From: Argopecten irradians
Taxonomy: Eukaryota > Mollusca > Bivalvia > Pectinida > Pectinidae
Direction of reading: 5' to 3'
Length of the DNA: 64,000 nucleotides
NCBI RefSeq assembly: GCF_041381155.1
Contig: NC_091134.1
Location: 59,117,467-59,181,466 of the forward strand
Shown here: positions 1-64,000 of the stretch, one piece after another
Position numbering within the stretch: position 1 is the first letter of the stretch
Layout of the letters: every line of letters starts with the position of its first letter
Position numbers and translations under genes: made by a program
The notes under the pieces: generated by a model
What the model saw: the letters and a program-made list of their open reading frames with translations, nothing else
Database searches by the model: none
Told to the model about the DNA's origin: nothing

Positions 1-654
1 ATACATAACATGACGAAGTAAGCTATGACCTCACCTAGGATAATTTCTACCACTTGTGGAACATTAAGAATTACGTATGTACCAAGTTTTCGAAACATAA
101 GCTTAAATTGATAAGGTGTTATATAAATCATTCATTCTTTGTTCATGTAAAAATAAATTGGATTTAAAACATTTAAACCATTATTTATCAGATGGTTAAT
201 GTAGCTATTGAAAATACTAGTCTTACAGATGTGAGAGTTAAATGGGTAAGGATAACAGGTATTTGAGACAATAACTTACGCATTACGTAAACTGTATACT
301 ATAAGGTTAAAGATAAGATATGCAGATGCAACAGTTTATACTCAAATCGAAGCGACGTACTATTTGAAAGGATTTAGGAAAGGTGGAGTAGCAAAATCTG
401 TCCACTCTCCGATTTTTTTCTTCAAATTTCTTTTTTAATATCAGAAATCAAATAATTATTGGAAAGAAATAAATTTTCGTCGTCAATTTAAAATCGTAAG
501 ATACCAATTAATGTTATCAATCCCCCTTATGTAGATAAAAACTATTTTAAATTAAATTAAAAATCATTAAAGAGGGAAACAGGGTTACGTTTGATTTGAA
601 AATAAAACTTGTTTAATCTAAAAAGAATAGCAGCACCACAAAGGCTACAAATTT
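1..654. other. No gene seen
   Basis: AT-rich sequence without a recognisable exon or repeat family. It may be intron or upstream region of the gene whose exon begins at 1829, because that exon is entered in mid-codon and so needs an upstream exon that I could not find here. Confidence 0.4.
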
Positions 655-1110
655 AACTTTGACCAATCTGGAGGCATTTATTTCGTTACAATGGTAACAG
701 AGTATTTAAAACTGTTACTAAAATGTATCTCATTCGGCATACCCCATAGCCCATATGTGCCAATTTTCACTTGAGGTCTCCATTTTGTTCCCATAGCAGC
801 CAGCCTTTTTGAAAGTGATACCATGTTATTCAGCATACTTCATAACCCCTACATACCAATTTTCACTTAAATCTGACAATATGTAAATTTAAATTAATCA
901 GAGGCCTCCATTTTGTTTCCATGGCATCCAATCTCTCTCAAAGTGATACCATGTTATTCAGCATACCTCATAACCTCTAAATACCAATTTTCACTTAATC
1001 ATGACATCATTTAAATTTCAGCTAATCAGAGGCCTCTGTTTTGTTACTATGGCAACATTTTTCAAAGGTGTTACCATGATATTTAGCATGTACAATTATT
1101 ACTGTACAAA
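655..1110. repeat. Degenerate tandem repeat, unit about 127 bp, about 3.5 copies
   Basis: The phrase 'ccattttgtt' followed by a 'catgg/catagc' stretch and a 'caattttcactt' stretch recurs at about 780, 908 and 1036, spaced about 127 bp. A weaker first copy starts near 655. Copies are clearly diverged, so the array is old. Nothing recognisable lies between it and the exon at 1829. Confidence 0.6.
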
Positions 1111-1828
1111 AATTTTCGCTTACGTAGGACTAAGGAATCATAAACTGGAAATGTATAGCTAGTTATACTAAGAAGTGGTCCGTTGCTACTTGCAATCTCT
1201 ATTTTCAAATCATTAAAAACTGTTTTCCCGGATTTAAATTTCGAAACTAATTTACATATAGACAGAAAATATCATGAGAGTATTTTCAGTGTGGGGTAAA
1301 ATTGTGAACAAAACCCATAATAGGGTGAAATGAGATGACAAAGTTTTCGGTTTTCCCAAAAGTGTTAAATTTTCGTAAAAATACGATTTCAAACAAAATA
1401 AAAGAAATGACATAAATATAAAGTATACAATCTACTCAAAGGATTTATGAATACAAAATTTAGAATATTCAACAATGACTAAGCTATTATGGCATGTTTG
1501 TGCAGGTAGTTTTAATGAAGATACGAAGAATTTAGGACCTTTTGGCCTTTTCAAAATCACAAAAGTAGTGTCATGTTGAAACGATAGCTATTAGTACTTT
1601 CGATATGCAAAGTTTCAAGAAAGTTGGGTTTTGGGCAGTTTCTATCGGATTTTTAACATTAGCTTGAACACCACCTTTACCAAAGCAATCATTGTCGAGG
1701 ATTATGTGGTATATTTTTAATTTTCTGAAGCTAAAATGCATTCAAATGAAATTATCATTTAATTTATTGTAGCTAAGATACCTGAGATGAATTATTATCG
1801 TTATTATTTTTTTCTTGTGTGTTTTTAG

Positions 1829-4735
1829 TGATGACAATAAGCCTCCAGACCCAGGCATATATGATCACAGGAAAGATGTAGATAACAACATGTCATTCTC
1901 TAGGTCGCAGTCCGATACGAATATTGAAGGAACAAAGAATAGTCAAGACTCTACTTCCATTAAAGATGCGAACCCGGAGACACAGCCTCTTCAAGGCGTT
2001 GGTGGGGTAATTGACAATATACGTGAAACAAAGTCAGACAGCGAACCAGATGGCAAAAGCCCTTATTCTGATCAACAATTTAGCTTGACGGCTGTCGACC
2101 ACATGGAACAAAACGCAGGTCCCAATTCCAAAGAAGATTTTGTTAGTATCAAACAAAACTTACATGAATTTGAAGCACAAAAAATAGTCAACATTCTCGG
2201 CCATGAACCAGATAAGAAAGCTCACAAGAAAGAAAATGCCGGCCCTCAATCGAGACCTCAAGGTGATTTCCAGCAGTATCAATATAACAGTTTCACTGCG
2301 TCAGCGAAGAAAACAGAAAATATGCCTGAGGAATATGACGACACTTCTGACCCGAAATTAGATCAAAGTACTGATCTTAACGATGATTTGACCTACAGAC
2401 AAAATGGACGTACAAGTCAAAAGAATGAGAATACGGAGATGGCACACATGACTGAAGACGATGATGGTAGCAAGCAAAAAAACGAAGATCCAAACAAAGA
2501 AATGTCTCGTCTGCATTTCCAAAGAGTGGATGATCGCAATGATCAGTATTCTGGCCAACAAATGCAGCTCCGGAGATATTCTGACCCAAATGACCAAAAC
2601 GCACCATGTAGGGTTCAAACCGCTGGCACAGTATCACACCAAGAAGGTGCTTGTTTCATTTGTGAAATAGATCATGGATCATATTCTCGTCCTCGCGTAA
2701 CGCATACCAGTAATCAAACAGCCGGGTCTCCGTCACAAAAGGAAGAAGATCAAAGAGGACGGCCAATGACGCTACAGACACAACAGGATTTAGTCAGACA
2801 CAATCCCCAACCTCCAGGTGCTAGTTCACGTAATGGTCGCTGTGAGAGAATGGAACTAGAAATTCAAAGGTCCGCACATCACGGCAATGATCACCATACA
2901 CCAGCGATTTCTCCATTGGAGGTTAACATCCATGTCAATGATCCTAATAGAGAAGAACCTGGAGGGTTGGTTGAGAATCGGGATCAGACAGTGCAGGAAG
3001 ATCTCCAAACTGGAGAGTATTTATCAATTCACCAGAATCGACAAGAAGTTGGCGATCCGTATATGGGCTACAGAATAACACTCAGTAATACAATACGACT
3101 TGATCAAGCTGCTAGACACGATACAACGAATTTACTGCTACGTGGACGGCAGAATTTCTTACAGCAACAGGACCATATTCCTGAGGTATGTTAATAAGAT
3201 ATGTACATATATAAATACTGTGGATATATCGGCAGTACTCTCCTTTTATCGTTTTCAACGCGGGATAGTCCCTGTTTCCACAGCAGATTTCAAACCCGAA
3301 TATTTTTTACTTACCAAATCACTGTACAAGTACATTTAAAAGATCTTTTTAATGTAAAAGAGCTTCTGTTTGGGCCATTTTATCAGACCAGTTTAATTCA
3401 GACATAATCCTTGCGCTGACATATTTACCATTTTATCTATTTTTTCGATAAAAAGCTGCTGATATGTTTCCGTTGATTACGATATATGAGGGTCCATTTT
3501 ATTTTATAACCGAGATGAAGATTGACGAAGATTTGCTTCCTTTAGATTTAATAACCTCCTGTAGTAATTTGAAATTAATATACGAGCACATATGCTTATA
3601 CAGTGCTTTCAACATACAAAATAATCCTTATATGTATCAGAATAATGAATAATTAGAAGATGAAAACAAGTTTGTCATTAACTATAGAATGTGTTTTTTT
3701 AATTTCAGAGGAGACAAGGCCGCGTACACGTGCTCCCTCCAAGGAACGGAAGTGTCTATGGTAAGCAACTCACTACACATCTCTGAATGTATTTTTAGAG
3801 GAGGAGATGGTCATTTTTACGTTTTAAAACATTTTTTGAAGTGCTGAAATGATAACCAAGGTTTTCACATCATATCCATTCTTAAAATCTCTCCGCAGAT
3901 ATTTAAAGAAACAAATAAATAAAACAAAATAAAAGCAAATTGCTGTCTAATAAAATTGTTTTTCAATTATAGGTATAGCACACAGGGGACCTGTCCCTAG
4001 GCCGAGACGTTCTATAGAGTATATGGTGAGCAATTTGAAATTGTATTGCAAGCAATACTAGATGAAATTATCTATCTAGAATTTTGATTAATTTCCTATA
4101 TTTTTTGTTTTGTTTTGGAATGTTGAAGTGCATTATTAACTTATAGTAATTGTCTGTGTGTGGTTGATATATATCCATTATAAAGATACCATTTAACAAG
4201 AATATCAGTGTTTTTGTAAATGTTTTAGTGTATAGTCAAGTTGACATAAATTATGTTTATGACATGAACTTCAAAATTTGTTCTTAGGACGATTCCGATA
4301 TACCAGAATATCGTGATCACGACATTGGCTTTGATGATGGTAAGCATTTAATCAGACTAATTATTTTTGATTTAATGTACCGTTTTTTACTTCAAATAAT
4401 ATATATATTATTATCGTCAGTAAAGGAAATCGGTGATATTCTTGAAAGAACCTATTATTACCTATTACGCATGATTCGTTTGTTATCATGTGATTGCATC
4501 TATTCTGTAGTGAAACCTTCCAAAATAAAAGACTACATTTATAAAATCCTATCCGATATGGCCTTTCACGTAAAATGCTATACTTATTTAAGGGATGCTG
4601 TGTATGGTCTGCAGAAACAGAGTTGCGAATGTTCGTCTTCAGCCTTGTGGTCACGTGATATACTGTGGTGAATGTGCCACCTCACAGCCGTCTTGTCGGG
4701 AGTGTGGCGAACTTGTGGAGGATACTCAACAGTAG
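1829..4735 (+). CDS. RING-finger protein with long disordered region (3' part of gene, 5 exons seen)
   Basis: Likely E3 ubiquitin ligase-like protein; upstream exons are missing. Exons: 1829-3185, 3709-3760, 3973-4025, 4288-4339, 4593-4735 (stop TAG 4733-4735). All have AG/GT borders and the reading frame is kept throughout, giving about 551 residues. The first exon codes a hydrophilic, Asp/Gln/Asn-rich, probably disordered stretch of about 450 residues. The last exon codes a RING finger with spacing C-x2-C-x11-C-x-H-x3-C-x2-C-x6-C-x2-C (CMVC...PCGH...CGEC...CREC), the spacing typical of inhibitor-of-apoptosis RINGs. The first exon enters with one base of a codon (S-D-D start), exactly like its paralogue at 41064. 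The two share blocks such as HNPQPPGASS and HGNDHHTP/HGNDRHTP. No BIR or membrane segment is visible here; both could lie upstream. The RING assignment is firm; ligase activity and IAP membership are family inference. Confidence 0.8.
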
Positions 4736-4972
4736 CGTAGACTTCATAACAGCCTAGTTTTTCGTTACATCCATATATGTTTGTAAGCAAAATCATACGA
4801 TCCTTTCATAATATCCCAATGTGTTTGCATTTTGTAAAACCAACCGAGGGACTTTCATTAAATTCCTGTATGTGTTTTTAAAATTTCAGCTATATATAGC
4901 ATATAGTACCTATATTTTTTCTCATTGTAGTAGCATCACATATGTATTATTGTATATAAAATTGACTTATTA

Positions 4973-6014
4973 GCCCACCATCATCAGATGTTGGGCTATT
5001 CAAATCGCCTTTTGTCCGTGGTCCGTCCGTCCTTCCGTCCGTCCGTCCGTCCGTCCGTCCGTTAACAATTCTTGTTACCGCTATTTCTAAAAAATTGCTA
5101 AAGGGATCTTTCTCAAATTCCATATGTAGGTTCCCTTAGTACCCTAGTTGTGCATATTGCATTTTGGGACTGATCGGTCAACAAGATGGCCGACCAGCCA
5201 CCATCTTGGATTTTGATAGTTAAAGTTTGTTACCGCTATTTCTCAGAAAGTACTGAAGGGATCTGTCTTAAATTTCATATCTAAGCTCCCCTAGGACCCT
5301 AGTTGTGCATATTGCATTTTGGGACTGATCGGCCAACAAGATGGCCGTCCAGCGGATTTTGATAGTTAAAGTTTGTTACCGCTATTTCTCAGAAAGTAAT
5401 GAAGGTTTCCTTCTCAAATTTCATATCTAGGTTCCTGAACCTAGGAACCTAGCTGTGTATATTGCATTTTGGGACTGATCGGCCAATAAGATGGCCCGAC
5501 CGGCAGCCATCTTGAATTTTGATAGTTTAAGTTTGTTACCGCTATTTCTTAGAAAGTACTGAAGGGATTTTTCTCAAATTTCATATATAGATTTCCCTAG
5601 GACCTCTAGTTGTGCATATTGCATTTTTGGACTGATTGGTCAACAAGATGGCCGCCTGGCAACCATCCTGGATTTTGCTAGTGAAAGTTTGTAACTGCTA
5701 TTTCTCAGAAAGTACTGAACGGATTGTTCTCAAATTTTCATGAAGGTTCTTCTAGGGCCCTAGTTCTGCCTATTGCATTTTGAGACCGATTAATCAACAA
5801 GATGGCCGACCACCATCTTGGATTTTGACAGTGTATAGTTTGAAAAGCAGAGAACAGAGGTTTAAGTTTGTAACGATGAAATAAGAAGTTTAAGTTTGAA
5901 AAGCAGAAAAAAGAACTATAAGTTTAAAAAGCAGAGAAAAGATCCCTCTTTCATTTTTTCATACATAGATCAATTTTTGGTGGGCGCCAAGATCCCTCTG
6001 GGATCTCTTGTTGA
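4973..6014. mobile_element. Bivalve-type interspersed element with CCGTCC run and about 150-bp internal repeats
   Basis: It starts at 'ttagcccaccatcatcagat', passes a run of CCGTCCGTCC at about 5020-5060, and holds about five diverged copies of a 150-bp unit beginning 'gttaccgctatttct' (near 5093, 5227, 5375, 5531, 5686). It ends at 'gatccctctgggatctcttg'. No coding capacity is seen, so it is non-autonomous. It lies about 240 bp after the stop of the RING gene and may be part of its 3' UTR. A shorter relative lies at 35385-35695. Confidence 0.6.
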
Positions 6015-7844
6015 ATATAATGTAGACGAAATGTATAGCAATGGAAGTAATGACTGTTTGACCCTGTGTGAGGTCATCTGAATGTCATCTGCATCCATTC
6101 ATTTTTTTTATAATGTATCTGGCTTGTCTAGATAATGGAGTCTTTTAAGTAAAGTTGTCACTCTTTGTCATGGAGCAGCACGTCATAATGTTGTTACCTT
6201 TGCATTATTGATTTACAAATTTAATGTTGTTTCTATTAGTTTATTATCAGACATCTAGGAGAATTTATGAATAAAATAATTGAATATTAGATGTTTGGCA
6301 AAGATATTCCATAGAGTTATGCAAATCTTTATTATTGTATCTTTTTCACAATTACTATTACTACATTAGTGTCTTGTTTTATACAATCTAATCTGTGTCT
6401 TTTTATTTCAATTATATAACGTAACAAGCAAAGTTTTTTTAACGTCTTTTTGATGAAATACTATAAAAAATTTAAACATAATGTTTTGTCTATACAAATT
6501 TGTAATCAAATGTATGTATGTATCTGAAGATGATTTTTATGAAGTAGTGTTTGGTTTTCGTGTTTTGTGTTTATGTAAACATTACATATCATGTTTATGT
6601 GAAGTTTTGTTTAATAAACGATTCTTGCTTGTTACAAACTACATGCACCGGAAACAAAACAAAACGTAGATAACGTGTTATGTATGATCGATCATCGAGC
6701 AGAATATAAGGAATATCCATTCTGTGATATAGCAGTGATGCGAGCAATTTTGAGTTAAACAAATTGAAAAACTGCGAAAAAAGGCTAATAGTTTATTAAT
6801 CTTTATAGGTTTTTGGTAAAAATTCGCTTGAAGCATGGGTTGACTTCGAATGGCGGTGCTACTATTGTTTACAACAGTTATAATGAGTCATATTGATACA
6901 TGAAAAAATAAAGTTTCGATGACTGAAACCCCCTTTCCATCAAAATACGATTTCTTTTCATGAATATTGGGATCAAGGTAAATCCATCAAACCTTATGGT
7001 TTTTATTAGCGTATTGAAGAAACAATAACATGTCAAAACTAGATTACTTTACTCGCCGTAAACTTACTTTGATATTGAAATCACAATATTTAGCGAGTAA
7101 AAAAGAAAGTTGGTTTCCTGTATGCAATGGTCACATACACAATTACAATAATTACTTTATCCGAAAATATGTAAACACGATAATCGACATCTATAAACAA
7201 AGCTTTCGGTCAGTATTTAATGAAGTACCGAATAAAAGTATAAGATAGGATATACTACCAAGGACTTCGGAAGGGTAACACATTCTCAGATAAAAATAAA
7301 TATTCTGATCGGAGACAAATCATGGTAATGCAAACACAATCTTCAACTAGGATTTGATGATGACATGAGTGTAATCTATGATCGAGTTCGACCTTGTATT
7401 GTAAGTGGAAACGGGGTGTTTCCAAATAAGGTGAAGATGTCGACCATAAGATTTTTACGTAGTCCTTGTAAGAGTTTTACATAGCATGGAGAGTGCAAGA
7501 GAACCGGAATTACTGGCTGATCTCATACAATCCACTCATGTCGCCCGAGGCTGTATTACATGGCTATAAATGTTGTAACACCCTCGGTAAGGCAAGCTAT
7601 TTGCAACATGTTGTGATCCTTGGGTAGAAAATCCCTATCTTTCATATCCACATATGAAAGAAAGAGTATTATGATATTGTTAACTACCAAAGCACTGGAT
7701 AGATTCAAAAGTTCCACACCAGTTATACAGATTACGCATGTACAGCACTACTTATATAGCCTTCTAAAAATACAAATTTCAAAGAAGACAATCGACAGAA
7801 AAAATTATATACAGACACTTAATACGACAGACATTATTACATTA
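6015..7844. other. No gene seen
   Basis: AT-rich region with only short random open frames. AATAAA-type hexamers near 6268 and 6609 could serve the upstream RING gene if its transcript reads through the element at 4973-6014; this is speculative. Confidence 0.35.
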
Positions 7845-7847
7845 TAA

Positions 7848-8365
7848 TGATTGTCTGTCATTTAAGTATCTTCTGGATTTTCCATGTTTAAAGCAAGTGT
7901 TTAAGCTATTTAGGTTTGGTGTAACAGAAAATATTAAGCAACACCTTCATTGCAAGTATGATGTTAGAATTATGCCTGCTGCCTCATTGCATGATCGGAA
8001 AAGGTGACTTAATCTGGGATCTCAATTCTAGTGGCTACCTGAATCAAGATATATTGGATTTCTGTCTCAAATACCATAGTGAACGTTTCTTTCTCAGGAA
8101 AGCTTTCCTATCACTGCAAACCAGTTAATAATAATAAGATAATCCTCTCTAATGGTGAACATTAGATTAATATTGTTTGCTGAAGCCACGAGATTAAGGT
8201 TCCATATTTAGTTGCCTATTACGATCATGCAATGGAGCAGCAGCCACAGTTCTAACAAAATGCTTGCAATGCAGGTGTTGTTTGAGATTATCTCATAAAA
8301 CAAACTTAAACACTTGCTTAATATATAAAATATTCAGGAGATACATAATTGACAGACTATACCTT
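7848..8365. mobile_element. Foldback (long inverted repeat) element
   Basis: The left arm (about 7848-8060) and right arm (about 8160-8365) are imperfect reverse complements of about 210 bp. Matching blocks include 'aagcaagtgtttaag' with its complement near 8310, and 'gcctgctgcctcattgcatg' with 'catgcaatggagcagcag' near 8230. No protein is coded. The 'catgca..g.gcagcag' block is a motif I recall as common in bivalve repeats. Confidence 0.65.
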
Positions 8366-8369
8366 TTAT

Positions 8370-8830
8370 TGAATATGACCTAATTAATCCCTGTCATCCC
8401 CAGCTCATATGACCCTAATCTTAACCAGATCATTACGGAACCTAAAAAAGAGCTCTAAACGTCACTCTGAGGCTATGGAATGATTGAAAATGTAGAACTT
8501 AATTTTCATCCTAGGTAACCATGAAATTAAGATTCTAAAACTTAGTCGCCATTTACAATCATGCAGTGGGGCAGCAGGCATAAAAACTAAACATCCTACC
8601 TCAGTGAAGGCATTGCTTGAAATTAAGCTCATCAAACAAGTCTAAAAAATATATTAAAACCATGCTTTAAACATGGGAAAACAGTGTATGGCTTATTGGA
8701 CAGATGATACCATACATTGAATGATGACCTAATCTTATGCCACGTGTCCCCTAGCCTATGTGACCCTAGGATGTGATCATCTTTAAGCAGATCACATGCC
8801 AAGATCCTTATACAGTACCAATACATTAAT
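8370..8830. mobile_element. Second, directly repeated copy of the foldback family
   Basis: The blocks 'cctaat', 'atgaccctaa' and 'cagatca' at about 8380-8440 recur in the same order at about 8730-8800. The 'atcatgcagtggggcagcag' block at about 8560 matches the one at 8230. This copy is more diverged than the element at 7848-8365. The following 400 bp to the minisatellite at 9232 holds nothing recognisable. Confidence 0.5.
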
Positions 8831-9231
8831 TTTCAAATCTATCAAATCTTGATGAAAAAATCTAGTTTTCCCAGCAAAAAAAATAATTGAGAGAGTCTTT
8901 AATGCTAATATAGAATAAAATGCGTTAACTAGGTGATCTTGTGATCTACTTTTAGATTCTTCCATCATTTTTGCCTGAAACTGAACTTCACAAATTTAAT
9001 TATTTACAACGCAAAAATCTTCAACATATGCTGATACTCGAAATTCTAATATATTAATTAAGTAGGGAACTTAAGGCTACAAGATAAATGTGAATTTTCA
9101 TGCACCCTTTGACACTATGGACCTCTTAAAATTTACAATGAGACAACCCCCGGGAAAAAACGGATATTCAGAATGAGCATACCATTTAGGCGGCCTGCCC
9201 CTAATATGTATCCTTTCTATAGCAAAAATCC

Positions 9232-11087
9232 CAATGTCAAAGCCACACAGTCGACCGCAGTGTATCGTTATTAACGCCCAATGTCAAAGCCACACAGTCG
9301 ACCGCAGTGTATCGTTATTAACGCCCAATGTCAAAGCCACACAGTCAACCGCAGTGTATCGTTATTAACGTCCAATGTCAAAGCCACACAGTCAACCGCA
9401 GTGTATCGTTATTAACGCCCAATGTCAAAGCCACACAGTCGACCGCAGTGTATCGTTATTAACGCCCAATGTCAAAGCCACACAGTCAACCGCAGTGTAT
9501 CGTTATTAACGCCCAATGTCAAAGCCACACAGTCAACCGCAGTGTATCGTTATTAACGCCCAATGTCAAAGCCACACAGTCGACCGCAGTGTATCGTTAT
9601 TAACGCCCAATGTCAAAGCCACACAGTCGACCGCAGTGTATCGTTATTAACGCCCAATGTCAAAGCCACACAGTCAACCGCAGTGTATCGTTATTAACGT
9701 CCAATGTCAAAGCCACACAGTCGACCGCAGTGTATCGTTATTAACGCCCAATGTCAAAGCCACACAGTCGACCGCAGTGTATCGTTATTAACGCCCAATG
9801 TCAAAGCCACACAGTCGACCGCAGTGTATCGTTATTAACGCCCAATGTCAAAGCCACACAGTCGACCGCAGTGTATCGTTATTAACGCCCAATGTCAAAG
9901 CCACACAGTCGACCGCAGTGTATCGTTATTAACGCCCAATGTCAAAGCCACACAGTCGACCGCAGTGTATCGTTATTAACGCCAATGTCAAAGCCACACA
10001 GTCGACCGCAGTGTATCGTTATTAACGCCCAATGTCAAAGCCACACAGTCGACCGCAGTGTATCGTTATTAACGCCCAATGTCAAAGCCACACAGTCAAC
10101 CGCAGTGTATCGTTATTAACGCCCAATGTCAAAGCCACACAGTCGACCGCAGTGTATCGTTATTAACGCCCAATGTCAAAGCCACACAGTCGACCGCAGT
10201 GTATCGTTATTAACGCCCAATGTCAAAGCCACACAGTCGACCGCAGTGTATCGTTATTAACGCCCAATGTCAAAGCCACACAGTCGACCGCAGTGTATCG
10301 TTATTAACGCCCAATGTCAAAGCCACACAGTCGACCGCAGTGTATCGTTATTAACGCCCAATGTCAAAGCCACACAGTCAACCGCAGTGTATCGTTATTA
10401 ACGCCCAATGTCAAAGCCACACAGTCGACCGCAGTGTATCGTTATTAACGCCCAATGTCAAAGCCCACGCAGTCGACCGCAGTGTATCGTTATTAACGTC
10501 CAATGTCCAAGCCACACAGTCGACCGCAGTGTATCGTTATTAACGCCCAATGTCAAAGCCACACAGTCGACCGCAGTGTATCGTTATTAACGCCCAATGT
10601 CAAAGCCCACACAGTCAACCGCAGTGTATCGTTATTAACGTACAATGTCAAAGCCACACAGTCAGTCCAATGTCAAAGCCACACAGTCAACCGCAGTGTA
10701 TCGTTATTAACGCCCAATGTCAAGGCCACACAGTCAACCGCAGTGTATCGTTATTAACGCCCAATGTCAAAGCCACACAGTCGACCGCAGTGTATCGTTA
10801 TTAACGCCCAATGTCAAAGCCACACAGGTCGACCGCAGTGTATCGTTATTAACGCCCAATGTCAAAGCCACACAGTCGACCGCAGTGTATCGTTATTAAC
10901 GCCCAATGTCAAAGCCACACAGTCAACCGCAGTGTATCGTTATTAACGCCCAATGTCAAAGCACAGTCGACCGCAGTGTCGTTATTAACGCCCAATGTCA
11001 AAGCCACACAGTCGACCGCAGTGTATCGTTATTAACGCCCAATGTATCGTTATTAACGCAATGTCCACACAGTCGACCGCAGTGTAT
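9232..11087. repeat. 47-bp minisatellite, about 39 units
   Basis: A 47-bp unit (AATGTCAAAGCCACACAGTC ... TATCGTTATTAACGCC) is repeated head to tail with very few differences. The main variation is binary: AGTCGACCGC versus AGTCAACCGC. Units become irregular after about 10600, with insertions and partial units, which marks the decaying edge. Forty-seven is not a multiple of three, so short open frames crossing it are artefacts. No coding role is seen. Confidence 0.95.
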
Positions 11088-11489
11088 CGTATTATTATAT
11101 ATCTTTTTGGTGTACATTAATGAACCAAACTACCTTCTCATCTATGTTATAAAACAGTATTATCAATCTATCCGAGTTTGATATTCCTACTACCTACTAA
11201 CGTATTAGTATTTCGGGTTTATAAGACGTCTCATTTAACCAACGATTATAGAGACTGTATTTATTGTTTATTGTCTGTAGTCTCGTATATTTGTGTTTGG
11301 TTTACAATCCGCAAATACTGGAGATTTCTTTGTTGTTAAATAAAACACGTGATCACTGTAAATGTGTTCTACAGTGCTTATTGATTTAATAAGATATTTC
11401 ATGGACACAGGCAAGTAACATGCCTCTATGAAATACAATGAAATAATATGCATGATGTACAATTAGTAGTTAAGTGATATCAATTATTA

Positions 11490-11830
11490 AATGAAGTTAG
11501 TTAATTGGTACGTCCGTGTTCTATTTTATAGCTCCCCAAGTGGTTGTATTTAAGTTCCAAATTAGCCCAGTACTTGTCTAGACTTATCTCGAAGTCTCTT
11601 ATTGTTGTTGAGTTTATGATATTTTCTGGTAAACTGTTCCATATATCAACAGTTCTAAATCCAAAGGAATATTTCCGTATATCTTACTTGCAATGTTTTT
11701 TCTTTAATTTTTGCGAATGATCTCTCGTCCGGGATGCGGTATCATGCTCAAATATTCTAATGGTAACAATTTCGTCATGGAAATTGTTCACTATCTTGTA
11801 TATATTGATGGTAAAATGATCATTTGATTG
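11490..11830 (-). mobile_element. LINE fragment, 3' end of reverse transcriptase ORF
   Basis: On the minus strand the sequence reads FRTVDIWNSLPENIINS, then RDFEISLDKYW, before a stop near 11498. The 'WNSLP...I.......F...LDKYW' pattern is the usual C-terminal end of CR1/jockey-type LINE reverse transcriptases. Only this tail is present, as expected from 5' truncation. A poly-pyrimidine region and AT-rich DNA follow. Confidence 0.65.
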
Positions 11831-13054
11831 ATTCACCAGTGACAAATGTAGCTCCCCCTAAAGTAGGGAACACTTCGACTTGAAAACAACAAAATATGAA
11901 GAACACTATATGTATATTTTACCAACAGTATATTTTTAGAATATAACTAGTGATGTAATACGTAAACATTTGTATGTCGTCATTTCCTGTTCTGACTCCT
12001 GTAAGAGGAGTTCTTACAACCAAGGTTTTGTGTCAAGTTTGAGGTAGGCATGCATTTATATTTATATTATATACATGTATATATTATTCATTTCTATCAC
12101 GTTTCACGTTTAATGCACACTTCTATTGAAATGGTAATATATGGAGCAGGTACAGACTTTAGTCGGTGACCTAGTGAAGTTACACTTTGCCATGTGTAAA
12201 AAAGCCGACATCTTGAATGCTCTTTGGATAACTGTAATGCATGCAACGGAAAACACTTTTGTTTTGACGCACGCCAAGAAAATGACATACATGTACATGA
12301 AATGCAAAAAATACCAACCACAAACCTATATTTGATACTTGTAAATAAAATACTGTATGTAAATGTACATTTGCCGACTTTTTAGCCAATCGTAGCACTT
12401 GTATCTAAGGCATTATGTCTTAGAGACAAATGCTTTGATTGGCTAAATTTCATAGAGATGTTATGACGTATTCCTTGCCAGCTCAATACCTACCAGGAAA
12501 CAATGCACACTCAAACTATCCAACAGTACTTACCATTTAATTAAATCATTGCAATATCATTGTGGTCTCAATATTTACAAAACGACAATCACGAAATCAA
12601 ATCAGCTATGTCCAAAATATCCCGGGTATGTCATCTCTAGGTATAGTGTACACAAACCAGCCTGTGTGAATGGATGTAGGCCTATATCTGTGCACTGAAC
12701 CGTAACACGGGTGCATGTGTATTAGGGACATATGTGACGCGTTACCGTGTAATGTTCTTAAACAAGGTTTGTAGTGAGAATTCTATCTTAACACTGTATA
12801 AATCATAATTAAAAAAATTTATACTTTACTATACTTTCATGTGTCAACCAGCTTTGGCAATACCCAACGCCAGGTAGCCTGGGTATGATATGATGTTTAT
12901 TAAAAATAAATGAGTTAAAAAGATTGTTTATTTATTGCTCGTTTGGTAATTTTGTTGTTCTATAATACCCATTCGCCTTTAGACTATTAAAAACTCGAGT
13001 AAATAAAACATTTTTGCTAACATATACAAACAAATAAATACATGTATATAGATA
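11831..13054. other. No gene seen; one small hairpin
   Basis: AT-rich sequence without recognisable exons. At 12383-12445 there is an imperfect 20-bp inverted repeat beginning TAGCCAATC and ending GATTGGCTA around a short loop, possibly a tiny MITE relic. Confidence 0.4.
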
Positions 13055-13210
13055 ATACATGGTCGGTGTATAAAAGCTATATTTATAAAATATAAGCTGT
13101 ATTTTGGCAAGGGTTAAGAAAGGCAAAAGTGGCAAGTCTTTGCCGAGCGAACTTTTTCTTTTTGATTCAAGTCAAAAATACAGCTTATATTTAGGACAGT
13201 GACCATGTAT
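13055..13210. mobile_element. Small nested foldback (MITE-like)
   Basis: The outer inverted repeat is ATACATGGTC at 13055-13064 and GACCATGTAT at 13201-13210. An inner one, TATAAGCTGTATTTT, near 13090-13105 is matched by AAAATACAGCTTATA near 13175-13191. It is about 155 bp with no coding capacity. It lies about 320 bp upstream of the first identified exon of the BIR/RING gene, so it could sit in its promoter or first intron. Confidence 0.55.
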
Positions 13211-13556
13211 ACTTTCTATACTGCAACATTCATAAAACATTCATAAAAAGCATACATATTTAAGCTGCATGATACCCACGTGCACGTTGTCCGTCTTTCA
13301 AACATTGTTCCGTCTCGGACATAGGTCAATCGAATCGGCGCATGTGCTGGAAATTCTAAAATACAGCTGACTTCCGTCAGTTGCTGAAATATATGTGGTA
13401 AAAGTGTTCCGACAACGCCGATACTGGTTGCAGGATAAAGCATTGTGTGATGTAGTATTTCATCATACAAAATATTTTGCTTTATTGAAATAAAAAAATC
13501 AAACTTAATGTGATTATATTTTCTTTTTCAGAAAATCCCTTTCACAGGCTGTTGAC

Positions 13557-16500
13557 ATGTCTGGTAGTAAACCAACTTTGTCTGTAAACACCGTTTGGAA
13601 TACAGTCATAGCATTCATCTTTCTGATACTCACATACATCGGCTATGTGAACTATTTTAGAAGAAAACGTGACAAATGTTTTATTGGTGACACAAGTCGT
13701 TGTAGGGAATCAGTCATAGAGGATGACGGTTGTGAGTCTAATAACAAATCTAGTTTTATCCAAATGTGTGAAACAGAAACAGACATGGAAGGGTCGACGT
13801 CACTGGTGATTTCATGTCATAACCGTACACTACATAGACTGGATGCATACCCTACAAACTATGCATTATATCCAACAAAATTAAACAGATGTCATGAAAA
13901 CAAAGCTGCGGAACAAGTCACAAAAGCAGGATTTTTTATAGAACATTCATTTGATGGGTCACAAAAGAAAACAGGCTTGGATATACTCTATACTGGGCTA
14001 ACCATTCCATCCGACACCGAGATGATTGTCTTGCCATCTCTCGAACACGAAAAAAACAACTACAGATCAACTCGCCAAAATGAAGGTGAAGTGAATAGCG
14101 TACCTGACGGGGAGACACGTGATGTTGATCAAGCGTGTGCAAACGACAGTGGAAATACTGACGAGCATAACGAAGTAAAAAGTCATCAGTCGAGGGGTCA
14201 AGGGTCAGATGAGACGAGTGTGAAACGTGAAGGCTGTAATGAAACTAACAGGTAGATATGTTTTATTGAAGGGAACAGCATATTTTCAATGCAACTTTTA
14301 TTTGTGATAAAGAATCGAAATCAAAATTTTAAAATTTCTACACTTTCCAATACATGTAGAGAAGACAGTAATAATGTTTTTTATTTGACTTTTTAGATAC
14401 GTGTAGCCATAATATATTGACTTCACCAAATTGATAAAATGGAAATATCACATCGTATTTTTACAAATTGGATACAGTAATGCTCTACACGGTATCTATT
14501 TGTTGGTTGTTAGTCCCGAGCACGAAATAAGTGAAGACTCTTCAAAATCATTAGATGTCGCTACCAGTCCCATGCATCAAGATTTCGAAATGCTGTCCGT
14601 GAGAGAACAGACTTACCGTAACTGTCCGTCCACTCTGAAAATACGAGCACGCAACTTGGCAGAGGCCGGGTTTTTCTATAAAGGTAATTAAAACTGCAAA
14701 TCATATAACTACCTCCAGACAAAATATTTTCATGTATGAGAGCAATCTAGGGAAAGCACGATCTAAAATCGATGTTTTGATTGTATTCAAGAAAGCATAC
14801 ATTTACCGTTTTACTCTCCCCCAGGAGACGATGACCACACAACCTGCTTTTTCTGTGGAGGATCTCTAAAAGAATGGGAAACGGATGACGACCCGTGGTT
14901 TGAGCACGCTCGTTGGTTCCCAACTTGCAGCTTCCTGATCAAAAACAAGAAAGGACAAAGTTTTGTGAATTTTGTGCAGAATTCTTTACAGCAAGGAGGA
15001 AATGTAAGTCTACATTGCACTACAGAGAGTGAAAATAAACTGCCATGCCTCGGACGAGGGTCGAAGTCCATAATCTTTCGAAAAATCGCTAGAGATGTTT
15101 TATGTGAATATATAAATGTATTTGCAGAACAATCTATTTTAACAAATCTGTTCTTCAATGTGTTCATTTTTGTTTGATATAACGTTTTCCTTGTTGACTA
15201 CACAAATGACGTACTCGACGTAGAGGTATTTACTAGGAGATATTATTTCTATTTGCTTCTTCTACAAAAATTAAATCTTTCACAACTTCAATTCACAGAT
15301 CCACCCACTGACTACCAACCAGGAAAAACAGCAGCTGACGACACAACAGCAGCAGCGGAGTGATCCTAACAATCAACATTCGTCCACCGACAGTTTGTCC
15401 AGATCCTATTCTACAGACCAGAGGAATCCTGTGTATCCTGCGTCCATCGACAGTTTGTCCAGATACTATTCTACAGACCAGAGGAATCCTGTGTATCCTG
15501 CGTCCATCGACAGTTTGTCCAGATCCTATTCTACAGACCAGAGGAATCCTGTGTATCCTGCGTCCATCGACAGTTTGTCCAGATCCTATTCTACAGACCA
15601 GAGGAATCCTGTGTATCCTGCGTCCATCGACAGTTTGTCCAGATCCTATTCTACAGACCAGAGGAATCCTGTGTATCCTGCGTCCACCGACAGTTTGTCC
15701 AGATCCTATTCTACAGACCAGAGGAATCCCGTGCATCCTCAGTATTCTTACCTTGGTAATCGTGAAAATTCGCTTAAGGAGTCGGTGGGAGTAAGCAATG
15801 TAGAGATGGCTAAAGCCGGGTTCTTCTACAAAGGTAATAGCACGTCTACCACTTACATCAAATTTCAAAGAATGGTAAAAGCCTACGTAGTATTTTTGAT
15901 AATTGTATTATCGTAAGTTTACCATAAAACTCGACTGTAGCACTATTTGATGAGCAAATAACAGTGTCTGTACTTAAGGTTTTATAAGATATTTTGTTCC
16001 AACTCATTCTTGCGTTCATTCATCTCATTTTCTTAGTAAAATACTCACAGAGCGAAATGACCAATCAACGGTAACTTCATTTTTTTAACAATTTCCAAAT
16101 ATTTTATAAGATGTTAAGTGTCAATAGGATAAGACATCAGGCATAGCCTTGCTTAGTCTTCTCCTGATATTGGTGGTACAAACACACACTTATATAGAAC
16201 ATATACATTGTATACATAGTGAAGTTTATGAAAACAAGGAAAGGTAACTCCTCGATGAGGAAAGATATATTTTGTTATTATATGTATTGTAACTCAATAA
16301 ATTAACATTTATTTTTCAATTTTAATATAATAACGATTCTAAATATACTTGATAGTATGTCTATTTGGTGATATTGGTCTTATTCGCCACAACAGATACA
16401 GGCTACAAAGCATATGTGTATAAAACATTAGCCCATCCTCTGAGGGGCATCAGAACCAATCTCACAAAATAGACATGTTAGATTTGTTGAGTAAATTGTA

Positions 16501-19500
16501 ACTTCAGCTAGACGTTTTCATCAAAACGATATGGGTGATTTTTTCGTAGAAAGGGAACATTTGTATGTGTGTAAAAACAAAGTGTATTCTTAAAGCAAAA
16601 TTAAGTTCGTACAAGCTCAATGACGTTTTGATTTTAGGGGATCTAGTTAAAGTTAAACCATGTTAAAACGTGTATGAGCATTCAATCAACGAATTGCATG
16701 GGTGATGAATTTAATTTCCAGGTTCCTTGGAATAGTTAGAAACCAGTTTTATTGTAAATTATATTATTATATTCAAAACGGTCTTTGTTTATTCTTATTG
16801 GTGATATTTGATTTTAATAACTTTAATAATAAGAAATCACAAAATATTCCCCTTGGGTAGCTACATTGCAATTATCTATCAGTAATGTCAGAAATGATTT
16901 ACATTTATGCATATGAATATTTATCACATAACAGCCATGTGATACGGTCATGTCATAAATACCTTAATGCACACATGTGATAATACTACTGTGACGTCAC
17001 AGGTAATAATGACGTCATAATCAAAATATGAAGTCGCACGTTCATCTTGGTAGATGGAAACTTCAAATCATTACACTCGTGGCTACGTAATGTGAAGTTT
17101 ATTAAACTCTTTGAAGTGCTTTTACTCGTGAATAATTGTTACATTTTACTCGTGAATAATTGTTACAAGCATGATAATCATTGCTCTGTAGCCATAGATT
17201 GAATATATTTTCTTAATATTGATTTAATTAGTCAATCGATTTGGTTTGCATCATAATTATACATCAATGTATGCTGATATTGATTTGAATGGGGGTTGCT
17301 AACCCTTTTTGTACAGCGGCCTTTCTGATATTATTGGTATTACACGGGAAGACAAATCTGTTCTTTTGATAAATAATCTATTTTATATATGTATACTGTG
17401 AAGGTGAAGGGTCGAGGAGGGAGTTATACATGGTTATTCCTGATATTTCATATTGCTATCACAGAAAGTATTTACAACATAATGATAGCGAAACTCGAAC
17501 CGTTTGAATAGACAACTTCAGAAACATTTTAACATTTTGGAAATGAATTTTTTTTTTAATTGCTAGCCGCTTTTCCGCTTTTATTATTTTGGCTGTTCAT
17601 CTTTCTAAATACCGACTCTCTTTAAATTTGAATTTTTATTTATTCATGAACATTTTGTTTCCCTTTGATTTATTATTTGGCATGAATTCTTATTCCCGCG
17701 ATTTTTTTTTATTTTTACTTCAGTCACAAAGATATGAAATATCTTGTTTTTCCTATTTAAGCGTATGAGGATATATGGCTCGCGTTCTCAGACACATGGA
17801 CATTTAAGACTCATTCGATCATCAAATTAGCCATGTTCTGATGACATGTGTCATGTATGTTTGAGGAGTGGCGTTGAGACGAGACGGATCGGTGTCGAAA
17901 GTTGATAATTCTAGGAAAGAATCTTTATCAAAGTTAACATTAAATAATGTGTGGACATAGGTAGCTGCATGGTGCGTATAAGATCACTGTATGTCGTACA
18001 ATATTGACAGAGATATTACAACCTATAAGTGTTAAGTTGTTTTGAAAATTTGTGTACGATTCACGGTCAGATTAGGATATTCTTTATTTAAAATTTATTT
18101 TGAAAAACGCTTTCAATTAGTGGGTGATTATCAATTAAGATCAGGATTAGGATATGTTAAAAACTGTGCGGGGGACACATAAAAAGGGATAAAAACTGTT
18201 CAAATGTAATTATATGTTCTTACATAGTAGGGTGAGTTAAAAATTCTTTGCTGGTCTTAGTTGCATAGGGGATTTTCAATTTAGTAACAAAGGGTTAATA
18301 GAACTGTCTTGAAGAGATTGTGGTGAAGTGGGTCCCATAGTAGTATTGGTCTAATCATTAATGTGTTTGTGTTTATTTCTTTTCTTTCAGATAATGTTTC
18401 CAATGCGTAAAATTTCTTTATATTGTTTTTTGGTGTGGATGTCCCTGATTTTAATACTGTAATTATTCTAGCAGCTTCTAATTGTGACTGAATCCTTAGT
18501 AAAATCCCCTTTGTTTGCTGTGAAGCATATTAAATTCCCAAATCGATGACTGAATTTTCTATTTATTGGGTCGAATGAAACTTGTGTATAATTTGATTTA
18601 AAAATATATTTTATGTATATTATTTTTAACCAAATTGTAGAATACTCAATCAATTTTATATGACTTTTATTGTAGATTTTTTGTATGTGTTCTTTCCAAG
18701 TGGCATCATCCTGAAGTTTAAGTCCTAGGTGTTTGGTGAGATGTTGTGTGTCTGTGGACTTGGTTACCCTTGGAAATCTAATGGGAGGGGTGGAATGAAG
18801 TGTCATGTTTTCTGAGAAGGAATATTAAGGGATTTCGATCTTGTTTGGAATAGAGCTAATTTGATATCCCAGGTAGGTAGCCCAATGTGAAAATATTAGT
18901 TAAGTCAACATTAAAGATGTGTTGGGCAGCTTGTGGCAGGGTTGTTATCAATTTTTTTTTTTTTTTGATTTTAAAGGGGAAAGTGTCCATTTGCAAAGAG
19001 GGTTTTAATATTAGTGTCTACTGTAAGATGTTTATTTCATTATTGAAAAGTAGAAATAAGTAGTGGCCCAAGGTCCGATCCCTGGGGTTACTCTCGCTTT
19101 AACATTATCTAAAAAAAAAAATTGGTGAAAAATTACCTTCAGTGTTTCCACTTTGCATTCAGTCCAAGGAGATAATTTTCAAACCAAAAGAAGAAGATTT
19201 CCGTTGATTCCATATGATTTCTTGTTTAATAGAGAAAGACCTTTTATGCCAAAACCCGGTCAACAAGCTTTGCTTAATATCACCAAATACTCAAATCTGA
19301 GTTCCTTTTCCTTTATCCATATTACTGACAATTTCATGATAAAATTAAACAAAAAGTTGCGTTATACTGTAGGAAATTCACCAGGTGTATACCCAGGACT
19401 GGGTTCTTCTGTAAATTAACGTTTCACATTTTGGACCTGAAAAGTTATATATAAATATTTTAAATATAATTTTCTCTAAGAGTTTTACTGTAAGCATGAG

Positions 19501-22500
19501 GTTGATTAGAGATTGGTCTAATAGTTTGTTACTTCCGTTAGTAGAAACAATCCCCCTTTTAATTATAGCATTTATACATTTGTTCTTATCCCAGTTAGTG
19601 GGTATTATTTCCCAGATTGTAGGTCCTTATTAAATAAGCAGTGTGAGTGGTAGTGTTTAGAGACGTTTGGAGTTTTGTTTCACAATTCTAGGGGATATAT
19701 ACCATCAGGGGACCAGGGAGGTTTTTATTTGGAATTAAGGGATTTTAAGTTGGGTCATGCTACCCATCTTGCTGAGTGATGTGGGATATCAGACAGTGAG
19801 CTTAGGAGGATTAGGTAGTGGAGTTTGCGGAAGCTCTATGTCAGGAGTTTGAGGGTGGCATTGTTAGTGAAATGTTTTTTAAGAAGTTACGAGATTTTTC
19901 AACAGGGTTGATTGGTTTAATTGGTTATCTGATTTCCAAGTGGAAGGACTGGAAGATGGATTTATTTTAGATATTTTTGTGATAGACCCTTGCTTTTCAT
20001 TCCCAACCATTTTTGTCCTGGAAGAAAATATTATTATCTTCCAAGGATTTTCAGGGGGGGGGGAATAAAAACAAAAAATAAACAACTTTTTTCAATTCTA
20101 ATTACAACTTTGCCATCAACAATAAGGGTCAATCGTTGCATTTTCTAATAACTCGAAAAAAACCGGTACCCAGATTGTGAGGAATTTATTTGTTGTTTTT
20201 TGTTTCTTTACTCAGTGAAATTCTCTGTCTGTTGGTCCTCATTTTTAATCGAATTGTGTTATTTATATTATATCCCCATGGTATTATCACTTTGGTCTTA
20301 TTAGTTTTATTGTGTGGAAAGGGAAAAAAAAAATGAAATTCTATGAACCTGCATCATTAATTGCTTCAATTATGGACTCATTATAAGTATTAGAATCTTG
20401 GATTTAATTGAAATAGGTTTAAACCAATCTATATTAACACAATTGCATTATTAATTCCATCAAAATTTGCTTTCATCATAATTTAGTAAATTTTTTTTGT
20501 ATAACTTAACTTATTTATAATACAAGGTAGGATATTTGATGCATGAAACAGAAGAGTGTATCACTACAAAAATGGTGGAGACACACAAAATTATCTATTA
20601 ATAAAGCTATTGATTATTTAGAAAATTATAAAGTCATTGGATGTTGCACTTTTCAAGTGGTTATTATTGATGGTTCATCTAAATAAGGCTAACTAAATTA
20701 TGGCTTAGTAAGAGCGTCTTGGATAAATTGTTCATTTAAGGGGTACATTTAACATATCCATATTAAAAAACAACCTGTCAAGTACCACATCCAGTGATGT
20801 ATCAGTAGCTTTTAGTCAAAGTATCGTCTAAAACGATTCCCAGTAACTCAACATTTACTCTCTTGGTTCTGTATAGGCAGGCTAGAGGATATAAACATGG
20901 TTACTCAACTAAAACTTCAGACCAAATAAAGTTCTATATCAACTCTTTCTATATCCAATCTTCTATTCAAAAAACAACATTAATTTATACGATATATTAT
21001 AAAACCCACCCTCCATGTCCCAGTAAGGTTCGGTCTTTCATGGTGAGGGAGAAGAGTCAAAAAACCAATGCATCTTGAATATCTAAAATAGTTATAGTTG
21101 TGTGTAAATTGAGATTCTGTGATGCGCGGGCATATAATATCGTTATCCTCAAATTCTGTTTCTATCCAAGGGCTGTCTTGTTTTCTAAGGGACCTTGGGA
21201 CAATTTATATTGAATAAAATTTTATATTCTGTTATTGGGCCCTGGGGTGACTTTCTATATCAATCGCAACACAGAATTAAGCAAGAAAAAAATGGAATTA
21301 CAAGGAGATATATTAAATTATTGAAAACGATAAAAAACTTTACTAGTAGTAATTAATAGAGATAAATGCATGTTGATCAGCTAGGACGATGGAATATCTA
21401 GATAAAACGGGTTGGGGGTCGGGAGATCAACCAGTTCAAAAGAAATATTTGCAAGGAATATATATCTAATTAGTTACCCATCATTTGTGGAAATGCAATT
21501 GTAGAAACTAACGATCACCAGCTTCCACAGAATTAATTGCAAAAAGATTAATGGATCCACTTACAAGTCATGACTTCAACGGCAGATACTTTAATAAAAA
21601 AAAAAACACATTCGTACCAATTATTGGACAAGAGGAATAGTAACAAACCTGTTAAGTGGTATAAGGAGTATTAATCAACATTAAATCAATTTCAGTTTAA
21701 AATATGGAATGCTATATTAAAATGGATTAATATCAACATTATTATTTCAAAGTACCTTGTGTGTATAATACATTGCAGACTTCACAACCTTCTGTGTATA
21801 ATACATTTTACGACTTCACACCTTCTGTGTATAAAACATTCACTTAACAACACCTTTCAGGTGTGTATAATACATTCGACTTTAACCTTTTTTATTGTGA
21901 ATAATATCTTATACATTCGACTTCACACCTTGCTTTATGTGTTTTTCCCTGAATGTACATATCGACTTCCGACAAAGGACACTTCTGTGTATATGCTATA
22001 CATTCGAATTCACACCTTGCAACGTGTGTATTTTTTTTCAATACATTCGACTTCACTATGGAAAGTCCTTGGTATGTATAAATTCACTATGAATTTGTAG
22101 AAAAGTTCGACTTCACACCTTCCTGAGTGTAATACCAATTCGTACTTGTACATTCTGTGTAATACATTTCGACTTCACACCTTGTGTGTATAATACATTC
22201 GACTTCACACCTTCTGTGTTTATATAATACATTCGACTATTCACACCTTGTTGTGTATAATATTTTTATTCGACTTTTCACACCCTTCTGTGTATAATAC
22301 ATTCGGACTTCACAACCTTCTGTGTATAATACATTCGACTTCACACCCTGCGTGTTATAATAATTCGACTTCACAACCTTCTGTGTATAATACATTCGAC
22401 TTCACACCTAGCTGTGATAATACATATTCGACTTCACACGAGACCTTGTGTGTATCAATACATTTCGAAGTCACACCAGAGTTCGAATACATTCGCACAT

Positions 22501-25500
22501 CAACACCTTCTGTGTATAATACATTCGACTCTCACACCTGTGTGTATAATAACGTATAATACATTCGACTTCACACCTTTGTGTATAATACATTCGATTC
22601 ACACCTTCTGTGTATAATACATTCGACTTCACACCTTGTGTGTATAATACATTCGACTTCACACCTTGTGTGTATAATACATTCGACTTCACACCTTCTG
22701 TGTATAATACATTCGACTTCACACCTTCTGTGTATAATACATTCGACTTCACACCTTCTGTGTATAATACATTCGACTTCACACCTTTCTGTGTATATAC
22801 ATTCGACTTCACCCCTTCTGTGTATAATACATTCGACTTCACACCTTCTGTGTATAATACACATTCGACTTCACACACCTTGTGTGTATAATACATTCGA
22901 CTTCACACCTTCTGTGTATAATACATTCGACTTCACACCTTCTGTGTATATAATACATTCGACTTCACACCTTGTGTGTATAATACATTCGACTTCACAC
23001 CTTGTGTGTATAATACATTCGACTTCACACCTTCTGTGTATAATACATTCGACTTCACACCTTCTGTGTATAATACATTCGACTTCACACCTTCTGTGTA
23101 TAATACATTCGACTTCACACCTTGTGTGTATAATACATTCGACTTCACACCTTCTGTGTATAATACATTCGACTTCACACCTTCTGTGTATAATACATTC
23201 GACTTCACACCTTCTGTGTATAATACATTCGACTTCACACCTTGTGTGTATAATACATTCGACTTCACACCTTCTGTGTATAATACATTCGACTTCACAC
23301 CTTTGTGTATAATACATTCGACTTCACACCTTGTGTGTATAATACATTCGACTTCACACCTTGTGTGTATAATACATTCGACTTCCACCTTTTAATACTA
23401 TTCGACTTCCACCTTTGTGTATAATACATTCGACTTCACACCTTGTGTGTATAATACATTCGACTTCACACCTTGTGTGTATAATACATTCGACTTCACA
23501 CCTTGTGTGTATAATACATTCGACTTCACACCTTGTGTGTATAATACATTCGACTTCACACCTTGTGTGTATAATACATTCGACTTCACACCTTCTGTGT
23601 ATAATACATTCGACTTCACACCTTGTGTGTATAATACATTCGACTTCACACCTTGTGTGTATAATACATTCGACTTCACACCTTCTGTGTATAATACATT
23701 CGACTTCACACCTTCTGTGTATAATACATTCGACTTCACACCTTGTGTGTATAATACATTCGACTTCACACCTTCTGTGTATAATACATTCGACTTCACA
23801 CCTTCTGTGTATAATACATTCGACTTCACACCTTGTGTGTATAATACATTCGACTTCACACCTTCTGTGTATAATACATTCGACTTCACACCTTGTGTGT
23901 ATAATACATTCGACTTCACACCTTCTGTGTATAATACATTCGACTTCACACCTTCTGTGTATAATACATTCGACTTCACACCTTTGTGTGTATAATACAT
24001 TCGACTTCACACCTTGTGTGTATAATACATTCGACTTCACACCTGTGTGTATAATACATTCGACTTCACACCTTGTGTGTATAATACATTCGACTTCACA
24101 CATTCGACTTCACACCTTTGTGTATAATACATTCGACTTCACACCTTCTGTGTATAATACATTCGACTTCACACCTTGTGTGTATAATACATTCGACTTC
24201 ACACCTTGTGTGTATAATACATTCGACTTCACACCTTCTGTGTATAATACATTCGACTTCACACCTTCTGTGTATAATACATTCGACTTCACACCTTGTG
24301 TGTATAATACATTCGACTTCACACCTTCTGTGTATAATACATTCGACTTCACACCCTTGTGTGTATAATACATTCGACTTCACACCTTCTGTGTATAATA
24401 CATTCGACTTCACACCTTGTGTGTATAATACATTCGACTTCACACCTTGTGTGTATAATACATTCGACTTCACACCTTCTGTGTATAATACATTCGACTT
24501 CACACCTTCTGTGTATAATACATTCGACTTCACACCTTGTGTGTATAATACATTCGACTTCACACCTTCTGTGTATAATACATTCGATTCACACCTTCTG
24601 TGTATAATACATTCGACTTCACACCTTCTGTGTATAATACATTCGACTTCACACCTTCTGTGTATAATACATTCGACTTTCACACCTTCTGTGTATAATA
24701 CATTCGACTTCACACCTTCTGTGTATAATACATTCGACTTCACACCTTCTGTGTATAATACATTCGACTTCACACCTTCTGTGTAATAATACATTCGACT
24801 TCACACCTTCTGTGTATAATACATTCGACTTCACACCTTCTGTGTATAATACATTCGACTTCACACCTTCTGTGTATAATACATTCGACTTCACACCTTC
24901 TGTGTATAATACATTCGACTTCACACCTTCTGTGTATAATACATTCGACTTCACACCTTCTGTGTATAATACATTCGACTTCACACCTTCTGTGTATAAT
25001 ACATTCGACTTCACACCTTCTGTGTATAATACATTCGACTTCACACCTTCTGTGTATAATACATTCGACTTCACACCTTCTGTGTATAATACATTCGACT
25101 TCACACCTTGTGTGTATAATACATTCGACTTCACACCTTCTGTGTATAATACATTCGACTTCACACCTTGTGTGTATAATACATTCGACTTCACACCTTC
25201 TGTGTATAATACATTCGACTTCACACCTTCTGTGTATAATACATTCGACTTCACACCTTCTGTGTATAATACATTCGACTTCACACCTTCTGTGTATAAT
25301 ACATTCGACTTCACACCTTGTGTGTATAATACATTCGACTTCACACCTTGTGTGTATAATACATTCGACTTCACACCTTCTGTGTATAATACATTCGACT
25401 TCACACCTTGTGTGTATAATACATTCGACTTCACACCTTGTGTGTATAATACATTCGACTTCACACCTTGTGTGTATAATACATTCGACTTCACACCTTG

Positions 25501-28500
25501 TGTGTATAATACATTCGACTTCACACCTTGTGTGTATAATACATTCGACTTCACACCTTGTGTGTATAATACATTCGACTTCACACCTTGTGTGTATAAT
25601 ACATTCGACTTCACACCTTCTGTGTATAATAATTCGACTTCACACCTTCTGTGTATAATACATTCGACTTCACACCTTGTGTGTATAATACATTCGACTT
25701 CACACCTTGTGTGTATAATACATTCGACTTCACACCTTGTCTGTATAATACATTCGACTTCACACCTTCTGTGTATAATACATTCGACTTCACACCTTCT
25801 GTGTATAATACATTCGACTTCACACCTTCTGTGTATAATACATTCGACTTCACACCTTGTGTGTATAATACATTCGACTTCACACCTTCTGTGTATAATA
25901 ATTCGACTTCACACCTTCTGTGTATAATACATTCGACTTCACACCTTGTGTGTATAATACATTCGACTTCACACCTTGTGTGTATAATACATTCGACTTC
26001 ACACCTTGTCTGTATAATACATTCGACTTCACACCTTCTGTGTATAATACATTCGACTTCACACCTTCTGTGTATAATACATTCGACTTCACACCTTCTG
26101 TGTATAATACATTCGACTTCACACCTTGTGTGTATAATACATTCGACTTCACACCTTGTGTGTATAATACATTCGACTTCACACCTTGTGTGTATAATAC
26201 ATTCGACTTCACACCTTTGTGTGTATAATACATTCGACTTCACACCTTGTGTGTATAATACATTCGACTTCACACCTTCTGTGTATAATACATTCGACTT
26301 CACACCTACTGTGTATAATACATTCGACTTCACACCTTGTGTGTATAATACATTCGACTTCACACCTTGTGTGTATAATACATTCGACTTCACACCTTCT
26401 GTGTATAATACATTCGACTTCACACCTTCTGTGTATAATACATTCGATTTCACACCTTCTGTGTATAATACATTCGACTTCACACCTTCTGTGTATAATA
26501 CATTCGACTTCACACCTTGTGTGTATAATACATTCGACTTCACACCTTGTGTGTATAATACATTCGACTTCACACCTTCTGTGTATAATACATTCGACTT
26601 TACACCTTGTGTGTATAATACATTCGACTTCACACCTTGTGTGTATAATACATTCGACTTCACACCTTGTGTGTATAATACATTCGACTTCACACCTTCT
26701 GTGTATAATACATTCGACTTCACACCTTGTGTGTATAATACATTCGACTTCACACCTTGTGTGTATAATACATTCGACTTCACACCTTGTGTGTATAATA
26801 CATTCGACTTCACACCTTCTGTGTATAATAATTCGACTTCACACCTTCTGTGTATAATACATTCGACTTCACACCTTGTGTGTATAATACATTCGACTTC
26901 ACACCTTGTGTGTATAATACATTCGACTTCACACCTTGTGTGTATAATACATTCGACTTCACACCTTGTGTGTATAATACATTCGACTTCACACCTTGTG
27001 TGTATAATACATTCGACTTCACACCTTCTGTGTATAATACATTCGACTTCACACCTTCTGTGTATAAAACATTCGACTTCACACCTTCTGTGTATTGACT
27101 TAACTTTGGTATAATACATTCGACTTCACACCTTGTGTGTATAATACATTCGACTTCACACCTTCTGTGTATAATACATTCGACTTCACACCTTGTGTGT
27201 ATAATACATTCGACTTCACACCTTGTGTGTATAATACATTCGACTTCACACCTTGTGTGTATAATACATTCGACTTCACACCTTCTGTGTATAATACATT
27301 CGACTTCACACCTTCTGTGTATAATACATTCGACTTCACACCTTGTGTGTATAATACATTCGACTTCACACCTTGTGTGTATAATACATTCGACTTCACA
27401 CCTTGTGTGTATAATACATTCGACTTCACACCTTGTGTGTATAATACATTCGACTTCACACCTTGTGTGTATAATACATTCGACTTCACACCTTGTGTGT
27501 ATAATACATTCGACTTCACACCTTGTGTGTATAATACATTCGACTTCACACCTTGTGTGTATAATACATTCGACTTCACACCTTGTGTGTATAATACATT
27601 CGACTTCACACCTTCTGTGTATAATACATTCGACTTCACACCTTCTGTGTATAATACATTCGACTTCACACCTTGTGTGTATAATACATCGTTAGTGTCA
27701 ATAAAAAAACACACAATGGTATAGAAGAAAAAACATTATTTATCTGCAAATAGACAATATAACAAAAATATATAGAGAATATCTTTTATAAGTTCTGTCT
27801 CCATCCTTAATGTAAAATTAGGACAACACTACTTTCAAAATTGATTTCATCCAATTCTGTTCTATTTTGTACAAATATTTTACTTCTTGATAGTATTCGA
27901 CGAATGTAAACATTACCTAAGACAAAAACCACATAACTATAACATCTAATGTATAATTTATTTGAAGATAAAAATGGGATTCCAGAGTTTTCAAATATCC
28001 AACAAAATTCAACGCCGTCTGCAACGCAGGATGAAGGTTTACCAATACGTTTAAGAAGTCAGGGAGTTCGACTGAGCCGGTCGGTTGTACTTGAGGTAGC
28101 TTGATTATAATATCTTAAAATTGCTTTTATGCTTAATAGTTACGTGTAATATCCGTATTTATGGATTCCTGCTCAGACAACCACATTTTGATCGTTATCG
28201 TGAATACAAATCGACAATGGTGACACTATAATGAAACAAATATATTGTTTGAAAGTCAGAACACTTCTTAAGGGGAGGCCATTGTCACAGAGAGAAAAAG
28301 TTATTATACTGGTCCGAACTAATGCATTCCTGAGGTGAAGTTGTTTTAAGTCACTGGTAGATATATTTATATATTATATGCATATAACCTAGATTCATTT
28401 TATATTAATATTGTTTATAATTTTTTTCAGAACGTCCCAGTGCAAAGAAGGAGTAAGTATATCTATATATATAACCATTGTTTACCAAAGTAAAAGCAGC

Positions 28501-30024
28501 TCCGATAATATAATAAACTACATTTACATGAAGTTTTTCTAACAATGAATTGCATCACAGCGGAAACAGAGAGGGTTCGTTTCAAATGAAGTTTCGCGGC
28601 GGGAGATTGTTACACCATTCATAAAGTTTCTTTGGTGTGGTCACAGGTAATCTTCACCCCGTCACGATATTCTGTCGAGAACTGAAAGCCACCCCCACTT
28701 ACAATTGCTAATCCAAATCGAAACGAGCCCTCTCTGTTTCCGCCATGGTGCAATTTAATGGGGGTCTGAGAGAGGAACATACATGTATGTTGAGAAGTTT
28801 AAGATCATGATTCATCTCGTGTATTAATTACAGTAATTAATTATATATTTCAAAGGAAGATAATTCAAAATTATTTCAAATGAAATAACTTATATGTAAT
28901 TTTAAAAGTATACAACGCTAATATTCAATTTTCAGTGTCAGAAGTCTGCCGGAATCGAAGTAGTTCACTAATAGGCACAGTTAAGGTGTAGTATTTCCCT
29001 TTATTTAAATTAGTTTATTATTTGTTATTACTCATTTTAATCAATTAATACTCAATGACTTTGAACTTCTTGTTTGTCTCAATACAGGGAAACGTCACAT
29101 CCTAGTCGAATTTCTGCTGTTTTTGTAGAGAGACGAAATTTTACTAATATTTCTTTTAATACAAACTCATCAAATTATTTGATATGCCACTAATCTAATG
29201 ACTCGTTGGCTGTACTCGTTTGATAAATATTTAATATGACATCGCCAAAGTATCCTCTATATATACAGGAGATTACTAATACGTTTAATTATCTTACAGA
29301 CTGTCTATTCAGCGCGGGTCACCAGGCATGCGCACACAGGTCATATCGATGGTAAGTGATCGCTTTCTTATTGCATTGTATTTTGTAATGACACTTAACA
29401 CATCAAAACTGGAATGTGATATACATTAGGTCAATTGTTGAGCATTTCCATTTATTCTTTCGTGTAAATTTGCATTGTTTACATTGTCAAAACAATGAAT
29501 TGTTTTGCTATCAATCAATAATAAAATGATTTAACCGATTGAGAAGTAGCTTCTGATTAGCTACAGCAGTGTAATTTGAGAAAAATGGGTCCGTAAAAGT
29601 TTTGAAATTTCACGTGATTTTATATACTAAATACGGGATTAACTTAAAAACAATTTCAATATGAAACTCTTACAGGAATAAGTTTGCCAGCAATGAATAT
29701 GCTATCAAGCCAAGAGAAGTGGTATACAGAAATCATTCCAAACACACTTTGTAGTTGACTGCTTTACAGATTGAAAGAAATGAATTTTTCATGATCATAT
29801 TGCTTCTACATTTGATAGAGAATTAATCTCCATTTACAACAATATCCTTCCTTTACAATTATTCAGAAGACTACCAATGGGATATATTCTGTAAGATATG
29901 CCAGGAACACTTAGCGGACGTGACCTTCCTGCCGTGTGGACACCGTGTCTGTTGTGGACGTTGTAGTAGACGTATACGTCAATGTTGTCAGTGTTACTGT
30001 GTCGTCGAAGGAATCGAACCCTAA
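13557..30024 (+). CDS. Membrane-anchored BIR/RING (IAP-like) protein, 9 coding exons
   Basis: Probable membrane-tethered IAP-like E3 ligase. Coding exons: 13557-14251, 14514-14683, 14825-15003, 15299-15833, about 27968-28095, 28431-28452, 28936-28985, 29299-29351 (one border uncertain by a base), 29867-30024. The frame is kept from ATG to TAA (about 662 residues). An acceptor at 13531 precedes a short leader before the ATG. Residues 13-33 are a membrane segment followed by FRRKRDK, suggesting the rest is cytosolic. A BIR spans about 258-330 with zinc ligands C296, C299, H316 and C323 (C-x2-C-x16-H-x6-C). Residues about 375-500 are six 20-residue repeats. AGFF, the end of a BIR N-terminal half, also occurs at 124-127 and before 527, without a zinc half following. 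The RING is C619 to C653 with IAP spacing. The exon at 27968-28095 is the weakest: its acceptor could be 27967 or 27985, both in phase. Apoptosis or immune function is inferred from the family only. Confidence 0.78.
14514..15003 (+). other. Complete BIR domain split over two exons
   Basis: Exon 14514-14683 supplies the N-terminal half ending [11 protein letters not shown], and exon 14825-15003 the zinc half with [21 protein letters not shown] and SFL. The intron splits the codon for the Gly after FFYK (phase 1). Spacing C-x2-C-x16-H-x6-C is exactly that of BIR domains. This is the only full BIR in the window. Confidence 0.92.
15381..15740 (+). repeat. In-frame 60-bp tandem repeat inside exon 4 of the BIR/RING gene
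   Basis: Six near-identical 60-bp units encode 20-residue repeats of the type [19 protein letters not shown]. The differences are few (one SRYY, the first and last unit edges, ASI versus AST), so copies are recent or being homogenised. The unit keeps the frame. Ser/Thr/Tyr richness would suit phosphorylation, but this is inference. Confidence 0.92.
15834..18380. other. Intron of the BIR/RING gene; no exon seen
   Basis: I looked here for a second BIR zinc-half exon (CFFC...EHARWFP) that would complete the half-BIR ending at 15833 and saw none. The sequence is AT-rich without a recognised repeat. Confidence 0.45.
18400..20090 (-). mobile_element. Degenerate LINE (non-LTR reverse transcriptase remnant)
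   Basis: The minus strand carries scattered reverse-transcriptase signatures in the right order: a PGP block near 19710, a WFENYLL-like block near 19170, a VTPGIGP block near 19070 (matching the usual V-P-Q-G-S-x-L-G-P), and a C-terminal stretch at 18806-18468 with [17 protein letters not shown]. Many stops and frame changes show it is dead. It lies antisense in the 12 kb intron of the BIR/RING gene. It looks CR1/jockey-like. Confidence 0.65.
20100..21751. other. Intron sequence, nothing recognised
   Basis: AT-rich, low-complexity stretches and no exon, repeat family or RNA gene that I can support. Confidence 0.4.
21752..27691. repeat. 30-bp minisatellite, about 197 units
   Basis: The unit is 30 bp (TGTGTATAATACATTCGACT then TCACACCTTC or TCACACCTTG). 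One position is C in about half of the units and G in the rest; other differences are rare inside the array. The left edge (21752-22560) is much more diverged. Rare variants mark higher-order repeats: GTCTGTATAAT at about 25738 and 26008, and a unit lacking 'ac' (ATAATAATTCG) at about 25627, 25897 and 26827. A block of about 270 bp is therefore duplicated. Since 30 is a multiple of 3, long open frames exist on both strands, but they are artefacts. The array sits in the last large intron of the BIR/RING gene, about 280 bp before the exon at 27968. Confidence 0.97.
28548..28755. mobile_element. MITE with about 36-bp terminal inverted repeats
   Basis: The left end AATTGCATCACAGCGGAAAC and its continuation AGAGAGGGTTCGTTTC are mirrored at the right end by GAAACGAGCCCTCTCTGTTT and CCGCCATGGTGCAATT. 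Only a few mismatches occur. It is about 208 bp with no coding capacity and lies in the intron between exons 28431-28452 and 28936-28985. Confidence 0.75.
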
Positions 30025-30810
30025 ACGACGGGCTCAAGGACATACCTTATTTGTGACAACGTCTTGCTTCAATCCACTTTTTACATATGCTTTAATACTA
30101 ACTAAAACGTAGCTCACGGTTTTGCATATGAAAAGAACCAAACATTCCCTGAATTACGCTTATTAAGTAATGATTGCTTAGAACTACATTTCGTGATGGC
30201 TATGCAATATTTATATCATGTTCAATTCTAACTTTTTTATTGTTTGTGCGTCATCTATTGTAAAAAGAAAGGAAAACTATTACGTGAAAGTGAAGTTAGA
30301 ACACGGGCCTATCTGTAAATAATAATGACTGGTATATTCAGGTGTTACACCAACAGACGATACAGGCGACGGATTAATGCATATCTGCTCGTGATGACTT
30401 AGTTTCATCTTTTCATTTGGTTGTAAAATAGCTTTATTTGTTTTAGTTGAACATCGACATTAACATTACTAGATGATAAATGACACAATCTAATGAACTA
30501 TTGCCATTGATGTGATAACAATATTGTAATAACCTACAGAAACATCATATTTTTATTCGTCGATTTATTATGTGCCGTACTTTTATATTCAATATTGTTT
30601 TTTTTATATTAGTATTATAATTTGTGATACACCTGTGTGTGAATAAAAAATAAAACTGCCCTACGTTTCATAATTATTTCTTTAATTTACAATCATTTAT
30701 AAAATATTTCACATCGTAACGCATTGTTTATTTACTCTGTGATACACGTACAATGCCTTTCATTTTGATGAATATTGCATATGTTTTATTCTAGCTTTAT
30801 TTGTCACATT
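28930..30810 (+). repeat. Plus-strand arm of an inverted segmental duplication
   Basis: Exons and introns of the 3' end of the BIR/RING gene match the reverse complement of about 58530-61885. Besides three exons, the 3' flank matches through 'atatttcacatcgtaacg' (about 30705-30722) and on to about 30810. The two arms are about 28 kb apart and point towards each other. Confidence 0.85.
30642..30654 (+). promoter_or_regulatory. Probable polyadenylation signal of the BIR/RING gene
   Basis: Two overlapping AATAAA hexamers (GAATAAAAAATAAAAC) lie about 620 bp after the stop. In the inverted copy (near 58685) the matching place reads ACATAAAAC, without AATAAA. Confidence 0.45.
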
Positions 30811-32080
30811 CCAATTAAATGTATAACCGCTTTATAATTTGACAGAATAGTAGATGACATGAAAAAGTACTAGCTCTTTGGTTGGCCTATTTCAGAAGTT
30901 GGACAATTCTACTTCTAACTTGACTTGGAACTCAATCTACGACATGTGGTATCATATTTCATACATTTGTCATAGTGGAAGATAAAGATGGCATAAAAAG
31001 CTAGAACACCGGTATGTCTTTAATTCATTCATTTAAGTTCATAATAACCGATAATTTTCACAGATTACAATTTTGCGATTTCGACTTTAGATGAGAGTAT
31101 TTTTTTATCTTAATATTTCGCGTTCTGAATTTAAGATCACAACGAAGTCTCGCGAAATCCAATCTAATTAAAATAAGACATGTAATTCCACTTCATTACG
31201 ATGCTCTGCGATGCACTCAAATACAAGGATTGGAGCGTATCATGGAGCATCGTATTGGAGTGAAATTACAAGTCTAATTTTAATTAGATTGCGCAAAATC
31301 CAGAAAATATCATCTCCTGATAATATAACCGGCACAAAAAGGTTATTTTTTGTACAACGAATGTGTTTTTTCTCCAAAACTACCTGGTATACACTAGCAC
31401 TTTGATGAACCATCAATAAACTCATTCCTCGATTGAATTAATATGTATTAACACTAGACTCTGGCTTGTGTCAATTGATTTTAAACATATTTTTATGTCG
31501 TAAATTATAGACAACAGGGATTGGACACAAGGTTTGCCAACTTACCTAGTAACGTCCTCTCCTGAATACATAATATGAATATATACATAATGGACAGCAA
31601 TGAAGACAATACATATATATAATATGAATCAAAATTTAATATTTTAACAATGAAGGAGAAAAGGGAAAGATGGAGGAGTATAGGAGAGGAGAATAGTTAT
31701 TTATTAACTTATAATTATTTGTAAAAGTGATAATTGTGTACATAGTTATCTGACATGCTGGGAAACACCGATCGGTTACTTCCTTAAAACGTTGTCCATT
31801 ATACAGATTCCATAGAAAACAATGCACGGGAGATCCACACGAAGCCATTCCTTGCCTTGAAAATACAACTGATTTATACTGTTGACATACGTATAACATG
31901 TAATCTATTAATTAACTAAGATACGGGGTAGATATAGGAAATGGGGTAAGATGCTCATAATGTCAAAACCTGCCAGTACTATCAATATAAATTTGGACTG
32001 CCTTTGCAATATTAAGGTTAGCATCTTTTTTTAAATCTGCATCTCCTCTTAGTAATGTATCTAATGTGATGTCAACGGGG
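30811..32080. other. No gene seen
   Basis: AT-rich intergenic sequence with only short open frames; no recognisable domain or repeat. Confidence 0.4.
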
Positions 32081-32082
32081 TA

Positions 32083-32470
32083 CTAATGGAGATCGTTTAA
32101 TAATGTCTGTCGTATAATGTGATATTTTGGGCATATAAGGAAAAAGTCATAAGAGTCTTCGCACGTGAATCCACATTCACAGCGTGCTGAAGGAAAAAGA
32201 TTGGATCTGAAAAGATCGTAATTTAAAGTACTTGCTCTATTTCTTAATCTACAATGAAGAACATTAAACTGTCTAGTACCAAAATTTAGAAAACACAAAT
32301 CGGTTTCTGGAGGGAAAGATTTACTTAAATTTGATATGAAGGTATTTAAAGTTGGAGAATTTCTAATAGATATATCTAAATTATTCCAAAGAGAAGAAAA
32401 TGAAGGAAAGAAGGAGTTTACTGTGCGTTGGAGTCTATAACGATGTTGCCTCACGTCCTGGAAATTTCTT
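32083..32470 (-). mobile_element. LINE fragment, C-terminal reverse transcriptase region
   Basis: The minus-strand frame reads SSLWNNLDISIRNSPTLNTF, then HCRLRNRASTLNYDLFRSNL and CECG...DSYDFFLICPKY. The 'WN.L...IRN..T...F', 'H.RLRN....L..DL' and 'CECG...ED..HF...C..Y' order is the well-known C-terminal end of an abundant mollusc LINE group. Only the tail remains (5' truncated). It is a different family from the tail at 11490-11830. Confidence 0.75.
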
Positions 32471-33480
32471 AAGCCATAGTTTGTCAGGACACCGATGTTT
32501 TCTGGTAAGATATCACATATTGACTTGTGTCAATAAGAATATATACACATTTATTAACGAAACACAATCTGGAATATCTGTGATTTTTGTGATAGTAACA
32601 TAGTGACATAGATATATACATGTGCAATGTATATTTATAATATCCTTCGTTTATACTGTATGATCAACTGTTTTGATTTTCTTCTCAGAACCACCTATTT
32701 ATAGTTTTTCCGAGAATCACGATACCTTGTTTATCATTTAAGTCAGTCGTAAGCAAAAATAGGTCAGTACAAAATGGTGTATGGTTAGTATTACAAATTA
32801 CAACCTACATTATCGTTCTCAGATATATTTATACTATGTGCGCTGTGGTATTTACAAGGCGAAATTCATTTTAAAATTCATAATAATAATATTAGTGTTT
32901 CATTTATTATAAAAATGGGTAAAGCTGAAAAACAACTTTTATTATCAGTGTAAATGATTCGCGAAATATTGCGAGATTCAACGAGATTTTGAGCAACGTC
33001 CGGATGTTATAGCGGACTTCCGGGAATTGGAACACATAAAACATTATATCAGCTGTCTTGTTTTGACTAGGAATAAAATACAGGTACCAAGGACGTTATC
33101 TAAAGAAAGTTATGGACACAATTCACAGGTTTGTAACTACTTCCTATGTGTACACTCTTGCTTTCGCGCACGCCAAAAACACGACCAGTTTGCTTTACAT
33201 ACATGTATAATTATTCGTCGTCAGTCTTTTGCCTGCTGTCAATATATATAATCGCAAGCCCCATTCGATAATGACTAATCGGTTGAAATTAAGTCAATAT
33301 ACTTCATATATAAGAATAAGTTTGCCAAAGACCAAGGGCGACCTAGTTTAATATCCGTACGGTTTCTTTTCAGTAGTAGGCGGAACTTAGTCTCTGTTAT
33401 TGGCAACGCGTAGTATAGTATATCAATATAAACAAAGCGTACTTACTATTCTGTTTATTAATTTAATCCATGAAAACTGG
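32471..33480. other. No gene seen
   Basis: Nothing recognisable; AT-rich, possibly old repeat debris. Confidence 0.35.
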
Positions 33481-34900
33481 TTTACTATATCAAGTAAGTC
33501 ATTGACAAGTCAAGCACAATTCTCGTCATTCTGTTCCAAATGCTTGATCTGTACTTGTAGCTTAAAGCTGTGTATACTTTTTTTTTCCTTTTGTGGAGCT
33601 CCAAGGATTTGGAATATTGTGACGTTCAGATCACGTTTTATATTGTTTGGTACTGAAATTTGCTTGTCATGAAAGATTGTTTATCACATTATTGAAACTT
33701 TCAACGTAAAATGTGTCACGTGCAAGGGCATAATCCTGGTGAGACTTATATAAAACTGAATTTGTGATGACCCTAAACAGAAGTTGTGTAGCAATTTTGT
33801 CTGAAAGAACTTGTCTGGATTGTTCATAATTTTTGTCTGTTCTACATCTGCTTTCGTTATGACATTAGGCGTGGTTTCCTTTGTAATGTTGAATAATGTT
33901 CAACAGGTTTCGTTTAAGCAGATCAATATCTCCATTGCATGTTTTCATGCACCAAAATGCATGTGTTGAATTGAAGAAGTGGTAATCATGTTTTCGTTTC
34001 CTAATCGGCTGGACCTGTTGAAGCGATACGCAATGCTTTCTTCAAATTTTTGGTTGCATGCCAGCTGTTCTATTGGTTTGTTGAATACCCTGACTCTCTA
34101 ACAAATTTGTTTATTGCCAGGTTTCTGTCATGTGTGTGAATGTTTATTGAGATTGATTTCTCATCCATTTCTTCATAAAACTTTTCAGTCCCGAATTTTT
34201 CATGTCGTTAGGAAACTGGATCGCCTGCCTTTGTGCCATGAATATAAAACTGTATGTGAATTTTGTTCGTTGACAACAACACTAGTATCCTTGGCATTCT
34301 TTCTAGCATCAATCATAAAATCAATGCCATCTACTAATTCTTCGTAACTTGCCACTTCCTCTAATACTGCTGCTTAAGTGCTGTCCTCATACTCTTCTCT
34401 GATTGCTGCAGAATGTCCTTTACAATGCATCCAATTCCTGCTCCATTTGAAAACCTGGTGTAATGAACTGAAAGCATTTCCACTACATACCATTCCATGA
34501 TGTAATTCACCAAGTATCTGTTGTTGGGATGATATGGTGAACCACAGAATGGAGTGATGCTTGTCTTTATTACAATTCGATCAGACTACAGCTGCATGAC
34601 CTTTCATTGTAATGTTCTTGACATGGACATCTCCTTGGTGTATCATAGGATGGTTTGTGTAACTTCACACAATTTGTCTAAAGACGCATGTGGAACTCTT
34701 TCCTGGTTTTGACTGCCCTTATGTCCCCGGAGAAAATAGTACAATACTTCAGTCATGATGTCGACATTGTTCACAGGATAACCTGCCTTTTTAGATATCA
34801 AGTTTCCTACTTCATGCTTTTTTGAATAGCCCTTTTCTTTGTTTCATTTCCCAGTATGACTATTGTATATTTTCAGTAAGGTTTATAAATGAGACGATGT
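33481..34900 (-). other. Unidentified degenerate coding-like remnant
   Basis: The minus strand gives stretches with protein-like composition, for example LGELHHGMVCSGNAFSSLHQ and ASYEELVDGIDFMIDARKNA, interrupted repeatedly. I do not recognise the family. It is most likely an old mobile element or processed copy of a host gene. The plus-strand open frames here are shadows. Confidence 0.3.
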
Positions 34901-35384
34901 TGCTCTTCAGTTTAGTATAAATGACTGTGAATATGTTACATCACTAGGAAATCCTTACACTTGCTCTGAGGCCAGAGGTTCTAGTCAGGAAACATTTATG
35001 TATTGATTGAGGATAATTTTCCTTATTGAAAAAAGACATAACAAAATACACATCAAATAGATAAAAAATAGTTTTGTATCAGATTTACTGCTGTAATTTA
35101 CAGACTGAAGCATATAAAATTTTATAAATAATATCAAATATAGTGTTGGTTTTTCAAGTTGTATTTAATACCCTTCAGCATTCCCCTGAAACATTACAAA
35201 AAAATCGAGGGTGAGATGGTGGTATTATCCAGATTCCATAAGATATGGGCTAAATGTACTTAGAATATTGTACAGGGAGAGGTAACAAGGAAGTTGTTAT
35301 AGTTGCAATTAGTGGAGCAACAAATATCTATGATTTATACTAACCATAATTTTAGCCCTGCAAATTGCATTTCGTCCGTCCGTC

Positions 35385-35695
35385 CGTAAATAATTCTTAT
35401 TATTGCCTTTTCTAAAAAAAGAATCAGCTTCCCCATGGTGGCTATTTTTGTATATTGCTTTTTGAAACCGATCGGATAACAAGATGCTCGACAGGTAACA
35501 TCTTTGATCATGACAACTGAAGTTTGCTATCGCTATTTTTCATGAACTGGATGGGTACTTTTCAAATTTGATTTTTTTCATGTGTTTCAAATAATTCAAA
35601 GAATGGGGGAAAAGAGGGAAATCAGGAAAACATCCTTAAACTGACATAAATAACTTTATGGTGTGCGCCAATATCCCTTTGGGAACTGATTAAAT
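35385..35695. mobile_element. Short relative of the CCGTCC element
   Basis: It shares with 4973-6014 the CGTCCGTCCGTCCG run, the 'ttgcttttt(g)aaaccgatcgg..aacaagatg' block and the end 'gcgccaatatccctttggga'. It is shorter and more diverged. It lies about 160 bp upstream of the leader exon of the gene at 35853, so it may be near that promoter or in its first intron. Confidence 0.5.
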
Positions 35696-36709
35696 TGAAA
35701 TGAGACAGAATATATGTTAGGACACGTTCACCTAATTTATGATTATAAACCTATGGTGATTAATTTTCTTAAATCAGGTCCATTATAATCCTTTGTTTTA
35801 TGTTATTTATATTTATCTAATTTACTGTTATCTTTCCTTACATATTTTGCAGATTAACGGTTACACTAGTACTGATGACAGGAGAGTATTGACATACCAA
35901 GTGTTCAACACCAAGATATGGCTCGTGTATTGATGACAGGCGATCTCCATGTGACCTTAATATTAGTATTTACCGTAGCTTTTACATTTTATGGCTTAAT
36001 TCTGCTATATATTTTCCTAAAGAAAAGCAAACGTGAGGATTGGAAATTAACATTAGAAGAGGAATCGGGTACAACACGTGACGACGTGGATATATGCACA
36101 GATATCAAGGCGGTATGTCCTCAGCTAACAAAACAACAGGTTCTTAAATGCTTAAATGAAAACAAAGTACTTCCATTAAGAAAGTCCCACGAGGACAACT
36201 ACAAGAACTATAAGGATAAAGATTATTGTAAAAATATACTGCTGAACAGGACGTTTATTGCCCCCGTACCTGATCGTCATCTCTTAAATCATGTGTGTCC
36301 GGTGTCTTACGACGCAGCTAACGGATCAGAAGAGAAGGTAGTCGGGGTTCAGAGCCCAAATCCATCGTCAGAGGTGAATTATCCACTGTGTCTACCAATG
36401 CACCGAACGCACAGCACGAAATTAAACACATATATGAAAATGCTGATCGCGTAGATAGGCAGAGGTATGGAAGTGATAATCACATAGATGAAAACACCGG
36501 ACTCATTGTTTCACAGAGAAAGGAATGCGCCGGTACTTCTGAATCTAATATCACTGGTCGCAACTCCATAGATGGAAATATGGGGCACTTAAATACATCG
36601 GGAGAGGAGTGCACTCACTCCGTAGATGACAAAACGTTTCCGCTGACAATACCGGAGGTGGAAAACGATATATCCACAATTAAAACCAATGGGCATGTGA
36701 ATAGAAAAA

Positions 36710-39700
36710 GAGTGGGTACAGTGAAAGAGGAGTACGATAAATCCGAAGATCTAAACACTGGTAATGTGGGTACAGTGAAAGAACATTTCGATAAATCCGA
36801 AGATCAAGACACTGGTCACGTGGGTACAGTGAAAGAGGAGTACGATAAATCCGAAGATCAAGACACTGGTCACGTGGGTACAGTGAAAGAGGAGTACGAT
36901 AAATCCGAAGATCTAAACACTGGTAATGTGGGTACAGTGAAAGAGGAGTACGATAAATCCGAAGATCTAAACACTGGTAATGTGGGTGCAGTGAAAGAAC
37001 ATTTCGATAAATCCGACGACCAAGACACTGGTCACGTGGGTAAAGTGAAAGAGGAGTACAATAAATCCGAAGATCAAGACACTGGTCGTGCGGGTACGGT
37101 GTGAAAGAGGAGTACGATAAATCGGATGATGAAGACACTGGTCACATGGGTACAAAGAAAGAGGAGGGCAATAAATTCGAAGATCAAGACACTCGCCACG
37201 TCGTTACAAAGACAGAGGAGTACGATAAATCCGAAAAGCAAGACACTGGTCACGTGGTTACAAAGAAAAAGGAGTACGATAAATCCGAAGATCAAAACTC
37301 TGGTCATGTAGGTACAGTGAAAGAGGAGAACGATAAATCTGATGATGAAGACACTGGTCACGTGGGTACAGTGAAAGAGGAGTACGATAAATCTGAAGAT
37401 CATGACACCGGTCATGTAGGAAAAGTGAAAGAGGAGTACGATAAATCTGATGGTGAAGACACTGGTCACGTGGGTACAAAGAAAGAAGAGGACAATAAAT
37501 TCGAAGATCAAGACACTCGCCACGTCGTTACAAAGACAGAGGAGTACGATAAATCCGAAAAGCAAGACACTGGTCACGTGGTTACAAAGAAAAAGGAGTA
37601 CGATAAATCCGAAGATCAAAACTCTGGTCATGTAGGTACAGTGAAAGAGGAGAACGATAAATCTGATGATGAAGACACTGGTCACGTGGATACAGTGAAA
37701 GAGGAGTACGATAAATCTGAAGATCATGACACCGGTCATGTAGGAAAAGTGAAAGAGGAGTACGATAAATCTGATGGTGAAGACACTGGTCACGTGGGTA
37801 CAAAGAAAGAAGAGGACAATAAATTCGAAGATCAAGACACTCGCCACGTGGTTACAAAGACAGAGGAGTACGATAAATCCGAAAAGCAAGACACTGGTCA
37901 CGTGGTTACAAAGAAAAAGGAGTACGATAAATCCGAAGATCAAAACTCTGGTCAAGTAGGTACAGTGAAAGAGGAGAACGATAAATCTGATGATGAAGAC
38001 ACTGGTCACGTGGGTACAGTGAAAGAGGAGTACGATAAATCTAAAGATCATGACACCGGTCATGTAGGAAAAGTGAAAGAGGAGTACGATAAATTCGAAG
38101 ATCAAGACACTGGTCACGTGGTTACAAAGAAAGAGGAGTACGAGAAATCAAAAGATAATGACACCAGTCACGTGGGTACAGTCAAAGAGGAGTACGATAA
38201 ATATGAAAATCAAGACATCGGTCAGGTGGGAAAAGTGAAAGAGGAATACGATAAATCTGAAGATCAAGACACTGGTCACGTGGTTACAAAGAAAGAGGAG
38301 TACGATAAATCCGAAGATCAAAACACTGGTCATGTCGGTACAGTGAAAGAGGAGAACGATAAATCCGAAGACCAAGACACTGGTCACGTGGGTACAGTGA
38401 AAGTGGAGTACGATAAATCCGAAGATCAAGACACTGGTCACGTTGGTACTGTGAAAGAGGAGTACGATGAATCCGAAGATCAAAACACTGGTCATGTCGG
38501 TACAGTGAAAGAGGAGTACGCTAAATCCGAAGATCAAGACACTGGTCACGTGGTTACAAAGAAAGAGGAGTACGATAAATCAAAAGATCATGACACCAGT
38601 CACGTGGGTACAGTCAAAGAGGAGTACGATAAATATGAAAATCAAGACATCGGTCAGGTGGGAAAAGTGAAAGAGGAATACGATAAATCTGAAGATCAAG
38701 ACACTGGTCACGTGGTTACAAAGAAAGAGGAGTACGATAAATCCGAAGATCAAGACACTGGTCACGTGGGTACAGTGAAAGAGGAATACGATAAATCCGA
38801 AGATAAAGACACTGGTCACGTGGGTACAGTGAAAGAGGAATACGATAAATCCGAAGATCAAGACACTGGTCACGTGGGTACAGTGAAAGAGGAATACGAT
38901 AAATCCGAAGTTCAAAACACTGGTCATGTCGGTACAGTGAAAGAGGAGTACGATAAATCCGAAGATCAAGACACTGGTCACGTTGGTACTGTGAAAGAGG
39001 AGTACGATAAATCCGAAGATCAAAACACTGGTCATGTCGGTACAGTGAAAGAGGAGTACGATAAATCCGAAGATCAAGACACTGGTCACGTTGGTACTGT
39101 GAAAGAGGAGTACGATAAATCAAAAGATCATGACACCAGTCACGTGGGTACAGTCAAAGAGGAGTACGATAAATATGAAAATCAAGACATCGGTCAGGTG
39201 GGAAAAGTGAAAGAGGAATACGATAAATCTGAAGATCAAGACACTGGTCACGTGGTTACAAAGAAAGAGGAGTACGATAAATCCGAAGATCAAAACACTG
39301 GTCATGTCGGTACAGTGAAAAAGGAGTACGATAAATCCGAAGATCAAGACACTGGTCACGTGGGTACAGTGAAAGAGGAATACGATAAATCCGAAGTTCA
39401 AAACACTGGTCATGTCGGTACAGTGAAAGAGGAGTACGATAAATCCGATGATCAAGACACTGGTCACGTGGGTACTGTGAAAGTGGAGTACGATAAATCC
39501 GAAGATCAAAACACTGGTCATGTCGGTACAGTGAAAGAGGAGTACGATAAATCTGAAGATCAAGACACTGGTCACGTGGTTACAAAGAAAGAGGAGTACG
39601 ATAAATCAAAAGATCATGACACCAGTCACGTGGGTACAGTCAAAGAGGAGTACGATAAATATGAAAATCAAGACATCGGTCAGGTGGGAAAAGTGAAAGA

Positions 39701-40000
39701 GGAATACGATAAATCTGAAGATCAAGACACTGGTCACGTGGTTACAAAGAAAGAGGAGTACGATAAATCAAAAGATCATGACACCAGTCACGTGGGTACA
39801 GTCAAAGAGGAGTACGATAAATATGAAAATCAAGACATCGGTCAGGTGGGAAAAGTGAAAGAGAAATACGATAAATCTGAAGATCAAGACACTGGTCATT
39901 TGGATACAGTCAAAGAGGAGTACGATAAATCCGAAGATCAAAACACTGGTCACGTGGGTACACTAAAAGAGGAGTACGATAAATCTGTAGTCATTGGTGA
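36710..40000 (+). repeat. 54-bp coding tandem repeat, about 60 units, with higher-order structure
   Basis: Each 54-bp unit encodes 18 residues rich in Lys, Glu and Asp. Variants (TVKEEYDKSEDQ, TKKEEDNKFEDQ, KVKEEYDKYENQ and others) are ordered: a six-unit block of 324 bp recurs at about 37126, 37450 and 37774. A block starting with DHDTSHVGTVKEEYDKYENQ recurs near 38148, 38580, 39120, 39600 and 39770, at multiples of 54 bp. The frame is held throughout except for the 2-bp gain at about 37100. The plus-strand frame is the real one; minus-strand open frames are shadows. Confidence 0.95.
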
Positions 40001-40890
40001 CGCGGATATACAGAAAGATGATCGACGTTATCACGTGCATGAAAATGAAAGCATGGTGGAGTTGGATACACACAAAGAAGAGTTTAAAACTGTCGTTAAT
40101 AAACAGTACGAACAAGACGTGCGTACACATCAGACTATAGATGTGAACAGTTCAACATTGGAGAAAAGATCGGCTGAGGCAAGAAGGTCCAAATGTCTCA
40201 TACTTAGCGCCGAGAAACTCTCCCCTCCCTGCAGCCTCTGGAACACATGAAGAGGAAACGTTAGTCGTACGAACTGGAATCAGTATATCGAAAAGAAATT
40301 TGCCATCGGAACATCAGCCAGAATATGAAGACTCGTACGTATCCATTAATCAATAAAATTAGAAAATAAAAGAACTAAAGTAATTAATGCTAATAATTTG
40401 AAGTCATTCCGTGAGGTGTGAGCTCATATTTATTGGTCCTTTCTGTCTGTGTAGTACCTATTTTAAAGAATTAATTGATAATCCCAAATCTATTTTATTT
40501 CAAATGTAAAACTGGAAATGAAAGTTGATAAACAATTTAGAATTACTCAGAATCTCTAATAATTCCTTTTGCATATTTTTCAGGAAAGACTTACCACATC
40601 ATCTGGACATTGATGTGAACTATGGGGATGAAACCGACAGGTAATAGAGACAAATATGGTTAATGCATTATTCTGTACACTATGATATACGTACATATAC
40701 ATTTAGGTAAAAGAGTTATTCAGATTGACTTAAAAATTTTCGACACTCAAGAAAATTATTGATTCCGTTTGTATTAAGATTTATATATAATGTATCAATA
40801 TAAAACAAGTATGTAGGAATTCGCAATTTATCTGAATTAGCAGAGTAATTAGATTTTTATATGGGTATGTATTTGAGATATTTGAGTTTT

Positions 40891-41037
40891 GGGGCCGCGG
40901 TGGCCGAGTGGTTAAGATGTCCCGACATATTACCACAAGCCCTCCACCTCTGGGTACTGCGCCTTTCCTCCACCAACAAACCTGGCACGTCCTTACATGA
41001 CCCTGGCTGTTAATAGGACGTAAAACTAAACAAAAAA
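40891..41037 (+). mobile_element. tRNA-derived SINE with 9-bp target-site duplication
   Basis: The head GGCCGCGGTGGCCGAGTGGT holds an A box (TGGCCGAGTGG) like a Ser/Leu tRNA. The tail is CCTGGCTGTTAATAGGACGT followed by an A-rich run. TTGAGTTTT flanks it on both sides (40882-40890 and 41038-41046). From memory the full-length bivalve SINE has about 70 more bases, including the B box, between 'cctctgggt' and 'actccggc'; here 'cctctgggt' joins directly to 'actgcgcc'. It is not a working tRNA gene. It lies in the intron just upstream of the acceptor at 41063. Confidence 0.88.
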
Positions 41038-42439
41038 TTGAGTTTTGAATTATTATGTTTTAGCGATGACGCTGAACCTCCGGAGCCTTTTGCATGCCCA
41101 AGTATACCTGGTCGACCTAGAATTCATCCAGACATACCACAAACAGACAAACCTAGAGGTCTCCACCCTGAGAGATCAAAAGAATATCAAGTCGAAGAGA
41201 AGACTTTTAAAGATCAATTATCTCTACTTCTGTCCAATCAAACAACTGGTTCAAACCTTCAACAGAGCTTCGATGTTGATCCTGATCCTCCGTGGCCATC
41301 ATTGGAGGATTCAAACCCCGTAGATCATGATCATACTGTAACCCGGACAGAAGACGAATCGTACACTAACGAAAGCAAATGTCAAACCAATAGCTCAGAA
41401 CGGGGGGATGTCAACGATCACTGCACGGGATCACAGACAAATCCGAACATAGAAAATCCAGCAGATATCCAACAAGGTTTAAATAATCAAAACACAAGGA
41501 ATGCATATCCACAAGCTGCGCCCAAAAGTGATGGAAGGACGTTTGAAAACAGAAGTTTGTCATCAAATAACAAAAAATATGGCAAAACATATGAAAGGAA
41601 TCTGCTATATAATGAATCTGAAGATAGACTTGGAGAAAATGTTCACCCTTCTGACCAGGAATTCTGCGAATACCGCTATCATAATAACAGTAAGCAGAAT
41701 GCTGGTTCTCTTATGTACCCGGGCGATGTAAACTCTGGACGGTCACAGTGGTCGCAGACACAACAGGCTATGATAAGTCACAATCCCCAACCTCCAGGTG
41801 CTAGTTCAAGTAATGGTCGCGATGAAAGAATGCTACCAGAGAATCAAAGGCGCGAACGTCACGGCAACGATCGCCATACACCAGAGGTATCTCCATTGCA
41901 TGTACATGTAAATGATTTAATTAGAGAAGGACATGGAATATTGGACGAGAATCGGAATGGATCAGTGCAGGACGATCTCCTTTCTGGAAATGTTATGGAA
42001 ACCCATCAGAACCAACAAGCTGGCGATGATCCGTATGTCATCCGACTTGATGAACATCCCAGACTAGATACTGCAGCTTTGCTGCCATATCTAGAACAGG
42101 AGAGACTGCAACAGCCGCAAGATATTATAGAGGTAGGTATATCATGTTAGATAATCATGCTGTTATGCAGGTTATCAAATTGTTGTTCTACTATTCTTAG
42201 ATTTGTTGGGGGCATGCTCGGATTTTATCGCGAAAGTAATTGGACAAAAAAGTTAATTTATATCTGGATATAGTTCGTATGGTAAAAAGAAATATGGAAT
42301 ATGCACATGAATGGGTTGATGTATAATGATTATGTTCAGTGTGAATTTATATAAAATATCACCATGGATTTGGCATTGAAAGAACCCGGAGTTACAATCA
42401 TAAAAGTGAGTTTTATTTTATACAAACGTAACTGCATTT

Positions 42440-43560
42440 GCTCTTCATTTCATTCTGGATACATGGTCAAAACACTTTCGTAGTCATTTGTAATACTCCA
42501 AACGTGAGGCAATGCAGACCCTACCAGGCCTTACCATCGGTAACCACAACGTGTCAATCGTTAGATCTGATAACTCCAGATTTCCCTTGGATACACAGGA
42601 ACCAACACCATAGCATTGCGAAACTGGAACCATGACTCCATACATTCTGAAACTCTCTCCCTTTTGTAATGTCAGACACCGAATCACGAGAACAGCACAA
42701 GTCCGTATGCCATACGGGACCAGGCATTCCACTTGGTTCCTTAACTCTCGAATTATGTTTACCATATAAGTCACATCATCCGGAACCTCTATGACCCCAT
42801 CAACCTTGACAATTGGTATGACAGTAGTAATATACAGTTGTTGACTGGGGTTGAGAGCAACATTTGATTTGCTGGATCCGAAGACAAACTGTTGCCCTAG
42901 ACCCCCGAGACCGAAGGCCGAGGGCAACAGTTTGTGTGAGGGTCCAACAAATCACCTTTTGTCCGAAAACCCAGTCGATAACTATTTTGTTATACCCCAT
43001 TGTTACGTCACTCCGGTCCAACAGCACATTTTAACAGTCGATTTTAACAGTTCTTTGGACCGCTCGACGGAACAGTTCATTTATTGGCATTTTTTGTCAA
43101 TAGATTTTATATAGACACTATTTTATAGGGGTATAACAACAGCCTTTATCACCCAGAGCAAACAGATCCAATGCTGCTATATCAGGTGTTTTGCCCCACA
43201 TCAATTACTTCGTATTGCTTACCGACAACAGAAGATATGCCATGAACAGCACCCACACGACATTGGCAGGGATCTGAATTCCGTTTGACGCCATTACATG
43301 CTCCCATTCACCCAGACCATCATCCACAGAAAGGAAACAAACTATTTCTGCCTTCCAGTCAGCGTAAAAGATACAGAATGCTTTGACAGAACTTTGTGGA
43401 CGTCCGTCAGATGCACAATAGAAAGGCACCACGGACCAACATTGGGCTCCCAACAGGAAATCAGTCAAGTAATGGATCAACACCACTGTACACTGCCTCA
43501 TGGGAGCTCTCTTTCCATACTTAACAGTACGTATAATCAAATCATCAGATACAAAGATTG
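42440..43560 (-). other. Unidentified coding-like segment, minus strand
   Basis: Two stretches read open on the minus strand: 42927-42484 (including VIEVPDDVTYMVNIIRELRN and VECLVPYGIRTCAVLVIRC) and 43540-43205 (including CFLSVDDGLGEWEHVMASNG). Base composition is richer in G and C than the flanks. I do not recognise the family. It is a fossil of some inserted element or a retro-copy, and looks broken. A 16-bp inverted repeat (ACAAACTGTTGCCCT and its complement, about 42892-42937) lies inside, and a MITE-like insert splits it. Confidence 0.35.
42987..43138. mobile_element. Candidate MITE with 12-bp terminal inverted repeats
   Basis: TTGTTATACCCC (42987-42998) and GGGGTATAACAA (43127-43138) are perfect inverted ends of a 152-bp segment. 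No coding capacity. It lies between the two open stretches of the unidentified minus-strand segment. Confidence 0.55.
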
Positions 43561-43830
43561 AGTTTTGTGTTCAATTTTCATTTTTGTATAACAAAGCTCA
43601 ATTTTGTCCACAAAAATGAATTTTGTCATGACAGTTCTAAATGAATTTTGTGTTCAATAATCACTTTTGTTTAACAAACTCAATTTTGTCCATAAGAAAT
43701 GAATTTTGTCATGATAGAAATGAATTTTGTGTGCTGAAATATAATTATGTAAGACGAAAGTTATTTCGTTGTGACAGAATTCAATTTTGTGTAATTCAAT
43801 TTTGTGTAGAAAAATTGATTTTTATTACAA
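43560..43830. repeat. ATTTTGT-rich tandem repeat
   Basis: Blocks such as 'caattttgtcca', 'aatgaattttgtcatga' and 'aatgaattttgtgttcaat' recur with a period near 95-100 bp and as shorter 12-20 bp sub-units. It has no coding role; open frames over it are artefacts. Confidence 0.6.
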
Positions 43831-44773
43831 AGTCGTCCAATCGGCGCCCCGTATTAGGAAGAGTTAAATGTGTATTGGTATCACACTGAATAAAATGAGC
43901 CATAGTAAATGTTGGTCCTCTATGAGCTTTATGTAAAAAGTTGGTTTTTGTTAGGAAAAACCCAACCCTAAGCCGCAAATCGGACTATGATGCAACTTTG
44001 CAACCATTTGATTAATAATATATAATAACAGATTATTTTTTCTTTTTAATTAGTTATATGGTTCATGTAAAAGCATATAAATATGCAGAAGCATCATATT
44101 TTGATATCTAATTTCGGCCTTTGAAAATGGTCACCTTTAGTCGAAACAGAGCGATATGCGTTATAACTCTTTGAATTGTATGTTTATATCAATCATATCA
44201 CATATAAAAGATGGTTTATTTTTTATACAAAATATCTTGATGTGAGCTTGTAGATATAAATCTTTTGAATCTATCCAATGCCATTTGTAAACAACATTTA
44301 TATTGGGACAGAGTCAAAATGGAAAAGTAGTATAAAATGCACTTCAACATTCGCGCATAATAAGAAAAGTGATTATGATATAGAATCATAATTAAGCCAC
44401 CTTTAAAAATGTTTACTGCATTCAGTAACCCGGAAAATATAAACACAAAATTAAATAGCCTTTAAACATTTCTGTGACAGCATGTTTGAAAAATTGTCCT
44501 CCATATGGCCATCAGCAGCAAGACCGGGTTTGGGGTCCAGTCCTAAATACACGTAGTAGTATTAGGTCATAGATACAGCAAATTTCATACTTGTATCACT
44601 AAGTGCAGGATTTTATGCTTAAGCCTACAGACGTCAACCTTGTTTTTATCTAATAAAAATATACTCGATGTACTGATGGCTGATCGTAAAGTTTCCCTGT
44701 GGTATATTATGAGTGTTGTATGTTTTATCGCCATTTCATTTGAATAACAAAGTGTGCATACTTTCATCTACAG
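43831..44773. other. No gene seen
   Basis: AT-rich sequence between the repeat gene and the GMC gene. I searched it for the small exons and RING exon expected after 42132 and found none. Confidence 0.4.
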
Positions 44774-44844
44774 ACTGTTATCAGACTACGTGACACAGGC
44801 AGTGATATTACGGAGATAGATGTAGAAACAGCGCCGATACCACC

Positions 44845-47800
44845 ATGCCACTCATACATACACTGTCGGTTTTAGCTGTCATTGCGTGTATTTTAGCCCT
44901 GTATTACGGAACTCGGTATAATGGTCAACGTACAAAGAGGAAACCAAAGGAATCGTATGATTATATTATCGGTAAGTGTAGTGTAGACGTTATCTTTGTA
45001 TCGTGGGATTTGTAAGCTGTGACTAGCGTGTTGCCCTCACTGCTTTGTCCGGCTTTGATATGGACTCCTACGTCGTCTCTGCATTGTCATATTAACAATG
45101 TCAACATAACGTGTATTCTAGCTTAACCGTTTCAATGTAATTCCAGTTTCATTATGAAAAGCTTTGAATTGACAAATCTGCGGTATTGATATACACTCGA
45201 CAGTTACAAGATTTTCTATCATAATGTGATGTCAGATAATAATACATTTAAGAAAACCTTAAAATATTTTTCTAATTTGGAAATTGGGACACTGATAATT
45301 GTTAACTTCGAGAACCAGTCTATCTCACATGTCTGCATTTAGATAATTTGATAGACCCGAGTAGGGTGTCGGTATCATAAAGGACGAGTGTCAATGTGGG
45401 GCCTCACGAGGCCACGACCGATAAACATTATTTTTTTGTTTACAGACACCCGGGATTAGGACATCCTGATATGGTTGAGGTCAAGGATAAGATAAACTGA
45501 CTCAAATACTACTAGCTTTCTCTGATTAAATTACATTTGAGAGAATGTAATTATATTTAATATTATGCATATTTGAAATACTTAAAAATTATTATTGTAT
45601 TCCAACATATTATTTGAGCTAGTTTATCTTTATAAGTTTACGTATGCAAGTATATTGCTTAACCTATCCTTTATATCTACGTATGAAAGAGTATTTTTCT
45701 CTCATACTTTTACCTTGTTATTGCAATTTTACTACTATGATTTTTACGCCATTTTGAAATAAATTCGAAAAAAAAACCGCGACTGCAAGTAAATTCGCCA
45801 CACATGAAAATTGCATGATATTTTCAACGCAAATGCCGTTGTTAGTATCTTTTAAAGTTAATCCAGTCTAGATTCTGAATTTTTTTATTAAAATTGTACC
45901 TAGAAAATCGTGAATTAGTTGACGTCACGAGGCTTTGTTGCATGGGTAGCCATGCAATACAGCCTCAGGCGGCTTGAGTGCATTGCACCTAGACCAGCCA
46001 GTATTACACGTGTAGGTATGAGAGAAAATATGCTATATGTCATTTTCTTCGGGTATATCATGGCACGAGATGGTGCATAATGGGCATTTTACAAAAACTA
46101 GTCTCTGTGATATACTCTTTGACAGTAACTTATGTTTTAATTTGTTTTATTATTTGACATATCAATGCATAGTAATTTATGAAAAAAACGTTAAAAAATA
46201 TCTGGACAAAACAGTTTAACCCCCCTCCCCATAACTCCTAAAGGACTCCGACTTGACCTTAATCATATATCATATCATGATGTCCTAACCCTCAAGTATC
46301 TATAAACAAAAACTAATGCTTATCGGCCATGACCAGCATATGGCTCAAACGACACTCAGACTGCTGTAATTCTAAAGTATAATATTGTCTCTAGCAACAG
46401 CAACAGAGTACCGATATAGATACCACTGGTAACTACTACTCAGCTAGCATAAACTGCATTACTTTAAACGAGTGCCTTGTTTTGAAAGTTGGCGGAGGCA
46501 CTGCAGGGTCAGTTCTTGGAAGTCGTCTGTCTGAGGATAGTGACGTCACCGTAGCCATTTTTGAAGCGGGAGGAATAGCAGATGATAACCCGCTGGTCTC
46601 CACCCCGTATTACTTCCTTACATTACAGGGGACAGATCTGGATTGGCAGTTCTACACTACTCCCCAACAAAACGCTTTGTTTGGCATGAACGACCAGGTG
46701 ACTTTGATTTTGTTACCACTTACATCTGAAGATTTGAGCTTTATGGCCCACACATATTTCTTCCCTGAAACGCTTTCTTAGTGATACTGGTGATAGATAT
46801 CTGACGTTCAAACTCATACTCATACTCGAATGATGCTGTCCGCATCTAACATAGACAATAGAAAGACGCTATTCCCACCAAACACAGACAACAGAATGAC
46901 GCTGTCCTCACCCAACACAGACAATAGAATGACACTGTCTTCACCAAACACATACAATAGAATGACGCTGTCCTAACCCAACACAGACAATAGAATGACA
47001 CTGTCCTCACCCAACACAGACAATAGAATGACACTGTCCTCACCCAACACAGACAATAGAATGACACTGTCCTCACCCAACACAGACAATAGAATGACTC
47101 TGTCCTCACCCAACAAAGACAATAGAATGACGCTGTCCTCACCCAAATATTTCAAGCTATATTAGATCTTATGTTATACATCCACTTTAAACCACAGGTA
47201 GGGTATGTACCACGTGGGAAGCTGCTAGGCGGATCCAGTAACCTGAACGCCATGGCGTATAACCGTGGAGGTCGCCAAATGTACGATAGATGGGCGGCAG
47301 ATGGATGTGATGGGTGGGGCTATGACGACGTGCTCCCATATTTCCTCAAGTCAGAAGATATTCAGATTGCTAGCTTGGAAAACTCGAGTACGTAATTTGT
47401 CTAATGTTGGTTTTTTTTACTTTAAAAAAGAAAATTCACGAAACCAGTATAGCGTCTTTACTCCAATTAACGGAATAATAATAGACCAAGATAATAACGA
47501 TCAACCCAAAATGACTTCAAAAAATAATAAACTATGGCAAATAAACAGCGTCAAGGCTGGGAACAACTGTATAATGCAATTTGTGCTACTTTTGTCAAAT
47601 ATTAGTGGAGATAGGTATCATTCTGAATATATAAATAGGGAACAGCTGTAACGTGAATTTAATTTAGCTAAAACAACTGAAGCTGCAGTAAATTTTAGTA
47701 ACCCACAATCGATTTATCTGGTAAAAATGTTTTAAAGCTGGAGTGGTGAACACCACCAAACAAAGTTTGTTCGCGTATAACATGAAATGATCTGAGTTCT

Positions 47801-50800
47801 TGTCCCAAGGAACCGCCACATAGCAATACCTTTACCTACATATGTATATGTATCACTAAACAAAATGATCCTTTAGCTGTTATTTATTCAGAGTATCACT
47901 TACGTGATGGTCCACTCCCGATCTCGGAGGTCAGGGTCACTCCACTGGTTGACCTGTATGCTGATGCCTGGGAGGAAATAGGTGGAAAGGTTAATCCGGA
48001 TAACAGTGGACCGAACATAGAAGGTATACAATTCTTCATTCTATGCCAATGTTTGTTACTCAGTGTCCTTGTTGTTGTATTTATCTGACAACTTCAATAT
48101 ACCTTTTCAGGGTTTTGCTCAATGCAGGCCAATATAAAAGACGGACAACGCTACGGCACATCACGTGCTTTCCTACTTCCGGTTATGCATCGTCCAAACT
48201 TAGAAGTTCATGTCCACTGTCATGTTACAAAAGTAAGCGAAACCCTCAATAACAATCTTTATACATGTAATTCTCTGTTCTGTATCAATTCTTTTAGATT
48301 ACAAATACATAAATGTTGTTTTGGGTACTTTCTCTCAAAACCCAGTAAACATTCCAATTATTTTTTTATTGATTCATGGAGTTTAACGTCCTTATATTTC
48401 GGTTATAACCGAACGTAGATAATCCGTTTACTTATTTTTGGTTCGATCTGATTTTAAATATACCATTGGAACCACTTCATCTAAAATGGATACAACGCCG
48501 TAACAACAAAGCAAACTGGAGTTCTCATTATAAAGAAGGAGGTAGTACAATATAATTTGAAATCGCTAATCTTACCATTGTATGTTTGTTGGTACTAGGT
48601 TTTGATAGAAGACGGGCGAGCTGTGGGTGTAGAAGTAGCACACAACAAGCACAGGAGAATTGTAAAAGCCAATAAGGAGGTAATCCTGTCGGCAGGAGCT
48701 GTACAGTCGCCTCAAATCCTAATGCTGTCAGGTGTAGGACCATCAGATCATCTCAAGGACATGGGCGTAAGTCATTTAATGTAGGAAAGAGGCAGGATAA
48801 TCAGGTCACCCCAAGGACATTGGCGTAAGTCATTTAATGTAGGAAAGAGGCAGGATAATCAGGTCACCCCAAGAACATTGGCGTAAGTCATTTAATGTAG
48901 GAAAGAGGCAGGATAATCAGGTCACCTCAAGGACATTGGCGTAAGTCATTTAATGTAGGAAAGAGGCAGGATAATCAGGTCACCCCAAGAACATTGGCGT
49001 AAGTCATTTAATGTAGGAAAGAGGCAGGATAATCAGGTCACCCCAAGGACATTGGCGTAAGTCATTTAATGTAGGAAAGAGGCAGGATAATCAAGTCACC
49101 CCAAGGACATTGGCGTAAGTCATTTACCGTAGCAAAGGGGCAGGATATTCAGGTCACCTCAAGGAAATGGGGGCCAGTCATTAACGGAAGGAAAGGGAAA
49201 GATCTTCATATCATCTTAGGCAAATGGGATGTCATTTACGGTATAGGAAAGGGACAGGATCTTAGATCATCTCGGAACAATGGAGCGTCATTTCCGATAG
49301 GAAAAAGACAGGACCACCAGATCACCTCACGGCAATGGGGACAAGCCAAAAAAAATAACAATAGAAGAATGGCATAGATTACGGGAGAAGTTTTTGTGGG
49401 ACCGTTTTAATCAGTTTACAAGTAAAGCTATCACGAACACCTTATAATACCTAATAAAGGAAGGCGATTCTTTTGATTTACGCAGATGTCTCATATTCAG
49501 CTTATAGTCGCGTCCATCTTCCGACCTAACACGATTTGACCTAATATCGACTTGACTGTATACCACAGCTCTCTCCCGCTCTGTGCGCTGCCCATAGGGC
49601 TTGATACGCACAGTATCACGGATTTTGAGCGACGAAGTTCTGTAGAGTTCCGATCATGAAAGTAAGTCTGTTAGCTTTTCGACATGTTAACTGTTCGTGG
49701 ACATAGCTTGGAACTTGATGTTCCAACAACTGAGACGACGTCGGTATTTGAGTTTTCGTCCTTCTGTTGAGCAACCGTTGAACCGAAGAATTAGACCTTC
49801 GGACGGGATGTTCCTCCACTTTAACAGTGCAAGATACGGATCTTGGTCATCCGCGACTATCATTGACATGATCTTTACCGTTTGATAACGGAGAACTAGT
49901 TCGGTGTTCCATATTTCTCTGCAAAGTCACTGAACTCGCGAGAACCAAAAGGTTGTCCATTGTCCGTTACTGCGATATCCGGGATGCTGTATCGTTCGAG
50001 TTGAAGTTTCAATTTACCTATTTTGTCTTGTCGTGTAGACGATCTATCTCGAAAAAATTCGAATGGTAATCTACCTTTATAAGAAAGTCTCTCTGGTGAA
50101 GTGTGAAGATGTCACATCCGATCCTCTGCCAAGGTCGTGTACTGATCTCGTGATTGATCAGGGGTTCATTCTGTTGATGTTACAGATGGCACAATTACTC
50201 ACAAATTGTTCAATGCCTTTATATATTCCTGGGCAAAAGGGCATTCTCGGATTTTGCGGATATCTTCCTGAATTCTGATGTGTGCATGCGATGTCTGAAT
50301 CAAATCGACACGTTCTGAATCGGGTACGGAAACACGTTCACCTTAGTATATCAGTCCGTTTTGCACAGTCAGTTCATCACAAAAAGTGAAGTAGGTATGT
50401 AGGTACACGGGTACTTCAGCTCGCGTATTTGCCATCCTCTCAAAATAAGAGTCTCAAGGTCACACAAAGTCTTGTCATTTTGAGTTCCTGTTCTTAACGT
50501 TTCATACCGGTTTTCCGAGATCGGCAGGACTACGTTTTCGTATTCCATCTCCTGCACACTGTAGGATCTGTTGTCTGGTTCTGTCGTGATGTATGCTCGA
50601 CTGAGTGTGTCGGCCAACTACGTTGTATCGCAGGCTTGAAGGCGATCGTGATGTCGAATTTCAGTAGCATTCGCTGTAGCCGTTTAGGTGCACTTAAGAT
50701 ATTTTTCTTGTTGATTATCTCGAATGGTTTGTGGTCCGATTCCACTAATACTGGCCTACCGTATATATACGTTTCGAATTTCTCCATTCCAAATACGACC

Positions 50801-53800
50801 GTGAGAAGTTCTTTTTCAATCTGTGCATATCTCTCCTCAGTTTGGGTAAGCGACCTTGACGCGTAGCACACTGTATGTTCATCTTGTAATAGACACGCAC
50901 CTAGACCGGTTTGTGACGCACCACATTGCAGCACGGTTTTCTTCTTAGGGTCGAATTCACTCATTTTGGCGATCACTCGCGTCGTCTCGGGATTTAGCTA
51001 GAGTCCCATGTACGTTATTCTGTCCATTCTGACTTTAAATTGGTCTTTGTTTAACTTGTTATTCCGTTCTTTAAGAAATTAAGAAACGCTTCTAGATATT
51101 TTTCATGGTCCTGGAACGCTTCGTTGTCGGTCTGGCCGGACCCGAATATCAAGATATCATCGTGCATCGCGCGTACACCCTCGAGTCTTTCTAGGGCTTC
51201 GTTCATTCTCATTTGGAACTCCTAAGGGGCTTGAGAGATACCAAAGGGTAAGCGGTTCCAGCGGTAATGGCCCCATGGAGTTGAGAATATAGTGAGTAGG
51301 TTGCTGGCTTCGTCCAGTTCTACGTGCCAAAATCCAATTTTAACATCAGCGACCGTGAATACTTTTGTTGAGATCTGGCAACACATCGTCGAGAGTCGGC
51401 ATCAGAATGTTTTCGTTTTAGGGTTTCGGATCTATGCACGGACGGATCTTTCATGACGACTTTGCCACCATTATCATCGCGGAACTCCAACCCATTGGTT
51501 TCTTAACACGAGTGAGAACGTCTTTACCTACGAGTCGAACGAGTCTTGACCTAGTATCGGATGTACACCATGCACCATTCACAACTTCAAATCCCATGCT
51601 GTACTTTTCATTGCCATTGAAAACTTTCACATACGCTTCAGATGGAAGCACGTTCACGGATGATCAAGTGTCTAATTGAAAATCAGCACATTTCAGAATT
51701 CTTTGTTGAGCGCGGGACATTTTCTGATTGGATGTTGACGACCGCAGTTTGCACATTTAACGTTCTTTTGGACATTGAATTGCGAGGTCTTCCATTGTAC
51801 TGCGGTCTTATTGTTTGACCTCTTCGTGCATTATCGTTTTCATTTGTGTTTGTGTTTTTTCATTAGCATCGGCAAATATCTACGCTTTTTCCCCAGGTCA
51901 GTGTTTGTTCCTGAAGCAGTTTTTTTTTCTCGTGGAATTATCAATGATTCCCATTACAATTTTATCTCGAATCAAAATGTCCTCGTGAGCACCATAATTA
52001 CAAGTTTCTGAGAGCTGACACATAGGTGTCTACAGAATCGTATCCTTGATCACGCTTATTGATTCAATACCTCTTTCTTTGGTCTTGCCTATACAGAAGT
52101 TCACAAACGACTCTATGATCTTTTTCGTCTCTTTTGAGTCCGCGTCCGAGATTTCAAATCGTTCGAACATCTCTATTGCGTCTGATCCAACACACGTTAG
52201 AAAGGTTGCAATACGGAATGCATCATTCTTTTTGTCAAGTTCAGAAGCAATCTCATAGTTCGTCCATACTCGATCAAACCTACGTCAGTTTGTTGGCGGA
52301 TTTTCTTCACCCGTTTCTGATGATTTTAATGACACAGTGCACCATTCGGTAGCTTCATCTACAGTTCATCAAACATCAATCCGACACCATGTTTCGTGTT
52401 TGTACACGACAGAGCCTGAGAATCTTCTATAAATTGCATATAGCAAACGAGGACATGTTCCTCAGTCAGCCATAACCTTAATGTGTAACATACATGCGTC
52501 AATATCGGATTTTATTATAGTAAACCAGATATAGCTGCTACTCAAGACAGGTAGAGCAACTGAACCAGTGCTGTTATAGGTTAGGAGCCCATTCTATCTA
52601 GCTTAGAAAGTCGTCTAGCAGCACAGAGAATATCATGACCTTGAGACTATTCAGAAGACAGACAAATCAACACAAACACATGTCATTTTTGTTAGAAACA
52701 TTGCTTCCAAATCTCTTAGTATTTCCTTTGTAGATTCCTGTTGTTGCTGACCTTCCTGTCGGAGAAAACCTGCACGACCATTTGATGTTTGTGTTCCGGC
52801 AACTAACCAACACCTCGTTTTCTACAACAGAGAAGGAGGCTGGGTCTGTCATGGAAAGGCTGCGGTATGAACTACTCGGAAAAGGTAGCTACTGAAAATA
52901 TGTACTATCAAAAGAATGTTTCACAAGATCGCCAACAAGGGTTACATTATCTCAGGTTAATCCCATTTCCTGTTGTATGATGTCTAGCCTCGAACGAAAA
53001 AAAGTTTCACAGAAGGAAAGTTTTATTAGCGGCATCATTCTATCTAATAATTCAATTATTGTTATATCCAACAGGACCGCTGTCATATGGGGGACCAGAG
53101 GCATCAGCATTTTTCCATAGCGACACATCGATTGGAGAAACCGGACAACAACCAGCAGATCTCCAGATCTCATTCTACAGCAAGTCTATTTCTTCATCAG
53201 GGCAAAACATGGGAATATTTAATTTTAGGGATGAGGTTAGTCTTTAATTTTTTACTACAATTGTGAAGTTAGAATAGACAGCATGTATTGAATTGATTAT
53301 AATTGCGTTTATCTCTCTCTAACATAGGTGCACAATCCTATACCAGATGGCAAGCGAAGTTTTTCATTTGGATTAATTCTGCTTCAGCCTAAAAGCAAAG
53401 GCACCATTCGGCTTCGTTCAAAAAACCCATTTGATCACCCGCTCATTAATCCAAATTATCTAGCAGAATCGGAAGATGTAGACACGTATTTAAAAGGTAG
53501 GTAAAGATGAGTAAATAGGTAAACGTTGCTGCAAGCATACCGGTAATGTAAATTAATTAGGGCAAGGACAAGAAACGCGAAGCACTTCTAAGGTAAGGCA
53601 TATAAACCCTATCTTCATCATTCAAACACAGACAGGTAAAGTTTTCGGCAGCGATATTTGATTCATTTACCGTGGCTATGATGCTCTGCAGTAAGCTCTT
53701 GTGATTTGAATCCTTATCCATGTGAAGCTCTAATTTTCAAACGTTCTTGAAGGGGACATAGTAATTTGATTTCATTTCCTTGACAGATTTTCATTACATT

Positions 53801-54735
53801 CCTTTCACTAATACAATGATCGTCAGCAATATTGTTTTGCTTTTTTTTTCCAACCTTTCGGTACATAAATATATTTTTGGTTGGTATTCAAAAATTAACT
53901 TTCCCTACCAGCTTCTAGTATAGTCAGCTGACCGAAAACGGCATATCTGTTATGGAAATATTTTTTTCTTCTTAAATGAGAGGGGGGTGAAAGATAGAGA
54001 AAAAATCGGCTCGGTTATTTACAGAAAATTCACTTTTTTTCACATTGCATACTTAATGATTATTTAAACATCTGACTGCGCTCTTTAATGGCCCTGCCTT
54101 CAGTTTCATAGAAAAAAGGATTTTCCTTTATACCTTATATATTTCAATATTTGACAATGCAATTACTACAACTGACATTATTATTTTACAATTACTAATG
54201 TGTATCCTAGGTATTCGTCTTTGTGAAAGATTAGCTAATACACGAACCATGGCAGCAATAGGAGCCAAAGCTTCAGATGCCTGGCATCCTAATTTCTGTA
54301 AAGAACATACCCCCGGAAGTGACGATTATTGGAGATGTTTGGTGCGCCATCTAGCGTCAACTCTTTATCACCAGGCATCAACCTGTCGGATGGGATCTTC
54401 AGACGATCCAACAGCTGTCGTCGATCCATACATGAGGTAATTATTTGACTACGTTTGGGATTACGTTTCATTCTGTGTCAAATTATCTTGTTCTCGTGTT
54501 TGGATTTCACTTCCTCTGTATAACAGCATGCAGTAATGCTTATCTATTTTTGTATCTATTTTTGTACAGGGTAAAGGGTGTGTCAGGACTAAGAGTTGTA
54601 GATGCTTCTGTCATCCGCGACCTTTACTCCGGTTCTCCGCACGCGCAAGTTATCATGATAGCGGAGAAGGCTGCTGATATCATTAGAAATGTGGATACGG
54701 TTGGAAACTTAAGACAGAGGACAAGGAATATATGA
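44845..54735 (+). CDS. GMC-family FAD oxidoreductase (choline/glucose dehydrogenase-like), 11 exons, complete
   Basis: FAD-dependent alcohol or sugar oxidation, substrate unknown. Coding exons: 44845-44971, 46489-46697, 47198-47387, 47892-48023, 48111-48232, 48599-48766, 52734-52884, 53075-53235, 53328-53496, 54211-54436, 54570-54735. All have AG/GT borders and consistent phases, giving 606 residues, the usual length. An acceptor at 44773 precedes the ATG exon, which starts with about 70 bp of leader. Residues 4-21 form a signal-anchor or signal peptide followed by a basic stretch. The FAD-binding motif GGGTAGS starts at 44 and continues to the Glu of FEAGG. The first GMC signature is [14 protein letters not shown] (about 118-131) and the second [15 protein letters not shown] (about 293-307). 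The C-terminal active site has H530 in [10 protein letters not shown] and H576 in SGSPHAQ, a His-His pair where many dehydrogenases have His-Asn. Intron 6 holds a Ty3/Gypsy fossil and intron 2 a minisatellite. It looks intact and functional. Confidence 0.93.
45693..46029. mobile_element. Candidate MITE in intron 1 of the GMC gene
   Basis: Inverted ends ATTTTTCTCTCATAC (45693-45707) and GTATGAGAGAAAATA (46016-46030) enclose about 335 bp without coding capacity. Target-site duplication not resolved. Confidence 0.5.
46850..47145. repeat. 33-bp minisatellite, about 9 units, in intron 2 of the GMC gene
   Basis: Unit ACACAGACAATAGAATGACA then CTGTCCTCACCCA is repeated with small changes. It ends about 50 bp before the acceptor at 47197. 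Since 33 is a multiple of 3, minus-strand open frames cross it, but they are artefacts. Confidence 0.9.
48750..49340. repeat. 58-bp tandem repeat that copies the exon 6 donor site
   Basis: The unit begins in the last bases of exon 6 (CAAGGACATGGGC, then GTAAGTCATTTAATGTAGG) and runs 58 bp. About seven good copies run to about 49130 and some four decayed ones to about 49340. Most good copies keep GGC|GTAAGT, a full 5' splice-site match. Confidence 0.9.
49390..52440 (-). mobile_element. Ty3/Gypsy LTR-retrotransposon fossil, antisense in intron 6 of the GMC gene
   Basis: The minus strand shows, from high to low coordinates, a gag-like region (about 52.4-51.7 kb), a protease and reverse transcriptase region (about 51.7-51.0 kb), RNase H (about 50976-50560, with [20 protein letters not shown] and [16 protein letters not shown]) and an integrase end (about 50.4-49.4 kb, with a [14 protein letters not shown]-like block). 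The RNase H and integrase tail resemble the metazoan K02A2.6-like Gypsy group. It is clearly broken, with many breaks over its length. I saw no LTRs, so exact ends are uncertain. It looks moderately old. Confidence 0.85.
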
Positions 54736-55085
54736 TGACGTGGTCAAGCAATTAGATATCTAATGATCATGAAGACATAAATATTTGTTTTGAGATTCAC
54801 AATTGATAAAATATCGCCTCTTGTTTAATCAACTGGGAAACAAATCAAAAATAACAAACAGATAAAACAAACGGGAAACTCATCCTAAGCAAAAAATCGA
54901 AAGTAAAACACAAAGATTTTGAGTGTTTGACTTTATATGTCCTTATGTCAAATCTATATATGTGGGCTAGTTGGACCTTCACTTGTTCAGAGAAGGCACA
55001 GCTGGTAAAAAGTGAGTTATTTAGTACCATTAAGCATAGCATGATTTGTTTCAGAGATGATTGTCGCAAAACAAAACAAAAAAGT
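54736..55085. other. 3' flank of the GMC gene
   Basis: AT-rich, probably 3' UTR and flank. No convincing AATAAA is seen close to the stop. Confidence 0.35.
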
Positions 55086-55089
55086 GTGT

Positions 55090-55950
55090 ATCGATGATGT
55101 TTTCAATAGAAAGTACGATGACTTTTACCTATTTGAGATATCTGTATTTCTAATATGATGATTCCCGCAGTAATAGATAGTACGATGACTTTTACCTATT
55201 TGAGATATCTGTATTTCTAATATGATATTCGGTATGATTTTTTACTATTGAGATATCTGTATTCTATGATGATTCCCGCAGTAATAGACAGTACTATAAC
55301 AAGGAAATTTTTCACTTGTTATACAAAATGTTGATTTCGTAAAAGAAACAAGGATCCGTCATGATTTCTTTTGACGGTCTTTTATTACACTAGCACTTTG
55401 GCCGTGAACGGTAGGCATATCCTGGATAATCCAAAATAGTGCCGTGTTGTCCGTTCGGTGGTCGTGGCCTTCACTGATCTTACAGAGTATAAACATAAGC
55501 TTAAATGAAATACAACAGAAAAATACCTGACATTTACTGCTCTAAATATACTGGTCAGGCGGGTAGGCTAATTATACTTAATTGGCGTGTCCATTGCCCT
55601 GAGGCTAAGTGTCATACCACCTGGTTGACCCATGTACGTAATACAATTACTCAATTAACTTTATGTGGCACTGAAGCTGATATAATTACCGCGGTTAATC
55701 CAACAACAATAAAATCAAGGAAATTTGTATAGCAATGTCAAATGTAGTGTCTGAAATAAATATATACATCCATCTGTCCGTTAAAATTATATGTAGGTAC
55801 GCGTTCACTGTCCTTTGTTTTACAATATTGTATTATTATAGAAAGCACTAAAATCCTTATGATAGTACGATGATTTTTACCTATTTGAGGTGTCTGTAAT
55901 TCTAATATGATGATTCTCGCGGTATTAGATAGTGTGGTGACTTTCACCTA
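55090..55950. repeat. Tandem repeat of about 65 bp split by about 550 bp of other DNA
   Basis: The phrases 'gtacgatgacttttaccta', 'tttgagatatctgtatttct' and 'atgattcccgcagtaataga' recur three times at 55110-55300 and again at 55860-55945 ('gtacgatgatttttaccta', 'atgattctcgcggtattaga'). The segment between, about 55310-55855, shows no recognised family and may be an insertion into the array. Confidence 0.65.
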
Positions 55951-57517
55951 TCTTATTGTCATATTCAGTTAGGATCGAAATAATTGTGATATTCATTTCT
56001 ATTATTGCTATTTTTATGGTTAAATGGTTGAATCCACATTTTCCACTTTGTTTTGTTAATTACAGTGAACATAACTTTTTCAATACACAATTTTTGCAAT
56101 GTTATCCATTTTAATTTCACTTTTCTATCTGTCATCCTTCATATTATTCAGTAAGTCACTCATTGCTCCATGAGAACCTTCTCTTGTTTAAATGTTGTAT
56201 CATACCACATATGTTACTCCCATACTAATCATATGCTCATTCACACACACACACGCACTCCACTCACACAAACGCGCACTGCAATTACACAATATAAACG
56301 TACACACACACCCTTATCAATATACATATCTACAAATACCGTGACCCTAACGAAACCCTATTATTAGCATTACAACTTAAAACATGTATGTTTTGTTTAC
56401 AATTTTAGTATAACTTACCCAAACCGGTCCTTGTCTAACCCTGATACCTACATGTCTATTTCAACATAATTAAATGGCATCGTCCCCGTCATCCATTATT
56501 GTAAACCTTATAACCCGGAAAAACCTGGCTATACCGACCAAATATGCTGGTTACGGTGGTACACTCTTTGGCCTTTATTTCCTTTTTACATCTTGTGCTC
56601 AAGATATCCATATAAGGAAACAACAAACAAAATCTAAAGCTATCCTTTTTGATCTTGTGTTCGCGGGCATTTACCTACCTGGCCTCAATCTTACGATATT
56701 CTAAAAAGAATACAAAGTATAAATATATATTAACACACCATTTGGCTTGTGCTGCTGGTCAATTTCTCTTTGATTCAAGATGCTTAGATTTTTACTATTA
56801 TTTTTCAATACTTTTTACAATTCTCAATACAGTAATCATATTGTAATTCTGATCATTAATTAATTTGTACAACAATGTTTTACTTTGTACAATAATGTTT
56901 TAGTATTACGTCTATAAGCTTATTAAAATACGATTCTTTGATGTTCTAATATTTATCATTTGTTGTTTAACATATGTTCCTCTTTTGCATCCTTATGATA
57001 TCAGATCTTAACATAGTCTTAAATTTCCCGCCGTCGTCCTAAATACCGCGGGGTAGTTAACTCTGAAATGAACCTCCACTGTTATCATACATTACGGAGG
57101 AAATCTTGCATATGTTCGATGTTATCTCATCTAGATCATCGATATGTATTTTCTAATGTTATTGATGTTTTTAAGAATTTTTTTTCAATTTTGCTCCTGA
57201 AAGGTATTGGGCCTTTAATAGTGAAACCCTGCACTATAAATATGTAATAAAACCCAACAATAAACTCCACGCTGAATTTGTAATTTCTAAATCAAAACTA
57301 GATTTCTTATATTGTCTATGAAATGCTTAATTGTTCCGGTTTTTATTTTCACATTTGAATAAATTAAAACTTCCACTTAAAAGTCCGCACCATTTTATCA
57401 GCTCTTTCTCTCTCACTCATGTATATTGTACATAATAGCCTTGCGGCTTATCAAAATCAATATTGTTAGTTCTTAGATATGTGACATGCATTTTACACAC
57501 AATGAGGCAAGATTATA
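55951..57517. other. No gene seen
   Basis: AT-rich with a short CA-rich stretch near 56240-56310. An open frame of about 76 codons at 56474 is hydrophobic in part but matches nothing I know and has no gene context. Confidence 0.35.
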
Positions 57518-57723
57518 GTTCAATTGTTTTATTACTACTAATACATCAATCTAATTGAAAATAATAAAATTCAATTGTTTTATTACTACTAATACATCAA
57601 TCTAATTGAAAATAATAAAATTCAATTGTTTTATTACTACTAATACATCCATCTAATTGAAAATAATAAAATTCAATTGTTTTATTACTACTAATACATC
57701 CATCTAATTGAAAATAATAAATT
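57518..57723. repeat. 51-bp tandem repeat, 4 units
   Basis: Units of 51 bp begin TTCAATTGTTTTATTACTAC and end GAAAATAATAAAA; they differ at one or two bases. Each unit begins with TTCAATTG and has CAATCTAATTGAAA near its end, so it can fold back. Confidence 0.9.
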
Positions 57724-57859
57724 CATACCATGAGATGTACAAATAAAAGCCTACAACCTAAACTATAACTAAATAATCTGTGGCTTCTTTTGAGTTACTC
57801 GTACGACTACAAACATACTTATTATTTAGGTAGACTTCTACCTTTAATCTAACTGTTTA

Positions 57860-58230
57860 CTTAATTAACTTATTTACCAGGGATGACCCATCTGGTATCA
57901 GGTTATACTTTAAAAATATTGCTGGTAGACTTCTAAAATGCAATTAGAGGTGACCTTATCTACCAGGGCCGGACCCATCTAGTGTCAAGTCAATTTTCCT
58001 ACAGGGGACCGTATTTACTGGGGGCGTCCCCACCGGTATCAGGTTAAGAATTTTTTCTACCAAGCACAACCTTATTTAACAGGGGTAGTACCTCAGCCGG
58101 TATCATGTTAAATCCTATGGTTTAATTGATAGATCTTTTATTAGAAGGTATAACTTTTATTTCATGGACAACCTTATTATATTACAGGATACAATCTCAA
58201 CCGGTATCAAGTTTAAATCCTCTGGGTATC
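57860..58230. repeat. Degenerate repeat with period about 70-80 bp
   Basis: A pattern 'accttattta.cagggg' followed by 'ccggtatcaggttaa' recurs about five times with heavy divergence. Nothing coding. Confidence 0.5.
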
Positions 58231-59342
58231 TATTCATTAAAGAAAGTTATTTTAATTGATCTATCAATTATCTGAATGGGGGGTAAAATTGTTGTTTGCA
58301 GCCATTTGATTGACATTTGATTGGCCATTATTGTTTGCAATTCGTTGAGTAACTCTTAACATATTAGCTCATTTAACTAAAATAAATACAAATACAAAAT
58401 ACAAAGCTAATATATATCTTGTCAATTAGTATTCTGCCCAATTGCATGACGGTTATACATTTAATTGGAATCTTTAAACATATCTGTTGTTGATAAGTTC
58501 TTCATTACACTTTCGGCTTTAGGCAGAGAATAATGGCGAATATAGCTGGGAATAAAACATATTCAAGATTTAGCAAGATAAAAGGCATGCACATAAATAA
58601 AACACTACGTTACGATGTGAAATATTGTAAACATGATTGTACATGAAAGAAATATTTACGAAACGCAGGACAGTTTTATGTTTTAGCACACAGACGTATT
58701 AAATTCATCTATAAAACACTTGGTGTGTATATTTATGAATACCATGTAAAACCATTATTAAATATAAAAGTACGGTATATAATAAAACGACGAATAGAAA
58801 GGTGAGGTTCCAATAGCTTATAACAATATCATTAATTATAACAATGGCAAGAGTTCATCAGATATTGAATGCCATTTATCATCTAGGTCAAATGTCCATG
58901 TCGGTGTTCAACTAAAACGAATGAGCAATCGAAGTCACTACGAGCAGATATGCATTAATCAGTCGACTGTCTCAGTTGATGTAAAATCTCAATATACCAG
59001 TCATTATTAATCACAGATATGTCCGTGTAGTCCTACGGAGCTCTTACTTCATTTTCACGTAAAAAATTCCCTTCTTTTTTAATTTGAATCAACACAATAG
59101 ATAAAGTTAAAACAATAAAAAGTTAGAATTGAACATGGTATATATATTGCATAACCATCACGAAATGTAGCGCTGAGCAGACATCATTACTTCATAAGCG
59201 TAAGTCAGGGAATGTTTCGTGCTTTTCATGGCACGAAGAAACTCTTATCAGATACATAAACGTAGTTAGTATTAAAGCATATGTACAAAGCCGAAGGAAG
59301 CAAGACGTTGCCATATATCAGGTATTTCCTTAAGTCCGTAGT

Positions 59343-61877
59343 TTAGGGTTCGATTCCTTCGACGACACAGAAACATTGACAGCAGTGACGTATACATCTA
59401 CTACAAGGTCTACAACAGACACGGTGTCCACACGGCAGGAAGGTCACGTCCGCCAAGTGTTCCTGGCATATCTTACAGAATATATCCCATTGTTAGTCTT
59501 CTGTCAATGAGGAATCGTGAAAATGATTTCGATAGCTTTTACTTATACATACAGGGATACAGGTATTAAATGATTTCTTTATAACAATTAATCAATGATA
59601 AAATAAAATAAATTCAATGTAGTGGAGAAATAACAAACTTCTAGGGACTCATTTTTCAATCACTACACTGCTGTTACAGCCAATCAGAAGCGACGTTCTT
59701 ATTCGCTTGCATTATTTTGTTACGTTATTGCATATCACATTCCAGTTTTGATATGTTAAGGATATACACCTCTGAGAAGTCAAAATTTTCTTGTATTAAA
59801 CTTTTTTTCTCATATAGATTTTTTGGAAATAGGAGTTCATACCATACAAGAAAATGGAAGAAAAAACATATGTCGGTGTGCTTGTTTTTGAGCTATTGTC
59901 ACTCAAAGATATCTAGTTGACAAAATCTTAGATTTTTTGAGATTTTTGCCGTTTTGATCATATACACAAGAGTTTAAAGCCATCATTTCCTAATGAGATG
60001 TCTGATATGTATGGAAGTTTGAAGAATGTAGTCTTCTTTAAAAAAAGATAGATATTTTTTTTCTCAGAATAACAACATATGCTACTCCTACCCCTTAATT
60101 TTGAGCTACAAAATACACCATTTTCAGCCATTTTTTCCAAATTTAACCCTTTATAGAAACAGTTGTGGCATTAAACTTTTGTTAATATTTTGCATATCAA
60201 TAGGGAATGGGTTGTTCTTTCTAAATTAGGCAGAAAAATGGGGGGTTAGTGTGCTTAGTTTTTGCCTCATTTGAATACGTGTTATATTTTCAGTATTTTA
60301 GAGTAAAAAATAAAAGTGCTCAAATTACCATTAAATGTAAAAATAACGTGACAAAAGCGTATCACTTCACGCAATAATGCTCAATATTTTAATAACCACG
60401 AACCTAGTAAAGATTAACAGCAAAAATTAGCTCGATACAGCTAAAAATGCTGTTGCAGTGATGATTTAAGTAAAAACAATTTCAGTAAAATTTGGTTAAA
60501 CTATGGCTCTACTCAAAGAGGAAAAAGACACAATTTCAAAATGGTCGCCAAATGGGCCATTTCTTAAATCCCCTGTATAAAAAAATCCACTGAAAATAGA
60601 AATGTTATTTTTTGACAAAGTTTGCATCTGGCAACTTGCTACAGATATTTATAAAATATATATTTGAAAATCTCATAACTTCTTTGATCTTTGTCGAAAC
60701 GAGACTTCAACGGGACTGAAACCTCAGAAGAATACATCCTTAAATTGTTTTTACTGATATCATCACTGCTCCTGCATTTTTAGCTGTATCGAGTTCATTT
60801 TTGTTGTAAATCTTTACTAGATTCGTGGTAATTAAAATATTGAGCATTAATTTGTGAAATTATACACCTTTGTCACTTGAATTTGTACATTCAATGGTAA
60901 TTTGAACACTTTTATTTTTTACTCAAAAACATTGAAAAAAATTAAATGGGACAAAAAGTAAGCACACGGACCCTCCATTTTTGTGCCTTTTTCTATAAAG
61001 GTTTAATTTGGCAAAAATGGCTGAAAGTGGCCATTATTTAGCTCAAAATTAAGGGGTAGGGGGTAGCATATGGTATTATTCTGAGAAAAAAAAATATGAG
61101 TCTTATTAATTATGACTGGTATATTTTTAAAGAAGCCCATTGGGAAATAAATGCTACATACATCCATACATATCAAACACCTCATTAGGAAATTGTGGCT
61201 TTAATCTCTAGTGTATATTGTCAAAACGGCAAATTTCTAATAAAATCCAATATGTTGTCAACTAGATATTTTGGAGTGACAAAAACAAGCACACGGACAT
61301 GTGATTTCTTCCATTTCTTCTATAGCATAAAATTCTCTTTCCAAAATGTTTTATGAGAAAAAAGTTTGATACAAGAAAATTTCGACTTCTCAGAGGAAAA
61401 CATCCAAGTATGATGACAAAATACATTTCGCTAAGTACATGTACATTTATATTTATGTAAGTGATTACTTACCAACGACACGTCCTGTGTGCGCATGCCT
61501 AGTGACCCGCGCTGAATGGACTGTCTGCAATATTATATAAAACATATAACTTATCTTTTGTGGTTTTTTTTTTATTATTATTACTTTCATTATTTTCATC
61601 CATTTTTCCTCCATTTTTTCCATGTAAAACATGTACAAATGCACTGATATAAATTACTAAACATATGGATTGCTTACGTACACATAAAAATGAACACTTA
61701 ACGCATAACACTCATTTGCATTATTTCTAATATAATTCCTTTCATTATGATTTGAAAGTCAAAGACTATTTACTGAGGAATACCAATGAATCAATTTATA
61801 TTTGAAAAGATAAGTGGGAAATATCACCTTAAATGTGCCTATAAGTGATGTACTTCGATTCAAGCAGGCGTCTGATC
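59343..61877 (-). pseudogene. Inverted paralogue of the BIR/RING gene 3' end, with a stop before the RING
   Basis: Exons on the minus strand: 61877-61828 (SDACLNRSTSLIGTFK), 61524-61473 ([17 protein letters not shown]) and 59500-59343 (RING). Sizes (50, 52, 158 bp) and phases equal those of 28936-28985, 29299-29351 and 29867-30024. The RING cysteines and histidine are all present (CKIC...PCGH...CRPC...CCQC). However, the third codon of the last exon is TAA (59495-59493), where the plus copy has TAC, so a protein read in the inferred phase stops before the RING. The exon matching 28431-28452 was not found; earlier exons may lie right of the window. Alternative: the true acceptor lies further downstream, bypassing the stop, which I could not identify. 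Confidence 0.75.
59760..61405. mobile_element. 1.65 kb foldback element in an intron of the inverted paralogue
   Basis: The left arm (about 59760-60485) and right arm (about 60744-61405) are diverged reverse complements around a centre of about 260 bp. Ends are GGATATACACCTCTGAGAAG and the complement of GGATGTTTTCCTCTGAGAAG. AAG flanks both sides and may be a 3-bp target duplication. No protein is coded. The matching intron at 29352-29866 lacks it, giving an empty site. Confidence 0.85.
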
Positions 61878-61885
61878 CTGAAAAA

Positions 61886-63202
61886 AATGGATTTATACAA
61901 TATAAAATATAACAGCCATATAAGGGTTTGAACAATGTCTTGAGGTGATTTATAATATATACATATTCAATGTATAGTGTTGTGTATATTTATATTATCA
62001 TATTATTATTTTTGTTTGTTTTTATACTAAATCCGACTCTCTGGTTGGCAGATTCCTTTCTTATACTACTATGAATCAAATAATCCGAGAACGGCGCGAA
62101 AGCCCGACGTTATCATGACGTTACAATAGAGACCTCGACGTTGCGTATTGATTTAGAAAACGTAATCCATTAGAAAATAAATGGAATCGTACATTTAAAC
62201 TAATCTATTTTATAGTCTGACAAGTTAAATATTACCATTGATGTAACTATAAATGACGGAACATCTTACGGAAGGGTGAAGTGGACACTGGGTTTGTATT
62301 CATTCAACATTGCAATTACGCTAATCTGAACACAACTGCTCTTCCATTGACTTTATATAGACATATATAAATAGTAGGAAATAAACTTAATTCTTGAATT
62401 TGTATGTGCCATAATTTTCATACTAACGAATTAAGAAGAGCTTTTATTATTTTATTCACTACCAAAAATTACCAACATTGTAAAATTTGAAATATTTAAA
62501 AGCCTAGGTTTTAATTTAACATGTACAAATAAGAGCTGAAAATGATTTGAGACAGTTCTACCCTAATTCATTATATTTACAACTACCGTGCAAGCCATGT
62601 GAGGCGTTCAGGGGCGTTAGAATTGTACCTGCTGCCCCTACTGCATGATTATTTGGACATTTTCATTCCATCGAATATTATATATAATTTAGCATTACAT
62701 ATTGAAGTTTCATATATGTCGAGGACTTAAATGGACAATAAGAAACATCCTTCCACTAAATTCCTTGGACACCAAGGAGTTAAATAAGAAAACATATACT
62801 TCTTAGGAGCCCATTCTAATATTTCCTATGGTGTTATATGCCAAATGACTTTATAGCATCTTTAACCTTTTCCTTGTTAATTTGATGTCAATTAAAATAT
62901 CCATTCTGAATTGCTATTCTCATTAAGTTCCTGGGACCAAAGTATCAGTTAACAAGTATTGTTTTGCAGCAGAGACAGACAAGAGGCATATTTTTCTATG
63001 CCAAAATGTCTTAAATATAGAATATGTCAGTCCTCAAGAAGACTTATCAATATAGTCATACCATTTCTGAATAAACTGGTCAATTGGTCTACTTTTAACA
63101 AGTTTTTGTAATTAGTCTTTTGTAAAACAGCAAGTTGATTGATATATCCAAACATGATTTAAACTAGCTCTGATAAAATATCTTAAACATCTTACAGCCA
63201 TT
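61886..63202. other. No gene seen; one repeat fragment
   Basis: AT-rich. At about 62600-62650 'gttagaattgtacctgctgc' and 'tactgcatgatt' belong to the same family as the foldbacks at 7848-8830. No exon of the inverted paralogue is recognised here. Confidence 0.4.
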
Positions 63203-63695
63203 TAAACAAGAGCTGTCGGAGAACAGCAAAGCTCGCCTATTCAGAAGAAGTTGTTGTTCAAGTATTTACTATTTAAACATGGAAATATGACAAATTAACA
63301 GACTAAAAAAAAACCTAAAGGGCCCCAAATTGGTTGTATTATCACGTTCAGCATCCATACACATTAGGAAAATAAAATCATAAACATTTATGATGACTTA
63401 AGCTTAAACAATAGACAAAATAGAAACTTGCTCAAAAACTTTAACGTGAAATATGACAAATTAACAGACTCAAAAAAAACCTAAAGGGCCCAAAATTGGT
63501 TGTATTATCACGTTCAGCATCCATACACATTAGGAAAATAAAATCAGAAACATTTATGATGACTTAAGCTTAAACAATTGACGAAACAGAAGCTTGCTCA
63601 AAAACTTTAACGTGAAATGGGACGCCAACGCTGACGCCGACGCCGGGGTGACAACATTAGCTCCCCCTATTCTTCGAATAGGCGAGCTAAAAACG
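63203..63695. mobile_element. Short interspersed element with inverted ends
   Basis: It begins 'aacaagagctgtcggagaac' with 'agctcgcctattc' and ends 'ttcgaataggcgagctaaaa'; AGCTCGCCTATTC and GAATAGGCGAGCT are exact inverted ends. Inside, a block of about 170 bp ('gggcccaaaattggttgtat' to 'ctcaaaaactttaacgtgaa') occurs twice in tandem. I recall such ends as common in bivalve genomes. The last 300 bp of the window shows nothing further. Confidence 0.7.
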
Positions 63696-64000
63696 TCTGG
63701 TCTATTTTCATGTTAAGTATACATTATGCCAAAAAGTAATCATTCTACATTTTATTCCAATATCAATTGGGTATCTTGTTAGCTCGCCATAAACCATGAA
63801 TTGTTTTATACACTTTTTTTAACTTGAGGAAATTACAAATGATTTTTTCTACAATATTTGTATTTTCAAATCCCCATACTTCTGATGAGTATAATAAAAC
63901 TGGCATTACAAGTGACTAAAATATTTTCAGTTTAAAATCAACAGGAAGGGATACATTCCTTTGTTTCTTAAAAATAGTAGACACTGATTTAATTGTTTGT

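Follow-up and report, generated by a model that had tools for sequence, protein, structure and literature searches.

Putative membrane-anchored genes with IAP-type BIR and RING parts in a partly decayed cluster of the Argopecten irradians genome

Inhibitors of cell death of the IAP type are mainly known as soluble proteins that are reached via adaptors. BIRC6/BRUCE is a membrane-associated IAP, albeit a huge and peripheral one without a transmembrane (TM) anchor, which carries a UBC in place of the RING; MUL1/MAPL and CGRRF1 are membrane-anchored RING ligases with IAP-like RINGs and are not known to carry a BIR. The RING of an IAP ends in a C-terminal tail of about 13 residues that is needed for dimers. 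In bivalves, a BIRC2/3-like IAP is described as two BIRs plus a death domain, with or without a UBA, followed by a RING (PMC8917759), and the IAPs of the hard clam as following a modular pattern (PMC7831173). Word searches for 'transmembrane' and 'membrane' in PMC8917759, PMC7831173 and PMC7893105 gave no match, and literature searches along with these three papers returned no transmembrane IAP from a bivalve; the absence carries little weight, but a membrane-tied IAP design may be without description so far.

Here we consider a window of 64,000 nucleotides of Argopecten irradians (the whole stretch of DNA analysed), in which the rebuilt gene models comprise two intact genes, G1 and G2, and two broken ones, G3 and G4, that together appear to tie parts of cell-death inhibitors to the membrane. 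The initial annotation had proposed four membrane-anchored BIR/RING paralogues; these loci are largely real, but a BIR is present in one of them, a RING with an open frame in two, and two are broken, and with G2 as the single gene in which a BIR was detected, a BIR family in the window is not supported. In the 30 kb flanking the window on each side, local profiles detected neither a RING nor a BIR. Our preferred reading, to which we assign a probability of roughly 55%, is that the cluster represents a partly decayed outgrowth of a very large IAP family whose N-terminal exon encodes a single membrane-spanning helix. The sequence itself shows exon chains that keep their frame across GT-AG borders, along with the domains, the hydropathy and the paralogy; from these we infer splicing as modelled, expression, membrane identity, topology, partners and ligase activity.

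The gene G2 is assembled from nine plus-strand exons with GT-AG borders (13557-30024) and encodes 662 residues in an unbroken frame, in the order TM segment, one complete type-II-like BIR, a 20-residue repeat and a RING. Exon 1 (13557-14251) encodes the TM segment (residues 13-34) and an RRKRDK patch. The BIR is split between exon 2 (14514-14683; N-terminal part, placed by profile match and exon chain) and exon 3 (14825-15003; C-terminal part, PF00653), and on the joined exons it matches PF00653 at E 1.5e-19 over product residues 262-326, which places G2 within the IAP family by its BIR; exon 3 carries the zinc motif exactly as CX2CX16HX6C. Against the BIR3 of XIAP, compared by eye in XIAP residue numbering, groove positions 307, 310 and 323 are kept, with D for E at 314 and S for G at 306, and the best solved relatives are NAIP, BIRC2, BIRC3, BIRC7 and XIAP. 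The PF00653 profile bears out one complete BIR, but no second one within the window; a BIR suspected in exon 1 from a KAGFF motif was discarded, there being no CxxC after the motif and the local BIR profile remaining silent at E 1. The intron within the BIR has the same position and phases as in L029, the single further IAP gene whose exons were followed throughout, and agrees in both with the modular pattern of the hard clam. Exon 4 (15299-15833) holds six 20-residue repeats (15381-15739) and is followed by exon 5 (27968-28095, phase 1-0), exon 6 (28431-28452, phase 0-1), exons 7 (28936-28985, phase 1-0) and 8 (29300-29351, phase 0-1), both with paralogues in G4, and exon 9 (29867-30024, phase 1-stop), which encodes an IAP-type RING (PF13920, E 9.4e-9) with the RINGs of XIAP and BIRC2/3 as best solved relatives. 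G2 resembles canonical IAPs (XIAP, cIAP1/2, ML-IAP) and the expanded IAPs of hard clam, oysters and Yesso scallop in BIR fold and zinc motif, in groove residues that look type-II-like by eye, in the IAP RING of its last exon, in the intron inside the BIR and in its occurrence in a cluster. In contrast to these, it has an N-terminal TM segment, one complete BIR and a short RING tail, and neither a death domain nor a UBA was found in it at E 0.1, so that it falls outside the BIRC2/3-like bivalve definition. With BIRC6/BRUCE it would share the placement of a BIR protein at membranes.

Under the preferred reading the short N-terminus of G2 would lie outside the cell or in a lumen and the remainder in the cytosol, as a flexible, repeat-rich tether bearing one type-II-like BIR and, at its end, the RING. 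The groove of the BIR would then probably catch, at the membrane, a caspase or Smac-like antagonist that displays an IAP-binding motif at its N-terminus, and the RING would bring an E2 that ubiquitinates this partner or its neighbours, so that the action stays local. The part in immunity or cell death that the initial annotation put forward is likewise an inference.

An unlikely alternative, though the one that fares best, is that the G2 model is chimeric, its TM, BIR and RING exons stemming from two or three genes or fragments that happen to be in phase, and that the real IAP is soluble. The join of exons 4 and 5 spans 12 kb, contains a 30-bp satellite (22168-27686) and leads to a weak acceptor; an orphan N-terminal half of a BIR ends exon 4; a genome search gave no other match to the TM exon; and the exon borders were picked by eye to preserve phase, so that the in-phase joins are partly so by construction. 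All eight joins are nonetheless possible in phase, and three of the four nearest cousins are common to BIR and RING: the loci at C1:62.84, 38.05 and 62.28 Mb hold ranks 2-4 among the non-self matches of the BIR and also among the matches of the RING outside the window. Because BIR and RING largely share their IAP cousins, a single gene across the 12-kb intron is supported. The agreement is incomplete, in that the top cousin by BIR, at C1:38.30, comes low in the RING ranking (E 6e-4), as does the top cousin by RING, at C1:31.50, in the BIR ranking (E 2e-11). Further against a chimera, the plan with a TM exon first recurs in G1 and G3, and TM segment and first BIR (BIR1) occupy a single frame at loci outside the window.

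The product of G1, 866 residues from six plus-strand exons with GT-AG borders, is likewise read in an unbroken frame. The long exon at which the gene had been thought to begin is real (exon 2, 1829-3185), but the gene starts upstream, with a TM exon of its own at -926 to 17 in window coordinates (the last 17 bases inside the window) that encodes a signal-peptide-like start, the TM segment, a basic patch and a Ser/Asp-rich stretch. Exons 3 (3709-3760, phase 0-1), 4 (3973-4025, phase 1-0), 5 (4288-4339, phase 0-1) and 6 (4593-4735, phase 1-stop) complete the chain, the last with an IAP-type RING (PF13920, E 5.5e-10); the phase order 0-1, 1-0, 0-1, 1-stop common to the last four exons of G1 and G2 holds as first described, as do their IAP-spaced RINGs (4595-4732 and 29866-30021), both above the PF13920 cut-off and with all eight C3HC4 ligands. 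A membrane span combined with a C-terminal cytosolic zf-C3HC4_3 RING, as proposed for G1, recalls MUL1/MAPL and CGRRF1. The G1 RING, however, has BIRC2, BIRC3, MYLIP and XIAP as best solved relatives and is nearer to BIRC2/BIRC3/XIAP (E 4e-6 to 2e-5) than to CGRRF1 (1e-3) or MUL1 (0.5). The 866-residue product contains no BIR at E 0.1, which leaves it outside an IAP family defined by at least one BIR, and the scanned pieces of G1 and G3 contained none by profile; a degenerate BIR suspected by eye in their head exons (2 sequences) received a probability of 0.1% in hhalign against a BIR1 profile. Since anchor and RING are kept and the BIR is absent, G1 would act as an anchored RING ligase that needs a different substrate reader.

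Positions 35918 and 41064, formerly taken for separate loci, both belong to G3, their counterparts in G1 being consecutive exons. The exon 1 remnant of G3 (35918-40292, plus strand) encodes a TM segment, a basic patch and an array of a 54-bp (18-residue) acidic repeat (36712-39985); it is homologous to the TM exon of G1 (E 5e-11 and 5e-12 locally, 1.7e-7 genome-wide), and exon 2 (41064-42132, plus strand) is a paralogue of the long exon of G1 with, as had been noted, an identical entry phase. Owing to its frame breaks, the loss of the donor site (no GT at the position of the G1 donor) and the failure of a search downstream of exon 2 to detect a RING exon, G3 is probably a dead gene, although assembly errors or small introns may lie behind the frame breaks. 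A fourth locus does exist as G4, but as a mere tail: a copy of the G2 tail on the minus strand (61877-59343), with counterparts of exons 7 (61828-61877) and 8 (61473-61524) and a RING exon (59343-59500) with an in-frame stop directly before the RING. In the preferred reading, G3 and G4 are remnants. G3 (head, plus strand) and G4 (tail, minus strand) could be one gene split by inversion; that the G4 tail is nearest to G2, not G1, counts against it. G2 can be called kin of G1/G3 only tentatively: the shared phases are a weak sign of it, L029, the one canonical IAP gene checked, also entering its RING exon in phase 1, and a single clade by RING was not recovered, G1 and G2 grouping in 0% of 200 bootstrap trees of a 51-row tree, although an AU test does not reject the grouping (p 0.357).

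It is quite unlikely, in our judgement, that the whole cluster is decaying, with G3 and G4 dead and G1 and G2 turned into pseudogenes too recently for their frames to have closed. Besides the two broken genes and the orphan BIR half in G2, the RINGs speak for it: nine residues follow the last cysteine in G1, G2 and G4, short of the roughly 13 of an IAP-type tail and compared with at least 12 in 50 of 50 other RING rows (one locus entered twice), and the Pro of the last CxxC, present in 35 of these 50, is missing from all three, which renders ligase activity uncertain. The long exons of G1 and G3 also show a dN/dS of just ~0.57-0.66, and dS was not computable for their TM exon pair. Against general decay, chains of 866 and 662 codons are open, the zinc ligands are complete and the G2 BIR lies far above the cut-off.

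The membrane spans were called from hydropathy (Kyte-Doolittle and Wimley-White scales) and two single-sequence AlphaFold models, and signal-peptide-like starts by eye. The head exons of G1, G2 and G3 reach Kyte-Doolittle (KD) maxima of 2.22, 1.94 and 2.47, values attained by 9, 6 and 6 of 2000 shuffles, respectively, and AlphaFold places one confident helix over the TM segments of G3 and of G2 (in the latter at 10-38, with pLDDT ~95 over 11-30). The hydrophobic segment followed by a basic patch is accordingly present at both 13557 and 35918, as had been described. Within 15 residues of the TM segment, K+R number 0/4, 1/6 and 1/5 on the N/C sides of G1, G2 and G3; the excess beyond the segment, seen in every head, favours an N-out/C-in orientation, against which stands a net charge of 0 past the segment in G3. 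Judged by sequence, the three heads have the span of about 20 hydrophobic residues and the flank asymmetry of integral membrane proteins. That these stretches are instead buried helices or cleaved targeting signals of soluble mature proteins seems highly improbable, for although TM support is by hydropathy and a similarly strong stretch in L087 is attained by 24% of shuffles, at most 9 of 2000 shuffles match the window heads, all three have the C-side K+R excess, and in two outside loci sequons are enriched ahead of the TM segment but not past it.

Membrane anchoring looks like a recurrent N-terminal variation of IAPs in this genome, given five loci outside the window (C1:31.51, C1:62.84, C1:62.29, C1:72.30 and C14:37.23 Mb) in which a strong TM-like stretch shares one uninterrupted frame with BIR1, followed on the same strand by another whole or half BIR and by a RING. 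They were found among 24 IAP first-exon loci hand-chosen, mostly for long open frames, from the loci behind at least 143 BIR matches in the genome, so that 5/24 should not be read as a frequency for the genome. In L025, L029 and L030, which belong to the 24, fewer than 19 residues precede BIR1, too short a stretch to judge. The membrane-anchored IAP, which the initial annotation had advanced as a distinct design, is supported as a gene model in G2, and more strongly in these five loci, but not as a local four-member BIR/RING family. Two of the five (C1:31.51 and C14:37.23 Mb) look receptor-like, with a signal-peptide-like start and a sequon-rich stretch ahead of the TM segment, and we tentatively suggest a receptor-like IAP class that would combine signal peptide, glycosylated ectodomain, one span and cytosolic BIR-BIR-RING, along with the short-headed forms of the window, the N-terminus varying fast and the core being kept. 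Should certain bivalve IAPs prove to be membrane proteins, some of them with ectodomains, the so far unexplained expansion of bivalve IAPs would in part have yielded sensors at membranes or brakes that restrain cell death locally, and surveys that count just BIR, RING, UBA and death domain would miss the IAP N-termini; if such a class exists, an outside or luminal cue could directly steer caspase control and ubiquitin signalling, adaptor-free.

Seven control exons reached KD values of at most 1.43; chosen before the five TM loci came to light, they do not prove IAP first exons to be TM-free. L090 (KD 1.64, p 0.06) and L087 (KD 2.06, p 0.24) were left out of the TM count, the flanking charges of L081 and L091 give an ambiguous or opposite topology, and a further TM segment is possible in L084. 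A sixth locus, C290, has its TM region in common with the 62.29-Mb gene at 27/45 residues.

The gene at 13557-30024 (G2), in a window placed at C1:59117467-59181466 of the 846-Mb assembly, reads as an open chain of 662 aa over 9 exons whose borders were chosen by eye so that phase holds, and its product starts with a transmembrane segment (TM) at residues 13-34 followed by RRKRDK. It contains one complete BIR, split at a position also used in the canonical IAP gene L029, and a repeat exon that terminates in an orphan BIR N-half, after which come four small exons and the RING. The main evidence that BIR and RING belong to one gene is that three of the four nearest relatives are common to both: the top non-self genome matches of the BIR lie at C1:38.30, 62.84, 38.05 and 62.28 Mb and the top non-window matches of the RING at C1:31.50, 62.84, 38.05 and 62.28 Mb, the top-ranked relative differing between the two lists. 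The presumed 12-kb intron between exons 4 and 5 contains a 30-bp satellite of about 180 copies (22168-27686).

In the neighbouring gene G1, the TM exon was located through homology with the exon at 35918 and lies at window positions -926 to 17, the remaining exons being at 1829-3185, 3709-3760, 3973-4025, 4288-4339 and 4593-4735 (plus strand). Joined, they form an open chain of 866 aa in which a signal-peptide-like start, a TM at residues 50-71, KEKK, a long middle region and a terminal RING, whose closest relative is at C1:56.55 Mb, follow in order; Pfam found a RING and no BIR in this product. Some 38 copies of a 47-bp satellite (9230-11045) separate G1 from G2. The membrane segments of the three heads in the window reach Kyte-Doolittle (KD) maxima of 2.22, 1.94 and 2.47, matched by 9, 6 and 6 of 2000 shuffles respectively, with 0/4, 1/6 and 1/5 lysines plus arginines within 15 residues of the TM and flanking net charges of -2/+2, +1/+4 and 0/0. 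Single-sequence AlphaFold gives a confident helix across the TM of G2 and that of G3 (the locus at 35918 and 41064), most of the remainder having low confidence.

Among 24 hand-picked IAP first-exon loci of the same genome, five have a TM-like stretch (KD of at least 1.8, reached in at most 5% of 500 shuffles) and BIR1 in one open frame: C1:62.29 (KD 2.71), C1:62.84 (2.45), C1:31.51 (2.38), C14:37.23 (2.13, p 0.0499) and C1:72.30 Mb (1.86). Another, L087, has a KD of 2.06 but fails the shuffle test, and 18 are under 1.8 or not judgeable. The BIR in the frames of the TM-like loci was confirmed with Pfam, and further along the same strand each of the five has first a second BIR, or half of one, and then a RING. 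In the first exons at C1:31510800-31514800 (L084) and C14:37230300-37232500 (L086), with open frames of 1002 and 480 aa in the fetched pieces, a signal-peptide-like stretch, a sequon-rich stretch, the TM-like stretch and BIR1 share one frame; at C14:37.23 the signal-peptide-like stretch starts at an inner Met (about residue 41) and not at the first. Sequons ahead of the TM number 17 at C1:31.51 versus 7.2 in shuffles (p 0.0015) and 6 at C14:37.23 versus 2.0 (p 0.0065); beyond it they number 4 versus 2.8 and 2 versus 3.3. A genome search with the ectodomain-like part of C1:31.51 returned no convincing relative (best E 0.005). The TM region of C1:62.29 has a relative on contig C290 (27 of 45 residues identical), with a dN/dS of 0.33 (NG86) or 0.89 (YN00) that does not demonstrate selection, and the N-terminus of C1:62.84 aligns weakly with both from about the TM onward (E 1e-3). 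What counts against the membrane-anchored reading is that basic residues are commoner before the TM than after it in L081 and L091, and that a possible second TM in L084 would place its BIR on the wrong side. L091, a first exon at C1:72303700-72304900 in which about eight HDEEESIE-type repeats follow the TM-like stretch, recalls G3 in this TM-plus-acidic-repeat plan; its flank charges point the opposite way.

That bivalve IAPs have expanded, form tandem clusters, and have modular exons and conserved phases is already described (PMC7831173; PMC8917759, PMC7893105), and a word search found neither "transmembrane" nor "membrane" in the main text of these papers. The cluster of G1, G2, G3 and G4 (a minus-strand tail locus) itself resembles the known bivalve clusters; the new part would be membrane-anchored, possibly receptor-like, IAP forms. 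The ligands of type II BIRs are N-terminal IAP-binding motifs, and IAP RINGs work with an E2 and normally dimerise via their tail. Since G2 retains most of the groove residues in its BIR (by eye), together with all eight RING ligands but not the RING tail, its product would be expected to act as a binder tethered at the membrane, with ligase activity predicted to be weak or dependent on a partner; we infer its expression, the identity of the membrane, its partners and its activity.

The initial annotation had described four related BIR/RING paralogues within 60 kb. Two RINGs were found in the window with PF13920 and a third, on the minus strand, with a local profile; PF00653 found one BIR there. 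Across the genome PF00653 gives at least 143 BIR matches (1 inside the window; 150 of 191 candidates scored) and PF13920 at least 131 RING matches (2 inside; 150 of 348 scored). Contigs C138 and C1404 hold several closely spaced BIR matches of equal score, some with in-frame stops, which look like a recent tandem burst. As to kinship, sequence comparison shows that G1 and G3, and likewise G2 and G4 (75% over 1009 aligned positions, 3' flank included), are related beyond chance. For G1 and G2 the shared phases agree as described and the RING tail has 9 residues in both, a length that none of the 50 other RING rows compared from this genome shows, yet a 51-RING tree does not join them, their grouping not being rejected by a topology test.

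The loci at 35918 and 41064, annotated as separate genes, form a single gene, G3, because their head and long exons are homologous to exons that are adjacent in G1. The frame of the first G3 exon changes three times (by eye), though assembly error or small introns may account for this. At the place corresponding to the G1 donor there is no GT, and a local-profile search found no RING exon downstream. A 54-bp unit (18 aa, acidic) recurs some 60 times in the head exon, forming an array (36712-39985) in which several frames are open on both strands. G4 (61877-59343, minus strand) is a relative of the G2 tail with a stop immediately ahead of the RING; of the coordinates in the initial annotation, only the end, 61877, matches it. 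Between G3 and G4 lie plus-strand pieces of a GMC oxidoreductase gene (46395-54735), with the C-terminal domain at 54060-54732 and a weak NAD-binding match, under cut-off, at 46395-46778; a retrotransposon RNase H fragment (50530-50997, minus strand; RT_RNaseH, E 5.5e-26) sits between these pieces. An open frame at 32083-32529 (minus strand), with no Pfam match at E 0.01, resembles by eye the end of a non-LTR reverse transcriptase.
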